A stretch of DNA of 64,000 bases from Arbacia lixula. Lineage: Eukaryota > Echinodermata > Echinoidea > Arbacioida > Arbaciidae. The notes beneath the pieces were generated by a model. The model saw nothing but the letters and a program-made list of their open reading frames with translations, ran no database searches and had not been told where the DNA came from. The stretch spans positions 4,929,724 through 4,993,723 of the forward strand of contig OZ022584.1 of the NCBI GenBank assembly GCA_963669155.1, written 5' to 3'. Every line of letters begins with the position of its first letter. Position 1 is the first letter of the stretch. Position numbers and translations under genes: made by a program. Of this stretch, positions 1-64,000 are shown piece by piece.

Positions 1-949
1 TAATTATTTTCCATATTTTTTAAAAACACCATGATCATTCATGCTGTAAGAATGGAAAAGTACATCTTCATGTTGAAAGAAGTGACACCCTTATTTGGGT
101 AAAAACAAAATGGTCTCAATACTACAGAATATGGAAGAAATACTGTATGAGCACTCCTCTCACAATATTAGAACTCTACACCGACTTTATAAAGCAGAAT
201 CATATTGACCAATGTTTTAAATGCTCTACAAGCTGTTACTTCCGCAATGTGTTTTTTTCCAAACTTGCGAATCGCTGTAGGGTCGTCATATTAACAACAC
301 GCCAAAATATTGCCACATAATCTAGGGCGCATTTACCTTGCGAAATCATGCTTAGGCTTAGAGTATGCACCTCATACTCGCAGGCATACCGGCCCGATAG
401 CTATAACTAGCTATCTCAACTCTCAACAGACATACAGAGCGCTGCTTTGCTAGCGAACATGCATGTCAACATCTACGCGGCTTTGCTGAAACCATAACAA
501 AACATCTCGGTGGGCGGTGTACTGCGGTGTATGTACATGCACCAGCACTGTTGATTTCACGATGGGGTATGGGTACGTACTACTGGCAGTGTGTGATGTC
601 ACGCACCAGCTAGCGTAGCATGCAGAGCATCGTGATAACATGAGCAAGTACAGTTTGTTTTCTCCCATGTACATATGAAAGTAGGCCCAGGAACAGTGTA
701 TGTAATACATAGCGCAAATGCTGGCAGTCATACGCAAAAACAAGAACCCCTCAAATGTCTGCCACCCTGTTATTTCCAAAAAATATCTGTACGCGAAGAT
801 ATAGGCTTATAGAGTAAGTACAAAGATATAAAAAGTTCATCAAAATGAATCATACTAATTTCTTTTTCTCCCACAGTAATGTAGCTTCTTCTCTTCAGCT
901 TTGTGAAGAGCTCCACAATTTTTTTGTTAGGAATCCTTCTCAACTTTCA

Positions 950-1300
950 AAACCATATTTTTACATTTACATTGCATTAGTGCAGATGCTCCCATATTAC
1001 TGTTATACAGCAGAAATTTTGTTGAAATATTTAGTATTTCATCACTTTGAAACCCTGGCACAGACGTATGAAACACATCTACATGTATCTTTCATGTAAC
1101 ATTTACATTGCATTAGTCAAGATGCTCTCAGATCACTGTTATACAGCAGAAATTGTACTAACCTTTCATATTTCAACACTTTGAACTTCCAGCAGAACCA
1201 TTAAATGAAAACTTTATCCATCTTGTCATATTTAAAGTGCATCAATCAAAATCCTCTCTGATCACTGTACCTTTGTTATAACACTTAGTATTTCATCGCT
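950..1300. repeat. Degenerate tandem repeat, about 145-bp unit
   Basis: Units starting near 963, 1101 and (partial) 1230 share TTACATTGCATTAGT, TGTTATACAGCAGAAATT and TTTCATCACTTTGAA blocks. The array lies downstream of the TRNT1 stop. The rest of 1-1360 shows no gene. Confidence 0.7.
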
Positions 1301-1363
1301 TTGAAAGTTCTCTCGGCAAAAAAAGTCCATAAAAAAAAACACACCACGATCCTTATCATGATG

Positions 1364-1642
1364 TCACGAGTCTCCCTTGGCCCCGCCCTCCTGCAGCATA
1401 TCGTGAAGTCGCTCAAGCAGCTCCTCCCTCGAGGCCTTGAAGTCACTGTCCAGCCACCACTGTCTCGCCGCCTCCATCACGGAGCCAAACCCCTTCCCTT
1501 TTGGCACGCCCGCGCTCAGCAGGTCCTTGCCTGTCAGCGGGAACTTGGCAATGTCCCAGGCTTTCAGCTCGGCAAGCATCTGGCCCTCGCCCCGGTACTT
1601 GAGGACTTCACACACGTACTTGACGATGTTCTTCTCTTTACT
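1364..1642 (-). CDS. TRNT1: TRNT1 exon 7 with stop codon
   Basis: Encodes [18 protein letters not shown] through [20 protein letters not shown] to a TGA stop at 1366-1364. The segment matches the C-terminal tail helices of animal TRNT1. The GC-rich exon stands out from AT-rich flanks. Confidence 0.95.
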   Translation of the reverse strand, partial: SKEKNIVKYVCEVLKYRGEGQMLAELKAWDIAKFPLTGKDLLSAGVPKGKGFGSVMEAARQWWLDSDFKASREELLERLHDMLQEGGAKGDS

Positions 1643-4600
1643 CTGTATGTAAAATGGGCAACATACAAATAATAATTTATTATAATATGGAATTTTTATA
1701 TAACGCTTAACATGGAACAATATCATCTCCAAGTGCTTTACAATATTATGAGTGACGAATACTTGAGGACCTCTTTACTATGCATATAAAATAGCAGACA
1801 TCAGAAGAAGAAGAAGAAGAATATGCAGGCCAGTTTCTTCATAGCACTTCATATGACCAAATATCACAATATGGTAATGTATGGAATTATTTACCTATGT
1901 TTCCATGATATGTAATTTTAAGTTATCATTTAAATGTTTGTGAAACTGCATCAGCTCACAAGCTGCTAGTATTGTTTTAATTTTGTAGAAGTTTGTAATG
2001 GCCCCCTGGTAATAGGCAGTCTCCAAATCCCTCGGCCTGATTAGGGCTTAGACATTTTTTTAACTTTACATCAACAAGACGAGTATAAAACTCAAAGCAC
2101 ATGCATACTCACACATACGATGATGTCCTGGTAGGGCTTGAGCGGGTTCTTGTGAGGCTTGTCACCTCTCTCTGCCACAACAAAGAGGGCAGTCTTGCGC
2201 TCCTCTACCGAGATCTTCAGCCTTTGGCTCATGGCAAGAACATGCTCTTCCCCCCTGAAGAGTGAGGAGAGGACTGTGATTGGATGAGGATGCAAACAGT
2301 GGCTCCGCCCACACACGGCATGCAGCTCTCGAAGGTCCGCATCAGTCGGTAGACCTAAACAAAGAAACAAGAGGAACGGTACTTAGCTTCAAACATTCTT
2401 TGAGAGTGAGAGTGTATAAATAGTATAAAATACCAAAGTGTAGCATCACAAGGGCATGTTGTCAAGACAACTGGTTCTCAACTATGTGGGTAGAGCAAGC
2501 AGTTGTGATCATAGCACAGACACTCATTGGGAGAACGTGACACTAGCCCGCTAGACCGAATCAAGTATCCTGGCAGAATATGACGGCAGAGTCTCATGAT
2601 GCTCTCAATAAGAGTACCGAAGTGGTGTCGTCATATCCATGACGTTATTAAGAACCAGAAACAATGGATATGACGACACCACTTCGGTACTCTTATTGAG
2701 AGCATCATGAGACTCTGCCATCATATTCTGCCAGGATACTTGATTCACTTATAACGTAATATTTATAACACCTTTACTCAAGACTGTTTTTAGCGTAAGT
2801 TCTTGGAATTTGAACTGGAATATAAATAGCATAGAGACAGGAGAGGGTTACTTAGAGATACAGAGTTGCCACTGAGTTATACACCCACTGGTCTTGCAAT
2901 GACATTCACAGCGACATCAAAAGAATACAATTATTCATTAGGTCATCTTCCTCATGGTTCAGTTGATTGGTTGTGTATCAAATGCAAATGTACACCACAA
3001 AGAATTGATTCACTGGTATCTGACTTTAAAGAATTAGAATTTAAACATCCACAATGCATCACACAAATCGCAATTACTTTCACACCAGTACATCCTTACT
3101 ACAAACTATGGCTTGGAGTTTTGTGAGGAAAGAAGCACCTTTTAGTTTTAATTTTCAACTCGACGGCACCACAACAATAACAACAAAAATCATAAATGAT
3201 TTGGTTTGAACACAAAAAAGAGCCACTTTTTTCTCTTTTCTCTTTCTGCTTTACGCATGACTGGTGACCTGTTCTCGCACTAAATGAGATACCTCGAGTC
3301 TGTTCCTGTTTGAAAACATTGGGAGTGAATTTCCTACAATCCTCATCAAATTTTTATTCAGACGCTAATTACCAACAAGAATTTTAATCTACAAAGATCA
3401 GATTTCAACTTCAGCTGATGGGAATCAAAATCATTGAGAATCTGATTTGGCACCCAAGTTGTGCATAACTTACACACATCTTGGTGAAACACCCCCAAGC
3501 AGTGAAAAGTAGCCAATGCAGACAATTACTGATTTCTCCCTTGATGGTAGGCATGTCTTACCCATGTGTTCAGCCAGCCCCTGATCATACATGCAGTGCA
3601 CCAGCTCTGCAGCAAAGTTTCCACCAAGGATCTTACGTAACTCCATCCAGATCCTCTCTCCTGAGATCCCTGCTAGGCCACGCCCGTTCTCCCGGATGGC
3701 CTGTAGCGTAGCCTCGCTGTGTGTGTTACTCTCACGGGCTATTCGCCCATAAAACCTGCAACCAGGGGAAAGCAGAGGGGAAATCAAACCCAAGAACAAG
3801 TCTAATAATGAAAGCAGAACTAAAATTAATGAGCTGTTTTTGTAACTTATTCACAACTTGCCCTCCCTTCACTGCATATGAGCGCATTATTACATTCACT
3901 TGTATTTCGTAATTCAGTTTCAATGGATGGAATGCACTCTCAATTTATCAGTTGTTGCTTCTCGGACAAACCTCAGACAAACTTTGGGATTACAATTAGT
4001 AATGTATTGATTCAACAACATAAAATAAACTAGAGCAATTCGACTGCCACGCAGTCGATAAATATGCCTCCGCCTCTTTGCTAGCTCTATTTAGATTATT
4101 TCCAGAAAATCTGTCTGTTTAGTTGGGAATGATCCAGAGAATTCCTATTTATTCTGTTTTTCCATGTTTAGCGAAGTTTGGCAATGTTCATTGACCTTTG
4201 ATCTCGTAATTCTTTGACTTCCAATCCAACCAGTCTGTCTAAATCCATCCTTGTATCCTTGTACCATGTTTTCTTGAAATGGATAATTGGATTGGGATTT
4301 ATTGTGAGAAGTATCAATTTGGGGGCAATTCATAAACCTTTGACCTCTGACCTTTCAGGAATTTTACCCAAACTTTCACCAGTCTACCTTCATGAAGTGA
4401 CACATCTCTGTACCATGTTTGTTTGAATTGAATCATTAGATTCGGACTCAATGCGAAAAATAGCAAATTTTGGCAAAGTGCATTGACCTTTGACCTCTGA
4501 CCTTTGAGAAATTTCACCAAAGATGTTATTAGTCTTCCCCTAAATAGTGATCCATCTTTGCACCATGTTTAGCTGGTAATGTACCATTGGATTTGGATTT

Positions 4601-7600
4601 ACTTTAAAAAATAACACTTTGGGGGCAATTTTTAGGTAATTTTTGGCAAAGTGCATTGACCTTAGACCTCTGACCTTTGAGAAATTTCATCAAAAATGTC
4701 ACCAGTCTAGCCCCAAGTAGTGATCCATCTTTGCACCATGTTTATTTCATAATGTACCATTGGATTTGGATTTATTGTGAAAAATAGCCAATTTTGGCAA
4801 AGTGCATTGACCTTTGACCTCTGACCTTTGAGAAATTTCACCAAAAATGTCACCAGTCTAGCCCCAAGCAGTGATCCATCTTTGCACCATGTTTAGTTGG
4901 TAATGTAGCATTGGATTTGGATTTATTGTGAAAAACATAAAGTTTGGGGCAGTTTTTAGCCAATTTTGGCAAAGTTCATTGCCCTTTGACCTCTGACCTT
5001 TCAGGAATTTTACCAAAATTTGCATCAGACTATCCCCAAGTAGTGATCCATCCGTGTACCATATTTAATGAGAACTACATCCTTGGACTAGGATTTATTG
5101 TGAAAAATGTATAATTTTTGCAATTTTTCACAAAGTTCATTGACCTTTGACCTCTAACCTTTCAGGAATTTTACCCAAAATGTCACCAGTCTACATCCAA
5201 GTAGTGATCCATCTTTGTACCATGATTGATGAAAATAGTATCCTTGGATTTGGATTTAATGCGAAAAAGGTCAATTTTGGGCAATTTTTCACAATGTTCA
5301 ATGACCTTTGACCTTTGACCTCAATCAGATTTGACCCCAATTTTACACACTTCATTGGTTTTATGCAATACACACATGTACCAAGTTTGAAGTAAATCTG
5401 GTTCACGGTTCTCAAGATATTGCCGAAACAGATTCGGGACGGACGTACGGACGGACAGACGGACGGACGGACGGACGGACGTACGGACGGACGGACGGAC
5501 GGACGGACAACCCGAAAACATAATGCCTCCGGCCACTTTGTGGCGGAGGCATAAAATATGCGTAAATATGCGTCTCTATTCGACCATCCATTCCGCAGTT
5601 GAGATGTACATAAATCCCTCTGCCTTTGTGTTAGCTTCACTTGTTTGTAATTGATACGCTATGCTCGTAAAACTGCATTTTGAAGCTCATTGGTCCTTGA
5701 AGGAATAAAACATTTATGGAAATATCTCAACATTGAAACTTTTCATTTTTTAATTTTGACTATCAGTCTAATTAATTACATTTACATAATTTATAGTTAC
5801 CATACATGTATTCAGTAATGAATGTTCTGGGATATAGATTCTACATGTCATATGCAATCATTTTGTTCAATAATTGAATTTTAATCACATTACCATCACA
5901 TATTCAGTAATCACTAACACAAATAATACATTAATCACCAGAAGACCTCACATACATGCACACAGTTTTGCTCCTGACCTGAAATATCTGAGGATCCGAA
6001 GATAGTCTTCTTGTATTCTCTTGGATGCATCACCAACAAATGCCACATGGCGCCTCTCCAGATCTTCCTTGCCATTGAAGAAGTTATAGAGCGTTCCATC
6101 GAGACCTGATTCGTAGAAAACAAGATGTAGTAAAGAGGGGAAAAACAAAACTCATGGCTGTTTTGTGCATTGCCAATGACAAATATGCACAATAGAGTGT
6201 TGTTATGTCCACTGTTATGCAAGTTTCTTTTTTTTCATCATTAACATCACTCATGACTGGACAAGAGAATGTTAGGCACACCTCTGTCTCAAGGCTTGTT
6301 AGCGCTATGATCACCACTGCTCGCACTGCTTTTGCTCTAGTACAGAATCAGATGTTTTCACAACATGCTCATGTGATGTCCAGAGAAAACACACAAATTA
6401 GAATTGGTAAGGGCTATTTTGCCAACCTGATGTCAATTAAAAAAGAACCAAGAACTATTTTTTTGCATTATAATTTTGAAAGTTTTCACAGCATCTCTTT
6501 CTGTACTGCAGGAGCTAAATCATCCCGAGACCTTTAACATATTTGCACAGACTTCACACTTTCCCATTTTTCAGAGTGAGGAAATCACACAAGCCCCTTT
6601 TTTTGCCCAAATATATGTAACAATTTATAACACTTTCATCATCTATTGCAATCTCCCCTCCCTACCTGAGCCAATAACCCTTAAAGGGTTACTAAATTAG
6701 AAAAATAAGTTCCCACTAATCTATGTAAAATTATCCACTAAAAACGAATTTCATGTTCGTTTGCCACAATAAAGTCTCATTTTGACAAAAATTTGAAAAA
6801 ACGCACGCCTCCAGTGACATATGAGAAGTCAAAATGCCATAAATGCCAACGGCGTAAATGAATTGTTTTATTCACGCAATTCAATCAATACGTTACCAAT
6901 GGAAACTCTAAAGCTTGTCTGAGGTTTTACTGAGTAGCAACAACTAATAGATTCAATGTGCATTCCATCCATTGAATGTAACTGACAAGATACAGGTGAA
7001 TGCAATAACGCGTTACTACGCAGTTAGGGGGAAAGTTGTGAATACATTACGAAAATGGTCTATTGTTGACTTCCGTACAATCTATGGAATTTTGTCTTCT
7101 CATACGTCACTGAAAGCGTGCGTTTTTTCAAATTCTCGTCAAAATGAGACTTTATTGCGGCAAACAAATGCGAAATTCGTTTGTAGTGGATAATTTTACA
7201 TAGATTAGAGGGAACTTATTTTTGTAATTTAGTAACCCTTAACGTGCCACTTGTAGATTATTTCACAATCAATACACACAAATCCCATAGAGCAAAATTT
7301 TGTCTAGCACACAAATTGTTAACTATCTCGGTACCAAGCCATACAAATTAAATTGAGGTATTAGACAGGTTATGCTCATTCAGGACTTAGAGGGTTAACT
7401 TCCTGCTCTACCTAGAAACATGGAGTTGATGGTGAGGTCTCGTCTCTCCGCGTCCGTGCGCCAGTCCGTGGTGAACTCCACCTCGGCGTGCCTGCCGTCC
7501 GTGACCCGGTCGATGCGCAGTGTCGTGATCTCAAAGTTCTCCCGCTCGTTGAGGCGCGCCGTGATGGTACCGTGTTTCTCACCCTTGGTGTTGATCATGC

Positions 7601-9605
7601 GCACGCCCTCGTTGCTGAACAGCGTCTTCATCTCGTCGGGCGTGGCCGTGGTTGCAAAGTCCACATCCTCTGGCCGCTTCTGAATGGCCGTGAAAAAGAT
7701 ATGGTCTCCGCATTGTAATTTGCAATGATGATGGTAACAATAGCACAATTTCAGGTAGTGGTATGTAGGACGGTTACAGTTCTATATTCCGAAGGTTCGT
7801 AATTCAGAAACATGTAAATTGCCTATAGATCGATGCTTGTAAGTCCAAAAACGAAAAAGGGTTTGTTTATGCGAGCATTTGTGGCGTAACATTCCGAGAA
7901 ACGAACTTTCGGAATAACGAGTGCTTCCCTGTAGGACTGAAGTAATAAGCATACACAATCATACCTATGATCCCATCATAATGAAATGACATTATTAATT
8001 ATTAATTTGCAAGTCTTCAATTACAACATGCAAAATTACACCCTATAATCCCATGAAGGAGAAAGCAAGGCCCCCCCCCCCCTTCCCATTCGCTCTCCCA
8101 CACACACACATACACAAACAAACAAGTTCCAGCTTATCAACCTGTTCTTTACTGAGCTGGCATATTTGCGGGCTGGCTCTTCTCCACTCAGATACTGAGC
8201 AGCAAGTATCCCGCATCATCTGTTGTACAGACAATAGAAAACACACTATGAATAAACCATCAAAACTTTAAAGGGCGCCAACAAACCACACCCCTGGCCC
8301 TTCCATGGCAAATTTTGACATCCTAACTGGACCAGGGTTCACAAAGCTTGAAAATCCAAACGTGAGCAACAGGTTAAAATAAACCCTTGTACCATTTCTA
8401 ATTATGATGTCCTGGGGCCCATTGCATAAAACTTATCATTGGTGGTAACTTTGCTACCAATGTCAATTTCTAAGGAAACCTTGAATATCGTTGGCTGTCA
8501 GGTAATGTTACCATGGTAGTTACCCTTGATGGCAGAGTTACTATTAATGATGAGTGTTATGTAATGGGGCCCTGATTGAAGAATAATTGACCCACCTTCA
8601 TGAGGAGGTCCCTCACCGCTCCACCCGCTATCCTCAGCTCAAACTTGTGCTTCTCAAACAGCTTGGCTAGCTGCCTCAGCTCAGGGGTGAAGAGAGCATG
8701 GAAGTCTGGAGAGTCGATCTTCAGCATCGTTCCTCTACTGCCCTCTCCTGTTCCCTCTCGGTGACAAGCATAGGGGAAGTCGGTGGATAATGGCTGCCTC
8801 CGATCCTAGATTCATGATCGAACGAGGCAAAACATCCAATAATTATCAGCAATATAAGCATGCAGAGACTGACACGATTCAGAGTGTTGGTTTTGTGAAA
8901 AAAGTGGCCCCCATAAAATAAATTAGGCTGATAAATCTTGTCATAATTTCATCTTCATTCTGCTGCCCTCTCCTATTCCCTCTCGATGACAAGCATAGGG
9001 GTTGGCAGTGGATAACGGCTACCTCTGATCCTAAATTAATGATCCTGAGAGTTCCCCTTCTTACTAACTCGGGTAAGAAAGAACTATCAACCGCACAGGC
9101 CATGTGCATAGGTTCTCATTTATTGCAACTCTCCATCAATAGCAGCTACCATGGCAACAGGCAATAATCTCTCATTGTTGCACCTGTAGCAATGGTCGTT
9201 AACACTGATATTACGTTACAATGATTGAAAACCTGTTTGCAAATTTCTTTTAGGGCCCATTAAGCCTCTCAGGTTTGGTTGCTACAGTATCACAACAAAT
9301 GTTAAAGTCCTAACTGGACCAGGGTTCACAAAGCCCCAAAATCTAACCGTAAGCAACAGAATTATAAGCTAGAGGTTCTAGAAAGAAAGTGTCCTTCTTA
9401 CCACTGGAAGGATCGAGACTTTAGCAGCTTTGGGGTGATGCGATAGAACACTCGTCTTCCTGATCTGTGACACTACAGAGTAGCCCTGCTTGGGTCGCTC
9501 TGTCAGGAGTACGACTAGTCGTCTTCGGCTAAACGTAGCTAGGTTGGTGAAGTGTTTGGCTGCAGTGGTCATCTGGAAAGCAGATACATGGCCTGGGTGA
9601 GCCAA
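1364..9605 (-). CDS. TRNT1: CCA tRNA nucleotidyltransferase 1 (seven coding exons, complete)
   Basis: The enzyme adds or repairs the 3' CCA of tRNAs using CTP and ATP, in mitochondria and cytosol/nucleus. Coding exons on the minus strand are 9605-9402, 8742-8596, 7679-7412, 6105-5979, 3755-3562, 2354-2119 and 1642-1364. All joins use GT-AG introns and keep phase, giving 1455 nt or 484 residues, close to the animal family length of about 430 plus a longer N-terminus. Visible motifs are GGAVRD in exon 2, DVDF of the metal-binding DxD site in exon 3, the RRDLTINSM segment in exon 3, [12 protein letters not shown] across exons 4/5 and GISGERIW in exon 5. The first about 60 residues are Arg/Lys-rich without acidic clusters, as expected for a mitochondrial presequence. 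A second Met 11 residues downstream could be the real start. The exon 1/2 join is the least certain point. No polyA signal was assigned. Confidence 0.95.
2119..2354 (-). CDS. TRNT1: TRNT1 exon 6
   Basis: Starts [14 protein letters not shown], corresponding to the GLPANASLEE region of vertebrate TRNT1, and ends KPYQDII at a GTATGT donor in phase 0. It covers the body/tail helices. Confidence 0.93.
2558..2746. repeat. Near-perfect palindrome (83-bp arms, 23-bp loop)
   Basis: Arms 2558-2640 and 2664-2746 are reverse complements with one visible mismatch. It lies in the intron between TRNT1 exons 5 and 6. It looks like a foldback element or recent inverted duplication. No protein is encoded. Confidence 0.9.
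3240..3495. repeat. Degenerate copy of the 54.6-54.9 kb foldback element
   Basis: Shares GACTGGTGACC at one side and CTTGGTGAAACACCCCC at the other with the element at 54603-54932, with scattered similarity between. It sits in the TRNT1 exon 5/6 intron. Confidence 0.5.
3562..3755 (-). CDS. TRNT1: TRNT1 exon 5
   Basis: Encodes [17 protein letters not shown], then [18 protein letters not shown], a hallmark of the tRNA-binding neck/body helices. Acceptor TTGCAG and donor GTAAGA; phase is consistent on both sides. Confidence 0.95.
3835..4030 (-). repeat. Partial copy of the 6.68-7.25 kb foldback family
   Basis: The reverse complement aligns to about 6880-7045. Shared blocks include GTGCATTCCATCCATTGAA, TGTCTGAGG followed by CAACAACT, and GTTGTGAATA. 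The terminal inverted repeats are missing. Confidence 0.7.
4031..5552. repeat. Composite tandem-repeat element with hairpin end
   Basis: Eight or so units of about 145-175 bp carry TTGACCTTTGACCTCTGACC, a GATCCATCTTTG block and a GGATTTGGATTTATTGTG block (starts near 4193, 4338, 4486, 4660, 4810, 4983, 5141, 5301). They are followed by a GGAC-unit minisatellite at 5441-5508. The element opens near GACTGCCACGCAGTC and closes with a hairpin around GCCTCCGGCCAC/GTGGCGGAGGC (5524-5551). It looks like one non-autonomous mobile element with internal minisatellites. The class (for example Helitron-like) cannot be settled by eye. Confidence 0.75.
5979..6105 (-). CDS. TRNT1: TRNT1 exon 4
   Basis: Encodes [19 protein letters not shown] and [13 protein letters not shown]. 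The split Gly codon with exon 3 and split Arg codon with exon 5 are both restored exactly. It contains most of the ED-x(2)-R-x(2)-R motif that contacts the incoming nucleotide in class II CCA-adding enzymes. Confidence 0.95.
6678..7245. mobile_element. Foldback element with long terminal inverted repeats
   Basis: The ends AAGGGTTACTAAATTAG and its inverted copy GTAATTTAGTAACCCTT bound arms of roughly 150 bp, both containing AAAATGAGACTTTATTG-type blocks. It is a non-autonomous DNA element in the intron between TRNT1 exons 3 and 4. Related copies occur at 3835-4030 and 55290-55525. The conserved-looking short reading frame inside is probably incidental. Confidence 0.8.
7412..7679 (-). CDS. TRNT1: TRNT1 exon 3 (catalytic core)
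   Basis: Encodes [14 protein letters not shown] with the catalytic Asp pair, then [16 protein letters not shown], and the nucleotide-binding [10 protein letters not shown] segment. Clear acceptor (TTCAG) and donor (GTAGAG), leaving one base of a split Gly codon. GC content is visibly higher than in the flanking introns. Confidence 0.95.
7785..7925. repeat. TTCCGAAGGTTCGT inverted-repeat family, copy 1
   Basis: TATTCCGAAGGTTCGTAATTC at the left is mirrored by GAAACGAACTTTCGGAATAA at the right. Two more copies lie in introns of the receptor gene (27488-27690, 49385-49560). Confidence 0.75.
8414..8572. mobile_element. MITE with GGGCCCATTGCATAAAAC-type ends
   Basis: A 159-bp element whose first about 27 bases (GGGGCCCATTGCATAAAACT...) are inverted at its end (...TGTTATGTAATGGGGCCC). 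No coding capacity. It sits 24 bp from TRNT1 exon 2. Confidence 0.8.
8596..8742 (-). CDS. TRNT1: TRNT1 exon 2 (start of nucleotidyltransferase domain)
   Basis: Encodes [13 protein letters not shown] and then [13 protein letters not shown], the start of the class II polymerase-beta-type nucleotidyltransferase fold. The donor is GTGGGT, phase 0. The acceptor is ambiguous: the phase-compatible AG before 8742 was chosen, but one before 8754 would add four codons. Confidence 0.85.
8735..9050. repeat. Local duplication of TRNT1 exon 2 acceptor region
   Basis: About 90 bp at 8735-8820, covering the exon 2 acceptor, is repeated at 8957-9045 (shared CTGCCCTCTCCT, TCCCTCTCG, TGACAAGCATAGGGG and GATCCTA blocks). 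A second pair (TCCTAACTGGACCAGGGTTC at 8321 and 9309) flanks the same area. Confidence 0.8.
9402..9605 (-). CDS. TRNT1: TRNT1 exon 1 (mitochondrial presequence)
   Basis: Sixty-eight codons ending in phase 0 at a GTAAGA donor. The peptide is basic and Ser/Thr-rich ([25 protein letters not shown]), typical of mitochondrial import signals. The internal Met at 9570-9572 is an alternative start. The assignment rests on position, phase and composition, because presequences are not conserved. Confidence 0.65.
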
Positions 9606-9809
9606 TCAGAAATCTGAAAGATCAAAACTACAAAAAATAAAGTCCTGTAAAAATTAGAGTTGCATGCCCCTGCAATTCATTTGACATCCTGTCCGAGCTT
9701 GAGCAAATTGTACTTAATTTAACATTCTGACGTCGTACAGACATATTGACTTCTCCATTGTGTCACTGCTAATGCAAAGTAGATCCAGGCAACTGAACGG
9801 CGGATGTTA

Positions 9810-10330
9810 AATGATCGTGTTATAAGCCACTTAGGACTTCTTCGAACACCTACCAATATTTGCAGGCCGATTCAATGAAATGACAGCTTCAATGATTTTC
9901 AAAAGAAATCTTTTATTCTCTGTGTGAAACTTCCACACAGAAGAACCAAAGAGAGTAACCTTGCTTCAACACATAACTTTCAAAATTTTTATCTCAGTAT
10001 GACGTGATTTTATTCCACACCTTGCTTCAACACATAATTTCCCAATAATTTCTCAGTAGGACGTGATTTTATTCCACAAATTCTGTGGTTTTAATTATTT
10101 TGTTCATCAACAGGTGGCTTAGCCTTAGTTAGGGTCCCCAGGACTGCTCCAGCGGAGCGTGAGCAGGCTGATCGAAGGATGCAGGCTATTTTAATTTGGT
10201 CTCTTTTGTCTTTTTTCGAGGTCACAACACTCAACAGGCTGTGTATAGGCCTAAATCTAGGCTATGGCCATACGTTTATAAACGGTAGTGCTGGTGCAGT
10301 AGTGGCCTAGAAGGAGACCAAATCATAGAG
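9810..10330. repeat. Dispersed repeat, copy 1 (second copy at 58190-58900)
   Basis: Shares GTGTTATAAGCCACTTAGGA, CCGATTCAATGAAATGAC and TTGCTTCAACACATAA with 58190-58400. It ends in an inverted pair of TTTGGTCTC / GAGACCAAAT motifs. A 60-bp tandem duplication (TTGCTTCAACACATAA) lies at 9960-10078. Confidence 0.8.
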
Positions 10331-10990
10331 CCCATTCATCTAAGCCACCCGTTGAAAATTTTTATATTGTGTGACGTCTGCGCATAGCAGACGACGCAAG
10401 CACAATAAATTAGGTACATGATTTGAATGCCAAAAGTGGCCGGGGGAAAGAGTCCACTATAGTGGCTTCGTCGATCACGAGAATGATCTAGATAGAATAG
10501 GAATTTATAAGTCCATATACCCATACTCACCAGACTGTTATTGAACCAGTATCAGCATGTATAGAGCTCTGTTCGCACATGTATGACGGCTCCCCAATAA
10601 TGTAGTGCATGCATGCTCTTCATACAATATGTACATACAACTTGCATGCAATGGCGCAATATGCAGCTAGCTGGCTCACGCGCGCGCGTGCACGTATACA
10701 GTGCCTGTGCGTGTAGTGGATCTATGGGGAATTCAGTGGTATTTGGCGACCTTTCATACGAATCACTGCCGCCTGTCAAGTTAGGCTGAGGCGCGTTTCC
10801 GTTTTTCACCTTGGCGAAGGCACACTGTATTTCAGAATAACATAGTAATATTTGTACATAGGAGTTTTTTTTTTTTTTTTTTTAAACATCTGTGGTAGGG
10901 TCCATCATCTGAGTCAAAACATTGTCGCTTATAAACTACTTAGTTGTATTATCATATTGTTAGTGTATCATAACTTTTCATATTATATTT
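10331..10990. other. Stretch without recognised gene
   Basis: No splice-bounded coding exon or known repeat was seen. A poly-T run lies at 10865-10883. Confidence 0.5.
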
Positions 10991-10997
10991 TTTACTT

Positions 10998-11000
10998 CTG

Positions 11001-11066
<66 letters not shown>

Positions 11067-11067
11067 T

Positions 11068-11123
<56 letters not shown>

Positions 11124-11124
11124 T
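10998..11124. repeat. (TAC)n microsatellite
   Basis: About 42 trinucleotide units with a single interruption (ATTAC near 11066). The long Tyr or Ser reading frames across it are artefacts of the repeat. Confidence 0.98.
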
Positions 11125-11129
11125 ATTGT

Positions 11130-12795
11130 ATCATAACTTTTCATATCATTATTTATCACTACTTTATTATCACTATTGTAGCGTACGTGAGACCCTCACT
11201 CAATTCTTGATGTGCTGTCACCCTGTCCAGAGAGGGACACGACCTCATTTTTATGCCACCGACTTTCCTAGAAAGATAGGTTGACGTCTTCTTACTCGTT
11301 AATTAAGTTTTGGCCAAAGATTATACAAAGAGCAAACCCCGATTTGGGTTGTCCCTACATGTTGTTGGGCATCATTGTGTTTGGGAGACCAGTCTGCACA
11401 TTTTCTACATTGGTTACCTTTGCGATATGCTGCTGTCCAAGAAATGGCAGCCATTTTTCAAAGTGGCCGCCGTGGAAATGTAGCATTGACAACTATTTTT
11501 AAATAAAAGATTACATTTGAATGGAACATTTTCCCACATCATATGAGGTATCAAAAGTAGATAACATTTCCTACAAGATGGTAGTACATTATTTGCTAGG
11601 CTTTGAGGTGATTCACATAACAATTCGGGGCAAAGAATGTGAATTTTTTACAATTTTTCCATAGATTTTAATTTCATGGTAATATGCCTTCATATTCCTT
11701 CATATTTCCAGTAATTTATTTCTTAATAAAATGAAAGGCTTCAGAAAGCTGTCCAAGCATCTGTTCTACACGATGTGGAAAAATCAATCACAGTTCTTAT
11801 CTTGATATAAAGTCATAGTAATCTAAAGTCCATACCTTGATATCAGGCAACGGTGCTTTTTGTAGTAGGCCGTATCTGTTCCTCTGCCATATGTTTAACA
11901 CGCAAAACCGTATAGGGTATGTATATCCCGTATGTCCATAATGGGCCTCTTGTGTCCACATTTTTCCCCATCATATACAATTTGTTACTTGTCTTAATCA
12001 TCATGCTCATGTTTGGAAAAGAGATGGGTGTTATGAAGAGTTATATATGTGCACACACGCCTGGCGCATGTGAAAATCTCCAAGTGAGTAGCCCGCCTTA
12101 AAAAAAATATACAGGTTGTATTTTAATGTATGTTTTAATGCAAACGAATAATTTTTGTATCACTGAATCCTGAAATGCGCTATATCGCCTTAACATGTAG
12201 CACCGGTTTTGATATCCACTATGACCTACCAAATGGCCGCCGCGAGTGACTACTTTTGGCCATATCTCGGTCAACACTGCACGAAGAGTTGCAATATATG
12301 TGGGTTTTTAATCTGATACAATCCAGGCAATCGTTTAGGGTGATCCTGAAATAAGTTGACATTCTTCATAACAGAACGACTTCATGCCGACGGCTGGTTT
12401 TGTCTTAATAACTATTCTGGTTCAGTATTTTGGTCTTTGGATAAATAACAATATGTCAAGATAAGTACTCTCCTTGATTTCTGCTCATCGTATGGAACAT
12501 AATGCTAAGGCAGTTTTCTGAACAGTTTCACTTCGTTAGTGAGAATATTTACGGAAATATGACGAAATAAGTATTTCATTAAATTCATTTTTTTTTTTTT
12601 TTTTTTGGGGGGGGGGAGTTTAAAGTCAATTTTTTGCCAAAATTGTAATGAAAATCACCTCAAATCCCCCAAAATGTGGTACTATTTTGTTTGAAATGTC
12701 ATCCACTTTGATCATGTTGATATGATGATGTGAGAAAATGTCATATTTGATGCAAAAAATATAATTTTTTTAACAATTTTCCCCAAAAATTTGAA
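11130..12795. other. Stretch without recognised gene
   Basis: AT-rich sequence with no coding exon recognised. It contains a poly-T tract followed by poly-G at about 12589-12617. Confidence 0.5.
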
Positions 12796-12799
12796 TTCT

Positions 12800-13500
12800 T
12801 TGTCTTTGTAATATTCATTTTCCGTCCAGCTTTTTTGCTTTCTTCACTAAGTTCTCAGATCATTTTCTCGAGTTCCTGAGGTGTATAAAAAGTAGTAAAA
12901 TGTCATCTGCAAATCTAAGATGTGTCAGGTGTTCGCCATCTACCACTTTTCCCATTGATAGCCAATCAAGGTTTCTGAATACATCCTCCATAGCTGCAGT
13001 GAAGATCATTGGTGAGATGGGGTCACTTGTCTAATCCCTTTCAGGATTTTAAAGGCATATGTTGTGGTACTTTCTAGATGTACATGGGCACTAGAGTCCC
13101 CATAGATGGTCTTAATTAGGCAAATGTACTTTCTATTTGTGACCTGCTTTTCTAAGGCACTGAATAATGACTGATGGTCTAGGCTGTCATGGCTGTGTAA
13201 TGTCTTCTCGTAATTAACGAAGCTAAGGCAGATGTCAAAACGGTATTCTTTTGCCTTCTCGATTATCTGGCTTAAGGCGTGGAGATGGTCTGATGTTCTA
13301 TATCCTGTACGAAATTCAGCTTGTTCCCGTGGTTGATTTTCAACAAGCTGTTTCTCTCCCCTAGGAAGAAGAATTCGTGTGAAGATGTTGTAGGCAACAT
13401 ACTAATGGGCCTGTAGTTTTTAATGTCCTTCATGTCCCCTTTCTTGAACAGTATGATCACTTTTTGACTCGTTCCAGTGGGTGGGTACTTGTTCCATTTG
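12800..13500 (-). pseudogene. RTE-like reverse transcriptase remnant
   Basis: On the minus strand, frames in order give FKKGDMKDIKNYRPISMLP (RT motif near 13450-13390), then a GYRTSDHLHALSQIIEKA segment, an IKTIYGDSSAHVHLE segment and finally LRFADDILLL (about 12910-12880). This is the order of a LINE-type RT domain of the RTE/endonuclease-RT group. Several frameshifts and stops make it dead, and no 5' or 3' element end was found. Confidence 0.75.
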
Positions 13501-16500
13501 CTCGATCTTATTGAACAGCTTCGTTAGGATTGATATGGTGTCCTCCCCCCCCCCCCCCCCCCCAATCTCAGAATATCTGCAGTCATTTGGTCCTCCCCTG
13601 GAGCCTTTCCCCTTTTCATCTGATCTAAAGCACTCTTCACCTCTTCCTTTAGCATTGGTGGAACATCATTTGATTTTTCATTTCAGTCTTCATTTACTCT
13701 CCAATCTAAAGAGTAAATGAGGACTGGAATGAGAAATCAGTTTTGGCTTACAAATACCCAATGCTCATCAGTACTTTATTTTACTTTATTTTCTGTATAT
13801 TAACTTCTGACAAATGTGTGGGATAATTGAAAATGCCGCCCCCTCCCCACTACCTACTCCCCTGCCAAATGACCCTGACCTAACTCCTAAATGACAGGAA
13901 GTGGTGTACCGGTGATGGACTATTATCTTCAGCAGACAATGAAAAAACAAGAAAAAAATCAGAAACTAATGAGTATCGGGCGTTTGAAGGGCAAAACTGA
14001 TGGCCCCTGGTAAATAGCATTACAAGGACTGCACCGGCCCATTGCATCCACTCCACACTTCGTTTGAGATAGCTGTGAGCCGCAACAGATAAAAGCGTCA
14101 ATTAATCTAAGTAATGAATTGGTACATTCATCAGTAACGTTCGATAAGCATGATATATATAAAAAAAAAAAAAAAAAAAAAAGATGGATGTGCGTTCTAT
14201 TCGTTTATTCTGATCCATGTAAAAGCTCCATGACCAGCACGCGATTATGTATTTCTTATGAACAGAACTAGAGATCAATCAATAATTATGATGATTGCTG
14301 CCCTCATTTTGGAAATTCATCTACCTTACAGAAGAAGAATGTACAGAAGACGGTGTGCAGACCCACCCCTTCCCACTCCACCCCCACCCACCCTCCTGCT
14401 CTCCCTCATACATATTAGCAATCCGTCAAGGAACGATGCATTTTTATTTTGTTGGCCTTATAAAAATGACATAACTTCGCGCTCTGATAAAATGCTTGTA
14501 TTATATGTACAGTACTGGTATTGGCTAAAGAAGTCGTTCACACCGCTCGCCATAAGTATATTTATTTAAGTGTATTATTCAGGTTAGTCTTGTATTAATT
14601 ACCGATTGGTTGAATACGCTCACGTGTCAGCAAGACAGATTTGTATGTTGCCCGCTGACGTCATTTTGCCAGTCAATATAACCATGATAACGCCAATACT
14701 AGAGTTATGTTTCCCTAGGGAACGCGCTGATACGCGCTGATAGACGCGCTGCTTTATTGTAGTAAACATCACAAAATGTTTAAACCTCGGGGGTTGCACT
14801 GCTGCTTTGCGGGAACAAATGAGGCCCTCGCCTTTGGCTCGTGACGTATTTACCTCGGTATGAACATTCTGTGATGTTTCCTCCAGCGGCAGCCAACATC
14901 TATATAATGTTCTGCGATAAGGAGAAAGAAACGTACAAATGTTTATGCTAAAGCTATGCTTTACACGTAGGCAGTTTACACCTGTCGATTGCCATGATGG
15001 AACTATTTTGCTTTTAACCCTGTCTTAACTGTTGTCTGTGCAGACAAATTGTTCCTCTGTGAGATTTATGTGTGTTACTGTTGCCAAACTGCTCCATTGG
15101 CGCACAAAGAGATAATATGAAGTTGTCTCATTATTCCTTCTAAATTCATCGACTTCGTACGTCAGTAGAAGTAGAAGTATTTATCAATTCATAAGCATCT
15201 CAACAGGGATCAAAATCCAACTTACACTTCCCATTAGGAAGATAAATTGTGCGTTTACTTTCGCGTATGTAGATCTTTCAAAAGATGCATTATAAATCTT
15301 TCCTGTGGCACATAAAACGCTACTCAATAGGATTAATGTGTAATACTGGTGACGAATATACATATGGCACATAAAAGTTAAATTGTGAAGTGATCCAAAT
15401 GATAAGACATTTGTTTGTAGTATTTTGTCCTGTATAAATGCTGTAAAAAACAATACATAGATCAATTTCAATGTAATCGTTTCAATACGTGCACGGTAAA
15501 ATGTTTTCACGTTAGAGCTGAGATCACTGTTGTTTTTCAAGAATATCACAAATATATTACCGACTACGGAATATATTATCTAGGACAGATCAAAATTGAA
15601 CTAAATTGACAGCTTAGACTACTATTCCGCAAAGATGTAGATTTCAATTATTGTGATTTACCGCCGATCAATGCCAATGTTAACGTGAAATAAGCTCTCA
15701 GCATTGAGGTTGTTGCCATGGTATTGACTTTAAATAATTTATGCCGGTAGTAATAATTGCGCCCGTAAAGCCTCCCTACTCCATTATAATGGTTACCATT
15801 ATCGATGGAAACAAAGACAAATCTCCCTTGCTCTCTGTGGGCAGATCATGTTTGATGAACATGATGAAAGTGTCATTTCCGTGATATCAATTTATCTTCT
15901 CCTTTTCCACTATATTTCACATTAGTTAACCATTTGTGTGCTAGACAAAATGAGTCCCCTGAATGAGAGTTATGTGTATTAACGGTGAGGAAAACCCATG
16001 TGGCATCTAAAGAGCTATAAAAGAAAGGCTTTTTGGTCGTGCTGGTTTATATATAACAATATTTGACTACAATATTCGTACAAGATCATTTCGTGATTTC
16101 CGTTATTATCAAATACGTGAAGTATCTTGGATATATCATGTGCCATGTGTACAGTACATATTAAAATTTAGAATGGTTCTCGGCTGACCTGTATCTTTCT
16201 CTTCAATTTATTCAAGGAGATATTCGTGCTTTGAATTCAAACGTGTCTCCAAAAACGTGCCAAGATTGGCGAATTACGATAGAAATGAACATTCTATCAT
16301 CGTGATCTGCCATTCTGCCTGTGTAAGTAATTTTCTTGCATTCTGGAAAAAAATCTCCGCCCACCCGTCTTCGAATTTTCTTCCATGAATTGCGTTTAAC
16401 TTGCCCATTTTCTTTTACGTCCTATTTCAAGTTGCAATCAGAGTGAATAGTGTTATGAACAGAGATATTATTACATTATCCCCATGCCCATTTGCAATTT

Positions 16501-17290
16501 CTCATGTGATGTCAACTGTATTGCTTTTTCCTATGATTTTATGAAGGACAGTTATCATTTACCTTTTGGCAAAAAAAAATGTCCATTTAGTGTTGAAGAG
16601 TTGAAAAGGATATTGATTTTTGTTGGATGCAATTTTCAAGATGTTCAAATCCATACGAATATTTCTTTCTTTACTTTTAGAGACGGAGGAAACCTAAAGC
16701 AGAGTCTAATAATGTTGGAATAAGCGCAGAAATCAATAATTCATTGAAATGTGTTATAAATATATTTTTGCAGCTACGATCGATGAATGAAATAAAATGT
16801 CAATTTGAATCCCGCCAGAAAGGAAAGAGATGAGAAGGAGAAATAGAGAGGGTCTGCCCAATTTATGATTAATAGCAGTGTTTCCTGTTCGTACTGACAA
16901 GACTTTTTAAATATTACAAATGTTGTATCAATGAGAAAAATAAAATAGGTCGAAGATAGTTTGACTTAGAGTGTCATCGAGACACGGGTCAGAAGAGGGA
17001 AATAGATCGTGAGCCAAATTGAGTCAGATTGAGCAGAGATAAAGAAAGGAAGAAAATGAGAATGCGTGAGAGTAAAATAGTCAAGCTAAGGAATACGAAT
17101 TAAAGATTGATTTCAATATACCCCTGCGTGCAACGAATTTTTAAAGTAGTTTTCATAATATTGTGTAAAATGTAATTTATTTCCCTCCTGAATGGCGATT
17201 AACAAAAAAACTTTTCAAACATGTATTGAGTAACAAATCACAATCATCCGAAGCAAATAGTCTCTTCGACTGGCGAATCACATGCCTAGA
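13501..17290. other. Stretch without recognised gene
   Basis: Contains poly-C (about 13546-13563), a small hairpin around 13675-13730 (CATTTACTCT / AGAGTAAATG), and a poly-A run (about 14161-14182). No coding exon or known element was recognised. Confidence 0.5.
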
Positions 17291-17339
17291 GCTGCAACAT
17301 CGAGTGTATAATCACGTTTCACTGACAAATAAACAAATT

Positions 17340-18460
17340 GATTATGTGAGAATTCAAAAATAAGTAATAATTATCAAACAGATGCGTCTTTGTTGTTAAT
17401 TTGAACTGATCGAAGTCTGTCAATGATCGAATGCCTTGGGGGAGGTTATTCCATAATTTGGATGCGGTATTTGCAAAAACTCTAGATTTTAACGAATTTC
17501 AGAGAGAAGATTTTTTGATTGAGAACAAACATTACGACTAAACTGGTATCGTTTGATGAGCTCAGTAAGATAGACAGGAGCATTTCCACACAGGCATTTG
17601 AATACAAGATTGAGGATTTTAAACAGAACACGAGCCCTTATCGAAAGCCAGTGGAGACTACGTAGGATCGGAGTTATGCGTTCAAATTTCCTCTTTCGCG
17701 TCACAAGCCTCGCAGCTGAATTCTGTACAGGTTGGAGTTTATTTAGTTGACTCTCGGAGATTCCCAGAAACATACCATATATAGAAATCTAAGGAACTAA
17801 ATATAAATGTGTGAACGAGCCTCTCTGTGGTTGCTTTATCCAAAAAATGCCCAATCTTCCCAATCATATGTACTCCAATGGCAGCCGATTGACAAATATC
17901 ATTAATGTGAGTGTTCATACTCAGATCATCCTGAACAATAACCCTAGACGGTTTTGCAGTGACCACTCCTGTATTTCACACAAAGAAGATTCAATTTGAG
18001 TTATTACTGTGGCACGACTAGTACATTTTGGTATTGAGACATAAATTTGGGTATCATCAGCATAAATTATCTATTACATTTTGCAATGAACCGTGTACAT
18101 AGATAAACATAATGGCCGCATATAAACTGAACCCTGAGGAACCCCCTCACTTAAAACACATGGAGCAGATGCAGTGCCCTTGATAGACACACGTTGAGTG
18201 CGGTTGTTGAAACATGAATGAAACCAGTTCAATGCAGTACTTTTAATCCCATAATTATTTTAACGAAAATCGATTGAGCATAATTTCATGGTCAATAGTG
18301 TAAAATGCGGAGGAGTAATCTAGCATCACCAGCACCGTCCCCCCCCCCCCCCCCTATCCACTGCCAGGAGTAAGTCATAAATGGGGACCATAGCCACTGA
18401 TAGCTGTCTCAACAGTGTGACTTTTCCTATAAGCTGATTGTGTTCTACCGGATAAACCGT
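17340..18460 (-). pseudogene. CR1-like non-LTR retrotransposon fragment
   Basis: Minus-strand pieces in order are TQSAYRKSHTVETAIS, LVMLDYSSAFYTIDHEIML, a YADD-type catalytic segment near 18040, QDDLSMNTHINDICQSA, then SLHWLSIRARVLFKIL and LWNNLPQGIRSLTDFDQFK near the C-terminus. That is the RT and C-terminal region of a CR1/L2-type pol. It is broken by stops, frameshifts and a poly-C tract at 18342-18356. Confidence 0.85.
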
Positions 18461-21400
18461 TCAGATTTAGATATGCATGTATTTGGTTGGCAAATGCTCA
18501 TTCAACTAATTTCCCAAGGAATACTGGGCTCTGATACAGAGTCGCAGGCTTAAGTAAATGTGTATTAAATAGCCTATCTTTCAAAGAACATATATTTTTA
18601 ACATTAACTACAGTTTCCTCTACAAGAACATGTGTTGTTATATTACTTCAGTCTCATCAGTTCTCTTTCCCACAAACACTTCAATTCGTATTTGCTTTAA
18701 GTAGTTGCAACAAAATTGTCAGTTCTGTTGACATGATGTGGCACGTGCTGACAAAGCACCTTTGTACCGATTAAATATTAACAAAACATGTTTTGTGTCC
18801 GTTTAACTGATTTGTTTCAGCTCGCTCGTTCCACCCGTTCGAAAAAGGATATATTCATTCCACCAAGGGTTCTTAATTATTAAATGCTATATTCTCTGTG
18901 TGCATCACATGAAAAGCTTTCCTGTCAAACGATTGGAAGGTCAACTTCCATGAATTTTCTGTTTGATAATGTTCCTCTGCAATGCAAACAAATGTGCTCT
19001 TATAATAATCAATATCAAATGTTACGAGAAGCCATGTCAGCAATATGAACTTGAATTCAAAGAAATGATGTAATGAATCTATCAGAGATGAATAATTTAG
19101 AGTACATTCTAGTATATAATGCTCACATCCTTGATTTGATAAAGATGTGTGGTTGCATTTTCTAAAAGGGATAGTCCATCCAGAAATTATGTTGGTTTTG
19201 ATAAATGCAGAAACATGAAAGAAACATATCAGCGAAAGTTTGATGATACTCCATCAAAGGATACGAAAGTTTCAATTGTTTAAAGTTTTGATTTTGTGTC
19301 GTCACGTGCGAGATGCTCTTTTATACGTTGTGTACTATTTGTTTTTAAATGTCGCTTTTCCCGAAATGATATGCATCATTTCACCCGTGCATTTGATACA
19401 TCATGGAAAACGCGATTTTGCACTCAAACCTTAGGAAAAAAATATCCTTCATCATGAAAACAGAAAAAATAGCAAATTGTGGAATCATGCAGCACACAAC
19501 ATTATGTAAAAGCATCTTGCACGTGACGTCACAAAATAAAAATTGTTAAAGGTCATTAATCCTTTGACAGAATTTCGTCAAACTTTCACTAACATGTTTT
19601 TTCTTGATTCGACTTTTACTGAAAGCAACGTAACTTCTGGGTGGACTATCCCTTTACAGGTTTAATACGTCTTCTACATTCCTATTTCATTCTCATTATG
19701 GTCATGTGTAGTTAGGATTAGGATAAACATTACAAAGCAGTATCTGTAAAGATGCAGGTTAATATCATTGCAATATCTCAATTTAGTTAAGTTATTCATT
19801 GTTCAAATCGATAAAAGTATCAGTAAGAAATCATTTTTGTCAAATTTCAATATAAAAAGAAAGCATTTTGTGTTTATGTGTGCATACATTTTTGAAAGCT
19901 GTCGTGAGAAATATTCTGTGAGATTGATGACGAAGGAATTTCTTGATGGCGACGTATCACATTTAAAAACATGATGTCTGGAATTACATTTTCGTTTGCT
20001 TCATGTTACGAAGCGCAAGCTAATTGTTAATTCATATACATGCAACACATGAAAGACAGGGCGTCCCATTTGCAAATGTCATACAACTCAGCAGGAATCA
20101 GCAGTATTTTGATTTGTTCCAAGAAAACTGAAATGAAATCAGGACTTGACTTCTTCCTCCTTTCTCAGTTCCGGGACAATCTCTTTTAAGAGCGCACAAC
20201 CCTGCACAATTATTAATGACACTCTGTATGCTCGATACGTGTTGCGCATGCGCGATGCCACACGGTGCAATACTAGTGCAAGAAAAATTGCAACCTATAA
20301 ATACAACTGTCCGCAAACCACTGTGTTGATTACTATGCGGAGCCGAGGGTGACTAACGTTGTTAAGAAACATCCACTGATCGCGATTACAAAGTGCATCC
20401 AACTCCGAACTGGACTGACTTTTATTCGAAGCAACAAGCCGAGTCATTGGGGAGACTCACCCAGAAATGCTAAGGTTAATTTACTTCGTTTGGTTTCATA
20501 CTACGGATATTGAAAACAAGATTATTTGTCGCTATACGTACGCGTAAAGGTGACCTCGTTACCTAGTAACCGGTTCATTCCAATAATGAGTTTCACATTC
20601 CTTATAGGGTCTGTCGTCTATGTTGTTTGTTTTTAACAATTCTACAAATAGAGCTCTAGTTGCAATGAAAATAATGCACAACCTATACTGAAATACATTA
20701 CTTATGTACTAGTTTGATAGAAGGAGGAAACAAATCTATTACATGCGTTTCTCTATCTGTCTATAAACATTTGTTAGTGAGATTGATTGATTGAAACTCT
20801 AAAAGAGTTGAACTTACCATGACACATACAAGAGAATACAATGAAATAGGTGATCGAAGTGGTAGAATAATATCATATAATGCAAAATATGAAAAACAAA
20901 ACGTTTCATTTCCGAAACTGAAGTTCAATAAAGAACATTCACAGTACTATTGTTTAGCAATATATGCCTTATATGTTCATCAAGCTCTCGATTTTCTTTC
21001 CCTATCCTAGTGATTTTATCATTCTGTTGTTCATTTTCCCTGAGCAACACAACCGTAAGCAAGTATTTGCGTACTGAATAATTACTTCAGGATTTGTGTG
21101 CATGCTGTCAGCAGGGTGTTGGCGAATGTGAACTAGTGTCCGCCGTTGTCTACGTCCTTTGATCTACTATTATCTCTTCGCGTGCCACATTGTGCCTTTA
21201 CTACAAATAATTCATACAAATGTGAAAACAGTAATTAAGGCTGAATATGAAAAACATGGCTTAATCGAAGGAGATCATCGATCACATAAAACATAGACTT
21301 CGTCGTCTGACGTCATTGCATGTATGGCTAACCGCAAAGTACAACGTGTTTTAGAAATCGATGACACATAATGATCCATCCTGTTACAGTATTGTCACTG

Positions 21401-21485
21401 AAGCGTAATAGTTTGGATGCCATTCCGATGTTATTAAATTAGTATGATGGTTATGCCCAAAAAGCACGAAGAGCGCGTATGGCCC
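18461..21485. other. Stretch without recognised gene
   Basis: AT-rich, with no exon-like or repeat structure that could be supported by eye. Confidence 0.45.
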
Positions 21486-21489
21486 CGCA

Positions 21490-21935
21490 AAGCAACCGGT
21501 TTCAACCGGAACCAACTGGTATCAGTTGAAACCAGTTGGCACAACTGGTAAACTCCCATTATACCAGTATATTCCAGTTGAAACCCATTGGCACATGCTG
21601 AAAACATACAGGTTGATTCCGTTTTAAACCAATTAACTGTACTGGTATAAATCAGTACACCAGTTGATACCAATTAAAGCCAATAAGCCTTACTAGTTTA
21701 TCTACCAGTAGATTCCAGTTTAAAACCCATGTGCCAAGCTGGACCAGATGATACCAGTCGCAACCTACAGAAACTCAATGGGTGTATTTACCAGTTAATT
21801 CCACTTGAAACCCCTTAAACCTACTGGCATATCATTAAACCAGTTGATACCAGTTAGAACCAATAGGCCTTACTGGTTTATCTACCAGATAATTCCAGTT
21901 TAAAACCCATAAACCAAACTGGACCAGATGGATTC
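21490..21935. repeat. ACCAGTT-based minisatellite with 180-bp higher-order unit
   Basis: Many variants of ACCAGTTGATACCAGTT and its partial complement AACTGGT recur. The block from 21659 to 21750 is repeated at 21839-21930 (shared TTTATCTACCAG, TTCCAGTTTAAAACCCAT, ACTGGACCAGATG). Confidence 0.75.
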
Positions 21936-22167
21936 AATAGGTTCACACGACGATCCTAAACTTTAAGTTTAGCTCGTGGTTTAGGTCCGTGTGAAGGGGC
22001 TCGTAGTTTCGTAAACTTTAAGTTTAGTTAAGATTTCTCACGGTTTACGCTCTCTCCGCGAGTCGCGGTGGGTCCGCATTCGCAGTTTCGGGCCGTCTAT
22101 ATAAACACGATAATCAACGATCTCGAAATTTAGCGTGACCGCTCCGTGACATCGCAAAGCGATGGTT

Positions 22168-22410
22168 CTGCAAAATACACATTCGTAGAAATATAATTTT
22201 GAAGTTACAGTTTTTGTCTTTCTTCAGAAGAAAATTTATCTTCGTCGAAATTTATTTTAAAATTAAATGTCATAAAATTTATTGAGGAAGATTGTTTGAA
22301 TGACATTCTAATCAATGTAACTAGTTTCGACAATGGTAAATTTTATTTTGAAGAAAGACAAAAGCTGTCACTTCAAAGTGGTATTTCTACAAATGTGCAT
22401 TTTGCAGATA
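22168..22410. repeat. Inverted repeat, about 65-bp arms
   Basis: Left arm 22168-22235 (TCTGCAAAATACACATT, GTCTTTCTTC) is mirrored at about 22340-22410 (GAAGAAAGAC, AATGTGCATTTTGCAGA). Probably a foldback element; no coding sequence. Confidence 0.7.
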
Positions 22411-22541
22411 CATCGTTTTGCCATGTAGTCCCTTTAGCTAATCAACGAGTGTGACTCTCGCTCGAAAGTTCAATCTTAAAGATTACGTGCTGTAAGGACG
22501 CTCGTCGTAGTTTAAAGGGTACGCTCTAATCATCGAACATA

Positions 22542-22690
22542 CAGTTGAGGCCAGAAGTTTACATACACCCAGGAAATTCAAACAAAAGTTGACACTTGCC
22601 AAACATCATAAAATTTACTGTATCTTTCAAGATATTTGTGCTATCATGACGAATTTGATATCAAACAAATTAGCGAAACTGTCACCAGTC
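22542..22690 (+). mobile_element. Tc1-like terminal repeat remnant
   Basis: After a TA dinucleotide the sequence reads CAGTTGAGGCCAGAAG then TTTACATACACCC. This closely resembles the outer terminal repeat of Tc1/mariner elements of the Tdr/salmonid type. No opposite end or transposase was found, so it is a fragment. Confidence 0.65.
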
Positions 22691-22975
22691 TACAGTGGAT
22701 TGTCTGTTATACAAATGTAATCAACTTGATTTAAAAGTTCCCATTCAATCTATCAGCTCTTATTCTTATCATCAATCACTGCCTATACATATATTGCTAC
22801 TTACGTCACTCTTTGACCACAAGACAATACAACACGCTGCAACACAACCATCCATCTTGAACTTGAAAAGCCCTCAAATGCACAGGTCCCTAATTAAAAG
22901 CTGGTAGCGAAGAGGAGATATAAAGGGAGACAATAATGGGAGATAATGGGAAGATATACGATCGCGTGATGCAAC

Positions 22976-23227
22976 ATGCCCCTTATTTTACCCGTAGTCG
23001 TCACCCCACACAAGACTTTGTTTAGTGCAAGACAGATTATGCAAACATTAGAGACTGCGAGGGGTAGAGCTTTAATTTCTAGCTGGCTTGCATTAAAACG
23101 TCTTGGTAATAAGCTGGATAATCCTAATGTAGCTTTGGAAGACCTTACAGATGCTATCGTTGTCCCTGTGTTGAACCATTGCCTCAAATGTACGCAAAAG
23201 CTACTAGTCCATCTTGCATACGCTTAA
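22976..23227 (+). other. Unrecognised reading frame, coding-like composition
   Basis: An 83-codon open frame with the segments ARGRALISSWLALKRL and ALEDLTDAIVVPVLNHCL. The helical-looking, balanced composition is unlike the junk frames around it. No family was recognised and no clear splice sites bound it. It could be a transposon or gene relic. Confidence 0.25.
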
Positions 23228-23630
23228 CACATACATGGTACATGTAGTTTTGGTAGTTCGAATTAGAGCTGTCCACTATCTATTTGCTTCCTCGTTCATC
23301 AAGCGTGACAATTCGAAAGTAGGGTCGAAAGTAAGTTCTTATTGCAATTAGTATTTTAGTCTTTTTTTCTTGGGTATTTTGACGCAAGAGTCGTTGTGAT
23401 CATAGTTACTCAATTTCACTTTCACTTCAGACGTTTCCGTTTACTCATTTTACTTCCACATATTTCTGATTGTCATTCGACATTACCATAATGTTATGTA
23501 GCAGTTCTTCTAGCTTTAAAATATTTACCTTTCCCCCACTTCCTTAGAATCTCAAGTGTTTATTATCACCATCAATGGACAGTTCATGTGACTGTTCTAA
23601 ACCACACAGACCCTCATTATTCTGACCACT

Positions 23631-23794
23631 TATAAATACAACTTGAATAGCTTCTTTGTTCAGGATCTGGTCACACACACTTTCCTTTCATAGTTATTAT
23701 TTTCATTGGTCCATAGTAATATGGCAATCAGAGAATAAAAGGAAAGTGTATGTGACCAGATCTTGAACAAAGAAGCTATTCAAGTTGTATATAA
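23631..23794. repeat. Inverted repeat, about 58-bp arms
   Basis: TACAACTTGAATAGCTTC and AGGATCTGGTCACA at the left are mirrored by TGTGACCAGATCTTG and GAAGCTATTCAAGTTGTA at the right, with about 47 bp between the arms. Confidence 0.85.
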
Positions 23795-23983
23795 GCGCGG
23801 AATATACGTGAGCGGTTGCGTTTCATCCAGAGAAACAAAAACAAAGATTCTATGCGGAAATTAGTTCGTGAAGATTAAAGACAGGATGCCCGCTTTGAAG
23901 GTCAAAGAGAAAGTTTAGTAAAAAAAAATATAGAAAATGGAAGAAGATATTGCCGGAGAACTTCCCTCCCAATAATAGATCTG

Positions 23984-24091
23984 GGGCCATATTCATGAAA
24001 CCTTACTAAGCCTAGTTATAGTACTTTAGTACATCGAAATTCATACATTGTAGTAACCAACTAGGCTAGTAAAGTTTCATGAATATGGCCC
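23984..24091. mobile_element. Short MITE with GGGCCATATTCATGAAAC ends
   Basis: A 108-bp element whose about 34-bp ends are inverted (GGGCCATATTCATGAAAC / GTTTCATGAATATGGCCC). Confidence 0.85.
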
Positions 24092-24741
24092 AAGGAAACT
24101 GACTTACGGTGAAACTATAGCGATCAGTAGATTTTGAGAAAGCCTTGGGATCCCGAGACCGCTATGCGCTATATGGTCCGCATCTGTCCGCTCCACGGTG
24201 CATGCGTTTAATGGGAGCAATGCCACCATCACGCGCTGAGAAGAACAATACGATTATGGATCTAGACGATGCTCGCTTAGGTTCAAACGTAGACAGGGAT
24301 AGTTTTTTACTTTTCCAGAAAATGTTCGTAACGCTATGCCTGTGAGATTTCATACACGTTATCGTTAGGGTATATCGCTGATTCCTGCCGAGTTTCATGA
24401 CTTTTGCAAATGGTACATCTTGTCTTTAACAACGAAGAACGTGTTGGCCTTCACAGAGGTGATCTTAAAGCACACTAGATTTAGACCAGCCACCATTATT
24501 CACCGAGAAAGTCACAGCTGTGGGCCGACAAGTTAGACAGAAAATAAAGTGTTTGTATCCATGATTGGATCATTGGGCATATTGTCCATGTCATCTTTTA
24601 ACGTTGGTAGTATCTGCCTGACGTAGTATACCCATAAAGCTCATACATTTTATTAAATACACAGTTGTGATGTCACATGGTTGAAATTGCAGCCAATAGA
24701 GATATTACCTACGGCCTAATTCTTGACAATGTATCACATAA

Positions 24742-26079
24742 ATTTTACTTGACACAATTCAGTCTGCCCACCGACCTCATCATCTTGTCGAGACACTCCT
24801 CATTCATGTTTCCAGTTACATCTTACGGAAAATGGACAGTGGATCAGTAACAGCAATGCTACTTTTAGATCTATCGGCCGCATTTGACACCGTAGACCGC
24901 ACTTTACTCATCAATACTCTGACTATTTTAGGAATTCAAGGCAAGGCTTTAGAATGGCTGAACTCATATCTTTCCTCACATTCACGGTCAGTCCTTCTGA
25001 ATGGTGTTACCTCCTCATCTCGATCAATGGTCTGCGGTGTTCCCCAAGGTTCTGTTGGAGGGCCCATTTTGTTCTCCGTTTATTTGACAGGGCTCACAGA
25101 TATTTTCCAACGTCATTCCGTTCATTATCAATTATATGCGGATGATATTCAGATTTTTCTTTCTTTTTCACCCAATCAAACTAGTGCCACCCAAGCTATT
25201 TGTAATCTGGAAAGGTGTATAATGGACTTTGACACTTGGTTGAAGTCACACTCATTACTTTTAAACCAAAGTAAATGTGAGTTTTTTTCTTTTTGGCTCA
25301 AAATCTCAACAAATTAGACATTGATTCCATTTCCATCTCAGGTAGCAACATTCCCTTGTCAAAATCATGTTGCAACCTTGGCGTTGTTTTTTACTCCCAT
25401 ATGTATATGTCCAATCAGATTACAAGTATTTGCAGATCAGTCCGCTATCAATTTCGCAACACTGGATTTATAAGAAAGTATCTCACTCGCTTTGCAACAG
25501 AGAAACTAGTACATTCACTCATTTCGTCGCGGCTTGATTTTGGTAATGGCCTCCTATACAACTTGCCAGACTCTAAAATTGGGAAACTGCAACTGCACGC
25601 ATTGTAACTTCAACCGACAAGCGCAGCCACATCGACCCTGTCTTGAAAAGTCTTCATTGGTTGCCCCTGTGGGAACGCCTTGGCTTTAAAATACTTGTTT
25701 TAGTCTTTCCTATTGTCAACGGAACTTCCTCCAGTTAAAATAAATCTTTAATTCACAACTACGAACCATCACGAACCTTAAGATCCTCCACATCCGGTCT
25801 TTTGCAAGTTCCTGTTTCAAAGCGATCGTGGGGAGAACGGGCCTTTGCTCATGCAGGGCCAACCCTGTGGAATTCTCTTCCACAGAGTTTGAAAACCCTG
25901 ACGTCATTGACCACCTTCAAGGGCAACCTAAAGACATACCTGTATAATGGTGCTTTTTGACATACAAGTTCATACCTGTATTGTATTTTTTCTCTCTTTA
26001 ATTTGCACTGAAGCGCCTTGAGCATCTAATATAGATGGAAAGTGCGCTATATAAATTCTATGTATTTATCATTATTATA
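24742..26079 (+). mobile_element. 5'-truncated CR1/L2-like retrotransposon
   Basis: The RT region reads QSAHRPHHLVETLL, LLLDLSAAFDTVDR, GVPQGSVGGPILF and the catalytic YADDIQIF, then the C-terminal SLHWLP and LWNSLPQSLKTL segments to a TGA at 25958-25960. Frameshifts near 25285 (T-run) and 25590 split the frame. The 3' region has GCGCTATATAAATTC followed by ATT-rich repeats, typical of this clade. The 5' half of pol is absent. It ends about 60 bp before the receptor's first coding exon. Confidence 0.9.
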
Positions 26080-26140
26080 AATGTATTGATTCATATTTTT
26101 GTATTATTCATCATGACTTTGATATACATTTCATTTTCAG

Positions 26141-26204
26141 ATGGGGTATTCTTACTCATTTCTTCTGTGCATCGTACCATTTATCTCTCTTTACAGGTAC
26201 ACAG
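26141..26204 (+). CDS. Receptor exon 1: signal peptide
   Basis: ATG followed by a hydrophobic stretch ([14 protein letters not shown]), ending in phase 1 at a GTAAGT donor. ATTTTCAG lies directly before the ATG, so a non-coding 5' exon upstream is likely. The promoter would then lie further left. Confidence 0.7.
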
Positions 26205-29200
26205 GTAAGTACATGGTAATATATCACATATCTCGTACGCAACTTGTTCGTGGTCGTGTAGCGTTATCTGATATCATGATCTGAGATTAAAATCATTTTA
26301 CTTACATTTCTTGCACAAATTATGTTATTATTTAGCATCATGAATTGTGTGCTATGGTAGGCATGCTTTGGGTTGTCGTTGAAAATGTTTGCGAAACCAG
26401 CAGTGTGCCTAACATGGAAATATATCATTAAACCAGTCTCTAGGTAACATACAGTTCAACTAAAACTTATTTCATCTAGATAACAGCACGACAATACGGG
26501 CTCATCTAATGTACAAGCTAGATTTTGAAAGTTTCAGTTGAGTCCCACAGTAGGCTTAAAACACAGTCTTTGCTTTTGCTTTAATTGCATCATAAGACAA
26601 TAACTATACCAGCATTTAGTAATCCATGGCATTTTTAACATGTGTTTTTTTAGTGTCCAGATCATTGTGCAAAAAGCCAACTTGGACGAATGATATGAGG
26701 TCACTTTATCAACCGATGTTGTTGTATCCATATCAAAACACAGAGGAGAAAAGATATTAATCAGTTTCGGACTTTCGGAGATTATTTTCCAGGTTCATTG
26801 TCGAAACGCCACTTGGTTAACTAACCCATAAGATCAATCGCATTTTTGTGTCTTGGTATCGATAATGATGAAATTATTAATTATCTCCGGATATACTTTG
26901 TCACTCTCAGTGTCATGATATAAACATAATCAAACATGTTATCCATTTTGACCGCGATTACTGGTATTACCAAAGGATTTTTTGTTCATTAAAAAAATCG
27001 ACATCGTCATTGATCCCCTTGTTTTTTATTTTATTTTTTGGGAATGACAATGTCACAATAATGTGGCAAAACTGTGTATGCCACTTTAATGATAAGAGGC
27101 ATATTTACATCTCGACTGTCTGGTGGGTACCTAACCAGCAAATACAAAGTGATAACATAATCGAATTAACTTGAGAAGATCATATAAAAAGTAAATTTCG
27201 TATGATTACTGTGGATATAAGGGTAATACTATTTCTTTCTTATAGTTGATTTATCAATATGTTTAGATTTTATGCCCCAAACAAAGGGTTAACATGGAAG
27301 TGGTTTGCAATTGCTGCTCCCGCCTGCCGTTATGCGCCAGCGGTTTGCAGCGGCGGCAAAGCAGAAAAATTGACAGAAATATGAATTTATACATGCTCAG
27401 ATGGTCAACTGCTCCATCGAATGGGATAAACTCTATCAATGGCCCAATTTAAATGTCATTAAGGCAAGTGAATGAGGAAGCACTTGTTATTCCGAAGGTT
27501 CGTTATTCCGAAGGTTCGTTAGTCCGAGAAAGGAATAAGGCTCGTTATTCCGAAGTTCGTTAGTCCCAGAGATAGTTATTCGGAACCTTATTTCGTTTTC
27601 GGATTAACGAACCTTCGGAAAAGCGAACCTTTTTTCATTTTCGGAATAACGAACCTTCGGAATAACGAACCTTCGGAATATCGAACCGTAACCAGCGAAT
27701 GCGCATCGGTGTGAATGAACCTTAACGGTGAAATTATTTCACAATTGCAGCTGTAGGTCAGTTTAGTGCCAGTGAGGGATGGAACCAGCTGGGCAGAACG
27801 TCCTATCTGTTTAACTATTCGGCGAGGATCTCATTCGGTGATGCTCAAGTCGCCTGTCAGAGTCTTGGAGCCGACCTCGCTCTGAGCAAGACGAAGAAAA
27901 TCAATGTGAGTATCTTTGGTGCAGAAAGATGACGGGCACCTGGACCACATCGATTCAACTCGTTTAGTCTCGCTGTCGTAAATTTTCCATACCATACTGA
28001 AAAGTTGTCCCATGATGCACTGCGCAGCCACATTTAAATTTTGCTCGCAGCCACGCCCGCTTCCGGTCTCGTATACTATTGTATCAGACTAGATTTTAAA
28101 GAAACAAAACTTTTGTATTTTATTTTAATATTCATTTGGCCTATTCGTGTCTTCTTTATTTACAAATGAAACATAATGCAGGGTAGGCCAATTTAGTTAC
28201 AAAACTGTTTTACAAGTGCGCCCTGCACTTTAACATACTAACAAGATCATGGAACAAAAGCAAAAATGAGCAAAATCAAATATCAACGAAAAGTTCCTAC
28301 ACAAAACATATTTTGATATATTTTTTTATAGGTTCGCACGTTCTCAGTCGTGCGTGATTCGTTTAATACGCATGACGCATCACCAAAATGAACGAATTTA
28401 ATTATTAAAATTTTGTAGAAAATATGTTGATGCAATTGAACATATACACCAATCAATTTTAAAGAAATTTTAAAGTAATCATGATATCATTATGAAAATT
28501 TTGTCGAAAATATGTTCAGGCAATAGGACATATACATCAATGAATTTTAAAGAAATCATGATTTCCAATCAGTTCGCATGTTCCTAGTCGTGCGTGAATC
28601 ATTCATCGTGCCTGAAGGGTCACGAACAAAGTAAATAATAATGTAAAAATATTTCGGAATCGATTTGACTGATTTGATAAGGACCAACTCGAGCAAATGA
28701 GATTCCGATAGTGCCGTTGCATTAAACTCATTTATCCAATTATGTTCACTGGCCTAAATAACCGCGGAATTTGATTGCCGGCGACATTTATCACAATTTT
28801 CTCGTCAAGAAGTGCGCATGCACCACATGTCCGTCAGAATGCCACATTTATGTAAGCGACAACTGTAGGTCGGTGCAGATAGGAATTATCTTTATATATC
28901 AATAAGGAAGCATTGTTTTCACATATAATTTACAATTTACTTTAAAATGGAACTCTATTCAAAGTTTGTTTGCTTATAATCTGCATTAAAATCACTTGTT
29001 TTATTTCATTTTCTGATGAATTGAATTTTTCATCTCTCACCATCTCTCACCATACCACTTGACGCATTTACCTTTAAACGAATGATGCACCGGGAAGTTA
29101 TCCACATGTTCATGTAGTACTCTTCACAAAAATGTATCAAAAATCTATGAATGAGCCAAAATTCCACGCCGAAAGTATTTTCCACAAAGGAAGCTATGCT

Positions 29201-29754
29201 TTCAGTGCAGGTGCCTTGGCAATATCTTGTTACTACTCGATGCAACAAAAATAGGACAGCATATGAAGAGTTTATTTCCAAAACGAGCTAAGTCTACTTT
29301 GAGAACTTAAAAGAAAAACGGGTTTCTTAATCTTTCCTATGGGGAACTTAACTTGATATGTGATAATAGTTGGTCGTTTGGTTTGGTTAGACGTTAAATC
29401 CTTCTTCACCAAATGCTTAAACGATTCTCACTGTGCTAATGATAACTACATTTTTAAGAAAAATGGAATTAGCACCTTTTGCAAACAAGATCTTCATATG
29501 TGGTTATTCAGTTATTCGCCCTCTTTTTCTAGCAATTTATAACGGATTACATCACTCCTGGCCTGACGGAGACACGCTGTTTCTGGATCGGGCTGACGGA
29601 CCATGGAGAAGAAGGCTACTTTGAGTGGTCGGATGGAACTCCGCTTGGGTAAGGCGTAGCTCACTATCTATATTAATGCCATTACGAGCTCTAGGGTGAC
29701 TACGAGGTGTTAACAAAATATTTTACACTCTTGGAACCCGCCCCCCCCCCCCCC

Positions 29755-29805
<51 letters not shown>

Positions 29806-30366
29806 TCTATAAATAATGACTATACGAAACTGCAGTTACTGAAAAGTGCTCAACTACATGTACATATAGGAGCTTCATGTAGTATAGTATTAGGGTGGAG
29901 CGAGTTGCTTAGATTTTAGTTGTACAGACTGTTTCCCCCTGAGGGTTCATCATCAGCTATAGCTCAAGCACACGAGACACATAACAATTCCAATACGTAC
30001 ACCAAAATCGGGAAGATCCTGATGAAGGGCAGGTGCCCGAAAGCTTGGTCCTATAACTAGTAGCTCAAGCACACGAGACACATAACAATTCCAATACGTA
30101 CACACCAAATCGGGAAGATCCTGATGAAGGGCAGGTGCCCGAAAGCTTGGTCCTATAACTAGAAGCTCAAGCACACGAGACACATAACAATTCCAATACG
30201 TACACCAAAATCGGGAAGATCCTGATGAAGGGCAGGTGCCGAAAGCTTGGGTCCTATAACTAGTGGTAAACATGTCTTGCAACGGCCCTCTTCGACCCCC
30301 CTCTCCTGATCACACATATATGACGAAGAACCGCAAAAAACGTACATCACCGAGACTGATTACAAT

Positions 30367-30417
<51 letters not shown>

Positions 30418-30469
30418 AATATTTAAATAAAAGAGTTGCCAAAGCTGTTGTATATGTATAATTTCTTAC

Positions 30470-30518
<49 letters not shown>

Positions 30519-30924
30519 CTATATATACGTATATATAAATATATACATAAATCTTATGGAATATTCAAACAACAAAATATTATATATATATTTATATATA
30601 TAGTATAGTATTAGGGTGGAGCGAGTTGCTTAGATTTTAGTTGTACAGACTGTTTCCCCCTGAGGGTTCATCAGCAACATCAGCAACAGTTGCTGATGAA
30701 CCCTCAGGGGGAAACAGTCTGTACAACTAAAATCTAAGCAACTCGCTCCACCCTAATACTATACTATATATATAAATATATATATAATATTTTGTTGTTT
30801 GAATATTCCATAAGATTTATGTATATATTTATATATACGTATATATAGATATATATATATATATATATAAATGTAAGAAATTATACATATACAACAGCTT
30901 TGGCAACTCTTTTATTTAAATATT

Positions 30925-30981
<57 letters not shown>

Positions 30982-31431
30982 GTAATCAGTCTCGGTGATG
31001 TACGTTTTTTGCGGTTCTTCGTCATATATGTGTGATCAGGAGAGGGGGGTCGAAGAGGGCCGTTGCAAGACATGTTAACCACTAGTTATAGGACCAAGCT
31101 TTCGGGCACCTGCCCTTCATCAGGATCTTCCCGATTTTGGTGTACGTATTGGAATTGTTATGTGTCTCGTGTGCTTGAGCTTCTAGTTATAGGACCAAGC
31201 TTTCGGGCACCTGCCCTTCATCAGGATCTTCCCGATTTTGGTGTACGTATTGGAATTGTTATGTGTCTCGTGTGCTTGAGCTATAGCTCAAGCACACGAG
31301 ACACATAACAATTCCAATACGTACACCAAAATCGGGAAGATCCTGATGAAGGGCAGGTGCCCGAAAGCTTGGTCCTATAACTAGTGGTAAACATGTCTTG
31401 CAACGGCCCTCTTCGACCCCCCTCTCCTGAT

Positions 31432-31485
<54 letters not shown>

Positions 31486-34400
31486 CTATTCATGACCTAA
31501 ATTCGTCGGTATCAGATTATTAATTTAGAGCAAAGCCATGTTTATTTTGCATAACACCTGTCAATCCATTTTTCAACTGCTATCATAGAGTCGATTCATT
31601 ATGCTTCTGGCGGAAAAGATCTTGTGCATTAACATGCCTGAAGCACTGTGGGCATTGTTGTGTTCTGAATCAATGTGATTTGCCAACAAATGAAAATTAA
31701 CCAAGTATTGATTCATGCAATGTTTAAAATCTGCCTTCGAAAGTATGTTATCATCACTGTATGTCTCATGTGCACGTCTTTATAATGATTGCGTATAAAT
31801 CATAAAGACTATCGAGGTACCTGGCAAAAAAAGGAAAAACTGATCAAAGAACTTCATCGAAACATCCTACTCGACGGATTTGGACATATGCGGGAAGTCT
31901 GTGACTTTTAAAGGCTTGATTCTGTGAAGCTTAAAACTAACGTTCAATGAGTGTCCCGTCCTTTCAATCCCAAACCCAGCTTCCAGGGCTGGTCTGGCCC
32001 CATGCCTGATAACTCCTGGCCGGATCAGGACTGCGCATGCGTGTGGTCCAGCACCCTGACCTATCGGCATGGCGGCTGGAACGACAACTGGTGCTACCAA
32101 TCTGAGCCGTACATCTGCCAAATAGAAAGCAAGTTATTTTCCCCATATTTGGAATAAAAACAAAGGCAAATTTCTATTTGTTTATCTATGTCAAGTATTT
32201 GCTTCTCGATGCTAATGTTTGTTTTGTGTATATGACATCAGCAACAAGTAAATTAATACGGCCTACATAACTACATAACATTCAAATGCCAATAAAGTCA
32301 TATGGAATAGATGTAACATTACTCATGAAGATATATTTATTGAAAATATATGGACATTTCTTTTTGGCTGAACCTTTGACGATGAACTGACTTAGAATTA
32401 TGCAGTTATTCAACATAAAGGAAATGAAAACAACTTTACTAAATTAGCCCTTAGCTTATCATGGCTTACAAAAACAGGTTTTACAATGTAGCAAACTTAC
32501 AGCAATACACAAGGTAATTCAATTCACAATTTGCCTTTGTCGTTATAATTATAATGGATTAACTAAGCATAATAGCTATATAAGCGCCTTCATTTGAAAC
32601 GCATGTTGCTTTTGAGCCGCCTCATAGTGATCCGTCTTCTTGTTAACACATGCAGAGTAGTAGTCATTACTAATACCCTAGTCACAGTAGAGGAGGAATA
32701 AGAAGGAATGCCGTCGGAATGAAAATTCTTGGCGCATTCCTGGATATTCGAAGTGCATTCTGACTGCATTCTGAGTGCATTCCGAATATTCGGGTCCATT
32801 CTTCTGTTTTGCTCATGCTCAAAATTTTCGAGGTGCATTCGAACTGGAAAAATATCGAACGGCATTCGAATTGCAGTCCAACAGCACTCTGACTGCATTA
32901 TAAATATTCTGACTGCATTCTAAATATTCTGACTGCATTCTTAAAATTCCTACTGTGTTCCAACTACAATTGAGCTACATTCGAGATCCAATAAACCCGG
33001 AATGTGCAAATGTGCAAGGGTTCGAAGGACATTCTAAGTTTTCGAACGGCATTTTTACATATTTAGCTCAATTCGAAATTCCCTCCTAAATGTGGCTCGA
33101 ATTCTGAAAAAAAAATCATTCCGGCTGGTTCTGCTTGATTCCTGCTGATTCCGAATAAGTGTGACGGGTAATTAATGTACATGTACATGTAGTAAATGTG
33201 CTGAATGTTTAACCTAACACGCCGAACCAGCAACTAAAAAAATAGAAGAACCCAGTCGTCAATTTCCAAACTACTTAGACCGGTCATAAATTACATTTAT
33301 GTGCCATTCCAATGGTAGCACATGTAATGGATGATTCATTTTCTTCAATCTCCAATTCTTTTCTCGCGTAGCCGGTCTTTGCGAAGTAACAGACTTTCGC
33401 TGTACTCGATCCGGTCGATGCATTCCGGCTGAATGGAGATGCGACACTGAAAATGACTGCGATGACGAGTCGGACGAACAAGATTGCGGTAAACCTTTTC
33501 ACCGTCGAGAATATTTAATTGCAAGGGCGTATACTTACAGGGAGAAGAATAAAACATTCTTTACAGTAAATAGATCAGCACATTCTTAATTCCTTGTCTT
33601 CCTTGTCTGTGCTTTCTTTTTTAAACATATTTGTCAATCAATATTGTTTCTATGAAGTGTGACAACAAAGCCCAAATTAAATAATTTGTTGTCTTCCGGC
33701 CGCAAAACATTCCATTCTTTGAATTAATACTTGTTCTACTGGGGACTCATACAATGAGTTTATTTTGGTTAATTTGCTTATTTAATAGGCAAGACAATGG
33801 AAGCCTTGGGTATTGTTCCTAAGTATCATTCCATTATCACAAGCCACACTGTCATAGTTGTAGCCTACTGGGTCGTATCACTGTCCAGCAACCAGTAGAT
33901 GCAGGTTCAAGTCCCTGTATGGTCTTCCTTTTGGTAATTTTTTAAAGAAATTAATCAATCAATCGTGTTACCACGGATAATTAGAGCAAAACACCTTATA
34001 TGACAATCTTAAGGCCCGGTCACGCCGCCAGAACTTTGCTGGAGCGTTCCTGGAGCGGTAAAAAAAAAATATCGTCGCCGCTCGTTACTTTTCACCACCG
34101 TTTAACATTAGTTGGCCCCCGTTCAGGCAACGCCGTATACGTTCGGTCACCATTGATGGTCCCCCCTACTGCTCCGAAAGTGTCAAAATTTGGCCCCTCT
34201 CCCTTCCGTTCAAGCAACGCTCCAACAAAGTTCGGGCGGTGTGACTGAGCCTGTAAAGTTTTAATTCACATGGAGTCTCCCGTGTTTCTGCTGTAAGCAC
34301 ACCGGATACGTTCTGTATCATGTACGAGCTCTGTGGTCTGTATCATTTTGGTTCCAGTAAGTCACGCTTATCAATGCTTGATTTACGAGAGCAATGTGGG

Positions 34401-35769
34401 TGCTACAAAAAGGGATTTGTGTTCATATAATAACTTTAACCCTTACACCTACTCAAATAGGATAATTAGCCACGTTATTACGATTATAAAAGACGTAGAG
34501 ATGTACAAATATGAATCTATGCCCAGCTCACGGCTATCAATTACACTTTTGATATCGGCACCGTCACGCGGCCTCCCCAATGATCTTTTTTGGTGCCTTT
34601 CAGTCACCGTTACGGTGTTCCCAAGAATGGTTCTTGATTCAATGACCTTTATGTATAGGTCTACTTTTTCAAGCAATGTGTAGTGCTAAGTGAGTCGTAT
34701 GTTGCGGTCCTATCTGCCATTGTTGGATATATACCTAGTGACCCGGTAGACTGACACCCCATGCATTTCCATCTGCTTTAAACACCAAACATTTAGTTAG
34801 ACATTTAACGTCATAAAGAAGCAACTGCCACACATGGATATGCGCGAACACGTGGTACACGCGAGGTACAATTTACAGCTCCATGCACCAAGTGCAGCAT
34901 GAACATTCGGTCACGACAATTCCTCGACTCCATTCATAAACGATAAACCCGCATACTTGTTCGCTCCTCTTGCATTTTATGACGTTAAGAGGTTGGAGGT
35001 GCAAAACAGACGATAGTGCATTCTTAAATGCAAAAATTATATTTTCAGACCCTTTTTCGCCATTGTATAGCTCATCTTTGCAAAGCGTTGCAGCGACTGC
35101 ACGATTTGTGCATGAGTGAATGAGTATGTTCGCAGTACAGGACCACAGGACCGACCGTACAATATTCCTGATTGGCTGGTGTGACCGTTACCGTGACGGC
35201 GCCGATATCCACTTCTTTCTGATACTAATATGCTAATATTACTTGCGTCTTCAACACACACTAAAAAAAAAACAGGGGACACCGTGACGGTGCCAATATA
35301 CACTACCTATCAATTATCGATGTTCTTGAAACTGTGGTCATTTTTACAGGCGGGAGGGTGTGTAACTTGGACCAGTTCTGGTGTAATGGCACAGACGATA
35401 CCCGCTGCATCCCCGCCTCATATCGATGTGACTTGGACGAAGACTGCCCAGACGGGTCGGATGAGGACGGCTGTGAAACCAGCAGTGAGTAACCCTTTCC
35501 TTTATTGTCCTTGTGTGGTGCTTTTCCTTGATTCATTCACATACCTTTCATGGTTTAATTTTGATTGGTTTGATAATAACAAGTCGTTTCCTTATTTTTC
35601 TTCCCTTGATGTATGCATCCTTTTAAATCGTTTTTTTTTCCTATCATTCATTTTTTCACCTTCTTCCATTGTTCGTGTCGCCTCCCTGGCCATTAATTTT
35701 TTTGTTTTTAGTCATCTTTATTTCATGTTATTTTAATTCCTGTTCAGATAATCTTTTCTTTCAGCTTTA

Positions 35770-35808
<39 letters not shown>

Positions 35809-36811
35809 CAGGCTCTCTGTCCACTCGCTGTCCCCGTCTTTCTGTATCACTCTCTTTCTCTGTTTTTGTCTCTCCCTCCCCTTCGCCTCCTATATTTCTC
35901 TTCTCCCCTCTACCGCCCCTCTGTAAATGACGCATAAAATGTGTGCACTCCACAAACTATTATTACCAAAGCTGGAAATGAAAGAATAAACCATATAGAG
36001 GTGGGTAACACCTTATGATATGATGAAAAATTATATTTTCAATAATTAAGTAATTATAATCTAAATAACATTCTGATTAGCGCATAGAGTCTCCCTCTAC
36101 CCCGTGCGTCTAAATTCTTAATCAAAGCTTGCATAAAGATGCATCCACATTTTGATGAAATACTCGTCGCGAGCATTTCTCCCCCTTGATCGTGAGCTAA
36201 TGACAGCTTCAAGCAATGACATCAAAATGTAATCGGGATATCATGCACATCTTGATAATTATGGCAGATTACAAATTGTCTACTTCATATCCATAAATGA
36301 TCGATACATCATTATAATAATATACGAAACTTTTATCAAGAGAAAACTTGTCTCATTAAGTATCACTTAGGCATCTTTAGTTTCTTTTAGATGCAACAAA
36401 TCGGTCATGATTTTAAATCGATTGTGAAAAGATATAAAGTAGATTAATTGCTGTCAATAAATCTGGGCAACAATGAGTAGAAGGCGATGATCCATGATCA
36501 GTCTAATATGCCATCAAAAGAAATAAAGCACCGTCTACTTGTTGACCTAAACGTGCAGTTACACACATGCGGAAGCTTCAATCATATATCAACCGAAACT
36601 AAAATTTGATATATATTTTGTTTCCTTGACAGTAATTATGACAAACGACTCGTGCCTTGTTGGAGTATGTGAGCATCATCATTATCATGGTAAGTGACCT
36701 CGGTCTTCCGGAACATGCCATGCTTAAAGTTGACCGGGATTGATGGCGCTTTACGCAAAGCTAGCGATAATCCGACAAGGCGCAGCCATTACAGTTTACG
36801 AGTCTCCGCGA

Positions 36812-36845
<34 letters not shown>

Positions 36846-39129
36846 GCTGACAAGACACTCGCGTGTGCGACGCGGGATGCATGTATAACACACAGGCCAA
36901 TGGAAAAGTGGCGTAAGGTAGATAGCCGCCCCAAGCGCCAGCTGAAAACCGGATAGTCACGTAAGTTTCAAGTGTACAGTAGGCAATGTGGATGCTCGTT
37001 TGTTAACGCAGGGATGTGTTCTGGAAGGATTATGAAGAACTTTCTTTCTTTGAATGCGTGGCATCGCCGGAAAATTCTCCAGTCTCAACATGTGCTTTTC
37101 AGGTGTTTTAACAATAACGAACAGGATTGAATAGCAACAGTTTCTCAGAGAGAACAAAAGAAATAGTCTTATTTCGCTTGTCCAGTTCAGGCTGTTGGAT
37201 TGCGTCAATACTTTTGTGAGGAAAAGAGATATCAGCGAACAAAAATAAACAGTATTTTTTCTAGTAAAATGTCTTAGCTGCACTCAAATGCACGCAAACT
37301 CTGTTAATGGAAATATGATTTGATAATGATTGAATCCCACATTTCCGGAAATATCCGGAAAGAGAAGAAATTTGTTAACTGTATAAGTAAGAATATTATC
37401 TTATATCTCCGCTTCTGCATCATTCAACAATTATTTAGAAGAAAACCGAGTACATGATCTTTAGTGGTATTGCCCTTAACTTTCTTGAAAATTGCAAACA
37501 AATGTGATAACACAGCTCCGAGAGACAAAACAGGGAATTAAAGATATTGCTTTCTAAGTTGACAGCAGCTAAGTATCGATGCCGCACATGGGACATCAAA
37601 GTATTGTAGTGATTGTGGAATGCTTTTGACATTTATTAGCACACTTTAGTATCCATACATATGTTTGAATGTATTATGCTCGAGTTGTTTCTCCTTTCTA
37701 GCACATCCCGACACTAAGGTTGCGTTCATGCGACCATCGCCAGAATCATGATTTGAATCATGATTCAAAACGCAAACATGAATCACAAAAACAACAGAAC
37801 CAGCGTTCAGACGGCCTTCTCTCCACTGACGTTTCTCCTCGGATTCGGGCCGATCCTGATGCGCATCGCAGTTTGACCCAGGAAGTATCGGTCAACTTTT
37901 ACGTGCGTTTTCTGACCTCTACGTCGGCTGTACATCGCCAAAGTGTCATTTTCGCAACTTCAAACGTTCGCTCGGTTCCTCGGTTTGATATAGCGCTAGC
38001 TATATCAAACCACGTGAAAACAAAATCAAAGCTCGAACACAAGATGAAAACAACGCAGAATGTAAACAAAAAAGACAGACTGCGCGTGAAGCTCCTATCC
38101 CTTAGATCTGCATGCACATGTAGCATGCTGGCACGCGGCTTGACCAGCACCGGAAGTAGGCCGACACAATGACGTCATAGAATCATGATTGAAATCACGG
38201 TTGCGTTATGCGACCTTTTTGCGAATGTGATTCTACAGAAACGTCTTTCTAAACGCCCCCTTTTCCGCTTCTCATGTTTGTGACTTGATCACGTTTATAT
38301 TCAATTTCGCCTGAACGCAACCGTGACTCTGCAGAAACGTGTTTTGAATCATGATTCTAGGGCAAAAAAGGGGCGCATGGACGCAACCTTAATTAACATG
38401 CACCAGTAACAGTGAAATGAATTAATTTCTGCTCGGCTGGTGACAGTGTTATCCATTGACCCGTCCAGCCCCTAAGTTGTATAAATAATTTATTAAGTTA
38501 TAAGTACATTTAGTTCATGTAGTCGATTTGTAGTAACCCCTATCCATTCGTTTGGCTTACTAGTATTGAACGTTGTCTCATTTTATTGTATGTAAATGAA
38601 ATTATATAATATATATATATATTTCTTTTACAGGATGGATGTGCAGTCCGATTGTTGAGCTGTGCATTGAAGGAGCGGGTAAGATCCCATGTAGCCTAGT
38701 AACTGGGATGAGAAGAACACGGTCACAACTGAGTCTGTTAACGACTATGTCTGGTAATACAGACTAGGACCCCTAATCCCTCTGACTGCCTCTTTTTCGA
38801 CCGCTAGGAAGAGGATCCATAGCAGTCTGTATTACCAGACATAGTTGTTGAAAGACTCGGTTGTGACCTTGCACTCGTCAGCCTAGGCTAGATGCATTGG
38901 TGTGATCGTCGAAGTGCACATAATTGATAAATCCACTGAAAATATATTGCTGTAGATGGACGGAATTTACATATGGCTCAATGTCCTCTGTAATAATCAT
39001 TTGATACTATGTCATAACTGGTTAATTAAATTCCCGACAAATTGGCGAGCTTTTTATTTTCACTTTTTGTTCTCTCTGTTTTGTTCTATCCTCCCCGTAT
39101 CTCTTTTCTTCTCCCTCTCTCTCTCTATC

Positions 39130-39184
<55 letters not shown>

Positions 39185-42100
39185 TGTATGTATATAAATA
39201 TATATACATACATACATTACGAAATGAACAACAAGCAATGTAATCTTATTGCGAATTCTGATAGATTAACAATATAATTCCAGTACTTTCATCTTCAGAT
39301 TGGGCGATTTGTTCCACAATTCCGAGCACAAGTCGCCAGAACACAACGTTAAGATGCATGTGAGTAGCACAAACAAACTGACATGATTTATCAGTGATGT
39401 ACAGTTTTACATAGGTCGGCAAGAATTGTGAGCCCAATAGCACGTTGGCATGGTTTAACCAGGGATGTGTTAGGAAGGAGAAGAAATTCGAGCATAATAT
39501 ATTCAAACATCTGTATGGATACTAAAGCGTGCTAATGAATTCCAAAAGCATTCCACAATCACTACAATGCTTTGATGTCCCATGCACGGCACCGACATTT
39601 AGCTGCTGTCAACTTGGAAAGCAATATCTTTAATTCAGTTTTTCGCTGGAAGCTATGTTTCTTATCACATTTTTGTGCAATTTTCAAGAAAGTCACGGGC
39701 AACACCATTAAAGATCCTGTACTCAGTTTTCTTCTTAATAATTGTTGAATGATGCACAAACGGAGATATAAGATACTATTCTTACTTACACAATTAACAC
39801 ATTTCTTCAATTTCTGCAGATTTCCGCAAATTTGGGATTCAATCATTATCAAAATTATATCTTAAGCTGTTTAATTTCATTAAAAACAGGGTTTGCGTGC
39901 ATTTGCGTGCAACCATGGGCGGAAATCGCTCCCCGAAGGTGGAGGGGACATGTTTTTCCTCAAGAAGTAGCTGAGCGGGGGGGGGGGGGGGGGGGAGGGG
40001 GGGGGTAGTTATGGGATTTTGGGGAGGTGTTTTTTTTTTTATTTTTTTTCGGTACACGACCGAAAATAGTGGGGGGGGGGGGACATTTGATATTGTGTCC
40101 CCCCCTTTCGAAATGGTGGGGGGGGGGGGGGGACGCGAACCCGCCGTCCCCCCCCCCCCCCCCGGGATTTCTGCCCATGCGTGCAACTGAGATATTTTAG
40201 TTAAAAAAAGTGTTTATTTTTGTTCGCTGATATCTCTTTTCTTCAAAAAAGTATTGATGCAATCCAACAGAAATGGACAAGCGAAATAAGACTCTACATT
40301 TCTTTTGTTCTATCTGAGAAACCGTTGCTACGCAATCCTGTTCGTTATTATTTAAACACCTGAAAAGCACATGCTGAGAAGACATTTTTTCTTCCGCGGT
40401 GCCACGCATGGGTTCAAAGAAAGAAAGTTGTTTCATATCCTTCCATAACACATCCCTGGTTTTACACACGATGCGCAGCCGACTGTGGTATGTGCAATTC
40501 CAAACTTACCGCGTGCACGGAATTGTATAAAACGACGAAATACATTTTTTTTACGAAACACAAATCTTATTTATGTGTCCATAGAATGAGCAATAAAGAG
40601 ATTAAGATAATTGGACAACTCAAAATCAATCTTGAAGAAAAAACTCATTTCATGTTATTTGTATCAAATAAAGAAAGTTAGAAAAAACGGTGGAAATATC
40701 AGATTAGATTGCTTTTTATATTCACACCATGGCTAGTCGACTTTATAGGGCGACCCCATTATTATTTAGGCACGCTTTCATTTTCAGTAACATAATAGTT
40801 ATTTAAATTTGTGGATCTCTAAAATGTAGTGCGTCTAACTGTTTAATGACATTTATTGAAAATGAATTCTTATAGGTGAGCAAACAAATTTGTGAAACAA
40901 TGGAAGAAGAATAGTATAAATATTGCAAGCGAACGTAAATAGAGCAATACGCTTTGAACTCAAGCTGAATATATTCAATTAATGACATTGTTTTAACAGA
41001 TTGACCAATCAATTCCATTACTTACGGAAAGTAACAAGAAAACAAGAAAACGTTGTATTCATTTTGACCTGCCATCTGTTTGGCACGAAACGGTGGACCT
41101 GGTCTATGTATGTATGTCTGCCACTCTTGAACTTGAATAAAGTCATGATATAACAACTTACATGAATAACGCACAATTTGAAAATTTCATTTCTGTACTT
41201 TCTGGAAAGGTTGATGGAAGAATATCATCTCAGTACCGTCCAGAAAGACGACATGTTGTCGCTATTGCAGTCATGGTATGCGCCTAAACTATACGACGAT
41301 TGGCTGGCGACTCTGCGAGATTATAGCCCGGAAATTGTCAACGAAACCGTCCTGAAGGCACTTCAAAGGAAGGTGACGCACATGTGAGTATCAAAACCAC
41401 GCCATCCACCCGTTAACAGTTAACAAAAAAAAGCCAGTCCACGTTTTTGCAGAACGGACATCAGGCGCAGAACTGCAGATCATTGAACCTCTCTCAGTAC
41501 GCTGCATTTCGCCGCAAAGTGAGCAGGGTGGTGAGTGGCAAGCCTCGTCTCGCTTTTGCCTTACGCACAGTTTCTCGAAATCGCGTATTGTGACCATTCG
41601 CTTCCTCAATGATTGTGCCTTACTTATTAATGATGGTGTCAACAGACACTAGACGACTTGCTTGTATCGTTCTATCAGTAATCATAACATTTTTTATTCG
41701 GCCAGTAATTTGAACTCTAATGTCGTTTCTTAAAAGGAATTGCCACCCGAAGAGAGCTCGTTGAAATAGTTGAAAGTAATAGCATCAGAGAAGCAGAACG
41801 GGAATTTAAAGTTAATGATCATAGTTACGAAATCTATGTTTGAAGATATCTTATCATTAATACTACCAAGGTATAAAGTGGTGATATGTGGACTGCCTTG
41901 CTGTATGCCTACAGTAAATTTAGAGAGGGTATGTACAATACCTATTAGACTTACCCATGATGATTGATATTTTAAGTTTCGAGAAGTACTAATTTCAGGA
42001 ACACAACGAGGCCTAACTTCTTTGTAATGATTCATTAAATCGTTAAACGTTTTGTATTAAATATTCCATAGTAATTTGTATTTCTTGAGACTTAAGTTCA

Positions 42101-45100
42101 ACGGCCCATATATTTAATTTGATTTATTGTAGGATATTGTCTTTAGGCAAGTGCAATGGAAGCCAAATGTTATGACATAATACTACCAAACCTAGTTCCT
42201 GGCCTCCCTGAAGTATTTTTACGCATTTCCCAGGCACCTCGAACACAATGCCGTAGCTCACGTGGAACCAGGAGTCTTTAGAGGTTTTCTGAATATGGCG
42301 ACTTTGTAAGTACGACTGACAAATATAAAAAAAGAAATGAAACTTGATCTGAAGTAAGCATTAGTTTAATTGAGAGAGGTGCATATAAGAAAGAGAAGAG
42401 AAAGAGAAATAGGAAGAGAGGGGGAGAAAGAGGGAGGGGTTACAGAATGAGAGAGAGGTAAAAATGTTTATAGAAAGGAACGAGGGAGTTGGGAGAGTCT
42501 GTCTCAGAGAGAAAGTGAAGGAGGAGGTGTGGATAAATTCATAATTAGGAAGAGGATGAAAATTTGTTTCAGTAGAACGGGAAGTAATCAATATAACGAA
42601 TCAAAATAAAAATATGAATTTTTGATTTAGAGAAAGATATAGACAGAGATAGAAAGATGGGGCGGGCGGGAATAGATTGAGGACTAATAGGTCAATTGAT
42701 TTGATTTAGATTAGATTTAATAGGAGATATTCATGTTCTCTCTTATTTCATTTACAGTTTCTTTCTTATCGTGAATGTTTTACGATTTGTTTCATGCCGC
42801 AGATATCTGAGAAACAACCTCATTACCAGATTGGATTCTGGAGTCTTACAAGATATCGCAGGTTGGGGTATATTATTGTAAGTCACAACGTGTCAGTGGT
42901 GTTACTTCTTCCCACCCGTGGTCCTTCAATACAACTAGTCTTATTACAGAATGGGTAACAGAATCTCTGCAATCTAATTGGTTAATTACCAGTAATTACC
43001 CGTAATTCCCATGCATTTTTGGGTACTAGTAATGTATATCGGCACCGTCACGGTGTACCCTCGACTTGTTTTGTGTTGGGGACACAAGTAATATGTTACT
43101 ACAGTATCAGAAAGATCTCGGTACCGTTACGGTGTCAGTCACACCAGCCAATCAAAAACACTGTATGGTCTGTCCTGTACTGCAAACACATACACATTTA
43201 ATCGAGCATAATCATGCAGTCGCTGCAACACTCGCGAAGATGAGCTAAAAAATTGGCCAAAAAGGTCAGAAAAAATATCAATTTTGCCCTGTAGGCCTAA
43301 GTATGCATTATCGTCTGCTTTGTACCTTCAACCTTAAGCTAAGCCTCTCCTAACGTCATAAAATATAAAGTTTTGATGAATTCCATTTCTGATGCATTTC
43401 TGGTGTCCTTTCAATGTTTATCATCCATCTCTCGATGCACTTACACCTCTCGTGACATTCAACTCATTGTTCTGGTGGAGTGAGCACCGTTTAACAAATT
43501 ACTCATCCTTCTTGAGTTTGAAACTTACCCATGTGACTTTTGAAAAGTGACATTTTTTGCCTTTAAGATTTGTCCACTCATGCATGACTAATTTGATTAA
43601 TGTAATTTTGACAGAGAAGTTAGTCAATAAGTTATAATACTTTATTTTGCCCCAAACCTCTCCGATAAAAAGTTATGTTATTTTGCTTAGGGAGGGGGGG
43701 GGGCTTACTTTTTTGTTGTGTTTAAATGAACGATAACTCATTAATACATCATAATTCTTTTGTCTTCTACATGGCAGCTCGTTTTCCAACAACGATATGA
43801 CGCATATAGGCAATGGAAGTTTTCACAACCTGACTGTCCTATTGTATTTGTGAGTATACACAATGTGACCAACAATGACAGGTTATTTCATTTAGAAATC
43901 TTTTAGGCATCCACCCCGTAGTAAGGTTAAGATTATGGCTGGCTTGAACTTTTGCATGATTTTTCAAAGCATAGTGTATTCTACCCCAAGTTCTACGCAG
44001 TGGTGTGCATGGATTCTGACAACAACTAAGTCTGGTAACAAAGACTACACCCTGAAATGAGAGTGTAATCAGTTGTTCACAAACTCAGTTGTATACATGC
44101 ACTCTACAGCCTGGAATCTAGGCTGAACATATTCCTTGGTTGGCGACACCCGATCCAGAAATATTCAACACTGTTTTTCAAACAAGGAATTTTTTGGGAG
44201 GGGTTTAAGGTATTTTTTTCTCAAACTTCATGGAAACTCAGGTCTGTAACACATCAACAAAAGTGAAGAGGTCGTGCCCCAATACTAAATGAGATAATAC
44301 TTTATGAGATGATTCCTCTTGCAGCTCAAAAAATAAAGAGGAATGAACTAAGCAATATCTCGTGAAAATTGGACAACTACAGTTGATAACCCTTGTCGAA
44401 ATCCGTGTTTTGCATCGGCAAGAATGTTATTAGTTTCAATGTGCTTGGAGATATGGCTCAGAACGATGTGTTCCATGCTTTTGCAGGAGATACAAGACAA
44501 AGAATTTGGCCTGTAGTTGGCTGGGTCACTTTTTATGGATCGATGTTATAGAAGCTTGTATCCATTGATATGGAACCACACCATTGCCCAATGACAGTTC
44601 AAATAATAATGAAGAACATGTATCTCCCACCGACCTTTCATATTATATTTCATATTTCTGTGCTAGGTTTCTGGAGAACTCTAATGTATGTGAAATAGAC
44701 TCTTCTGCCTTTGAAGACCTAGTGAGCCTGGAATTATGTAAGCATTATACTCGTATCTTAACTTGCATGTAAACAAAGTAATGATATCAGCTTGTGAGCG
44801 TTTATCCATGATGATGTATGTTTGCGCCCGTGCAAGGGTAATTCAATAGGTATGTATGATTGTGGCTGTTGTCATGTTTGTAGGGTTGTGTGTTCCAAAC
44901 AAAATTGTCACTGCTATCAATATATATATTGCATTTTCAGCTTTACAACATATGTTGATGTGTATGCAGATACCATTTTGTTGCGTTTATGTGCGTAGAT
45001 GTTTATGTGTAAGCGTGTACATGCTGTGTATATGAGTATATATGTAAGTATGTGTCTAAACGTGAGTATTACAATAAATAGTGATTGAAAAGTGTAACAA

Positions 45101-48100
45101 AAATATCTATAATATCGGTAAACCCCAAAATAGTTTCACCTCACATAATAAATAAAGCTGTATCGAACTCGAACTTTTATCTCCCATGTACTACACATCG
45201 CATTCACCTGGTATCTTCCTATCTCTTTCGTCACCTACATCCCTTCTAACCTTACCTGCTAGGTCGCTGGCGAGCAATCACATCACCGAGTTCAAGCCAA
45301 GACTCTTCCAAAACTTGCAAAAGTTAGAAATATTGTAAGTACGGTATATGTCCGCTCATACTAGATTAATATTGAAACGGTACTATATTTACATTCATAG
45401 ATAGGTATCTTGTATGTTATGTATAATGTGTAAACGTGCATTACTTATTACATCGATTATATATTCTTCCAGGGTGGAGAAACATCTTGTCGCACTACTT
45501 GTTCATTCGTTATTTGCCTTCCTTACCTCGTTTTAATCACTGCTATCCATATTTATCTAGTGTCTAGAAATCATGTTTAGCTCATATTTTTTTTCCTGTA
45601 TTTTCCTTTTACCTTTAATGTTGTTATGGCTAATTACGTGTTCATATCCCAGTACTCAGCTTTCTTCACATAATCAGGACGTTTGTTAGTATGTGGCTTA
45701 TATTGATTTTTGTATCAAACAAAATGGTCGTCTCAAGTTTAGAATTGTCCTTTTCTGTCATAGTAAAATTTTTGTAGTAATTTACGGTAATTACGCCTAA
45801 TACATGCATTGCCAATCATCGGATATGTTGGATGATGGTTCACTACGGAGAAATAAGAGGATTCGGTCATTATTATGAGCAAGCACACGCGTCGATCTCG
45901 ATGTTAAATCTCTCATTGCCATTGGATTGTACATGTGTAGAAAGCCATTAAATAGCTCCTCTATCCCGATACACACAGGTACCTAGATAACAATGAATTA
46001 AGCATTTTGGAACCGGACATTTTTGAAGGTACAGTCGGGCTGACATCAGTGTAAGTATTGAAAACTCTGTACTACTTAACATATCCTTACTGTACTTTTG
46101 CTAAGTTGTGTGTGTGTGTGTGAACGCGCGCATGTCCGTCTATTTATTTGAAATTGTTTTTATCCGTGATTTTCCACTCAATGGAGACATGATTCTCTCC
46201 AACCATGGTTGAACTCCTCCAAGATTGTCAAAAGGAGGGCCATAATCACACTAACATCATAATAACCAGGAAAAGTGCAATTTCCAGCTTGTATATTTGT
46301 AGGATTATTGCAATGTAGTTAAGCAACAGATGTATGTGCTAGTATTTTAAATTTGTATTGTCGAATAATGTGTCCTTGGTTCAAGCGCCCTGATAATGGA
46401 GACCTCCCCTGTTATGCTATTTGGTTTTTGTGATAATTTCGTTGTGTTTATCTTCATTTTTTTCAGGAATCTAACAAACAACCGTTTAGAGTCTCTACCA
46501 CTTACGTTGTTCTCCAGAACAAAGGCAATAAAATATATGTAAGTACGCCAACTATGATAAGTATTTCGCTTGTTCATGCTGCGTTTCCTGGTGCCACGCT
46601 GAACAAGAAGAAAAACGGAACTCTCCGTTGGAATTGTACGTCACTGAGGTTGTGTTGAGAAAATAAAATAAAATAAAAAAAAACTCTTTCTTCAAATGAT
46701 AAGAGACCCATGCGTTGCCATACTTTCTAGAAGATTTACCTCATGATCTATATTGAAAAAAATTATCACCTCATTATTATTCATATTAGACGGTATGCTT
46801 TCTTCTAGATATGTCTTGTCAGTGCTCATCTTTAATGGTTTTTAATGATTTTCAAAGAATGGTGATGCGAAGACAGTAAGTGTTAGATAGCTTAGATCTT
46901 GGTCATGCATACTGCATGCAATGTGCATGCCACATTAGGTATACTGTGATTAGGCAACACATCATTACATCGTATCACATGATGAAATATTAATCATAAT
47001 TTGCTTTCTGTCTTTCCTTGGCAGAAGGTTAGCAATCAACAAAATCAGGGAGATTCAGCCAGGAACCTTTGCTGGCCTGGACAAACTTCAAGAACTGTAA
47101 ATATGTTTCGTTTTGATGTATTTTATCATAGGAAAGAATACACTAATTGCATTTTTTTTTTATTCATTAAATTAAAGGGAACATCTAACTTACCTTACTG
47201 AAAATTGTATGGAGCTTTGGTACAAACTTACAGTGTACGCCATAGCAGATTTCATTCGTAATTGTGTATATAGCATGACGTGCAAAAAAAAATAGACATG
47301 TTTATGAGTCATGTAATATAGAAATGATTTATTTCATTATCATAAGGGATCTTGTGGAATCTATTAGCACCCGAGGTTGAGTGGAGGGCGTGCGGTACCG
47401 CACGCCCTCAATTTTACCGAGGGGACCAATAGATTCCACAAAGATCCCCAATAAAGATCATAAAATATTTGTTTTATATCCTTCATTGATATATTCTTTG
47501 TTAATTGAATCATGGAACTTGTGATAGCTCTAAGCTCCGAACGTTGGGTGCCCGATTCATTTTTTTTTTATTTCCTGCGGCTTGAGCAACCAACGGAAAT
47601 TCAAGTTGCGCCTCGGCCGCAAGACGTACACCGCGGTAGTTCCCCTCCCAATTTTCCGCTAAACGCAAAAAAGCAGCTAGAAAGAAATGTATCGCGTAGA
47701 TTTTGCGTGTCGCGCATTTACCCGGGATGAACCGATATCGAGACAGAGGGATAAGGGCGACTATTTTTTTAATAACATCACAAAATAGTACCCATTTACC
47801 CTCTGAGCTTCTTTCGCTCTATATAGTTAAACTATCTGTTGTCATGTGACACACTTTTAACCAAGAAACGAACTGGAATATATTAATAAGGAATATAAAT
47901 ATTGTTAGAAGCTAAGGTCTCATTGACAATTGAACAATTTCAAGAAATTTTAACAACTGAGTTGCAATTTTCTTATGACGCATTATATCATATGTCTACT
48001 ACAGAACTTGATTTGACACAAGTTCACCCTATTTAATGGGAATGATATTGTCACATATGAATCCGCTGATGGTTTTATGTACATTATGGTGATGAAGGGC

Positions 48101-51100
48101 CAGCCTAAATGATTTTCCTAAATTTCCAACGGATTATTTCACCATTAATACACACAAGTACTAGAGCAAATTGTGTCTGGTATAGGTGTTATGTACTTAG
48201 TGAATAACATCACTAAAGACATGAACGACGCCGCAAGACCAATATCATATTATGTGGTTTTCCAAGGTAATATCAACTTTTTTTTTTCATGGCAGAAACT
48301 TGTCTTCAAATGTTATTCAAGAACTAAAAAGCGATGTAGTTTCTGGACTGCGAGCGCTTCAACTCTTGTGAGTATTTCATAGACAGAGATGTTATTCCTT
48401 ATTGTAATAAAAGGAAGCAATAAACAAAATGGACTTGAATGAGTTGCATGTGCCGGTCATTTGCAATGGTATCATTGCAACACCACTAAAATTGATGTTA
48501 CATCGAAAATCTAATTTCATTTCCACATTTTGCATGAAGTAGGGAATGATGGATACAATCTATGAAAATCAACCTAACCTTTAATGATTTGTCACTTCAT
48601 TCCTCTGATCAAAGGAGGGAAGTACCAGTATCAAATACGCTGGGGGATTTCGTTCCTCTGATGGTACAAATCTTGATTAAGATGGAAGTTGTATTTTGTC
48701 TTAAGACATCAAAAGTGGGATCATCAGCTCTTGTGATTATACTGTGTCGTATCATACACACCAGTTCCGGTGTGGACAGGAATTATAGGTACTTTGGGGA
48801 CGACACAAATTAAGAGGTGTGTCTTATGAGGACAATAGTGCAAAGACATCACAGTTTACTGGCCACCCCTTTGTTGTTCTTCTTACGTGAATGATATATC
48901 AAATAAAGAGTAAACTGTTGATTTCTTATTATAACAGAGTATGCTTTATTCAACGTTCACACGAAAGTAGTTTGACGATGTGACGTGTGACGGCCGTACT
49001 TACCCTCGTGGTGAAGCAATAACAAGGAATAATATATGTACATTAGCAATCTGCATATGTCAGGGTGATCCACTTCTTCACCAGGAGAGAAAGCATGTGA
49101 GCGGCCCAGTAAAAGAGTCGCTTTGACGAGCAGCAGCGGTAAGTGATTTCTATGCTGCGTGTGAACGAACCTGTATGCATCTATTTGGGAGATAACTATT
49201 TCCATTGATTCTTCCTTTAGGGATCTCAGTTACAATAGCATCAAGTACATCGAGGCTGGATCATTCCACAACCTCACAAACCTTCTCTACCTGTAAGTAC
49301 CATTCGATAGTGTGGATAATTGTATTAATGAGCAGGTTGAAGTTTATAGAAGTTTTACCCACGTGTTAGAGCTCTTGTATCTCAATGTTCGAATACTCGT
49401 TATATCAAAGGTTCGTTATTCCGAAGGTTTGATTGTCCGAAACAAAAATTGGCTTCGTTAATCCGAAAGTGAAATACACTTATTTCACTAAAAAACCGAT
49501 GTTGTAAACTTTGTTTTCGGAATAACAAAGTGTCGCAATAACGATATTTTGAATCATTGCAAAACATAACCCCACCCGAGCTTATAAGATCAATAGACGT
49601 TTGATTATTTGAAAGAGACATGAAGATTGACACCTATGCATGTATCAAACCTCATTGCTTACAATTTTATCTTTAATGATAATTGCAACTCTATCTCTTG
49701 TCTAATCTTATTTACCACAAAAATGTATTTTCTCCTCAGTTTTCTGATAGGTACAGAGCTGGGTCAGGTCCATCCTGATACACTACTTGGACTTGTGTCG
49801 CTTCAGGCGCTGTGAGTAGACATCTCGTTGTATGCGCTTTTGTAGAAAGTAATACACATGAATCCGAAACAGGAGTAGTTTATCGGGCATGCAAAAGGTT
49901 AAATTTACAGTATTGATCATGCTGCGAAATGTCCTCCTTGATGATGAGGGCATGTATGACGAATTTAATTCTGTAGAATCCATAATCGTCTTCCAGACCT
50001 GTTACCGTGTCAGACTAGTTTCGAAAAAACAAGTTCCTGACTTATTAAAAGTTGCAATTGATCTCAATCGATTTCAAGTCTAATCTCCGATCTCTATTCT
50101 ACAGAATTACGATTATTATGTCAATCACAAGTCAAGTTGCGATTAATCGGAATACTTTAGAAGTCAGATCCAAGGTGGAAGGCACAAGTTAAAGCATATA
50201 TTAAATTGTTGTCTTTTTAGCTCAACTTCCGATGAGCGTCTTTGCTGCCTACTGGACCGGATGAACGGAGAGAGCTCTGTGAACTGTACGAGAACCTCAC
50301 AATCAAGCCCGCTTGACACATGTGGCAGTATATTTTCCTCCATAGCACTCCGTGTAGCAGGATGGGTCCTTGGTATCTCCGCCCTCATTGGCAATGCACT
50401 AGTGCTGTACATCCGTTCGGCTAGACGGCTAGATATCCATGGCACCGCGGTTCAAAACAATTTCGTCAATAGTCTCGCCGTGGCTGATTCTATCATGGGC
50501 GCTTACATGCTCATCATTGTAGCGGCTGATCTGTACTACGGGGATCAGTACTATTTGAGTGCCCCGCAGTGGCGAGAGTCTTCTGTCTGCTTGTTAGCTG
50601 GGTTTCTGGGTTTCCTATCCAGCGAGGCTTCAGTGTTTACACTTACGCTAATCACAGTTGATCGGTTCATTTCGATCGTGTTCCCATTTGCCAGGTGCAA
50701 GATAAATTCACGGATCTCCATCTTCTGCAATGTTGCCGTTTGGGTTTTTACAATAATCCTTAGTCTCGTCCCGCTGTTGTTGATTCCCGTTAGACCAGAT
50801 ATCTACGGCCTGTCAGATGTGTGTATCGGTCTGCCGCTGCACGTCGAGTCCGTTGGTTCTGGCGCCCTTCAAGTTCTTCGCGACGAGTCCTACGAACCTG
50901 TCGGTGTAATTTTCGTTCAGTCACAGGTAGAAACGAAACCGCCATGGCTGTTCTCCATCATCATTTTTCTGGTTGTTAACTTCGGTTCATTTCTCTTCAT
51001 CCTAAGCGCCTATGCTGTAATATTCATCAAGATTATGCGATCGGCGGCGTCCGTCCGAAATACAGGGGGGCGGGAAAGAGAGATCAAAGTTGCCAAGCGT

Positions 51101-51388
51101 ATGACGATAATTATCGCCACAGATTTCATCTGTTGGATGCCGGTGATCATCCTGGGTATATTATCACAGTCCGGATCGGTTGAGCTCCCTTCAGCTGTAT
51201 ATGCCTGGATTGTCATCTTCGTCGTCCCTGTGAACGCGTCCATCAACCCATTCATCTATACGTTCATGTTGATCTCCGATAAAAGGAAAGACGTGAATTC
51301 CAAGGAGCGAACCAGTGGTCAGACACAGGAGGAGGAGCAGAGATCACGTGTGGATATGGTTGACGTTAGTCCAGAATTGCCGGACTAG
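26141..51388 (+). CDS. C-type lectin/LDLa/LRR G-protein-coupled receptor (GRL101/RXFP-like LGR)
   Basis: Reconstructed from 21 exons: 26141-26204, 27751-27905, 29533-29648, 31980-32128, 33372-33488, 35350-35484, 36633-36689, 38634-38678, 41221-41383, 42234-42305, 42803-42877, 43778-43849, 44667-44737, 45263-45334, 45979-46050, 46467-46538, 47025-47096, 48296-48367, 49221-49292, 49740-49811, 50221-51388. Every join is phase-consistent except at the 71-nt exon 44667-44737. About 987 residues if that exon were 72 nt, 963 if skipped. Order: signal peptide (1-22), C-type lectin domain (about 27-161), two LDLa modules (about 163-245), Cys-containing linker, about 12 LRRs (about 322-598), CC hinge and 7TM (about 630-945), short tail. 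The 7TM matches type-C LGRs (GRL101, relaxin receptors). It should sit in the plasma membrane with a large ectodomain. Ligand and G-protein coupling cannot be told from sequence. Linker exons 7-9 are the weakest part of the model. Confidence 0.88.
27488..27690. repeat. TTCCGAAGGTTCGT inverted-repeat family, copy 2
   Basis: Several direct GTTATTCCGAAGGTTCGTTA units on the left and inverted TAACGAACCTTCGGAATAAC units on the right, forming a hairpin array 60 bp upstream of receptor exon 2. Confidence 0.85.
27751..27905 (+). CDS. Receptor exon 2: first part of C-type lectin domain
   Basis: Encodes [20 protein letters not shown] and then [18 protein letters not shown], the beta1/alpha1/alpha2 region of a C-type lectin fold with the conserved helix-2 Cys. 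It lacks the extra N-terminal Cys pair, so it is the short form. Phase joins exon 1 exactly. Donor GTGAGT. Confidence 0.9.
27906..29532. other. Receptor intron 2
   Basis: AT-rich, with a degenerate direct repeat near 28425-28560 (ATATGTT, ACATATACA, AATTTTAAAGAAAT) and two TCGTGCGTGA blocks (28349, 28588). No exon was seen. Confidence 0.5.
29533..29648 (+). CDS. Receptor exon 3: middle of C-type lectin domain
   Basis: Encodes [20 protein letters not shown] and [18 protein letters not shown], matching the WIGL core and the W-S-DG-x-P-L block of C-type lectins. There is an additional Cys just before the WIGL core. Phase 0 in, phase 2 out. Confidence 0.93.
29738..29812. repeat. Poly-C / poly-A / TA tract
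   Basis: About 17 C, then about 35 A, then (TA)n in the receptor intron between lectin exons 3 and 4. Confidence 0.95.
29881..31480. repeat. 1.5-kb nested palindrome with hammerhead-like repeat units
   Basis: Two mirrored halves meet near 30684. Left half: unit B (29883-29956), three direct copies of an about 100-bp unit A (to 30263), a unique block with (TA)n tracts, and unit B again. The right half is the reverse complement of the TA block and of two unit A copies, followed by a second mirror point at about 31281 and another unit A. Unit A carries CTGATGA-AGGGCAGGTGCCC-GAAA (30019, 30121, 30222; minus at 31123 and 31224; plus at 31343). Unit B carries CTGATGA, a CCC/GGG stem and GAAACAGTC (minus at 29956 and 30674; plus at 30693). 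It lies in the intron splitting the lectin domain. Confidence 0.9.
31980..32128 (+). CDS. Receptor exon 4: end of C-type lectin domain, GC donor
   Basis: Encodes [20 protein letters not shown] through [18 protein letters not shown]. The WND motif for Ca2+/sugar binding is present, while the usual EPN/QPD position reads MPDN. The only donor that keeps phase with the next exon is GCAAGT at 32129, the consensus of rare GC-AG introns. Confidence 0.9.
32677..33175. repeat. TGCATTC/TTCGAA-rich minisatellite element
   Basis: CTGACTGCATTC and CGGCATTCGAA variants recur. The flanks CCTAGTCACAGTAG and AAGTGTGACGGG look like decayed inverted ends (GTCACA...TGTGAC). Probably one decayed non-autonomous element. 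Confidence 0.6.
33372..33488 (+). CDS. Receptor exon 5: LDLa module 1
   Basis: Encodes [20 protein letters not shown] then [16 protein letters not shown]. Six cysteines and the Ca2+-binding D-x-SDE cluster are intact. Symmetric phase 1-1 exon, typical of mobile LDLa modules. Confidence 0.95.
33848..33930 (+). mobile_element. Possible tRNA-derived SINE head
   Basis: GTAGCCTACTGGGTC resembles a pol III A box and GGTTCAAGTCCC, 46 nt on, a B box. Pairing around it (GCAGG...CCTGT) resembles a T-arm. The body and tail are not defined, and it is not an intact tRNA. Confidence 0.4.
34008..34253. mobile_element. MITE with GGCCCGGTCACGCCGCC ends
   Basis: AAGGCCCGGTCACGCCGCC at the left is mirrored by GGGCGGTGTGACTGAGCCT at the right. 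Internally imperfect inverted, non-coding. Confidence 0.75.
34974..35305 (+). repeat. Dispersed repeat with CACCGTNACGGTG palindromes, copy 1
   Basis: Aligns in opposite orientation with 43028-43363. Shared: TGACGTTA, CAGACGATA, TAGCTCATCTT, GCAGCGACTGCA, GATTGGCTGGTGTGAC, GTTACCGTGACGG. It ends only about 45 bp before receptor exon 6. A related fragment is at 34550-34625. Confidence 0.75.
35350..35484 (+). CDS. Receptor exon 6: LDLa module 2
   Basis: Encodes [20 protein letters not shown] then [16 protein letters not shown]. Six cysteines, an NGT glycosylation sequon and the acidic DGSDE Ca2+ site are visible. Phase 1-1; acceptor TTTACAG, donor GTGAGT. Confidence 0.95.
35767..35812. repeat. 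(CT)n microsatellite
   Basis: TC dinucleotide run just downstream of LDLa exon 6, with pyrimidine-rich flanks to about 35915. Confidence 0.95.
36633..36689 (+). CDS. Receptor exon 7: small linker exon
   Basis: A 57-nt phase 1-1 exon between TTGACAG and GTAAGT, encoding [17 protein letters not shown] with two cysteines. It is accepted for its excellent splice sites and phase fit. No domain recognised. Confidence 0.55.
36814..36845. repeat. Poly-T run
   Basis: About 31 consecutive T in receptor intron 7. Confidence 0.95.
37009..37710 (+). mobile_element. hAT-like non-autonomous element, copy 1
   Basis: Starts CAGGGATGTGTT then GGAAGGAT and ends TCCTTTCTAGCACATCCCG. It aligns along its length with 56639-57362 and in reverse with 39460-40458. 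No transposase. It directly abuts a second element at 37715. Confidence 0.8.
37715..38392. mobile_element. TIR element with TAAGGTTGCGTTCATGCG ends
   Basis: About 20-bp ends are inverted (TAAGGTTGCGTTCATGCGAC / GCGCATGGACGCAACCTTA). Internal palindromes use GAATCATGATTC. No recognised protein; a 150-codon frame inside resembles nothing known. Confidence 0.75.
38634..38678 (+). CDS. Receptor exon 8: small linker exon
   Basis: A 45-nt phase 1-1 exon between TTTTACAG and GTAAGA, encoding [15 protein letters not shown] with two cysteines. Together with exon 7 it may form a disulfide-bonded cap before the LRRs. A MITE begins only 13 bp past its donor. Confidence 0.55.
38691..38891. mobile_element. 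Foldback MITE (GTCTGGTAATACAGACTAGG family), copy 1
   Basis: TAGCCTAG, GGTCACAACTGAGTCTGTT and TATGTCTGGTAATACAGACT at the left are mirrored at the right. Copies: 62557-62793 (full) and 43990-44125 (partial). Confidence 0.85.
39108..39185. repeat. (CT)n then (TA)n microsatellite
   Basis: Compound dinucleotide run in receptor intron 8. Confidence 0.95.
39460..40458 (-). mobile_element. hAT-like non-autonomous element, copy 2 (inverted)
   Basis: Ends CAGGGATGTGTTAGGAAGGA and TCCTTCCATAACACATCCCTG, flanked by near-identical 8-bp sites GGTTTAAC and GGTTTTAC. It is about 300 bp longer than its relatives because of an insertion at 39911-40178. Confidence 0.85.
39911..40178. mobile_element. G-rich element nested in the hAT-like copy
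   Basis: Ends TGGGCGGAAATC and GGGATTTCTGCCCA are inverted. GCGTGCAAC lies on both sides as a target duplication. The related copy at 37009-37710 has an empty site at the corresponding position. G and C homopolymers fill it. A relative lies at 57839-57955. Confidence 0.8.
41221..41383 (+). CDS. Receptor exon 9: linker helix and first LRR
   Basis: Encodes [19 protein letters not shown], then [13 protein letters not shown] which runs into the LRR of exon 10. The donor GTGAGT in phase 2 is convincing. The acceptor at 41221 was chosen because only it fits phase 1 from exon 8; its pyrimidine tract is weak, so the 5' edge may be wrong. Confidence 0.6.
42234..42305 (+). CDS. Receptor exon 10: LRR
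   Basis: 72 nt, phase 2-2, encoding [20 protein letters not shown]. It fits the L-x-x-N-x-(I/V)-x-x-(I/V)-x-x-G-x-F pattern. Confidence 0.88.
42803..42877 (+). CDS. Receptor exon 11: LRR, 75 nt
   Basis: Encodes [20 protein letters not shown], a 25-residue repeat, one residue longer than its neighbours but still phase 2-2. Confidence 0.85.
43028..43363 (-). repeat. Dispersed repeat with CACCGTNACGGTG palindromes, copy 2
   Basis: Inverted relative of 34974-35305, in receptor intron 11. Shared GGTACCGTTACGGTGTCAG and CACACCAGCCAATCA blocks. Confidence 0.75.
43778..43849 (+). CDS. Receptor exon 12: LRR
   Basis: 72 nt, phase 2-2, encoding [20 protein letters not shown]. Donor GTGAGT. Confidence 0.88.
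43990..44125. repeat. Partial copy of the 38691 MITE family
   Basis: ACAACTAAGTCTGGTAACA, AAACTCAGTTGTATACATGC and GGAATCTAGGCTG match the family, but the ends are eroded. Confidence 0.6.
44667..44737 (+). CDS. Receptor exon 13: LRR with 1-nt deficit
   Basis: Encodes [20 protein letters not shown] as a normal LRR, but is 71 nt. The donor side reads GAATTATGTAAG where one more T would restore the standard phase-2 end. Either a true 1-bp deletion, an assembly error in a T-run, or an exon that is skipped; skipping keeps frame because both neighbours are phase 2. Confidence 0.7.
45263..45334 (+). CDS. Receptor exon 14: LRR
   Basis: 72 nt, phase 2-2, encoding [20 protein letters not shown]. Acceptor GCTAG, donor GTAAGT. 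Confidence 0.88.
45979..46050 (+). CDS. Receptor exon 15: LRR
   Basis: 72 nt, phase 2-2, encoding [20 protein letters not shown], then GTAAGT. Confidence 0.88.
46467..46538 (+). CDS. Receptor exon 16: LRR
   Basis: 72 nt, phase 2-2, encoding [20 protein letters not shown]. The acceptor follows a long T-tract. Confidence 0.88.
47025..47096 (+). CDS. Receptor exon 17: LRR
   Basis: 72 nt, phase 2-2, encoding [20 protein letters not shown]. Donor GTAAAT is slightly weaker than the others. Confidence 0.87.
47345..47449. repeat. Hairpin with 26-bp perfect palindromic core
   Basis: Arms of about 50 bp (GGGATCTTGTGGAATCTATT / AATAGATTCCACAAAGATCCC) close on a perfect core at 47384-47409 centred on GGTACC. 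It lies in receptor intron 17. Confidence 0.9.
48296..48367 (+). CDS. Receptor exon 18: LRR
   Basis: 72 nt, phase 2-2, encoding [20 protein letters not shown]. It has the usual LxxN core; the consensus Phe is replaced by Val. Confidence 0.87.
49221..49292 (+). CDS. Receptor exon 19: LRR
   Basis: 72 nt, phase 2-2, encoding [20 protein letters not shown], the most canonical repeat of the set. Confidence 0.9.
49385..49560. repeat. TTCCGAAGGTTCGT inverted-repeat family, copy 3
   Basis: GGTTCGTTATTCCGAAGGTT at the left is mirrored by TTTCGGAATAACAAAGTG at the right, in receptor intron 19. Confidence 0.75.
49740..49811 (+). CDS. Receptor exon 20: last LRR exon
   Basis: 72 nt, phase 2-2, encoding [20 protein letters not shown]. 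The LxxN core is degenerate (Gly-Thr in place of Asn), as is common for the last repeat. Confidence 0.87.
50221..51388 (+). CDS. Receptor exon 21: hinge, seven-transmembrane domain and tail
   Basis: Begins [13 protein letters not shown], the CC hinge shared by LGRs, then NCT and other sequons. TM1 has IGNALV, TM2 LAVAD, TM3 ends VDRF (E/DRY variant), TM4 Trp in AVWV, TM6 CWMPV, TM7 NPFIY (NPxxY). The best match is to GRL101 and relaxin-family receptors, which share the LMG-type TM2 and SSE-x-SVFTLT TM3 pattern. The tail after TM7 is about 38 residues, acidic and Ser/Thr-containing, ending at TAG 51386-51388. All 7TM sequence lies in one exon. Confidence 0.97.
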
Positions 51389-51654
51389 TGTGGGCTAGTC
51401 GCCCGACCAGCTATTGACTAGCTTTAAGTTCGTAGCGGGACTAATTGATATTGATATTGCAATTTATTGTCCAATTGGAAATTTCATTTTCACTGGTTTA
51501 CAAAGATGATACATTGATATAAATGAAGAAGGTGATATCAAACAAGTAACATATACACATAAAGACAAATACAATTATTATACAAATTCTAAAGGATGCA
51601 TGATGTTGACATTAGTTTAGTTCCCTGTTTATAATTACTGAACTTGAAGAGTGT

Positions 51655-52142
51655 GCAAAACACCTGTGCAAGGCTTATTTTTGGTTGTACGAAATAAACA
51701 CGTATTACATCAATACTAAGAAACTTACATTGGTAGTCAATACGGCAGAGAATAACATTCAAAATCTTACTATTGTATACAAAGTACTTCTTGGTCAGGC
51801 TCCTGGGCTACATTACACAATTATTGAGGTATAAAACCAGTAATCATGGTCGCAATTTGCGCAGTTCAACGGATCCTCTGCTTTTACCGATTCCATCCTT
51901 CAAAACAAAAGTAACGCTAGGTGATCGAGCATTTGCTTGGCTGGACCCCAAGCTCTGGGGCAGCTTACCCCCTGAAGTTGGGAAAGCACCATCCGTAAAA
52001 CAACTATAAATCAAAGCTCAAAACACATTTATTTAAACAATAACAACCATTTTAAGAGTTCCATGAAGCGCAGTAGAATATAAACTTGATGGAAAAGTTT
52101 CGGCGCTCTATGAATTTGTACATTATTATCATTATTGTTACA
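51655..52142 (+). pseudogene. C-terminal fragment of CR1/L2-like retrotransposon
   Basis: Encodes YKVLLGQAPG, then LGDRAFAWLDPKLWGSLPPE and LKTHLFK in shifting frames, followed by GGCGCTCTATGAATTTGTAC and an ATT-rich tail. It begins about 270 bp after the receptor stop codon. Confidence 0.85.
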
Positions 52143-54600
52143 TTTCGGAGACGGACCTTTGTGCTTGGCGTTAAAAAGGTGAATCGAGCTGGGGATGAAA
52201 GATTGCCTTAAACGGATGGTCCTAGTACGGGGCACACATAAACGTATTCCTGATCCGTTGAACCTGTATTGAATATATATATGCAAATCTATTTTTGTAA
52301 ATGTGTTTTATTCAGTTTAAAAAAAATACACTGTAATATCTTCTGTCTAATATGAGTAATGTAAAAGTAGTGCCACATCCTAGTTGATAATATTCAGATA
52401 TGTCCAGACGTTATGGTTATAGGCGAGAACAAAACATGATGAGACACGTAGGCCTACAGAGGCGCCGCCGAGTGCGTTTTTCATAAATGATACCCTCAGT
52501 ACGCCTCAAAGCCGCTGACCTAAAACTGTATCTTGTTTATTTGATAAGACAGGTCTAGGTATGAACAGATTTACCAAAATTTGTCTAAATCGTCTGCACT
52601 CAGACAAATGGCGCCATACAATTACGATGGTGTTGCATTCAAATTGCTTTTGCGTTACATTTACTATGCTGTCGGCGGCCATGTAGAAAATTCATACACA
52701 CGTGACATGATAAAGCGTTAGCCATTTGCTAAATCCATTAACCTGAAATACTCGCTATTTACACAAATTGTACCAGTCTGCAGTAGTTTCTGTCAAACTT
52801 CCTTCGAGATCCTTCACCATGATTTATTTATTTACTACTGTACACTAATCCAGCTCGTGGTATTTTCACCCGTCCAGTCACATACATTAAATCTTGAAAA
52901 GTGTTAATATGTATGTATTGAAATATATTTCTTTTAGATTGTTTCCCATCAATTCATTACTTTATTAGAAGATTTCTTTCTAACATTACAAGTGCTCCGC
53001 TAACAATTGAATGCCGACGTACGGAGTTAGTATGAATCTTATTTCCTTTTATGTAGTAGTATTTTGTATATTGCCAAGTTTTAAGTATGTATGTATGTAT
53101 GTATGCATGTAAGTGAGTAGGCTCTGTGCCAGCACGCCTTATGAGACATTGGTTGATTTGTAACGTGGAGGCCAAGAGCGACTGTTTTTATAAGACTTGC
53201 ATATGCTACTTATTCAAATGTTCCTCTAAGGCACGTGGCAAGTTTAATTGAATGGGTATGTTTGGTAATTTACTTCAGATCAGGCATTCGTCTATGGCTA
53301 GCTTGGTATTTGAATTTTCCTGCAGGTATTTAAGTGTTAATCGTTTGAATATGTAGACTTTTGAACGATTTGTGCATATATACTTCGTTCATCGGCGTAT
53401 TGATCTTGCTCCTTCTTTGCATAGGTAATAATGTGCATGTTAATTAGTTCATACGCTCGTCATCATATAATTATGCGCACTATGAATATATTTGCGTGTG
53501 AATTGTCAGTACTCACTTAATAAATTCCCATGGGTGAAATGTCGAGTAAGATATTTTTCTCCAGCGTGTTGATTATTTCAATTTGGCAATATGTATTGTA
53601 ATGCCAATCAAGCCAATCAGCCTGAAATAGCCCCATCTCTTGTTCAAACTAAAAGAGGGGCGAACTGAATCTTAAAGAGAATGTAAAAGTTTTCTATTGG
53701 ACGAGAAGTGATGAGAATCGTGTAGTCAATGCATGCGGGATTCGGAGAAGACGTATGATTTTTGAACCTTCTTCTAGCTTCTTCTTTCTACTTCTGTACT
53801 TCTTCCTCCTTCGAACTTCATTTGAAGCCTTCATGTTATACCTCCTCATTGTTGATGTTCCTCGTTCGATTTGGTGGTTATTTTGCGACGCAATGCACAG
53901 GCTTCTGTTGAATGTGAATAAAAGGTCACTGAACTGTCAAATATTATTGGTGATTTTTGCGCATGGTCAATTTTGAACGGTCGAACAGAAGATATGTATG
54001 GGACTGAGATGGCAAAAGGAGCGTTAGAGGTGTGACGTGAAAATGTACGGAGCAATAAAGGCCGGATCAGGGACTACAGTATGTATGTGTTTTAGTTTGT
54101 ACATGTATTGACAATGTGGCATTATCTGTAACACATTACTGGAAGAGTTTTGAAGTCTCCATATCTATATCAATGAACTTAGTTACTACGTGCTCGTTCA
54201 ATCTCACTTAACTTAAAAAAAATATGCAATACAAAAGTAATATGATGAGATTGACGAAAGACATGGGCAAAAGAAAGGGAAATTCAGCCGTTTAAAATAA
54301 AGGATAGAAATGATGAAGAATACGTGACCCATAATCCGTGGAGTATCTTTAATCCTGTCATGACAGTGGGTATTTGTTTGATGTCAGGAACGCAGTGAGG
54401 AATCTTCTCGTAGTTATGAAATCATTGAAACCCAGTCTTGGCGACAGAGTGGTCTCCCATGGTTACGGGTTGTTAGAGGCAACAGGTCCACCGCTTACCG
54501 CCAACTCATTTCGTGTCGTGTGTGCATTTTTCACCTGTAATGTACACAAGTCCCATAGAGCCTCGTTTTCACCGGCACACCAAGAAGTAACTGGGTAACG
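52143..54600. other. Stretch without recognised gene
   Basis: AT-rich with a short GTAT-type run near 53085-53105. No exon or known element was recognised. Confidence 0.5.
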
Positions 54601-54602
54601 CT

Positions 54603-54932
54603 TGAAGAACAGCTGTTCGTAAGCTACGATCACGACTTTACAAACGACTGGTGACCCCTTATTGTGCTAAATCACATTCTCAATGAGTTTGATTCCCATC
54701 AGCCTAAGTTCAAATCTGATGTTAATAAATGAAATTCTTGTTGTTAACAAGTGCCTGAATACAAAGCTGATGATTTGTCAAATTTGATTAGGATTGTTGG
54801 AAATTTACTCCCAATAAGTTAAAACAGGATTGAACAAAGTGTGGTATTACATTTAGCACAATGCAAGAAGGGATCACTAGTTGTTCGTAAAGTCGTTCGT
54901 AGCTTACGAACAGCTTGGTGAAACACCCCCAG
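54603..54932. mobile_element. Foldback element with AGCTGTTCGTAAGCTACGA ends
   Basis: AACAGCTGTTCGTAAGCTAC and ACGACTTTACAAACGACTGG at the left are mirrored by AAGTCGTTCGTAGCTTACGA at the right (arms about 50 bp). Degenerate relative at 3240-3495. Confidence 0.8.
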
Positions 54933-55289
54933 GTGTCACTGTGGGAAGGGGTTTGTCTGTGGGCGCAGAGTCGATTGATGCACTTTCTTTAAACGAAAAT
55001 GGCGTGTGAAACAAGACTAGCCCCTTGACCTTCATGTTTGGAGGCAGGTATAAACATTCTTGAGATAGTTTCTACAATTTTAGACCCGTTGATACAGACT
55101 CGTTCATATTGTTCGTACAAACCTTTAAGAGGCTCTACAGCTCTAGCTTCTTCTCCAAAGGCCCATGTGTTAAATTAGCATTTTCCCCCAGAAAAAAAAC
55201 AACATTATATTGGGCAGAAATAGATGGAATATTTTAAAGATGTTGGCCGCCATTGGAGGAAACATTGGAGAATGTTCGGCATTTTGTGA

Positions 55290-55525
55290 TGTTTACGACA
55301 ACAAAGCCAACAAAGTTGTGAATACATTACAAAAATGGTCTATTGTTGACTTTCGTACAATGTATGGAATTTTGACTTATCATACGTCACTGATGGCATG
55401 CGTTTTTTCAAATTTTCTTCAAAATGAGACTTTATTGCGGCAAACTTATGTGAAATTCGTTTTTAGTGGATAATTTGAAATAGATTAGTGGGATTTTTTT
55501 TTTTTAATTTAGTAACCCTTTAAAA
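55290..55525 (+). repeat. Half copy of the 6.68-7.25 kb foldback family
   Basis: Aligns with 7030-7245: TTGTGAATACATTAC, TGGTCTATTGTTGACTT, AAAATGAGACTTTATTGCGG and AATTTAGTAACCCTT. Only the right half is present. Confidence 0.85.
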
Positions 55526-55573
55526 TTAACATTCTGTCACATGTTTATATGACATTGGATGCCCTTGATTTTT

Positions 55574-55843
55574 TTACGAGACACATTGCATTTTGGCAGA
55601 AGGCCCTGGTCCTGTGGAGGGACCAGGTGTAGAAGGGCTGGGTGGTGCAGAAGGGCTTGGTAGTAGAGGAGCGTCGGGTGGTGTAGAACAGCCACTTGAT
55701 GGCAAGGCTTCCTCGGGATGTGTTGATGTCAACCCTGATGGTATGAACCATGAAGGTGGGAAGGGATTGAAAACATCATCTGCAGTGGGCCTGGCATCAT
55801 GTCTCAACGATGGTCTTTTTTTCCTAAACCTTCTTTTGTACAC
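55574..55843 (-). other. GC-rich, Pro/Ser-rich reading frame, unknown
   Basis: The minus-strand frame contains KRRFRKKRPSLRHD, FNPFPPSWFIPSG and then a Pro/Ser low-complexity run. The plus strand has a Gly-rich frame over the same bases. Composition differs sharply from its AT-rich surroundings, suggesting a former exon or transposon ORF. No family recognised. Confidence 0.25.
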
Positions 55844-56638
55844 GAGTGAACCTCCGTTGCCACAAAATCCTCTTCAAGAAAGTGTCCACTGCAAATGCAG
55901 ATTCGCTTGTATTTCCAAGGATGTTTAAGCACACGGATAAACACCAGCCGTTTAATTAATGCAGGTTCATTGTAATCTACTTCTAGTCACACAAGAACGC
56001 TTTACAAAGATTTTCTCTTTGATCTCGATGTTCAATGCCGCCGATTCTCTGGATGAGTTTTGCCTGCATTTGACGTATAAACAAAATCGGATGCGCAGAA
56101 GAATTTGGGGAAATATCCTCACCCCATATGCTTGCGCAGTTGTGACATGTAACACCTACGATGCATCAGTAAAGATTCAATCGAGGAATAGTGTTACAAT
56201 ATGGCAAAAAGGCTCCAAAGTGATATCAAGTTGCAGTATAAAAGTCTCCATTTCACAATGTTCCGCATCATACCTGCTTACAAAATTGCATGAAACGTTA
56301 CTTTCAGGTATTTTCCTTTCGGACAAGTAACATGAAAAACGCAGCCAACCACGGCCAAGCTAGTATTTCCATCTCAAAAAGTATCAAATTTCGTATTCGC
56401 TCGTCCTTTTTAACTACGTAAGAAGCACTTAGTGACAAAATTAAAAGTTCAGCAGCGAAAGCTGAAATGTATGCATGTATAGGAATGCGTATGACCTATT
56501 ATGAAATCCAGGTGAACGTGACACAATTGCGCATGCATCATATTGTTGAGAGCAGCTGCTAGTCATGAATATTAAGTGGCGGCATCAAACCTTGTTCAAA
56601 GCGATGTATATCCATGTGCTTAAACATCCTTGGTATTT

Positions 56639-57362
56639 CCAGGGATGTGTTATGGAAGGATAGGAATCAACTTTCTTTCTTTGAACCCATGTGCCAAGCC
56701 GCTGAAAAGTTATGGTGTTCTCAACAGGTGCTGTTCAGGTGTTTGAACTATTATGAACATGATTGTGTGGCAACGGTTTCTCAGAGAGAACAAAAGAAAT
56801 GAACAGTCTCATTTCGCTTGTCCCGTTCTGTTAATGACATTAATACTTCCACGAGCACAACAGGTATCAGCAAACACAAATAAATAAGTTTTTCAAGTAA
56901 AATATCTCTGCTTCACGCAAACACACACAAACGCCGTTAATGGTAACACATAGCTTAATATATCATTTTGAGGGTGGTTGAATCTACCAAATGCACAAGT
57001 TGTCGGAAAGTGGAGAAATTGGTCAATTTTGTAATTAATACAAATAGCTTATATGTCCGATTTTTAATGATTCCTCAATACTTTTCGAAACAAAAGCAGA
57101 GTATTAGGATCTGTCATTATCTGCCGTTAACTTTCTTATAGTTTGCAAACGAATTTGTCAAAAACGAAACGTCTACAGACAAATGGGAAAATAAAGAAAT
57201 TTCTTTTCATGTTTACATCAGCTAAATGTCGGCTCGGCACATGGAACATCATTGTCATGATTATGGAATTCTTTTGACATTCATGAGCACACTTTAGAGC
57301 CCATACAGATGTTTGATTCTATTATGCTCGAGTTTCTACTCCTTCCTTTAACACTTCCCTGG
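56639..57362 (+). mobile_element. hAT-like non-autonomous element, copy 3
   Basis: Starts CAGGGATGTGTTATGGAAGG and ends TCCTTTAACACTTCCCT. GGTATTTC occurs on both sides, an 8-bp target duplication as made by hAT transposases. It matches 37009-37710 throughout. Confidence 0.88.
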
Positions 57363-57838
57363 TATTTCTTTGCTTCCTGGTGGTTTAGTTTTCTTCGTCG
57401 TGCAACAAAGTCAACCCAGCATTTCTGCAGTAGAGATTTTGCCAGTCATGGTATGAATGAACAGTCCATCCTGATATGTGTTGCTATATCCATATGCCAT
57501 GCAGTGAAGACCCGATGACCTTTTCCTTGTTTTCTTTTCTTATAGATATATGATATAAAATTTACAAGAAAAAATCATAAAAAGTATGAAAGATTTTAGA
57601 AATTAAAATAGGCTTACTTCAACAACAACAATCATCTGAAATTCAGCTGGAATGCTCCTCTTTTGGTTCCAAGTGGAATGTTGAGGAGTATCTTAAAGAA
57701 GAAGAAGGATACAGTAACTGTTTGAAAATGTTGACTTCAGCATATTCAAACACATATTTATCCAACTTAGAAAACATTTTTTTCTAGTTCAGCAATTTCC
57801 CCCACCGTTCTACTTAGTCCTTAGAAGTACACGTACAT

Positions 57839-57955
57839 GCATGGGCGAAAATCCCGGGGGGACGGGGAGGGGTGACACAAAATATAAAAAAAATGTCCCA
57901 CCCCCTTGAAGAAAAACGTGTCTCCCCCACCTTCGGGGAGCGATTTCGGCCCTTG
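57839..57955. repeat. Short relative of the G-rich nested element
   Basis: ATGGGCGAAAATCCC at one end and CTTCGGGGAGCGATTTCGGCC at the other match the ends of 39911-40178 in inverse order, with a shorter interior. Confidence 0.7.
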
Positions 57956-58189
57956 TTAACATGTACTAAAGACATGCAAGAGTAACTGAAAGAGATTAAT
58001 CTGAGATGTGGCTCTATGATCATGCTCGTGTTCCGTGAGCAGCAACAGAAGACAGAGAAGCGCCAATGGCCCGGTTCACAAGAGTTGCGCCCGAAATCTC
58101 TGACGTGGATGTGAGAGAAATACGGCTCGCTTGTTCGGCGGCTCCACTAGGCCTAGTTTACGTTTTGGTCTCAAAGTCCGAATTTCATG

Positions 58190-58900
58190 GCCTTATCGTG
58201 TTATAAGCCACTTAGGACCTCTTCGAATACCTACCAGTATTTCCAGGCCGATTCAATGAAATGACGGCTTCAGTGATTTTCAAAAGAAATCTTTTGTTCT
58301 CCATGCGAAACTTCCTCACAGACGAACTGAAGATAGTGACCTTGCTTCAACACATAATTTCCCATGGCATTGATACAATATTTTCTGAGTAGGACGTGAT
58401 TCTATTCGACAATCCTCTACTCTCACATCGATAAAATAAATCATAAAATATAATGATAATGATTAACTCTGAGTGGTCGTTCTATGTTCTGTGGCTTATT
58501 TCGGTTTTCAACAGGTGGATTAAATGTAATCTACTTTGGGCTCTATCTACTAGTATTTGGTCTCCTTTGAGGCCACTAGGCCTACTGTGTATAAACCTAT
58601 GGTGTATTGTCCACGGAGTTGTAAACAATAGTGGCCTAGGAGGAGACCAAATAAAGTGACCCCATATTTTCAAAAAAATATTGTTCAAGCTATACTTGGT
58701 CTCCTTCGAGGCCACTACTGTGTATAAATCTATGGTGTATTTTCCATAGACTTGTACACAATAGTGGCATGGAAGGAGACCACATATAGTGAGACGATAT
58801 TTCGAAAATGTTATTGTTCAAGCTATACACTACGGTGTATAAACCTATTATTTATATTTTATAGACTTTTAGATAATAGTGACCTCAAAGGAGACCAAAT
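58190..58900. repeat. Dispersed repeat, copy 2, with three TTTGGTCTCC foldback units
   Basis: The first 200 bp match 9826-10035. Then three imperfect units follow (58556-58650, 58695-58785, 58830-58895), each running from GGTCTCCTT.GAGGCCACTA or a decayed form to TAGTGGC...GGAGACCA, so each unit is itself a palindrome. Confidence 0.85.
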
Positions 58901-59324
58901 ATAGATTGATGATTTTTTTTTAATTTAATATTATATCATATATAATCATAATATATATGATTATATAATTATATATATATATGTATACATGTATATATAT
59001 ATGAATTTGAATTTTTAATTCTAAATCTTGTAAAATTTTGTAAAAAGATCATGAATCAATTTAAATAACTGTACATTTTGCTAGAGCTAATTTATGTGTG
59101 TTAATAACAATTTTTCACTATATACCTGTGTGTTGATGTTGTTGATATTATTGTTTTATTTTGTTAACTCATATTCCAAAATATCTTTGAAAGTCGCAAA
59201 TAACTTTACTTCTGCCGATATTTTTACATCTTTTATATATACTTTTTTCTTTTCTCTTACATTTTTTTCTTCAGTTAAAAAGTTAATTTGTTACTTTATA
59301 CTCGTTATGATTCTCTAGTACGCT

Positions 59325-59640
59325 TTATGCGATGAGCTTACAATCGCTTTCTGCAAGCGTATATACCCGAATTAAAAAGCTGCTCCATTTTGTATGTATT
59401 TGTTTTTTGGTAAAATATCTGCTAAGTAATGACTTTCTTTCGCCTGCAAAAAAGGGGCATTCAAATAGATAATGAAATTCGTCCCCTAATGATTGAAGAG
59501 TGCAAAGTTTACATAACCTCATATTCCTTGGAGTATTAGAATATGTCCCAGAGACAATCGGTAAGTGGTGATTGGAACATCTGAATCTACATAATATTAT
59601 TCTCTCTCTTTTGGGGAGGTCAATGAAGTATTGTCATTAT
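59325..59640 (-). pseudogene. C-terminal region of a non-LTR retrotransposon pol
   Basis: Minus strand encodes YFIDLPKRERIILCRFRCSN then RLCKLCTLQSLGDEFHYLF and ECPFFAGERKSLLSRYF. This Cys/His-containing C-terminal segment (C-x2-C...GDEFHYLF-x-C) is common in animal LINE-type pols. RT and endonuclease are absent here. Confidence 0.8.
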
Positions 59641-61370
59641 GTGTCTTTACATTGAGCAAGATCGATACAAGTCCAAAGCATGCATGCCCATGTACCTACC
59701 GTACGTGCGGCGTCCTTCGAGCACGTTACGATAGCCTAGACTCAAGGAGGTAGACGATAGCCTTTTTCTTTCCGCTTGTTTGACTTCTTTATCATCTCAT
59801 TCCTTTAATTCTTTGACAGAACCTGATAATCAAATGAAGTGAGGAGAAGACAGTGGGAAGCATGGCTGGTCTACGTGTCCAGACTTCATCGTAATACAGC
59901 AGCTCATCAGAAAGAACATACTCCACACCCTAGATATTAGGCTACGGATCGGAACACTGACCTCGAGAGCCTGTCATGCCTTTGAACATGGGTGTGTGCG
60001 TGTGAATATTGAGCGTGTGTGTATATGGGGGAGGGGTGGCGGGTTGGGGGGGGGGGAGTGGGCTGCAAAACCTCGGAACGTTCGTTTTGTTATTACAATC
60101 ATGTTCATGACGCGTTGAATTGAAAAAACACTTTTGAAAGATTGCTAAGGCCTATTTTCATTTGTAAGAAAAGAATCGCCCAAGTGAGTTGAATAAGGGT
60201 CAATTTGAAACAGCTCGGTAAATCTACCCATAGACCTGTAATTGCCTGTATTTATTAAAAATTGTGAAATATGTGGCACACAAGGTTTAAACAATAGATC
60301 TCAAGTGATCATTGAGCAACAACAACAAAAGACAACATTGAGCGGGAAAACCTACAATTCGGCTTTTACCGCCAGGAGTTTATGCGGAGGAAAGCCTTGT
60401 TGAAAGGCAACGATATCTAGGGGTCTTGCCAAGTTCAACGCCGAGTTTAGCGCTGAGCGTGGGTTAGAAGACAGAAATTGCCTTTTGCGGAACTTGCCGA
60501 TTGTAAAACTGTTGTGTGCCGTGCAGTGATCTGTGTTCGTGAGAGTTGCTGGTATGATCGATACACTTCGAGTTTCATATTTTGCATGGGGGTATAGCGT
60601 CACTGCGCGGTCGTCCCAAATATTTTGAGTGCCATTGGTGATTGTTGATGTCTTTATGATTGGCCAGTGTCCCCATCTCGAGTTTTACATTGGGGACAAC
60701 GCATTAGCTCGGGTTGGTAGACAACTTCCTTATAATGAATTATCAGAAATGAGTTCCTCATCATTCCTCATCAGTATTAGGCGTATAACCCGATTTCACG
60801 GTAAGTACGAAATGGCAGTCTGTTTTATCACATTGTGTTCTTTTTGTATCGTTTGTGTGTGCTTTGGAGGGGATGAGTTATATAAAGTAACCTTGTATTC
60901 GACTTTTTAAACAATATAACGCTCTACTATAGGCCTGCATTACACATTTTACACGCGAAACAAGTCTCTCGGCGGGCATGTATGAGTTCGTGTTCATCTT
61001 AATAGTATATGTACCACTGATACTAGGTATCAACTTTCTATTCCGATATGATAAATCGTCTTGAGCAGAGTCACCAGGGTCGACGCAAACCCCGGTGAAG
61101 GATCACGTTACACATCTTGTCAGTTCACCTCCCTTCCCTATTCCCTACCAGGAACCCCAATTAAGTGCCTCTTGTTCTGCTTTTATAGCGATAGAATACC
61201 TTTGCATCTACAACAACAACAACAACAGTGGCTCTCTCGCAGCGATGAGTATGTGTCCCATCTTACAGGTGCCCCTCTCGCGATGATAAAAATCATAGTA
61301 AAGTTACGTTCTATTCTCGATATGGATACTCTTTTAAAAAAATACATGAAGGGTATATGTCGGGAATACC
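59641..61370. other. Stretch without recognised gene
   Basis: Contains a G-run near 60028-60058 and an (AAC)n run at 61209-61225. An acceptor-like TTTGACAG at 59813-59820 precedes no convincing coding exon. Confidence 0.45.
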
Positions 61371-61373
61371 GGA

Positions 61374-61545
61374 CATTAGGGAATATTGGACACTGTCTTC
61401 TAGTCATGCCCTGGCTGTCAGTATTGCAGGGTAAATGATTGTAGTCTCATGATGTCGGTTTTCCTTGTGACATAGGCCTACATGCACCCTACACGTATAG
61501 TGGCAGCCAGGGCATGACAGGAGTGAGTGACCGATATTCCCTATA
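61374..61545. repeat. Inverted repeat, about 50-bp arms
   Basis: TAGTCATGCCCTGGCTGTCA at the left is mirrored by GGCAGCCAGGGCATGACA at the right. A short direct duplication (CAACTGTTTAA, TTTCACATTCAT) follows at 61560-61620. Confidence 0.8.
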
Positions 61546-61898
61546 TGTACCCTATTGTCTCAACTGTTTAATTTTCACATTCATAAATTTCACAACTGTT
61601 TAAATTTCACATTCATGAGTTGTGTATACTTTCTACGTGCGCCGGACAGAATTCGATCGCAAACGAAAATATGTTGTTTCCTAGATGTCAATGTTTATCA
61701 AAAAGGATATAGGGAGTGCGGAAGTTCATGACATACGTTACCATAACAACATCAACGCTGTGTCGCATCGCGCAGTCACCCGCTAGTGCGACGCTCCTAT
61801 TTCCCCTTGATGATCCTCGTGCCAGTGGCCAGCTGCTTGCTGGTATTGAGAATACTGTTTTCATTCAGTGCTGTTGGTCCGTTGTGAAGAATGTTATA

Positions 61899-62064
61899 GT
61901 GCCATTCTCATTGGGCTTAAAAAATCTAGAAGTTAGGAAAATCTCGAAGCTAGGGGACAGGGACAATAGAACCACTCGACCTTTGGTACGGTTGCTAGGC
62001 AACTTTCACTCTAACTTCGAGAATTTTCTAACTTCGAGATTTTTGAGCCCAATGAAAATGGCAC
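61899..62064. repeat. Inverted repeat, about 55-bp arms
   Basis: GTGCCATTCTCATTGGGCTT at the left is mirrored by GAGCCCAATGAAAATGGCAC at the right. AACTTCGAGA blocks lie inside. Confidence 0.85.
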
Positions 62065-62556
62065 AATGTTACCTTTTGTGTGAAAGCTTTCCCATTTTCA
62101 AGCACAATACTATGTATTTACTGTATTTCTTATTAAGGCCTATGGCTGAAACGTTAAAAGTGATACTCTTGATCTCCGGCTTCTGTATTATTTCGTCTGT
62201 TATCTCCTATGTGGAGATATAGGACTGTCCTCGCGGTCCTCCGTATTCTATAGAATATAGCGATATATAACAGGCACTTGAAATGGAAAAGTAATCCCTA
62301 ATGTCAAAATTATCCATCCAACCCTCTCATGCAGTACCAAGCTATGAAAACCCCATCGGTTTGACTATTGCTACACATGCTTGTGCTGCTAATGGAGCAG
62401 TATTACAATACACACAATGGAAGGTGGCGTGAATAACGTGGAACCGTATTATCTCTATTCATGAGAGCTGCATGATAATGCCTCCACGAAAGAAAAGATG
62501 AATAAAATTGCACCAAAACAAAATGTAACAATAGTCGTTAGGGGGGGGGGGGGCGG

Positions 62557-62793
62557 TTAGCCTAGATACTAGGCTGACGAGTGCATGGTCACAACCGAGT
62601 CTGTTCACAATTATGTCTGGTAATGCAGACTAGGCCCTAATCCCTCTGACTGCCCTGGATCCTCTTTTTGGAGCGGGCGGAACAGAGGATCCAGGACTGT
62701 CAGAGGGATGAGAGGGCTTAGTCTGTATTACCAGACATAGTTGTTAACAAACTCAGTTGTGATCATGCTCTCCTCAGCCTTGTAACTAGGCTA
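62557..62793. mobile_element. Foldback MITE (GTCTGGTAATACAGACTAGG family), copy 2
   Basis: TTAGCCTAGATACTAGGCTG, GGTCACAACCGAGTCTGTT and TGTCTGGTAATGCAGACTAG at the left are mirrored toward 62793. Full-length relative of 38691-38891. Confidence 0.85.
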
Positions 62794-63305
62794 GGGTTCA
62801 CATATGTTCAGCGAGTTCGCTTCGCACATCCTTGGCCGAACTAGCATTCTATCCCATTGTACTTTAGCCTAGTTTCCAGACGGGTGGACATTTTACTGTT
62901 TTGCATTACAAACTGGTCTCGCTGAAGTTTGTCAGTGAAAAGGGTTGAAAGGACTCGACTATTCATACTACCAACTTTGTATTCAGTCCAAAAGTTTGAA
63001 GGACTAGGATAAGTGTTATTGGTGCTAGATTCATATATTCCTTGTGCTCTCGGTTTTGAAATGGAAATGTACAATATCCTTGTAGTCAGGCTAATAACGC
63101 TTACATGTATGCGTGTGTATTTCTCTTTGCAGTTACGTGGTAAATGCACGAGGGGTATAAAGAAGTTGTAGGAAGTTGCAGCGATAAATACTACCCACCC
63201 TTTATCCCCGGCGTCGTGAGCTTACACACACACGATATGTCCACCGCTGACTTGTCTCGAAACAGCCCCGATCACCGCGTCGACGTCGACAGAGAATAAG
63301 CAACG

Positions 63306-63344
63306 ATGGCGGCCAGACTGCCAAAATGTCCAGACTGGTTGAAG
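63306..63344 (+). CDS. Probable first coding exon of a gene continuing past the window
   Basis: ATGGCGGCC... encodes MAARLPKCPDWLK and stops in phase 0 at a GTAACA donor. It follows a CpG-rich stretch (63195-63300) in otherwise AT-rich DNA, as expected for a promoter/5' UTR, and the context before the ATG is favourable. The rest lies beyond 64000, so the product is unknown. Confidence 0.45.
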
Positions 63345-63693
63345 GTAACACTGTGATATTCTCCTATGCAATTATCGATCACAATCAGACCACATGCACC
63401 CCTATACCTACCCTCTTCCCCCACTTTATTTCTCGATATCCCCCTGATGATCTCTCTCTCACTCTGCCTCTCCATCTATTTATGTGCGCAATATAATTAT
63501 GACTCTCGCTACCACCACGCCCCCGCTATGTCACTCTCTATCATTTCCTTATATGTTTTTTTTATTATTATTGATACCTGTATACCCTCCTCACCATTCT
63601 CTGTTACAATCCTGTCCCTATTCTCCTATCTTCATTTGACCATTCGATCAGACCACATGCCCCCCCCCCCCCCTACCTATCCCCCTCCCCTTA

Positions 63694-63724
<31 letters not shown>

Positions 63725-64000
63725 CTCTCAACTCTCTACGTGTATGTGCATGTACACAATATAATATATGCTTCTCTCTTTTTCTCTCTTCCTCTCTCAT
63801 TTATCTTGCTCACTTCCTTTTGTTTATCTTCTATTCCGTCTCATCCTATGCTATTCTCTCCTTCATCTCATTATCTCTTTTCAATATCCTACGGTCTGCT
63901 GAAATTCTTAACCTATGTAAAAAAAAAAATAATGTAGGCCCTAAAATGCTATATCGTTGCATCCCTTCATTCTTCTATCAATTCATGGCAATCATAGGCA
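63345..64000. other. Pyrimidine-rich intron-like sequence
   Basis: Dominated by CT-rich stretches, with a C-run at 63661-63673 and (CT)n at 63688-63725. If 63306-63344 is an exon, this is its first intron. Confidence 0.5.

Follow-up and report, generated by a model that had tools for sequence, protein, structure and literature searches.

The window analysed here, a stretch of 64,000 nucleotides from Arbacia lixula (C9:4929724-4993723 in a 607-Mb assembly), contains one plus-strand gene that runs from an ATG at 26141 to a TAG ending at 51388, with the strand and the named modules where an initial sequence-only reading had placed them. Mitochondrial COX1 on contig C590 of the assembly agrees with a sea-urchin sequence at 318 of 331 residues when read with the echinoderm code, compared with 310 for the invertebrate code and 308 for the standard and the vertebrate codes; ATA falls on Ile eight times, AGA on Ser twice and on Arg and Gly once each, and AAA on Asn and Lys once each. 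This points to an echinoderm, probably an echinoid; a Patiria-like sea star was rejected as the source on the COX1 result, a starfish gonad-stimulating peptide having found one match in the genome (E 0.085, 43%). The gene is predicted to encode a receptor composed of a signal-like start, a C-type lectin domain (CTLD), two LDLa modules, a six-cysteine linker, about 11 leucine-rich repeats (LRRs) and a class A seven-transmembrane (7TM) region. Its exons were found from a listing of open reading frames and by reading the sequence; splice sites and phases were then assigned (Table 1). Elsewhere in the window, exons with Pfam matches to the PolyA_pol head and to RNA-binding regions lie at 3488-8805 on the minus strand. 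They probably represent the gene for TRNT1, a CCA-adding tRNA nucleotidyltransferase, of which two coding-like stretches (1367-1636 and 2119-2355) may also be part. The receptor gene has a reverse-transcriptase fragment just upstream (RVT_1 in Pfam; 24742-25314, plus strand) and a LINE-like fragment, recognized by eye and with no Pfam match, just downstream (51737-52006, plus strand). The intron between e3 and e4 holds a large palindrome-like stretch (29960-31400), where 101-102-bp tandem units flank TA-rich repeats, the inverted order of the units being judged by eye. Neither Rfam nor a tRNA scan gave a match in the window.

Table 1. Exons of the receptor gene, with positions in the window
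Feature	Position	Strand	Observation
Exon 1, ATG start and signal-peptide-like segment, end phase 1	26141..26204	+	Kept in paralogs A, B and C
CTLD exon e2	27751..27905	+	Pfam Lectin_C; window gene and 7 paralogs
CTLD exon e3, carries CFWIGL	29533..29648	+	Window gene and 7 paralogs
CTLD exon e4, carries MPD, QDC and WND; GC donor	31980..32128	+	Window gene and 7 paralogs
LDLa module 1 (e5), phase 1-1	33372..33488	+	Pfam Ldl_recept_a; window gene and 7 paralogs
LDLa module 2 (e6), phase 1-1	35350..35484	+	Pfam Ldl_recept_a; window gene and 7 paralogs
Linker exon X, 57 nt, phase 1-1	36633..36689	+	AG/GT borders kept in 3/3 paralogs fetched
Linker exon Y, 45 nt, phase 1-1	38634..38678	+	AG/GT borders kept in 3/3 paralogs fetched
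Linker exon Z, 61 nt, phase 1-2	39299..39359	+	AG/GT borders kept in 3/3 paralogs fetched
Linker / LRR N-cap exon e7, phase 2-2	41210..41383	+	Genome matches at E 0.1 are exactly the 8 family loci
LRR exon L1, 72 nt	42234..42305	+	Splice sites/phases and LRR matrix scan
LRR exon L2, 75 nt	42803..42877	+	Same length in paralogs B and D; none seen in C
LRR exon L3, 72 nt	43778..43849	+	Splice sites/phases and LRR matrix scan
LRR exon L4, 71 nt, lacks one base, frameshift if included	44667..44737	+	Paralogs B, C and D have an open 72-nt copy
LRR exon L5, 72 nt	45263..45334	+	Splice sites/phases and LRR matrix scan
LRR exon L6, 72 nt	45979..46050	+	Splice sites/phases and LRR matrix scan
LRR exon L7, 72 nt	46467..46538	+	Splice sites/phases and LRR matrix scan
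LRR exon L8, 72 nt	47025..47096	+	Splice sites/phases and LRR matrix scan
LRR exon L9, 72 nt	48296..48367	+	Splice sites/phases and LRR matrix scan
LRR exon L10, 72 nt	49221..49292	+	Splice sites/phases and LRR matrix scan
LRR exon L11, 72 nt	49740..49811	+	Splice sites/phases and LRR matrix scan
Hinge, 7TM and tail exon, stop TAG ends at 51388	50221..51388	+	Pfam 7tm_1; best solved match RXFP1

We examined how the exons join. The best donor of e6 is in phase 1 and the best acceptor of e7 in phase 2, a mismatch when the two are spliced directly, and e6, if left unspliced, reaches a TAA at most three codons past its donor. Both observations favour the view that two neighbouring genes lie here, one for a secreted CTLD-LDLa-LDLa protein and the other for a separate LRR-GPCR. 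Once the small exons X, Y and Z, overlooked in the initial reading, are added, however, the LDLa and LRR halves join in phase. The splice borders and the frame through this linker are conserved in the three paralogs fetched, as is the six-cysteine stretch of about 54 residues that it encodes (36633-39359), for which no Pfam family was found at E 0.01. Two ways of splicing e6 directly to e7, one with an acceptor at 41248 (phase 1) and the other with a donor after 35488 (phase 2), scored poorly and are made needless by the conserved exons. The earlier statement that the exon phases connect therefore holds with X, Y and Z added and L4 omitted, and fails for the gene as first modelled. The signal peptide expected at the front corresponds to a signal-like exon that is kept in three of three paralogs and that is the sole candidate within 10 kb upstream at the thresholds used; with the search confined to the lectin end, the only signal-like first exon is the one heading the lectin half, which also speaks against two genes. 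As for the repeats, we counted 11 LRR exons where about 12 had been estimated; L2 has 75 nt, L4 has 71 nt and the other nine have 72 nt each. In a splice-aware scan of the window with an LRR-exon matrix, the nine exons of the gene from which the matrix was built scored 31.9-44.0, values that are high partly by construction; L2 scored 8.5, the best other place in the window 10.8 (minus strand) and the best of three shuffles 0.8.

The domain content of the 987-aa model, in which L4 is skipped, agrees with what had been read from the letters: a Pfam search found all four kinds of module, namely Lectin_C (5.7e-18), Ldl_recept_a in two stretches (5.7e-18), LRR_8 (4.6e-65) and 7tm_1 (8.9e-25), each match exceeding the curated cut-off. 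The relaxin-receptor-like scaffold proposed for the LDLa-LRR-7TM part is likewise supported, since the closest solved structure to the LRR-7TM half is the relaxin receptor RXFP1 (E 1.3e-66) and, among solved structures only, the 7TM exon alone scores higher against RXFP1 (134.7 bits) than against the thyrotropin receptor TSHR (107.4 bits). The best solved matches of the CTLD are multi-CTLD receptors of the mannose-receptor type. The 7TM exon carries the class A motifs DRF and NPFIY, and LDLa, LRR and rhodopsin-class 7TM are combined in one predicted chain, as in type C of the A/B/C1/C2 scheme of LGRs, as outlined in part of PMC11863921. An AlphaFold prediction of the 7TM exon (pLDDT 45) was not used, and the single NCBIfam match of that exon, far below the cut-off, is meaningless. 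The product is very probably a surface GPCR that couples to G proteins.

To place the gene in its genome, we searched the whole assembly exon by exon. Firstly, with an E-value limit of 1e-15 the 7TM exon matched 68 stretches, a number that counts pieces of exons rather than genes and sets a lower bound. Eight of them rank highest, namely the window gene itself (100%) and seven others at 73-79% identity, located on four large contigs: C9, C12 (three), C17 (three) and C20. Secondly, the other exons of the gene returned the same eight loci. All eight matches of e7 at E 0.1 are exactly these loci; the first 16 of 18 matches of the LDLa pair fall there, two per locus, and so do the first 24 of 87 matches of the CTLD, three exons per locus, the next CTLD match having an E-value of 6.6e-9 and 34% identity. 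Thirdly, the CTLD, both LDLa modules, e7 and the 7TM exon are collinear on one strand in the window gene and in seven of seven close paralogs. Among the three paralogs in which the interval between e7 and the 7TM exon was scanned, we found 11 LRR exons in B, 11 in D and 10 in C, the scan of C failing to find L2. Of the 41 copies of exons e2 to e7 in the paralogs, 39 keep the position of the acceptor and 40 that of the donor; for the three exceptions (the e2 acceptor in E and F, the e3 donor in F), inspection by eye showed an in-phase site displaced by one or two codons. In a 7TM tree made from 29 of 30 related loci and RXFP1 (L038 was omitted as too short), a branch with 100/100 support sets the eight apart from all other entries, the rooting of the tree being unsure since the RXFP1 branch is very long (5.17). 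No tandem paralog was found inside the window by tblastn at E 1, by patterns or by the LRR matrix, and no relative was found among viral contigs. The collinearity of both halves in eight loci, together with the conserved exons X, Y and Z that close the phase chain, leaves the two-gene reading extremely improbable. By every line of evidence short of transcripts, what lies in the window is almost certainly one continuous gene.

We next consider whether this particular copy is intact. Exon L4 has 72 nt and is open in the three paralogs examined for it (B, C and D), so the window copy lacks one base: with L4 included, translation meets a stop at residue 476, while skipping it keeps the frame. The donor of e4, the last CTLD exon, is GC in the window gene and GT in seven of seven paralogs. 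Unless splicing leaves L4 out or the assembly has dropped a base in error, the frameshift in this exon may have damaged the copy. A stronger form of this view holds that the architecture is real and the window copy a pseudogene in the making, its L4 base lost and its e4 donor weakened. In addition to these two defects, the 7TM tree gives the window gene a longer branch (0.24) than any other of the eight, and its pairs show a higher dN/dS than the others in the CTLD (0.17 versus 0.12) and in e7 (0.47 versus 0.17). In contrast, its pairs are not raised in the 7TM (0.12 versus 0.12) or in the LDLa pair (0.15 versus 0.16), the other 21 exons joined contain no stop, an assembly slip is possible, and omission of L4 preserves the frame in a class of receptors for which passages of PMC8286064 note the skipping of single LDLa or LRR exons. 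We consider decay of this copy unlikely.

Across the family as a whole, we estimated pairwise dN/dS (NG86) over the eight copies. The medians are 0.12 for the CTLD (23 of 28 pairs usable), 0.12 for the 7TM (28 of 28), 0.15 for the LDLa pair (28 of 28) and 0.23 for e7 (12 of 21 pairs, seven sequences), all of them rough since median dS exceeds 1 in each region. Rough as they are, these values show that the lectin domain is under purifying selection. Identity among the eight copies is 57-89% in the CTLD and 74-91% in the 7TM, with a median of 51% in the linker exon e7. Identities of the CTLD and 7TM covary over the 28 pairs (r 0.56, permutation p 0.002), as predicted for parts of one gene, while those of the LDLa pair and the 7TM do not (r -0.08, p 0.61). 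The LDLa pair of the window gene (33372-35484) is 91% identical to that of paralog B (L040), whose 7TM is 76% identical to its own; this likeness argues against a simple history, and gene conversion may have occurred between the two LDLa pairs.

What the lectin domain might bind was approached through its site residues. The classical Ca2+-dependent sugar site consists of EPN or QPD, the E of EDC, and WND. Aligned with solved lectins, the window CTLD has MPD at the EPN/QPD place and Q for the E of EDC, and keeps WND; the classical combination is thus absent from the window gene. Put otherwise, of the five positions that usually serve as Ca2+/sugar ligands, three are kept (D, N and D), while M and Q occupy the two that are usually E/Q and E. 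All eight family members share PD, QDC and WND and differ at the first position, where six have M and two have Q. The site is therefore conserved and non-classical, a pattern that makes some binding function likely and classical Ca2+ sugar binding less so: judging by these residues, Ca2+-dependent sugar binding of the classical kind is improbable. We think that the CTLD probably takes part in the choice of ligand.

We compared the predicted receptor with systems described in the literature. The initial reading did not know of a characterised receptor with this arrangement. The layout itself is not new: according to passages of a 2025 paper, 10 of the 12 GRL101-like genes of the SudRes2 region of the snail Biomphalaria sudanica combine CTL, LDL, LRR and 7TM, the N-terminal CTL being called unique to them (PMC12297450). 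Those passages contain no test of function. Compared by description, the window gene has the same four elements in one chain, with the lectin N-terminal and the 7TM of class A, and both sets are multi-copy; the snail genes lie within a 440-kb region, whereas the eight Arbacia copies are spread over four contigs and have two LDLa modules and the six-cysteine linker. Our literature search, outside which most subscription journals lay, found the lectin-LDLa-LRR-GPCR layout only in snails, so its absence elsewhere is not proven. GRL101 of Lymnaea stagnalis and of ambulacrarians, a type C2 LGR, shares LDLa, LRR and 7TM with the Arbacia gene in the passages of PMC8286064, but has many LDLa modules (12 in Lymnaea, far more than the two found in the window gene and in seven of seven paralogs), and the word "lectin" is absent from the text of that paper. 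The same passages report one GRL101 gene per ambulacrarian species, as against the 68 GRL101/RXFP-like 7TM stretches in Arbacia, families being compared here by description. RXFP1 and RXFP2 (type C1 LGRs) have the same LDLa-linker-LRR-7TM order as the Arbacia gene; they differ from it in having one LDLa, no lectin and a linker whose motif GDNNGW directly follows the LDLa, as given in part of PMC4837482. This motif is found neither in the window gene, which reads ETS-IIMTNDSC..., nor in paralogs A, B and C. Amphioxus receptors with Lectin_C, LDLa and SRCR domains also place recognition domains before the 7TM, but belong to the adhesion class and not to the LRR/rhodopsin class, in the description given in part of PMC2246102.

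These comparisons bear on what the receptor is for. An endocrine receptor for an insulin-, relaxin- or IGF-like peptide, in which the CTLD would merely be a spacer or adhesion module, would fit a scaffold whose nearest solved relative is RXFP1, the degenerate sugar site, and the proposal, in passages of PMC8286064, that GRL101 is an IGF receptor. The absence of GDNNGW and the presence of eight copies with diverging CTLDs count against it, and we find it rather unlikely. In our best explanation, which we hold to be probable by a small measure, the window gene is one of eight close paralogs encoding a single-chain receptor with lectin-led ligand capture. The outermost CTLD, aided by the LRR arc, would capture an extracellular ligand, possibly a glycoconjugate or a protein from microbes, food or conspecifics. 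Binding would then reposition the LDLa/linker segment so that it touches the 7TM loops and switches on a G protein. Activation through the LDLa/six-cysteine linker would follow, by analogy, the model for RXFP1, in which, as proposed in passages of PMC4837482 and PMC4561518, the LDLa module and the linker act on the 7TM loops once the hormone has bound; the lack of GDNNGW in the linkers examined counts against this explanation too. The eight copies may be tuned to different ligands, their CTLDs and e7 linkers diverging more than their 7TMs. That the role is immune or chemosensory rather than endocrine is a call we place just short of even. The layout is hereby placed in a deuterostome, in an eight-gene family whose exon structure is largely conserved, and its snail counterpart sits in a parasite-resistance region as described in part of PMC12297450.

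Finally, we analysed the nearest relatives of the eight, L017 on C15 and L018 on C22, which join them in the 7TM tree with 98/99 support. Upstream of both, on the same strand, lie SRCR exons: by eye, thirteen SRCR-like stretches fall within 20 kb upstream at C22 and one within 30 kb at C15, and six of the six stretches submitted to Pfam from these loci are SRCR. The genome search located more SRCR exons on C15 (8483127-8488499). Its own neighbours aside, the C15 SRCR finds its closest match on C6 (74%), followed by two on C22 (67%); at the C6 locus no related 7TM occurs among the matches listed. At C15 the LRR exons begin about 4 kb beyond the SRCR exon; at C22 one LRR-like exon is located some 5 kb beyond the final SRCR stretch. 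We infer that SRCR exons and LRR-7TM share mRNAs at both loci. A search of these upstream stretches with the exons of the family (E 0.01) found nothing but SRCR-like matches at C22; at C15 there was a single weak match, resembling e2 (E 0.001, 38%). Neither stretch gave a match to e3, e4 or LDLa, nor a CTLD or LDLa pattern. A remnant or divergent CTLD may thus be present at C15. Two sister receptors with upstream SRCR exons in place of a full lectin domain further weaken the case for an endocrine receptor, and suggest an LRR-7TM chassis with exchangeable recognition modules, SRCR in one case and lectin in the other. The same literature search, likewise outside most subscription journals, did not find GRL101 together with SRCR. 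Together with the lectin family, these sisters amount to a natural experiment in which the signalling body is shared and the recognition head differs; this makes it testable whether invertebrate GPCRs are direct pattern-recognition or chemosensory receptors. As a tentative proposal, which we would sooner doubt than believe, a relaxin-receptor-type LRR-7TM chassis might have become a family of direct-recognition GPCRs, its heads swapped by exon shuffling (a CTLD and two LDLa modules in eight genes, SRCR arrays in the sisters), coupling microbial, dietary or conspecific surface molecules straight to G protein; the lectin version would have arisen, or been kept, in parallel with the snail receptors of the schistosome-resistance region. 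On C8, three SRCR exons (14405325-14406980) lie about 18 kb upstream of a related 7TM on the same strand (14425389-14427149), and this locus is possibly a third SRCR-headed receptor.
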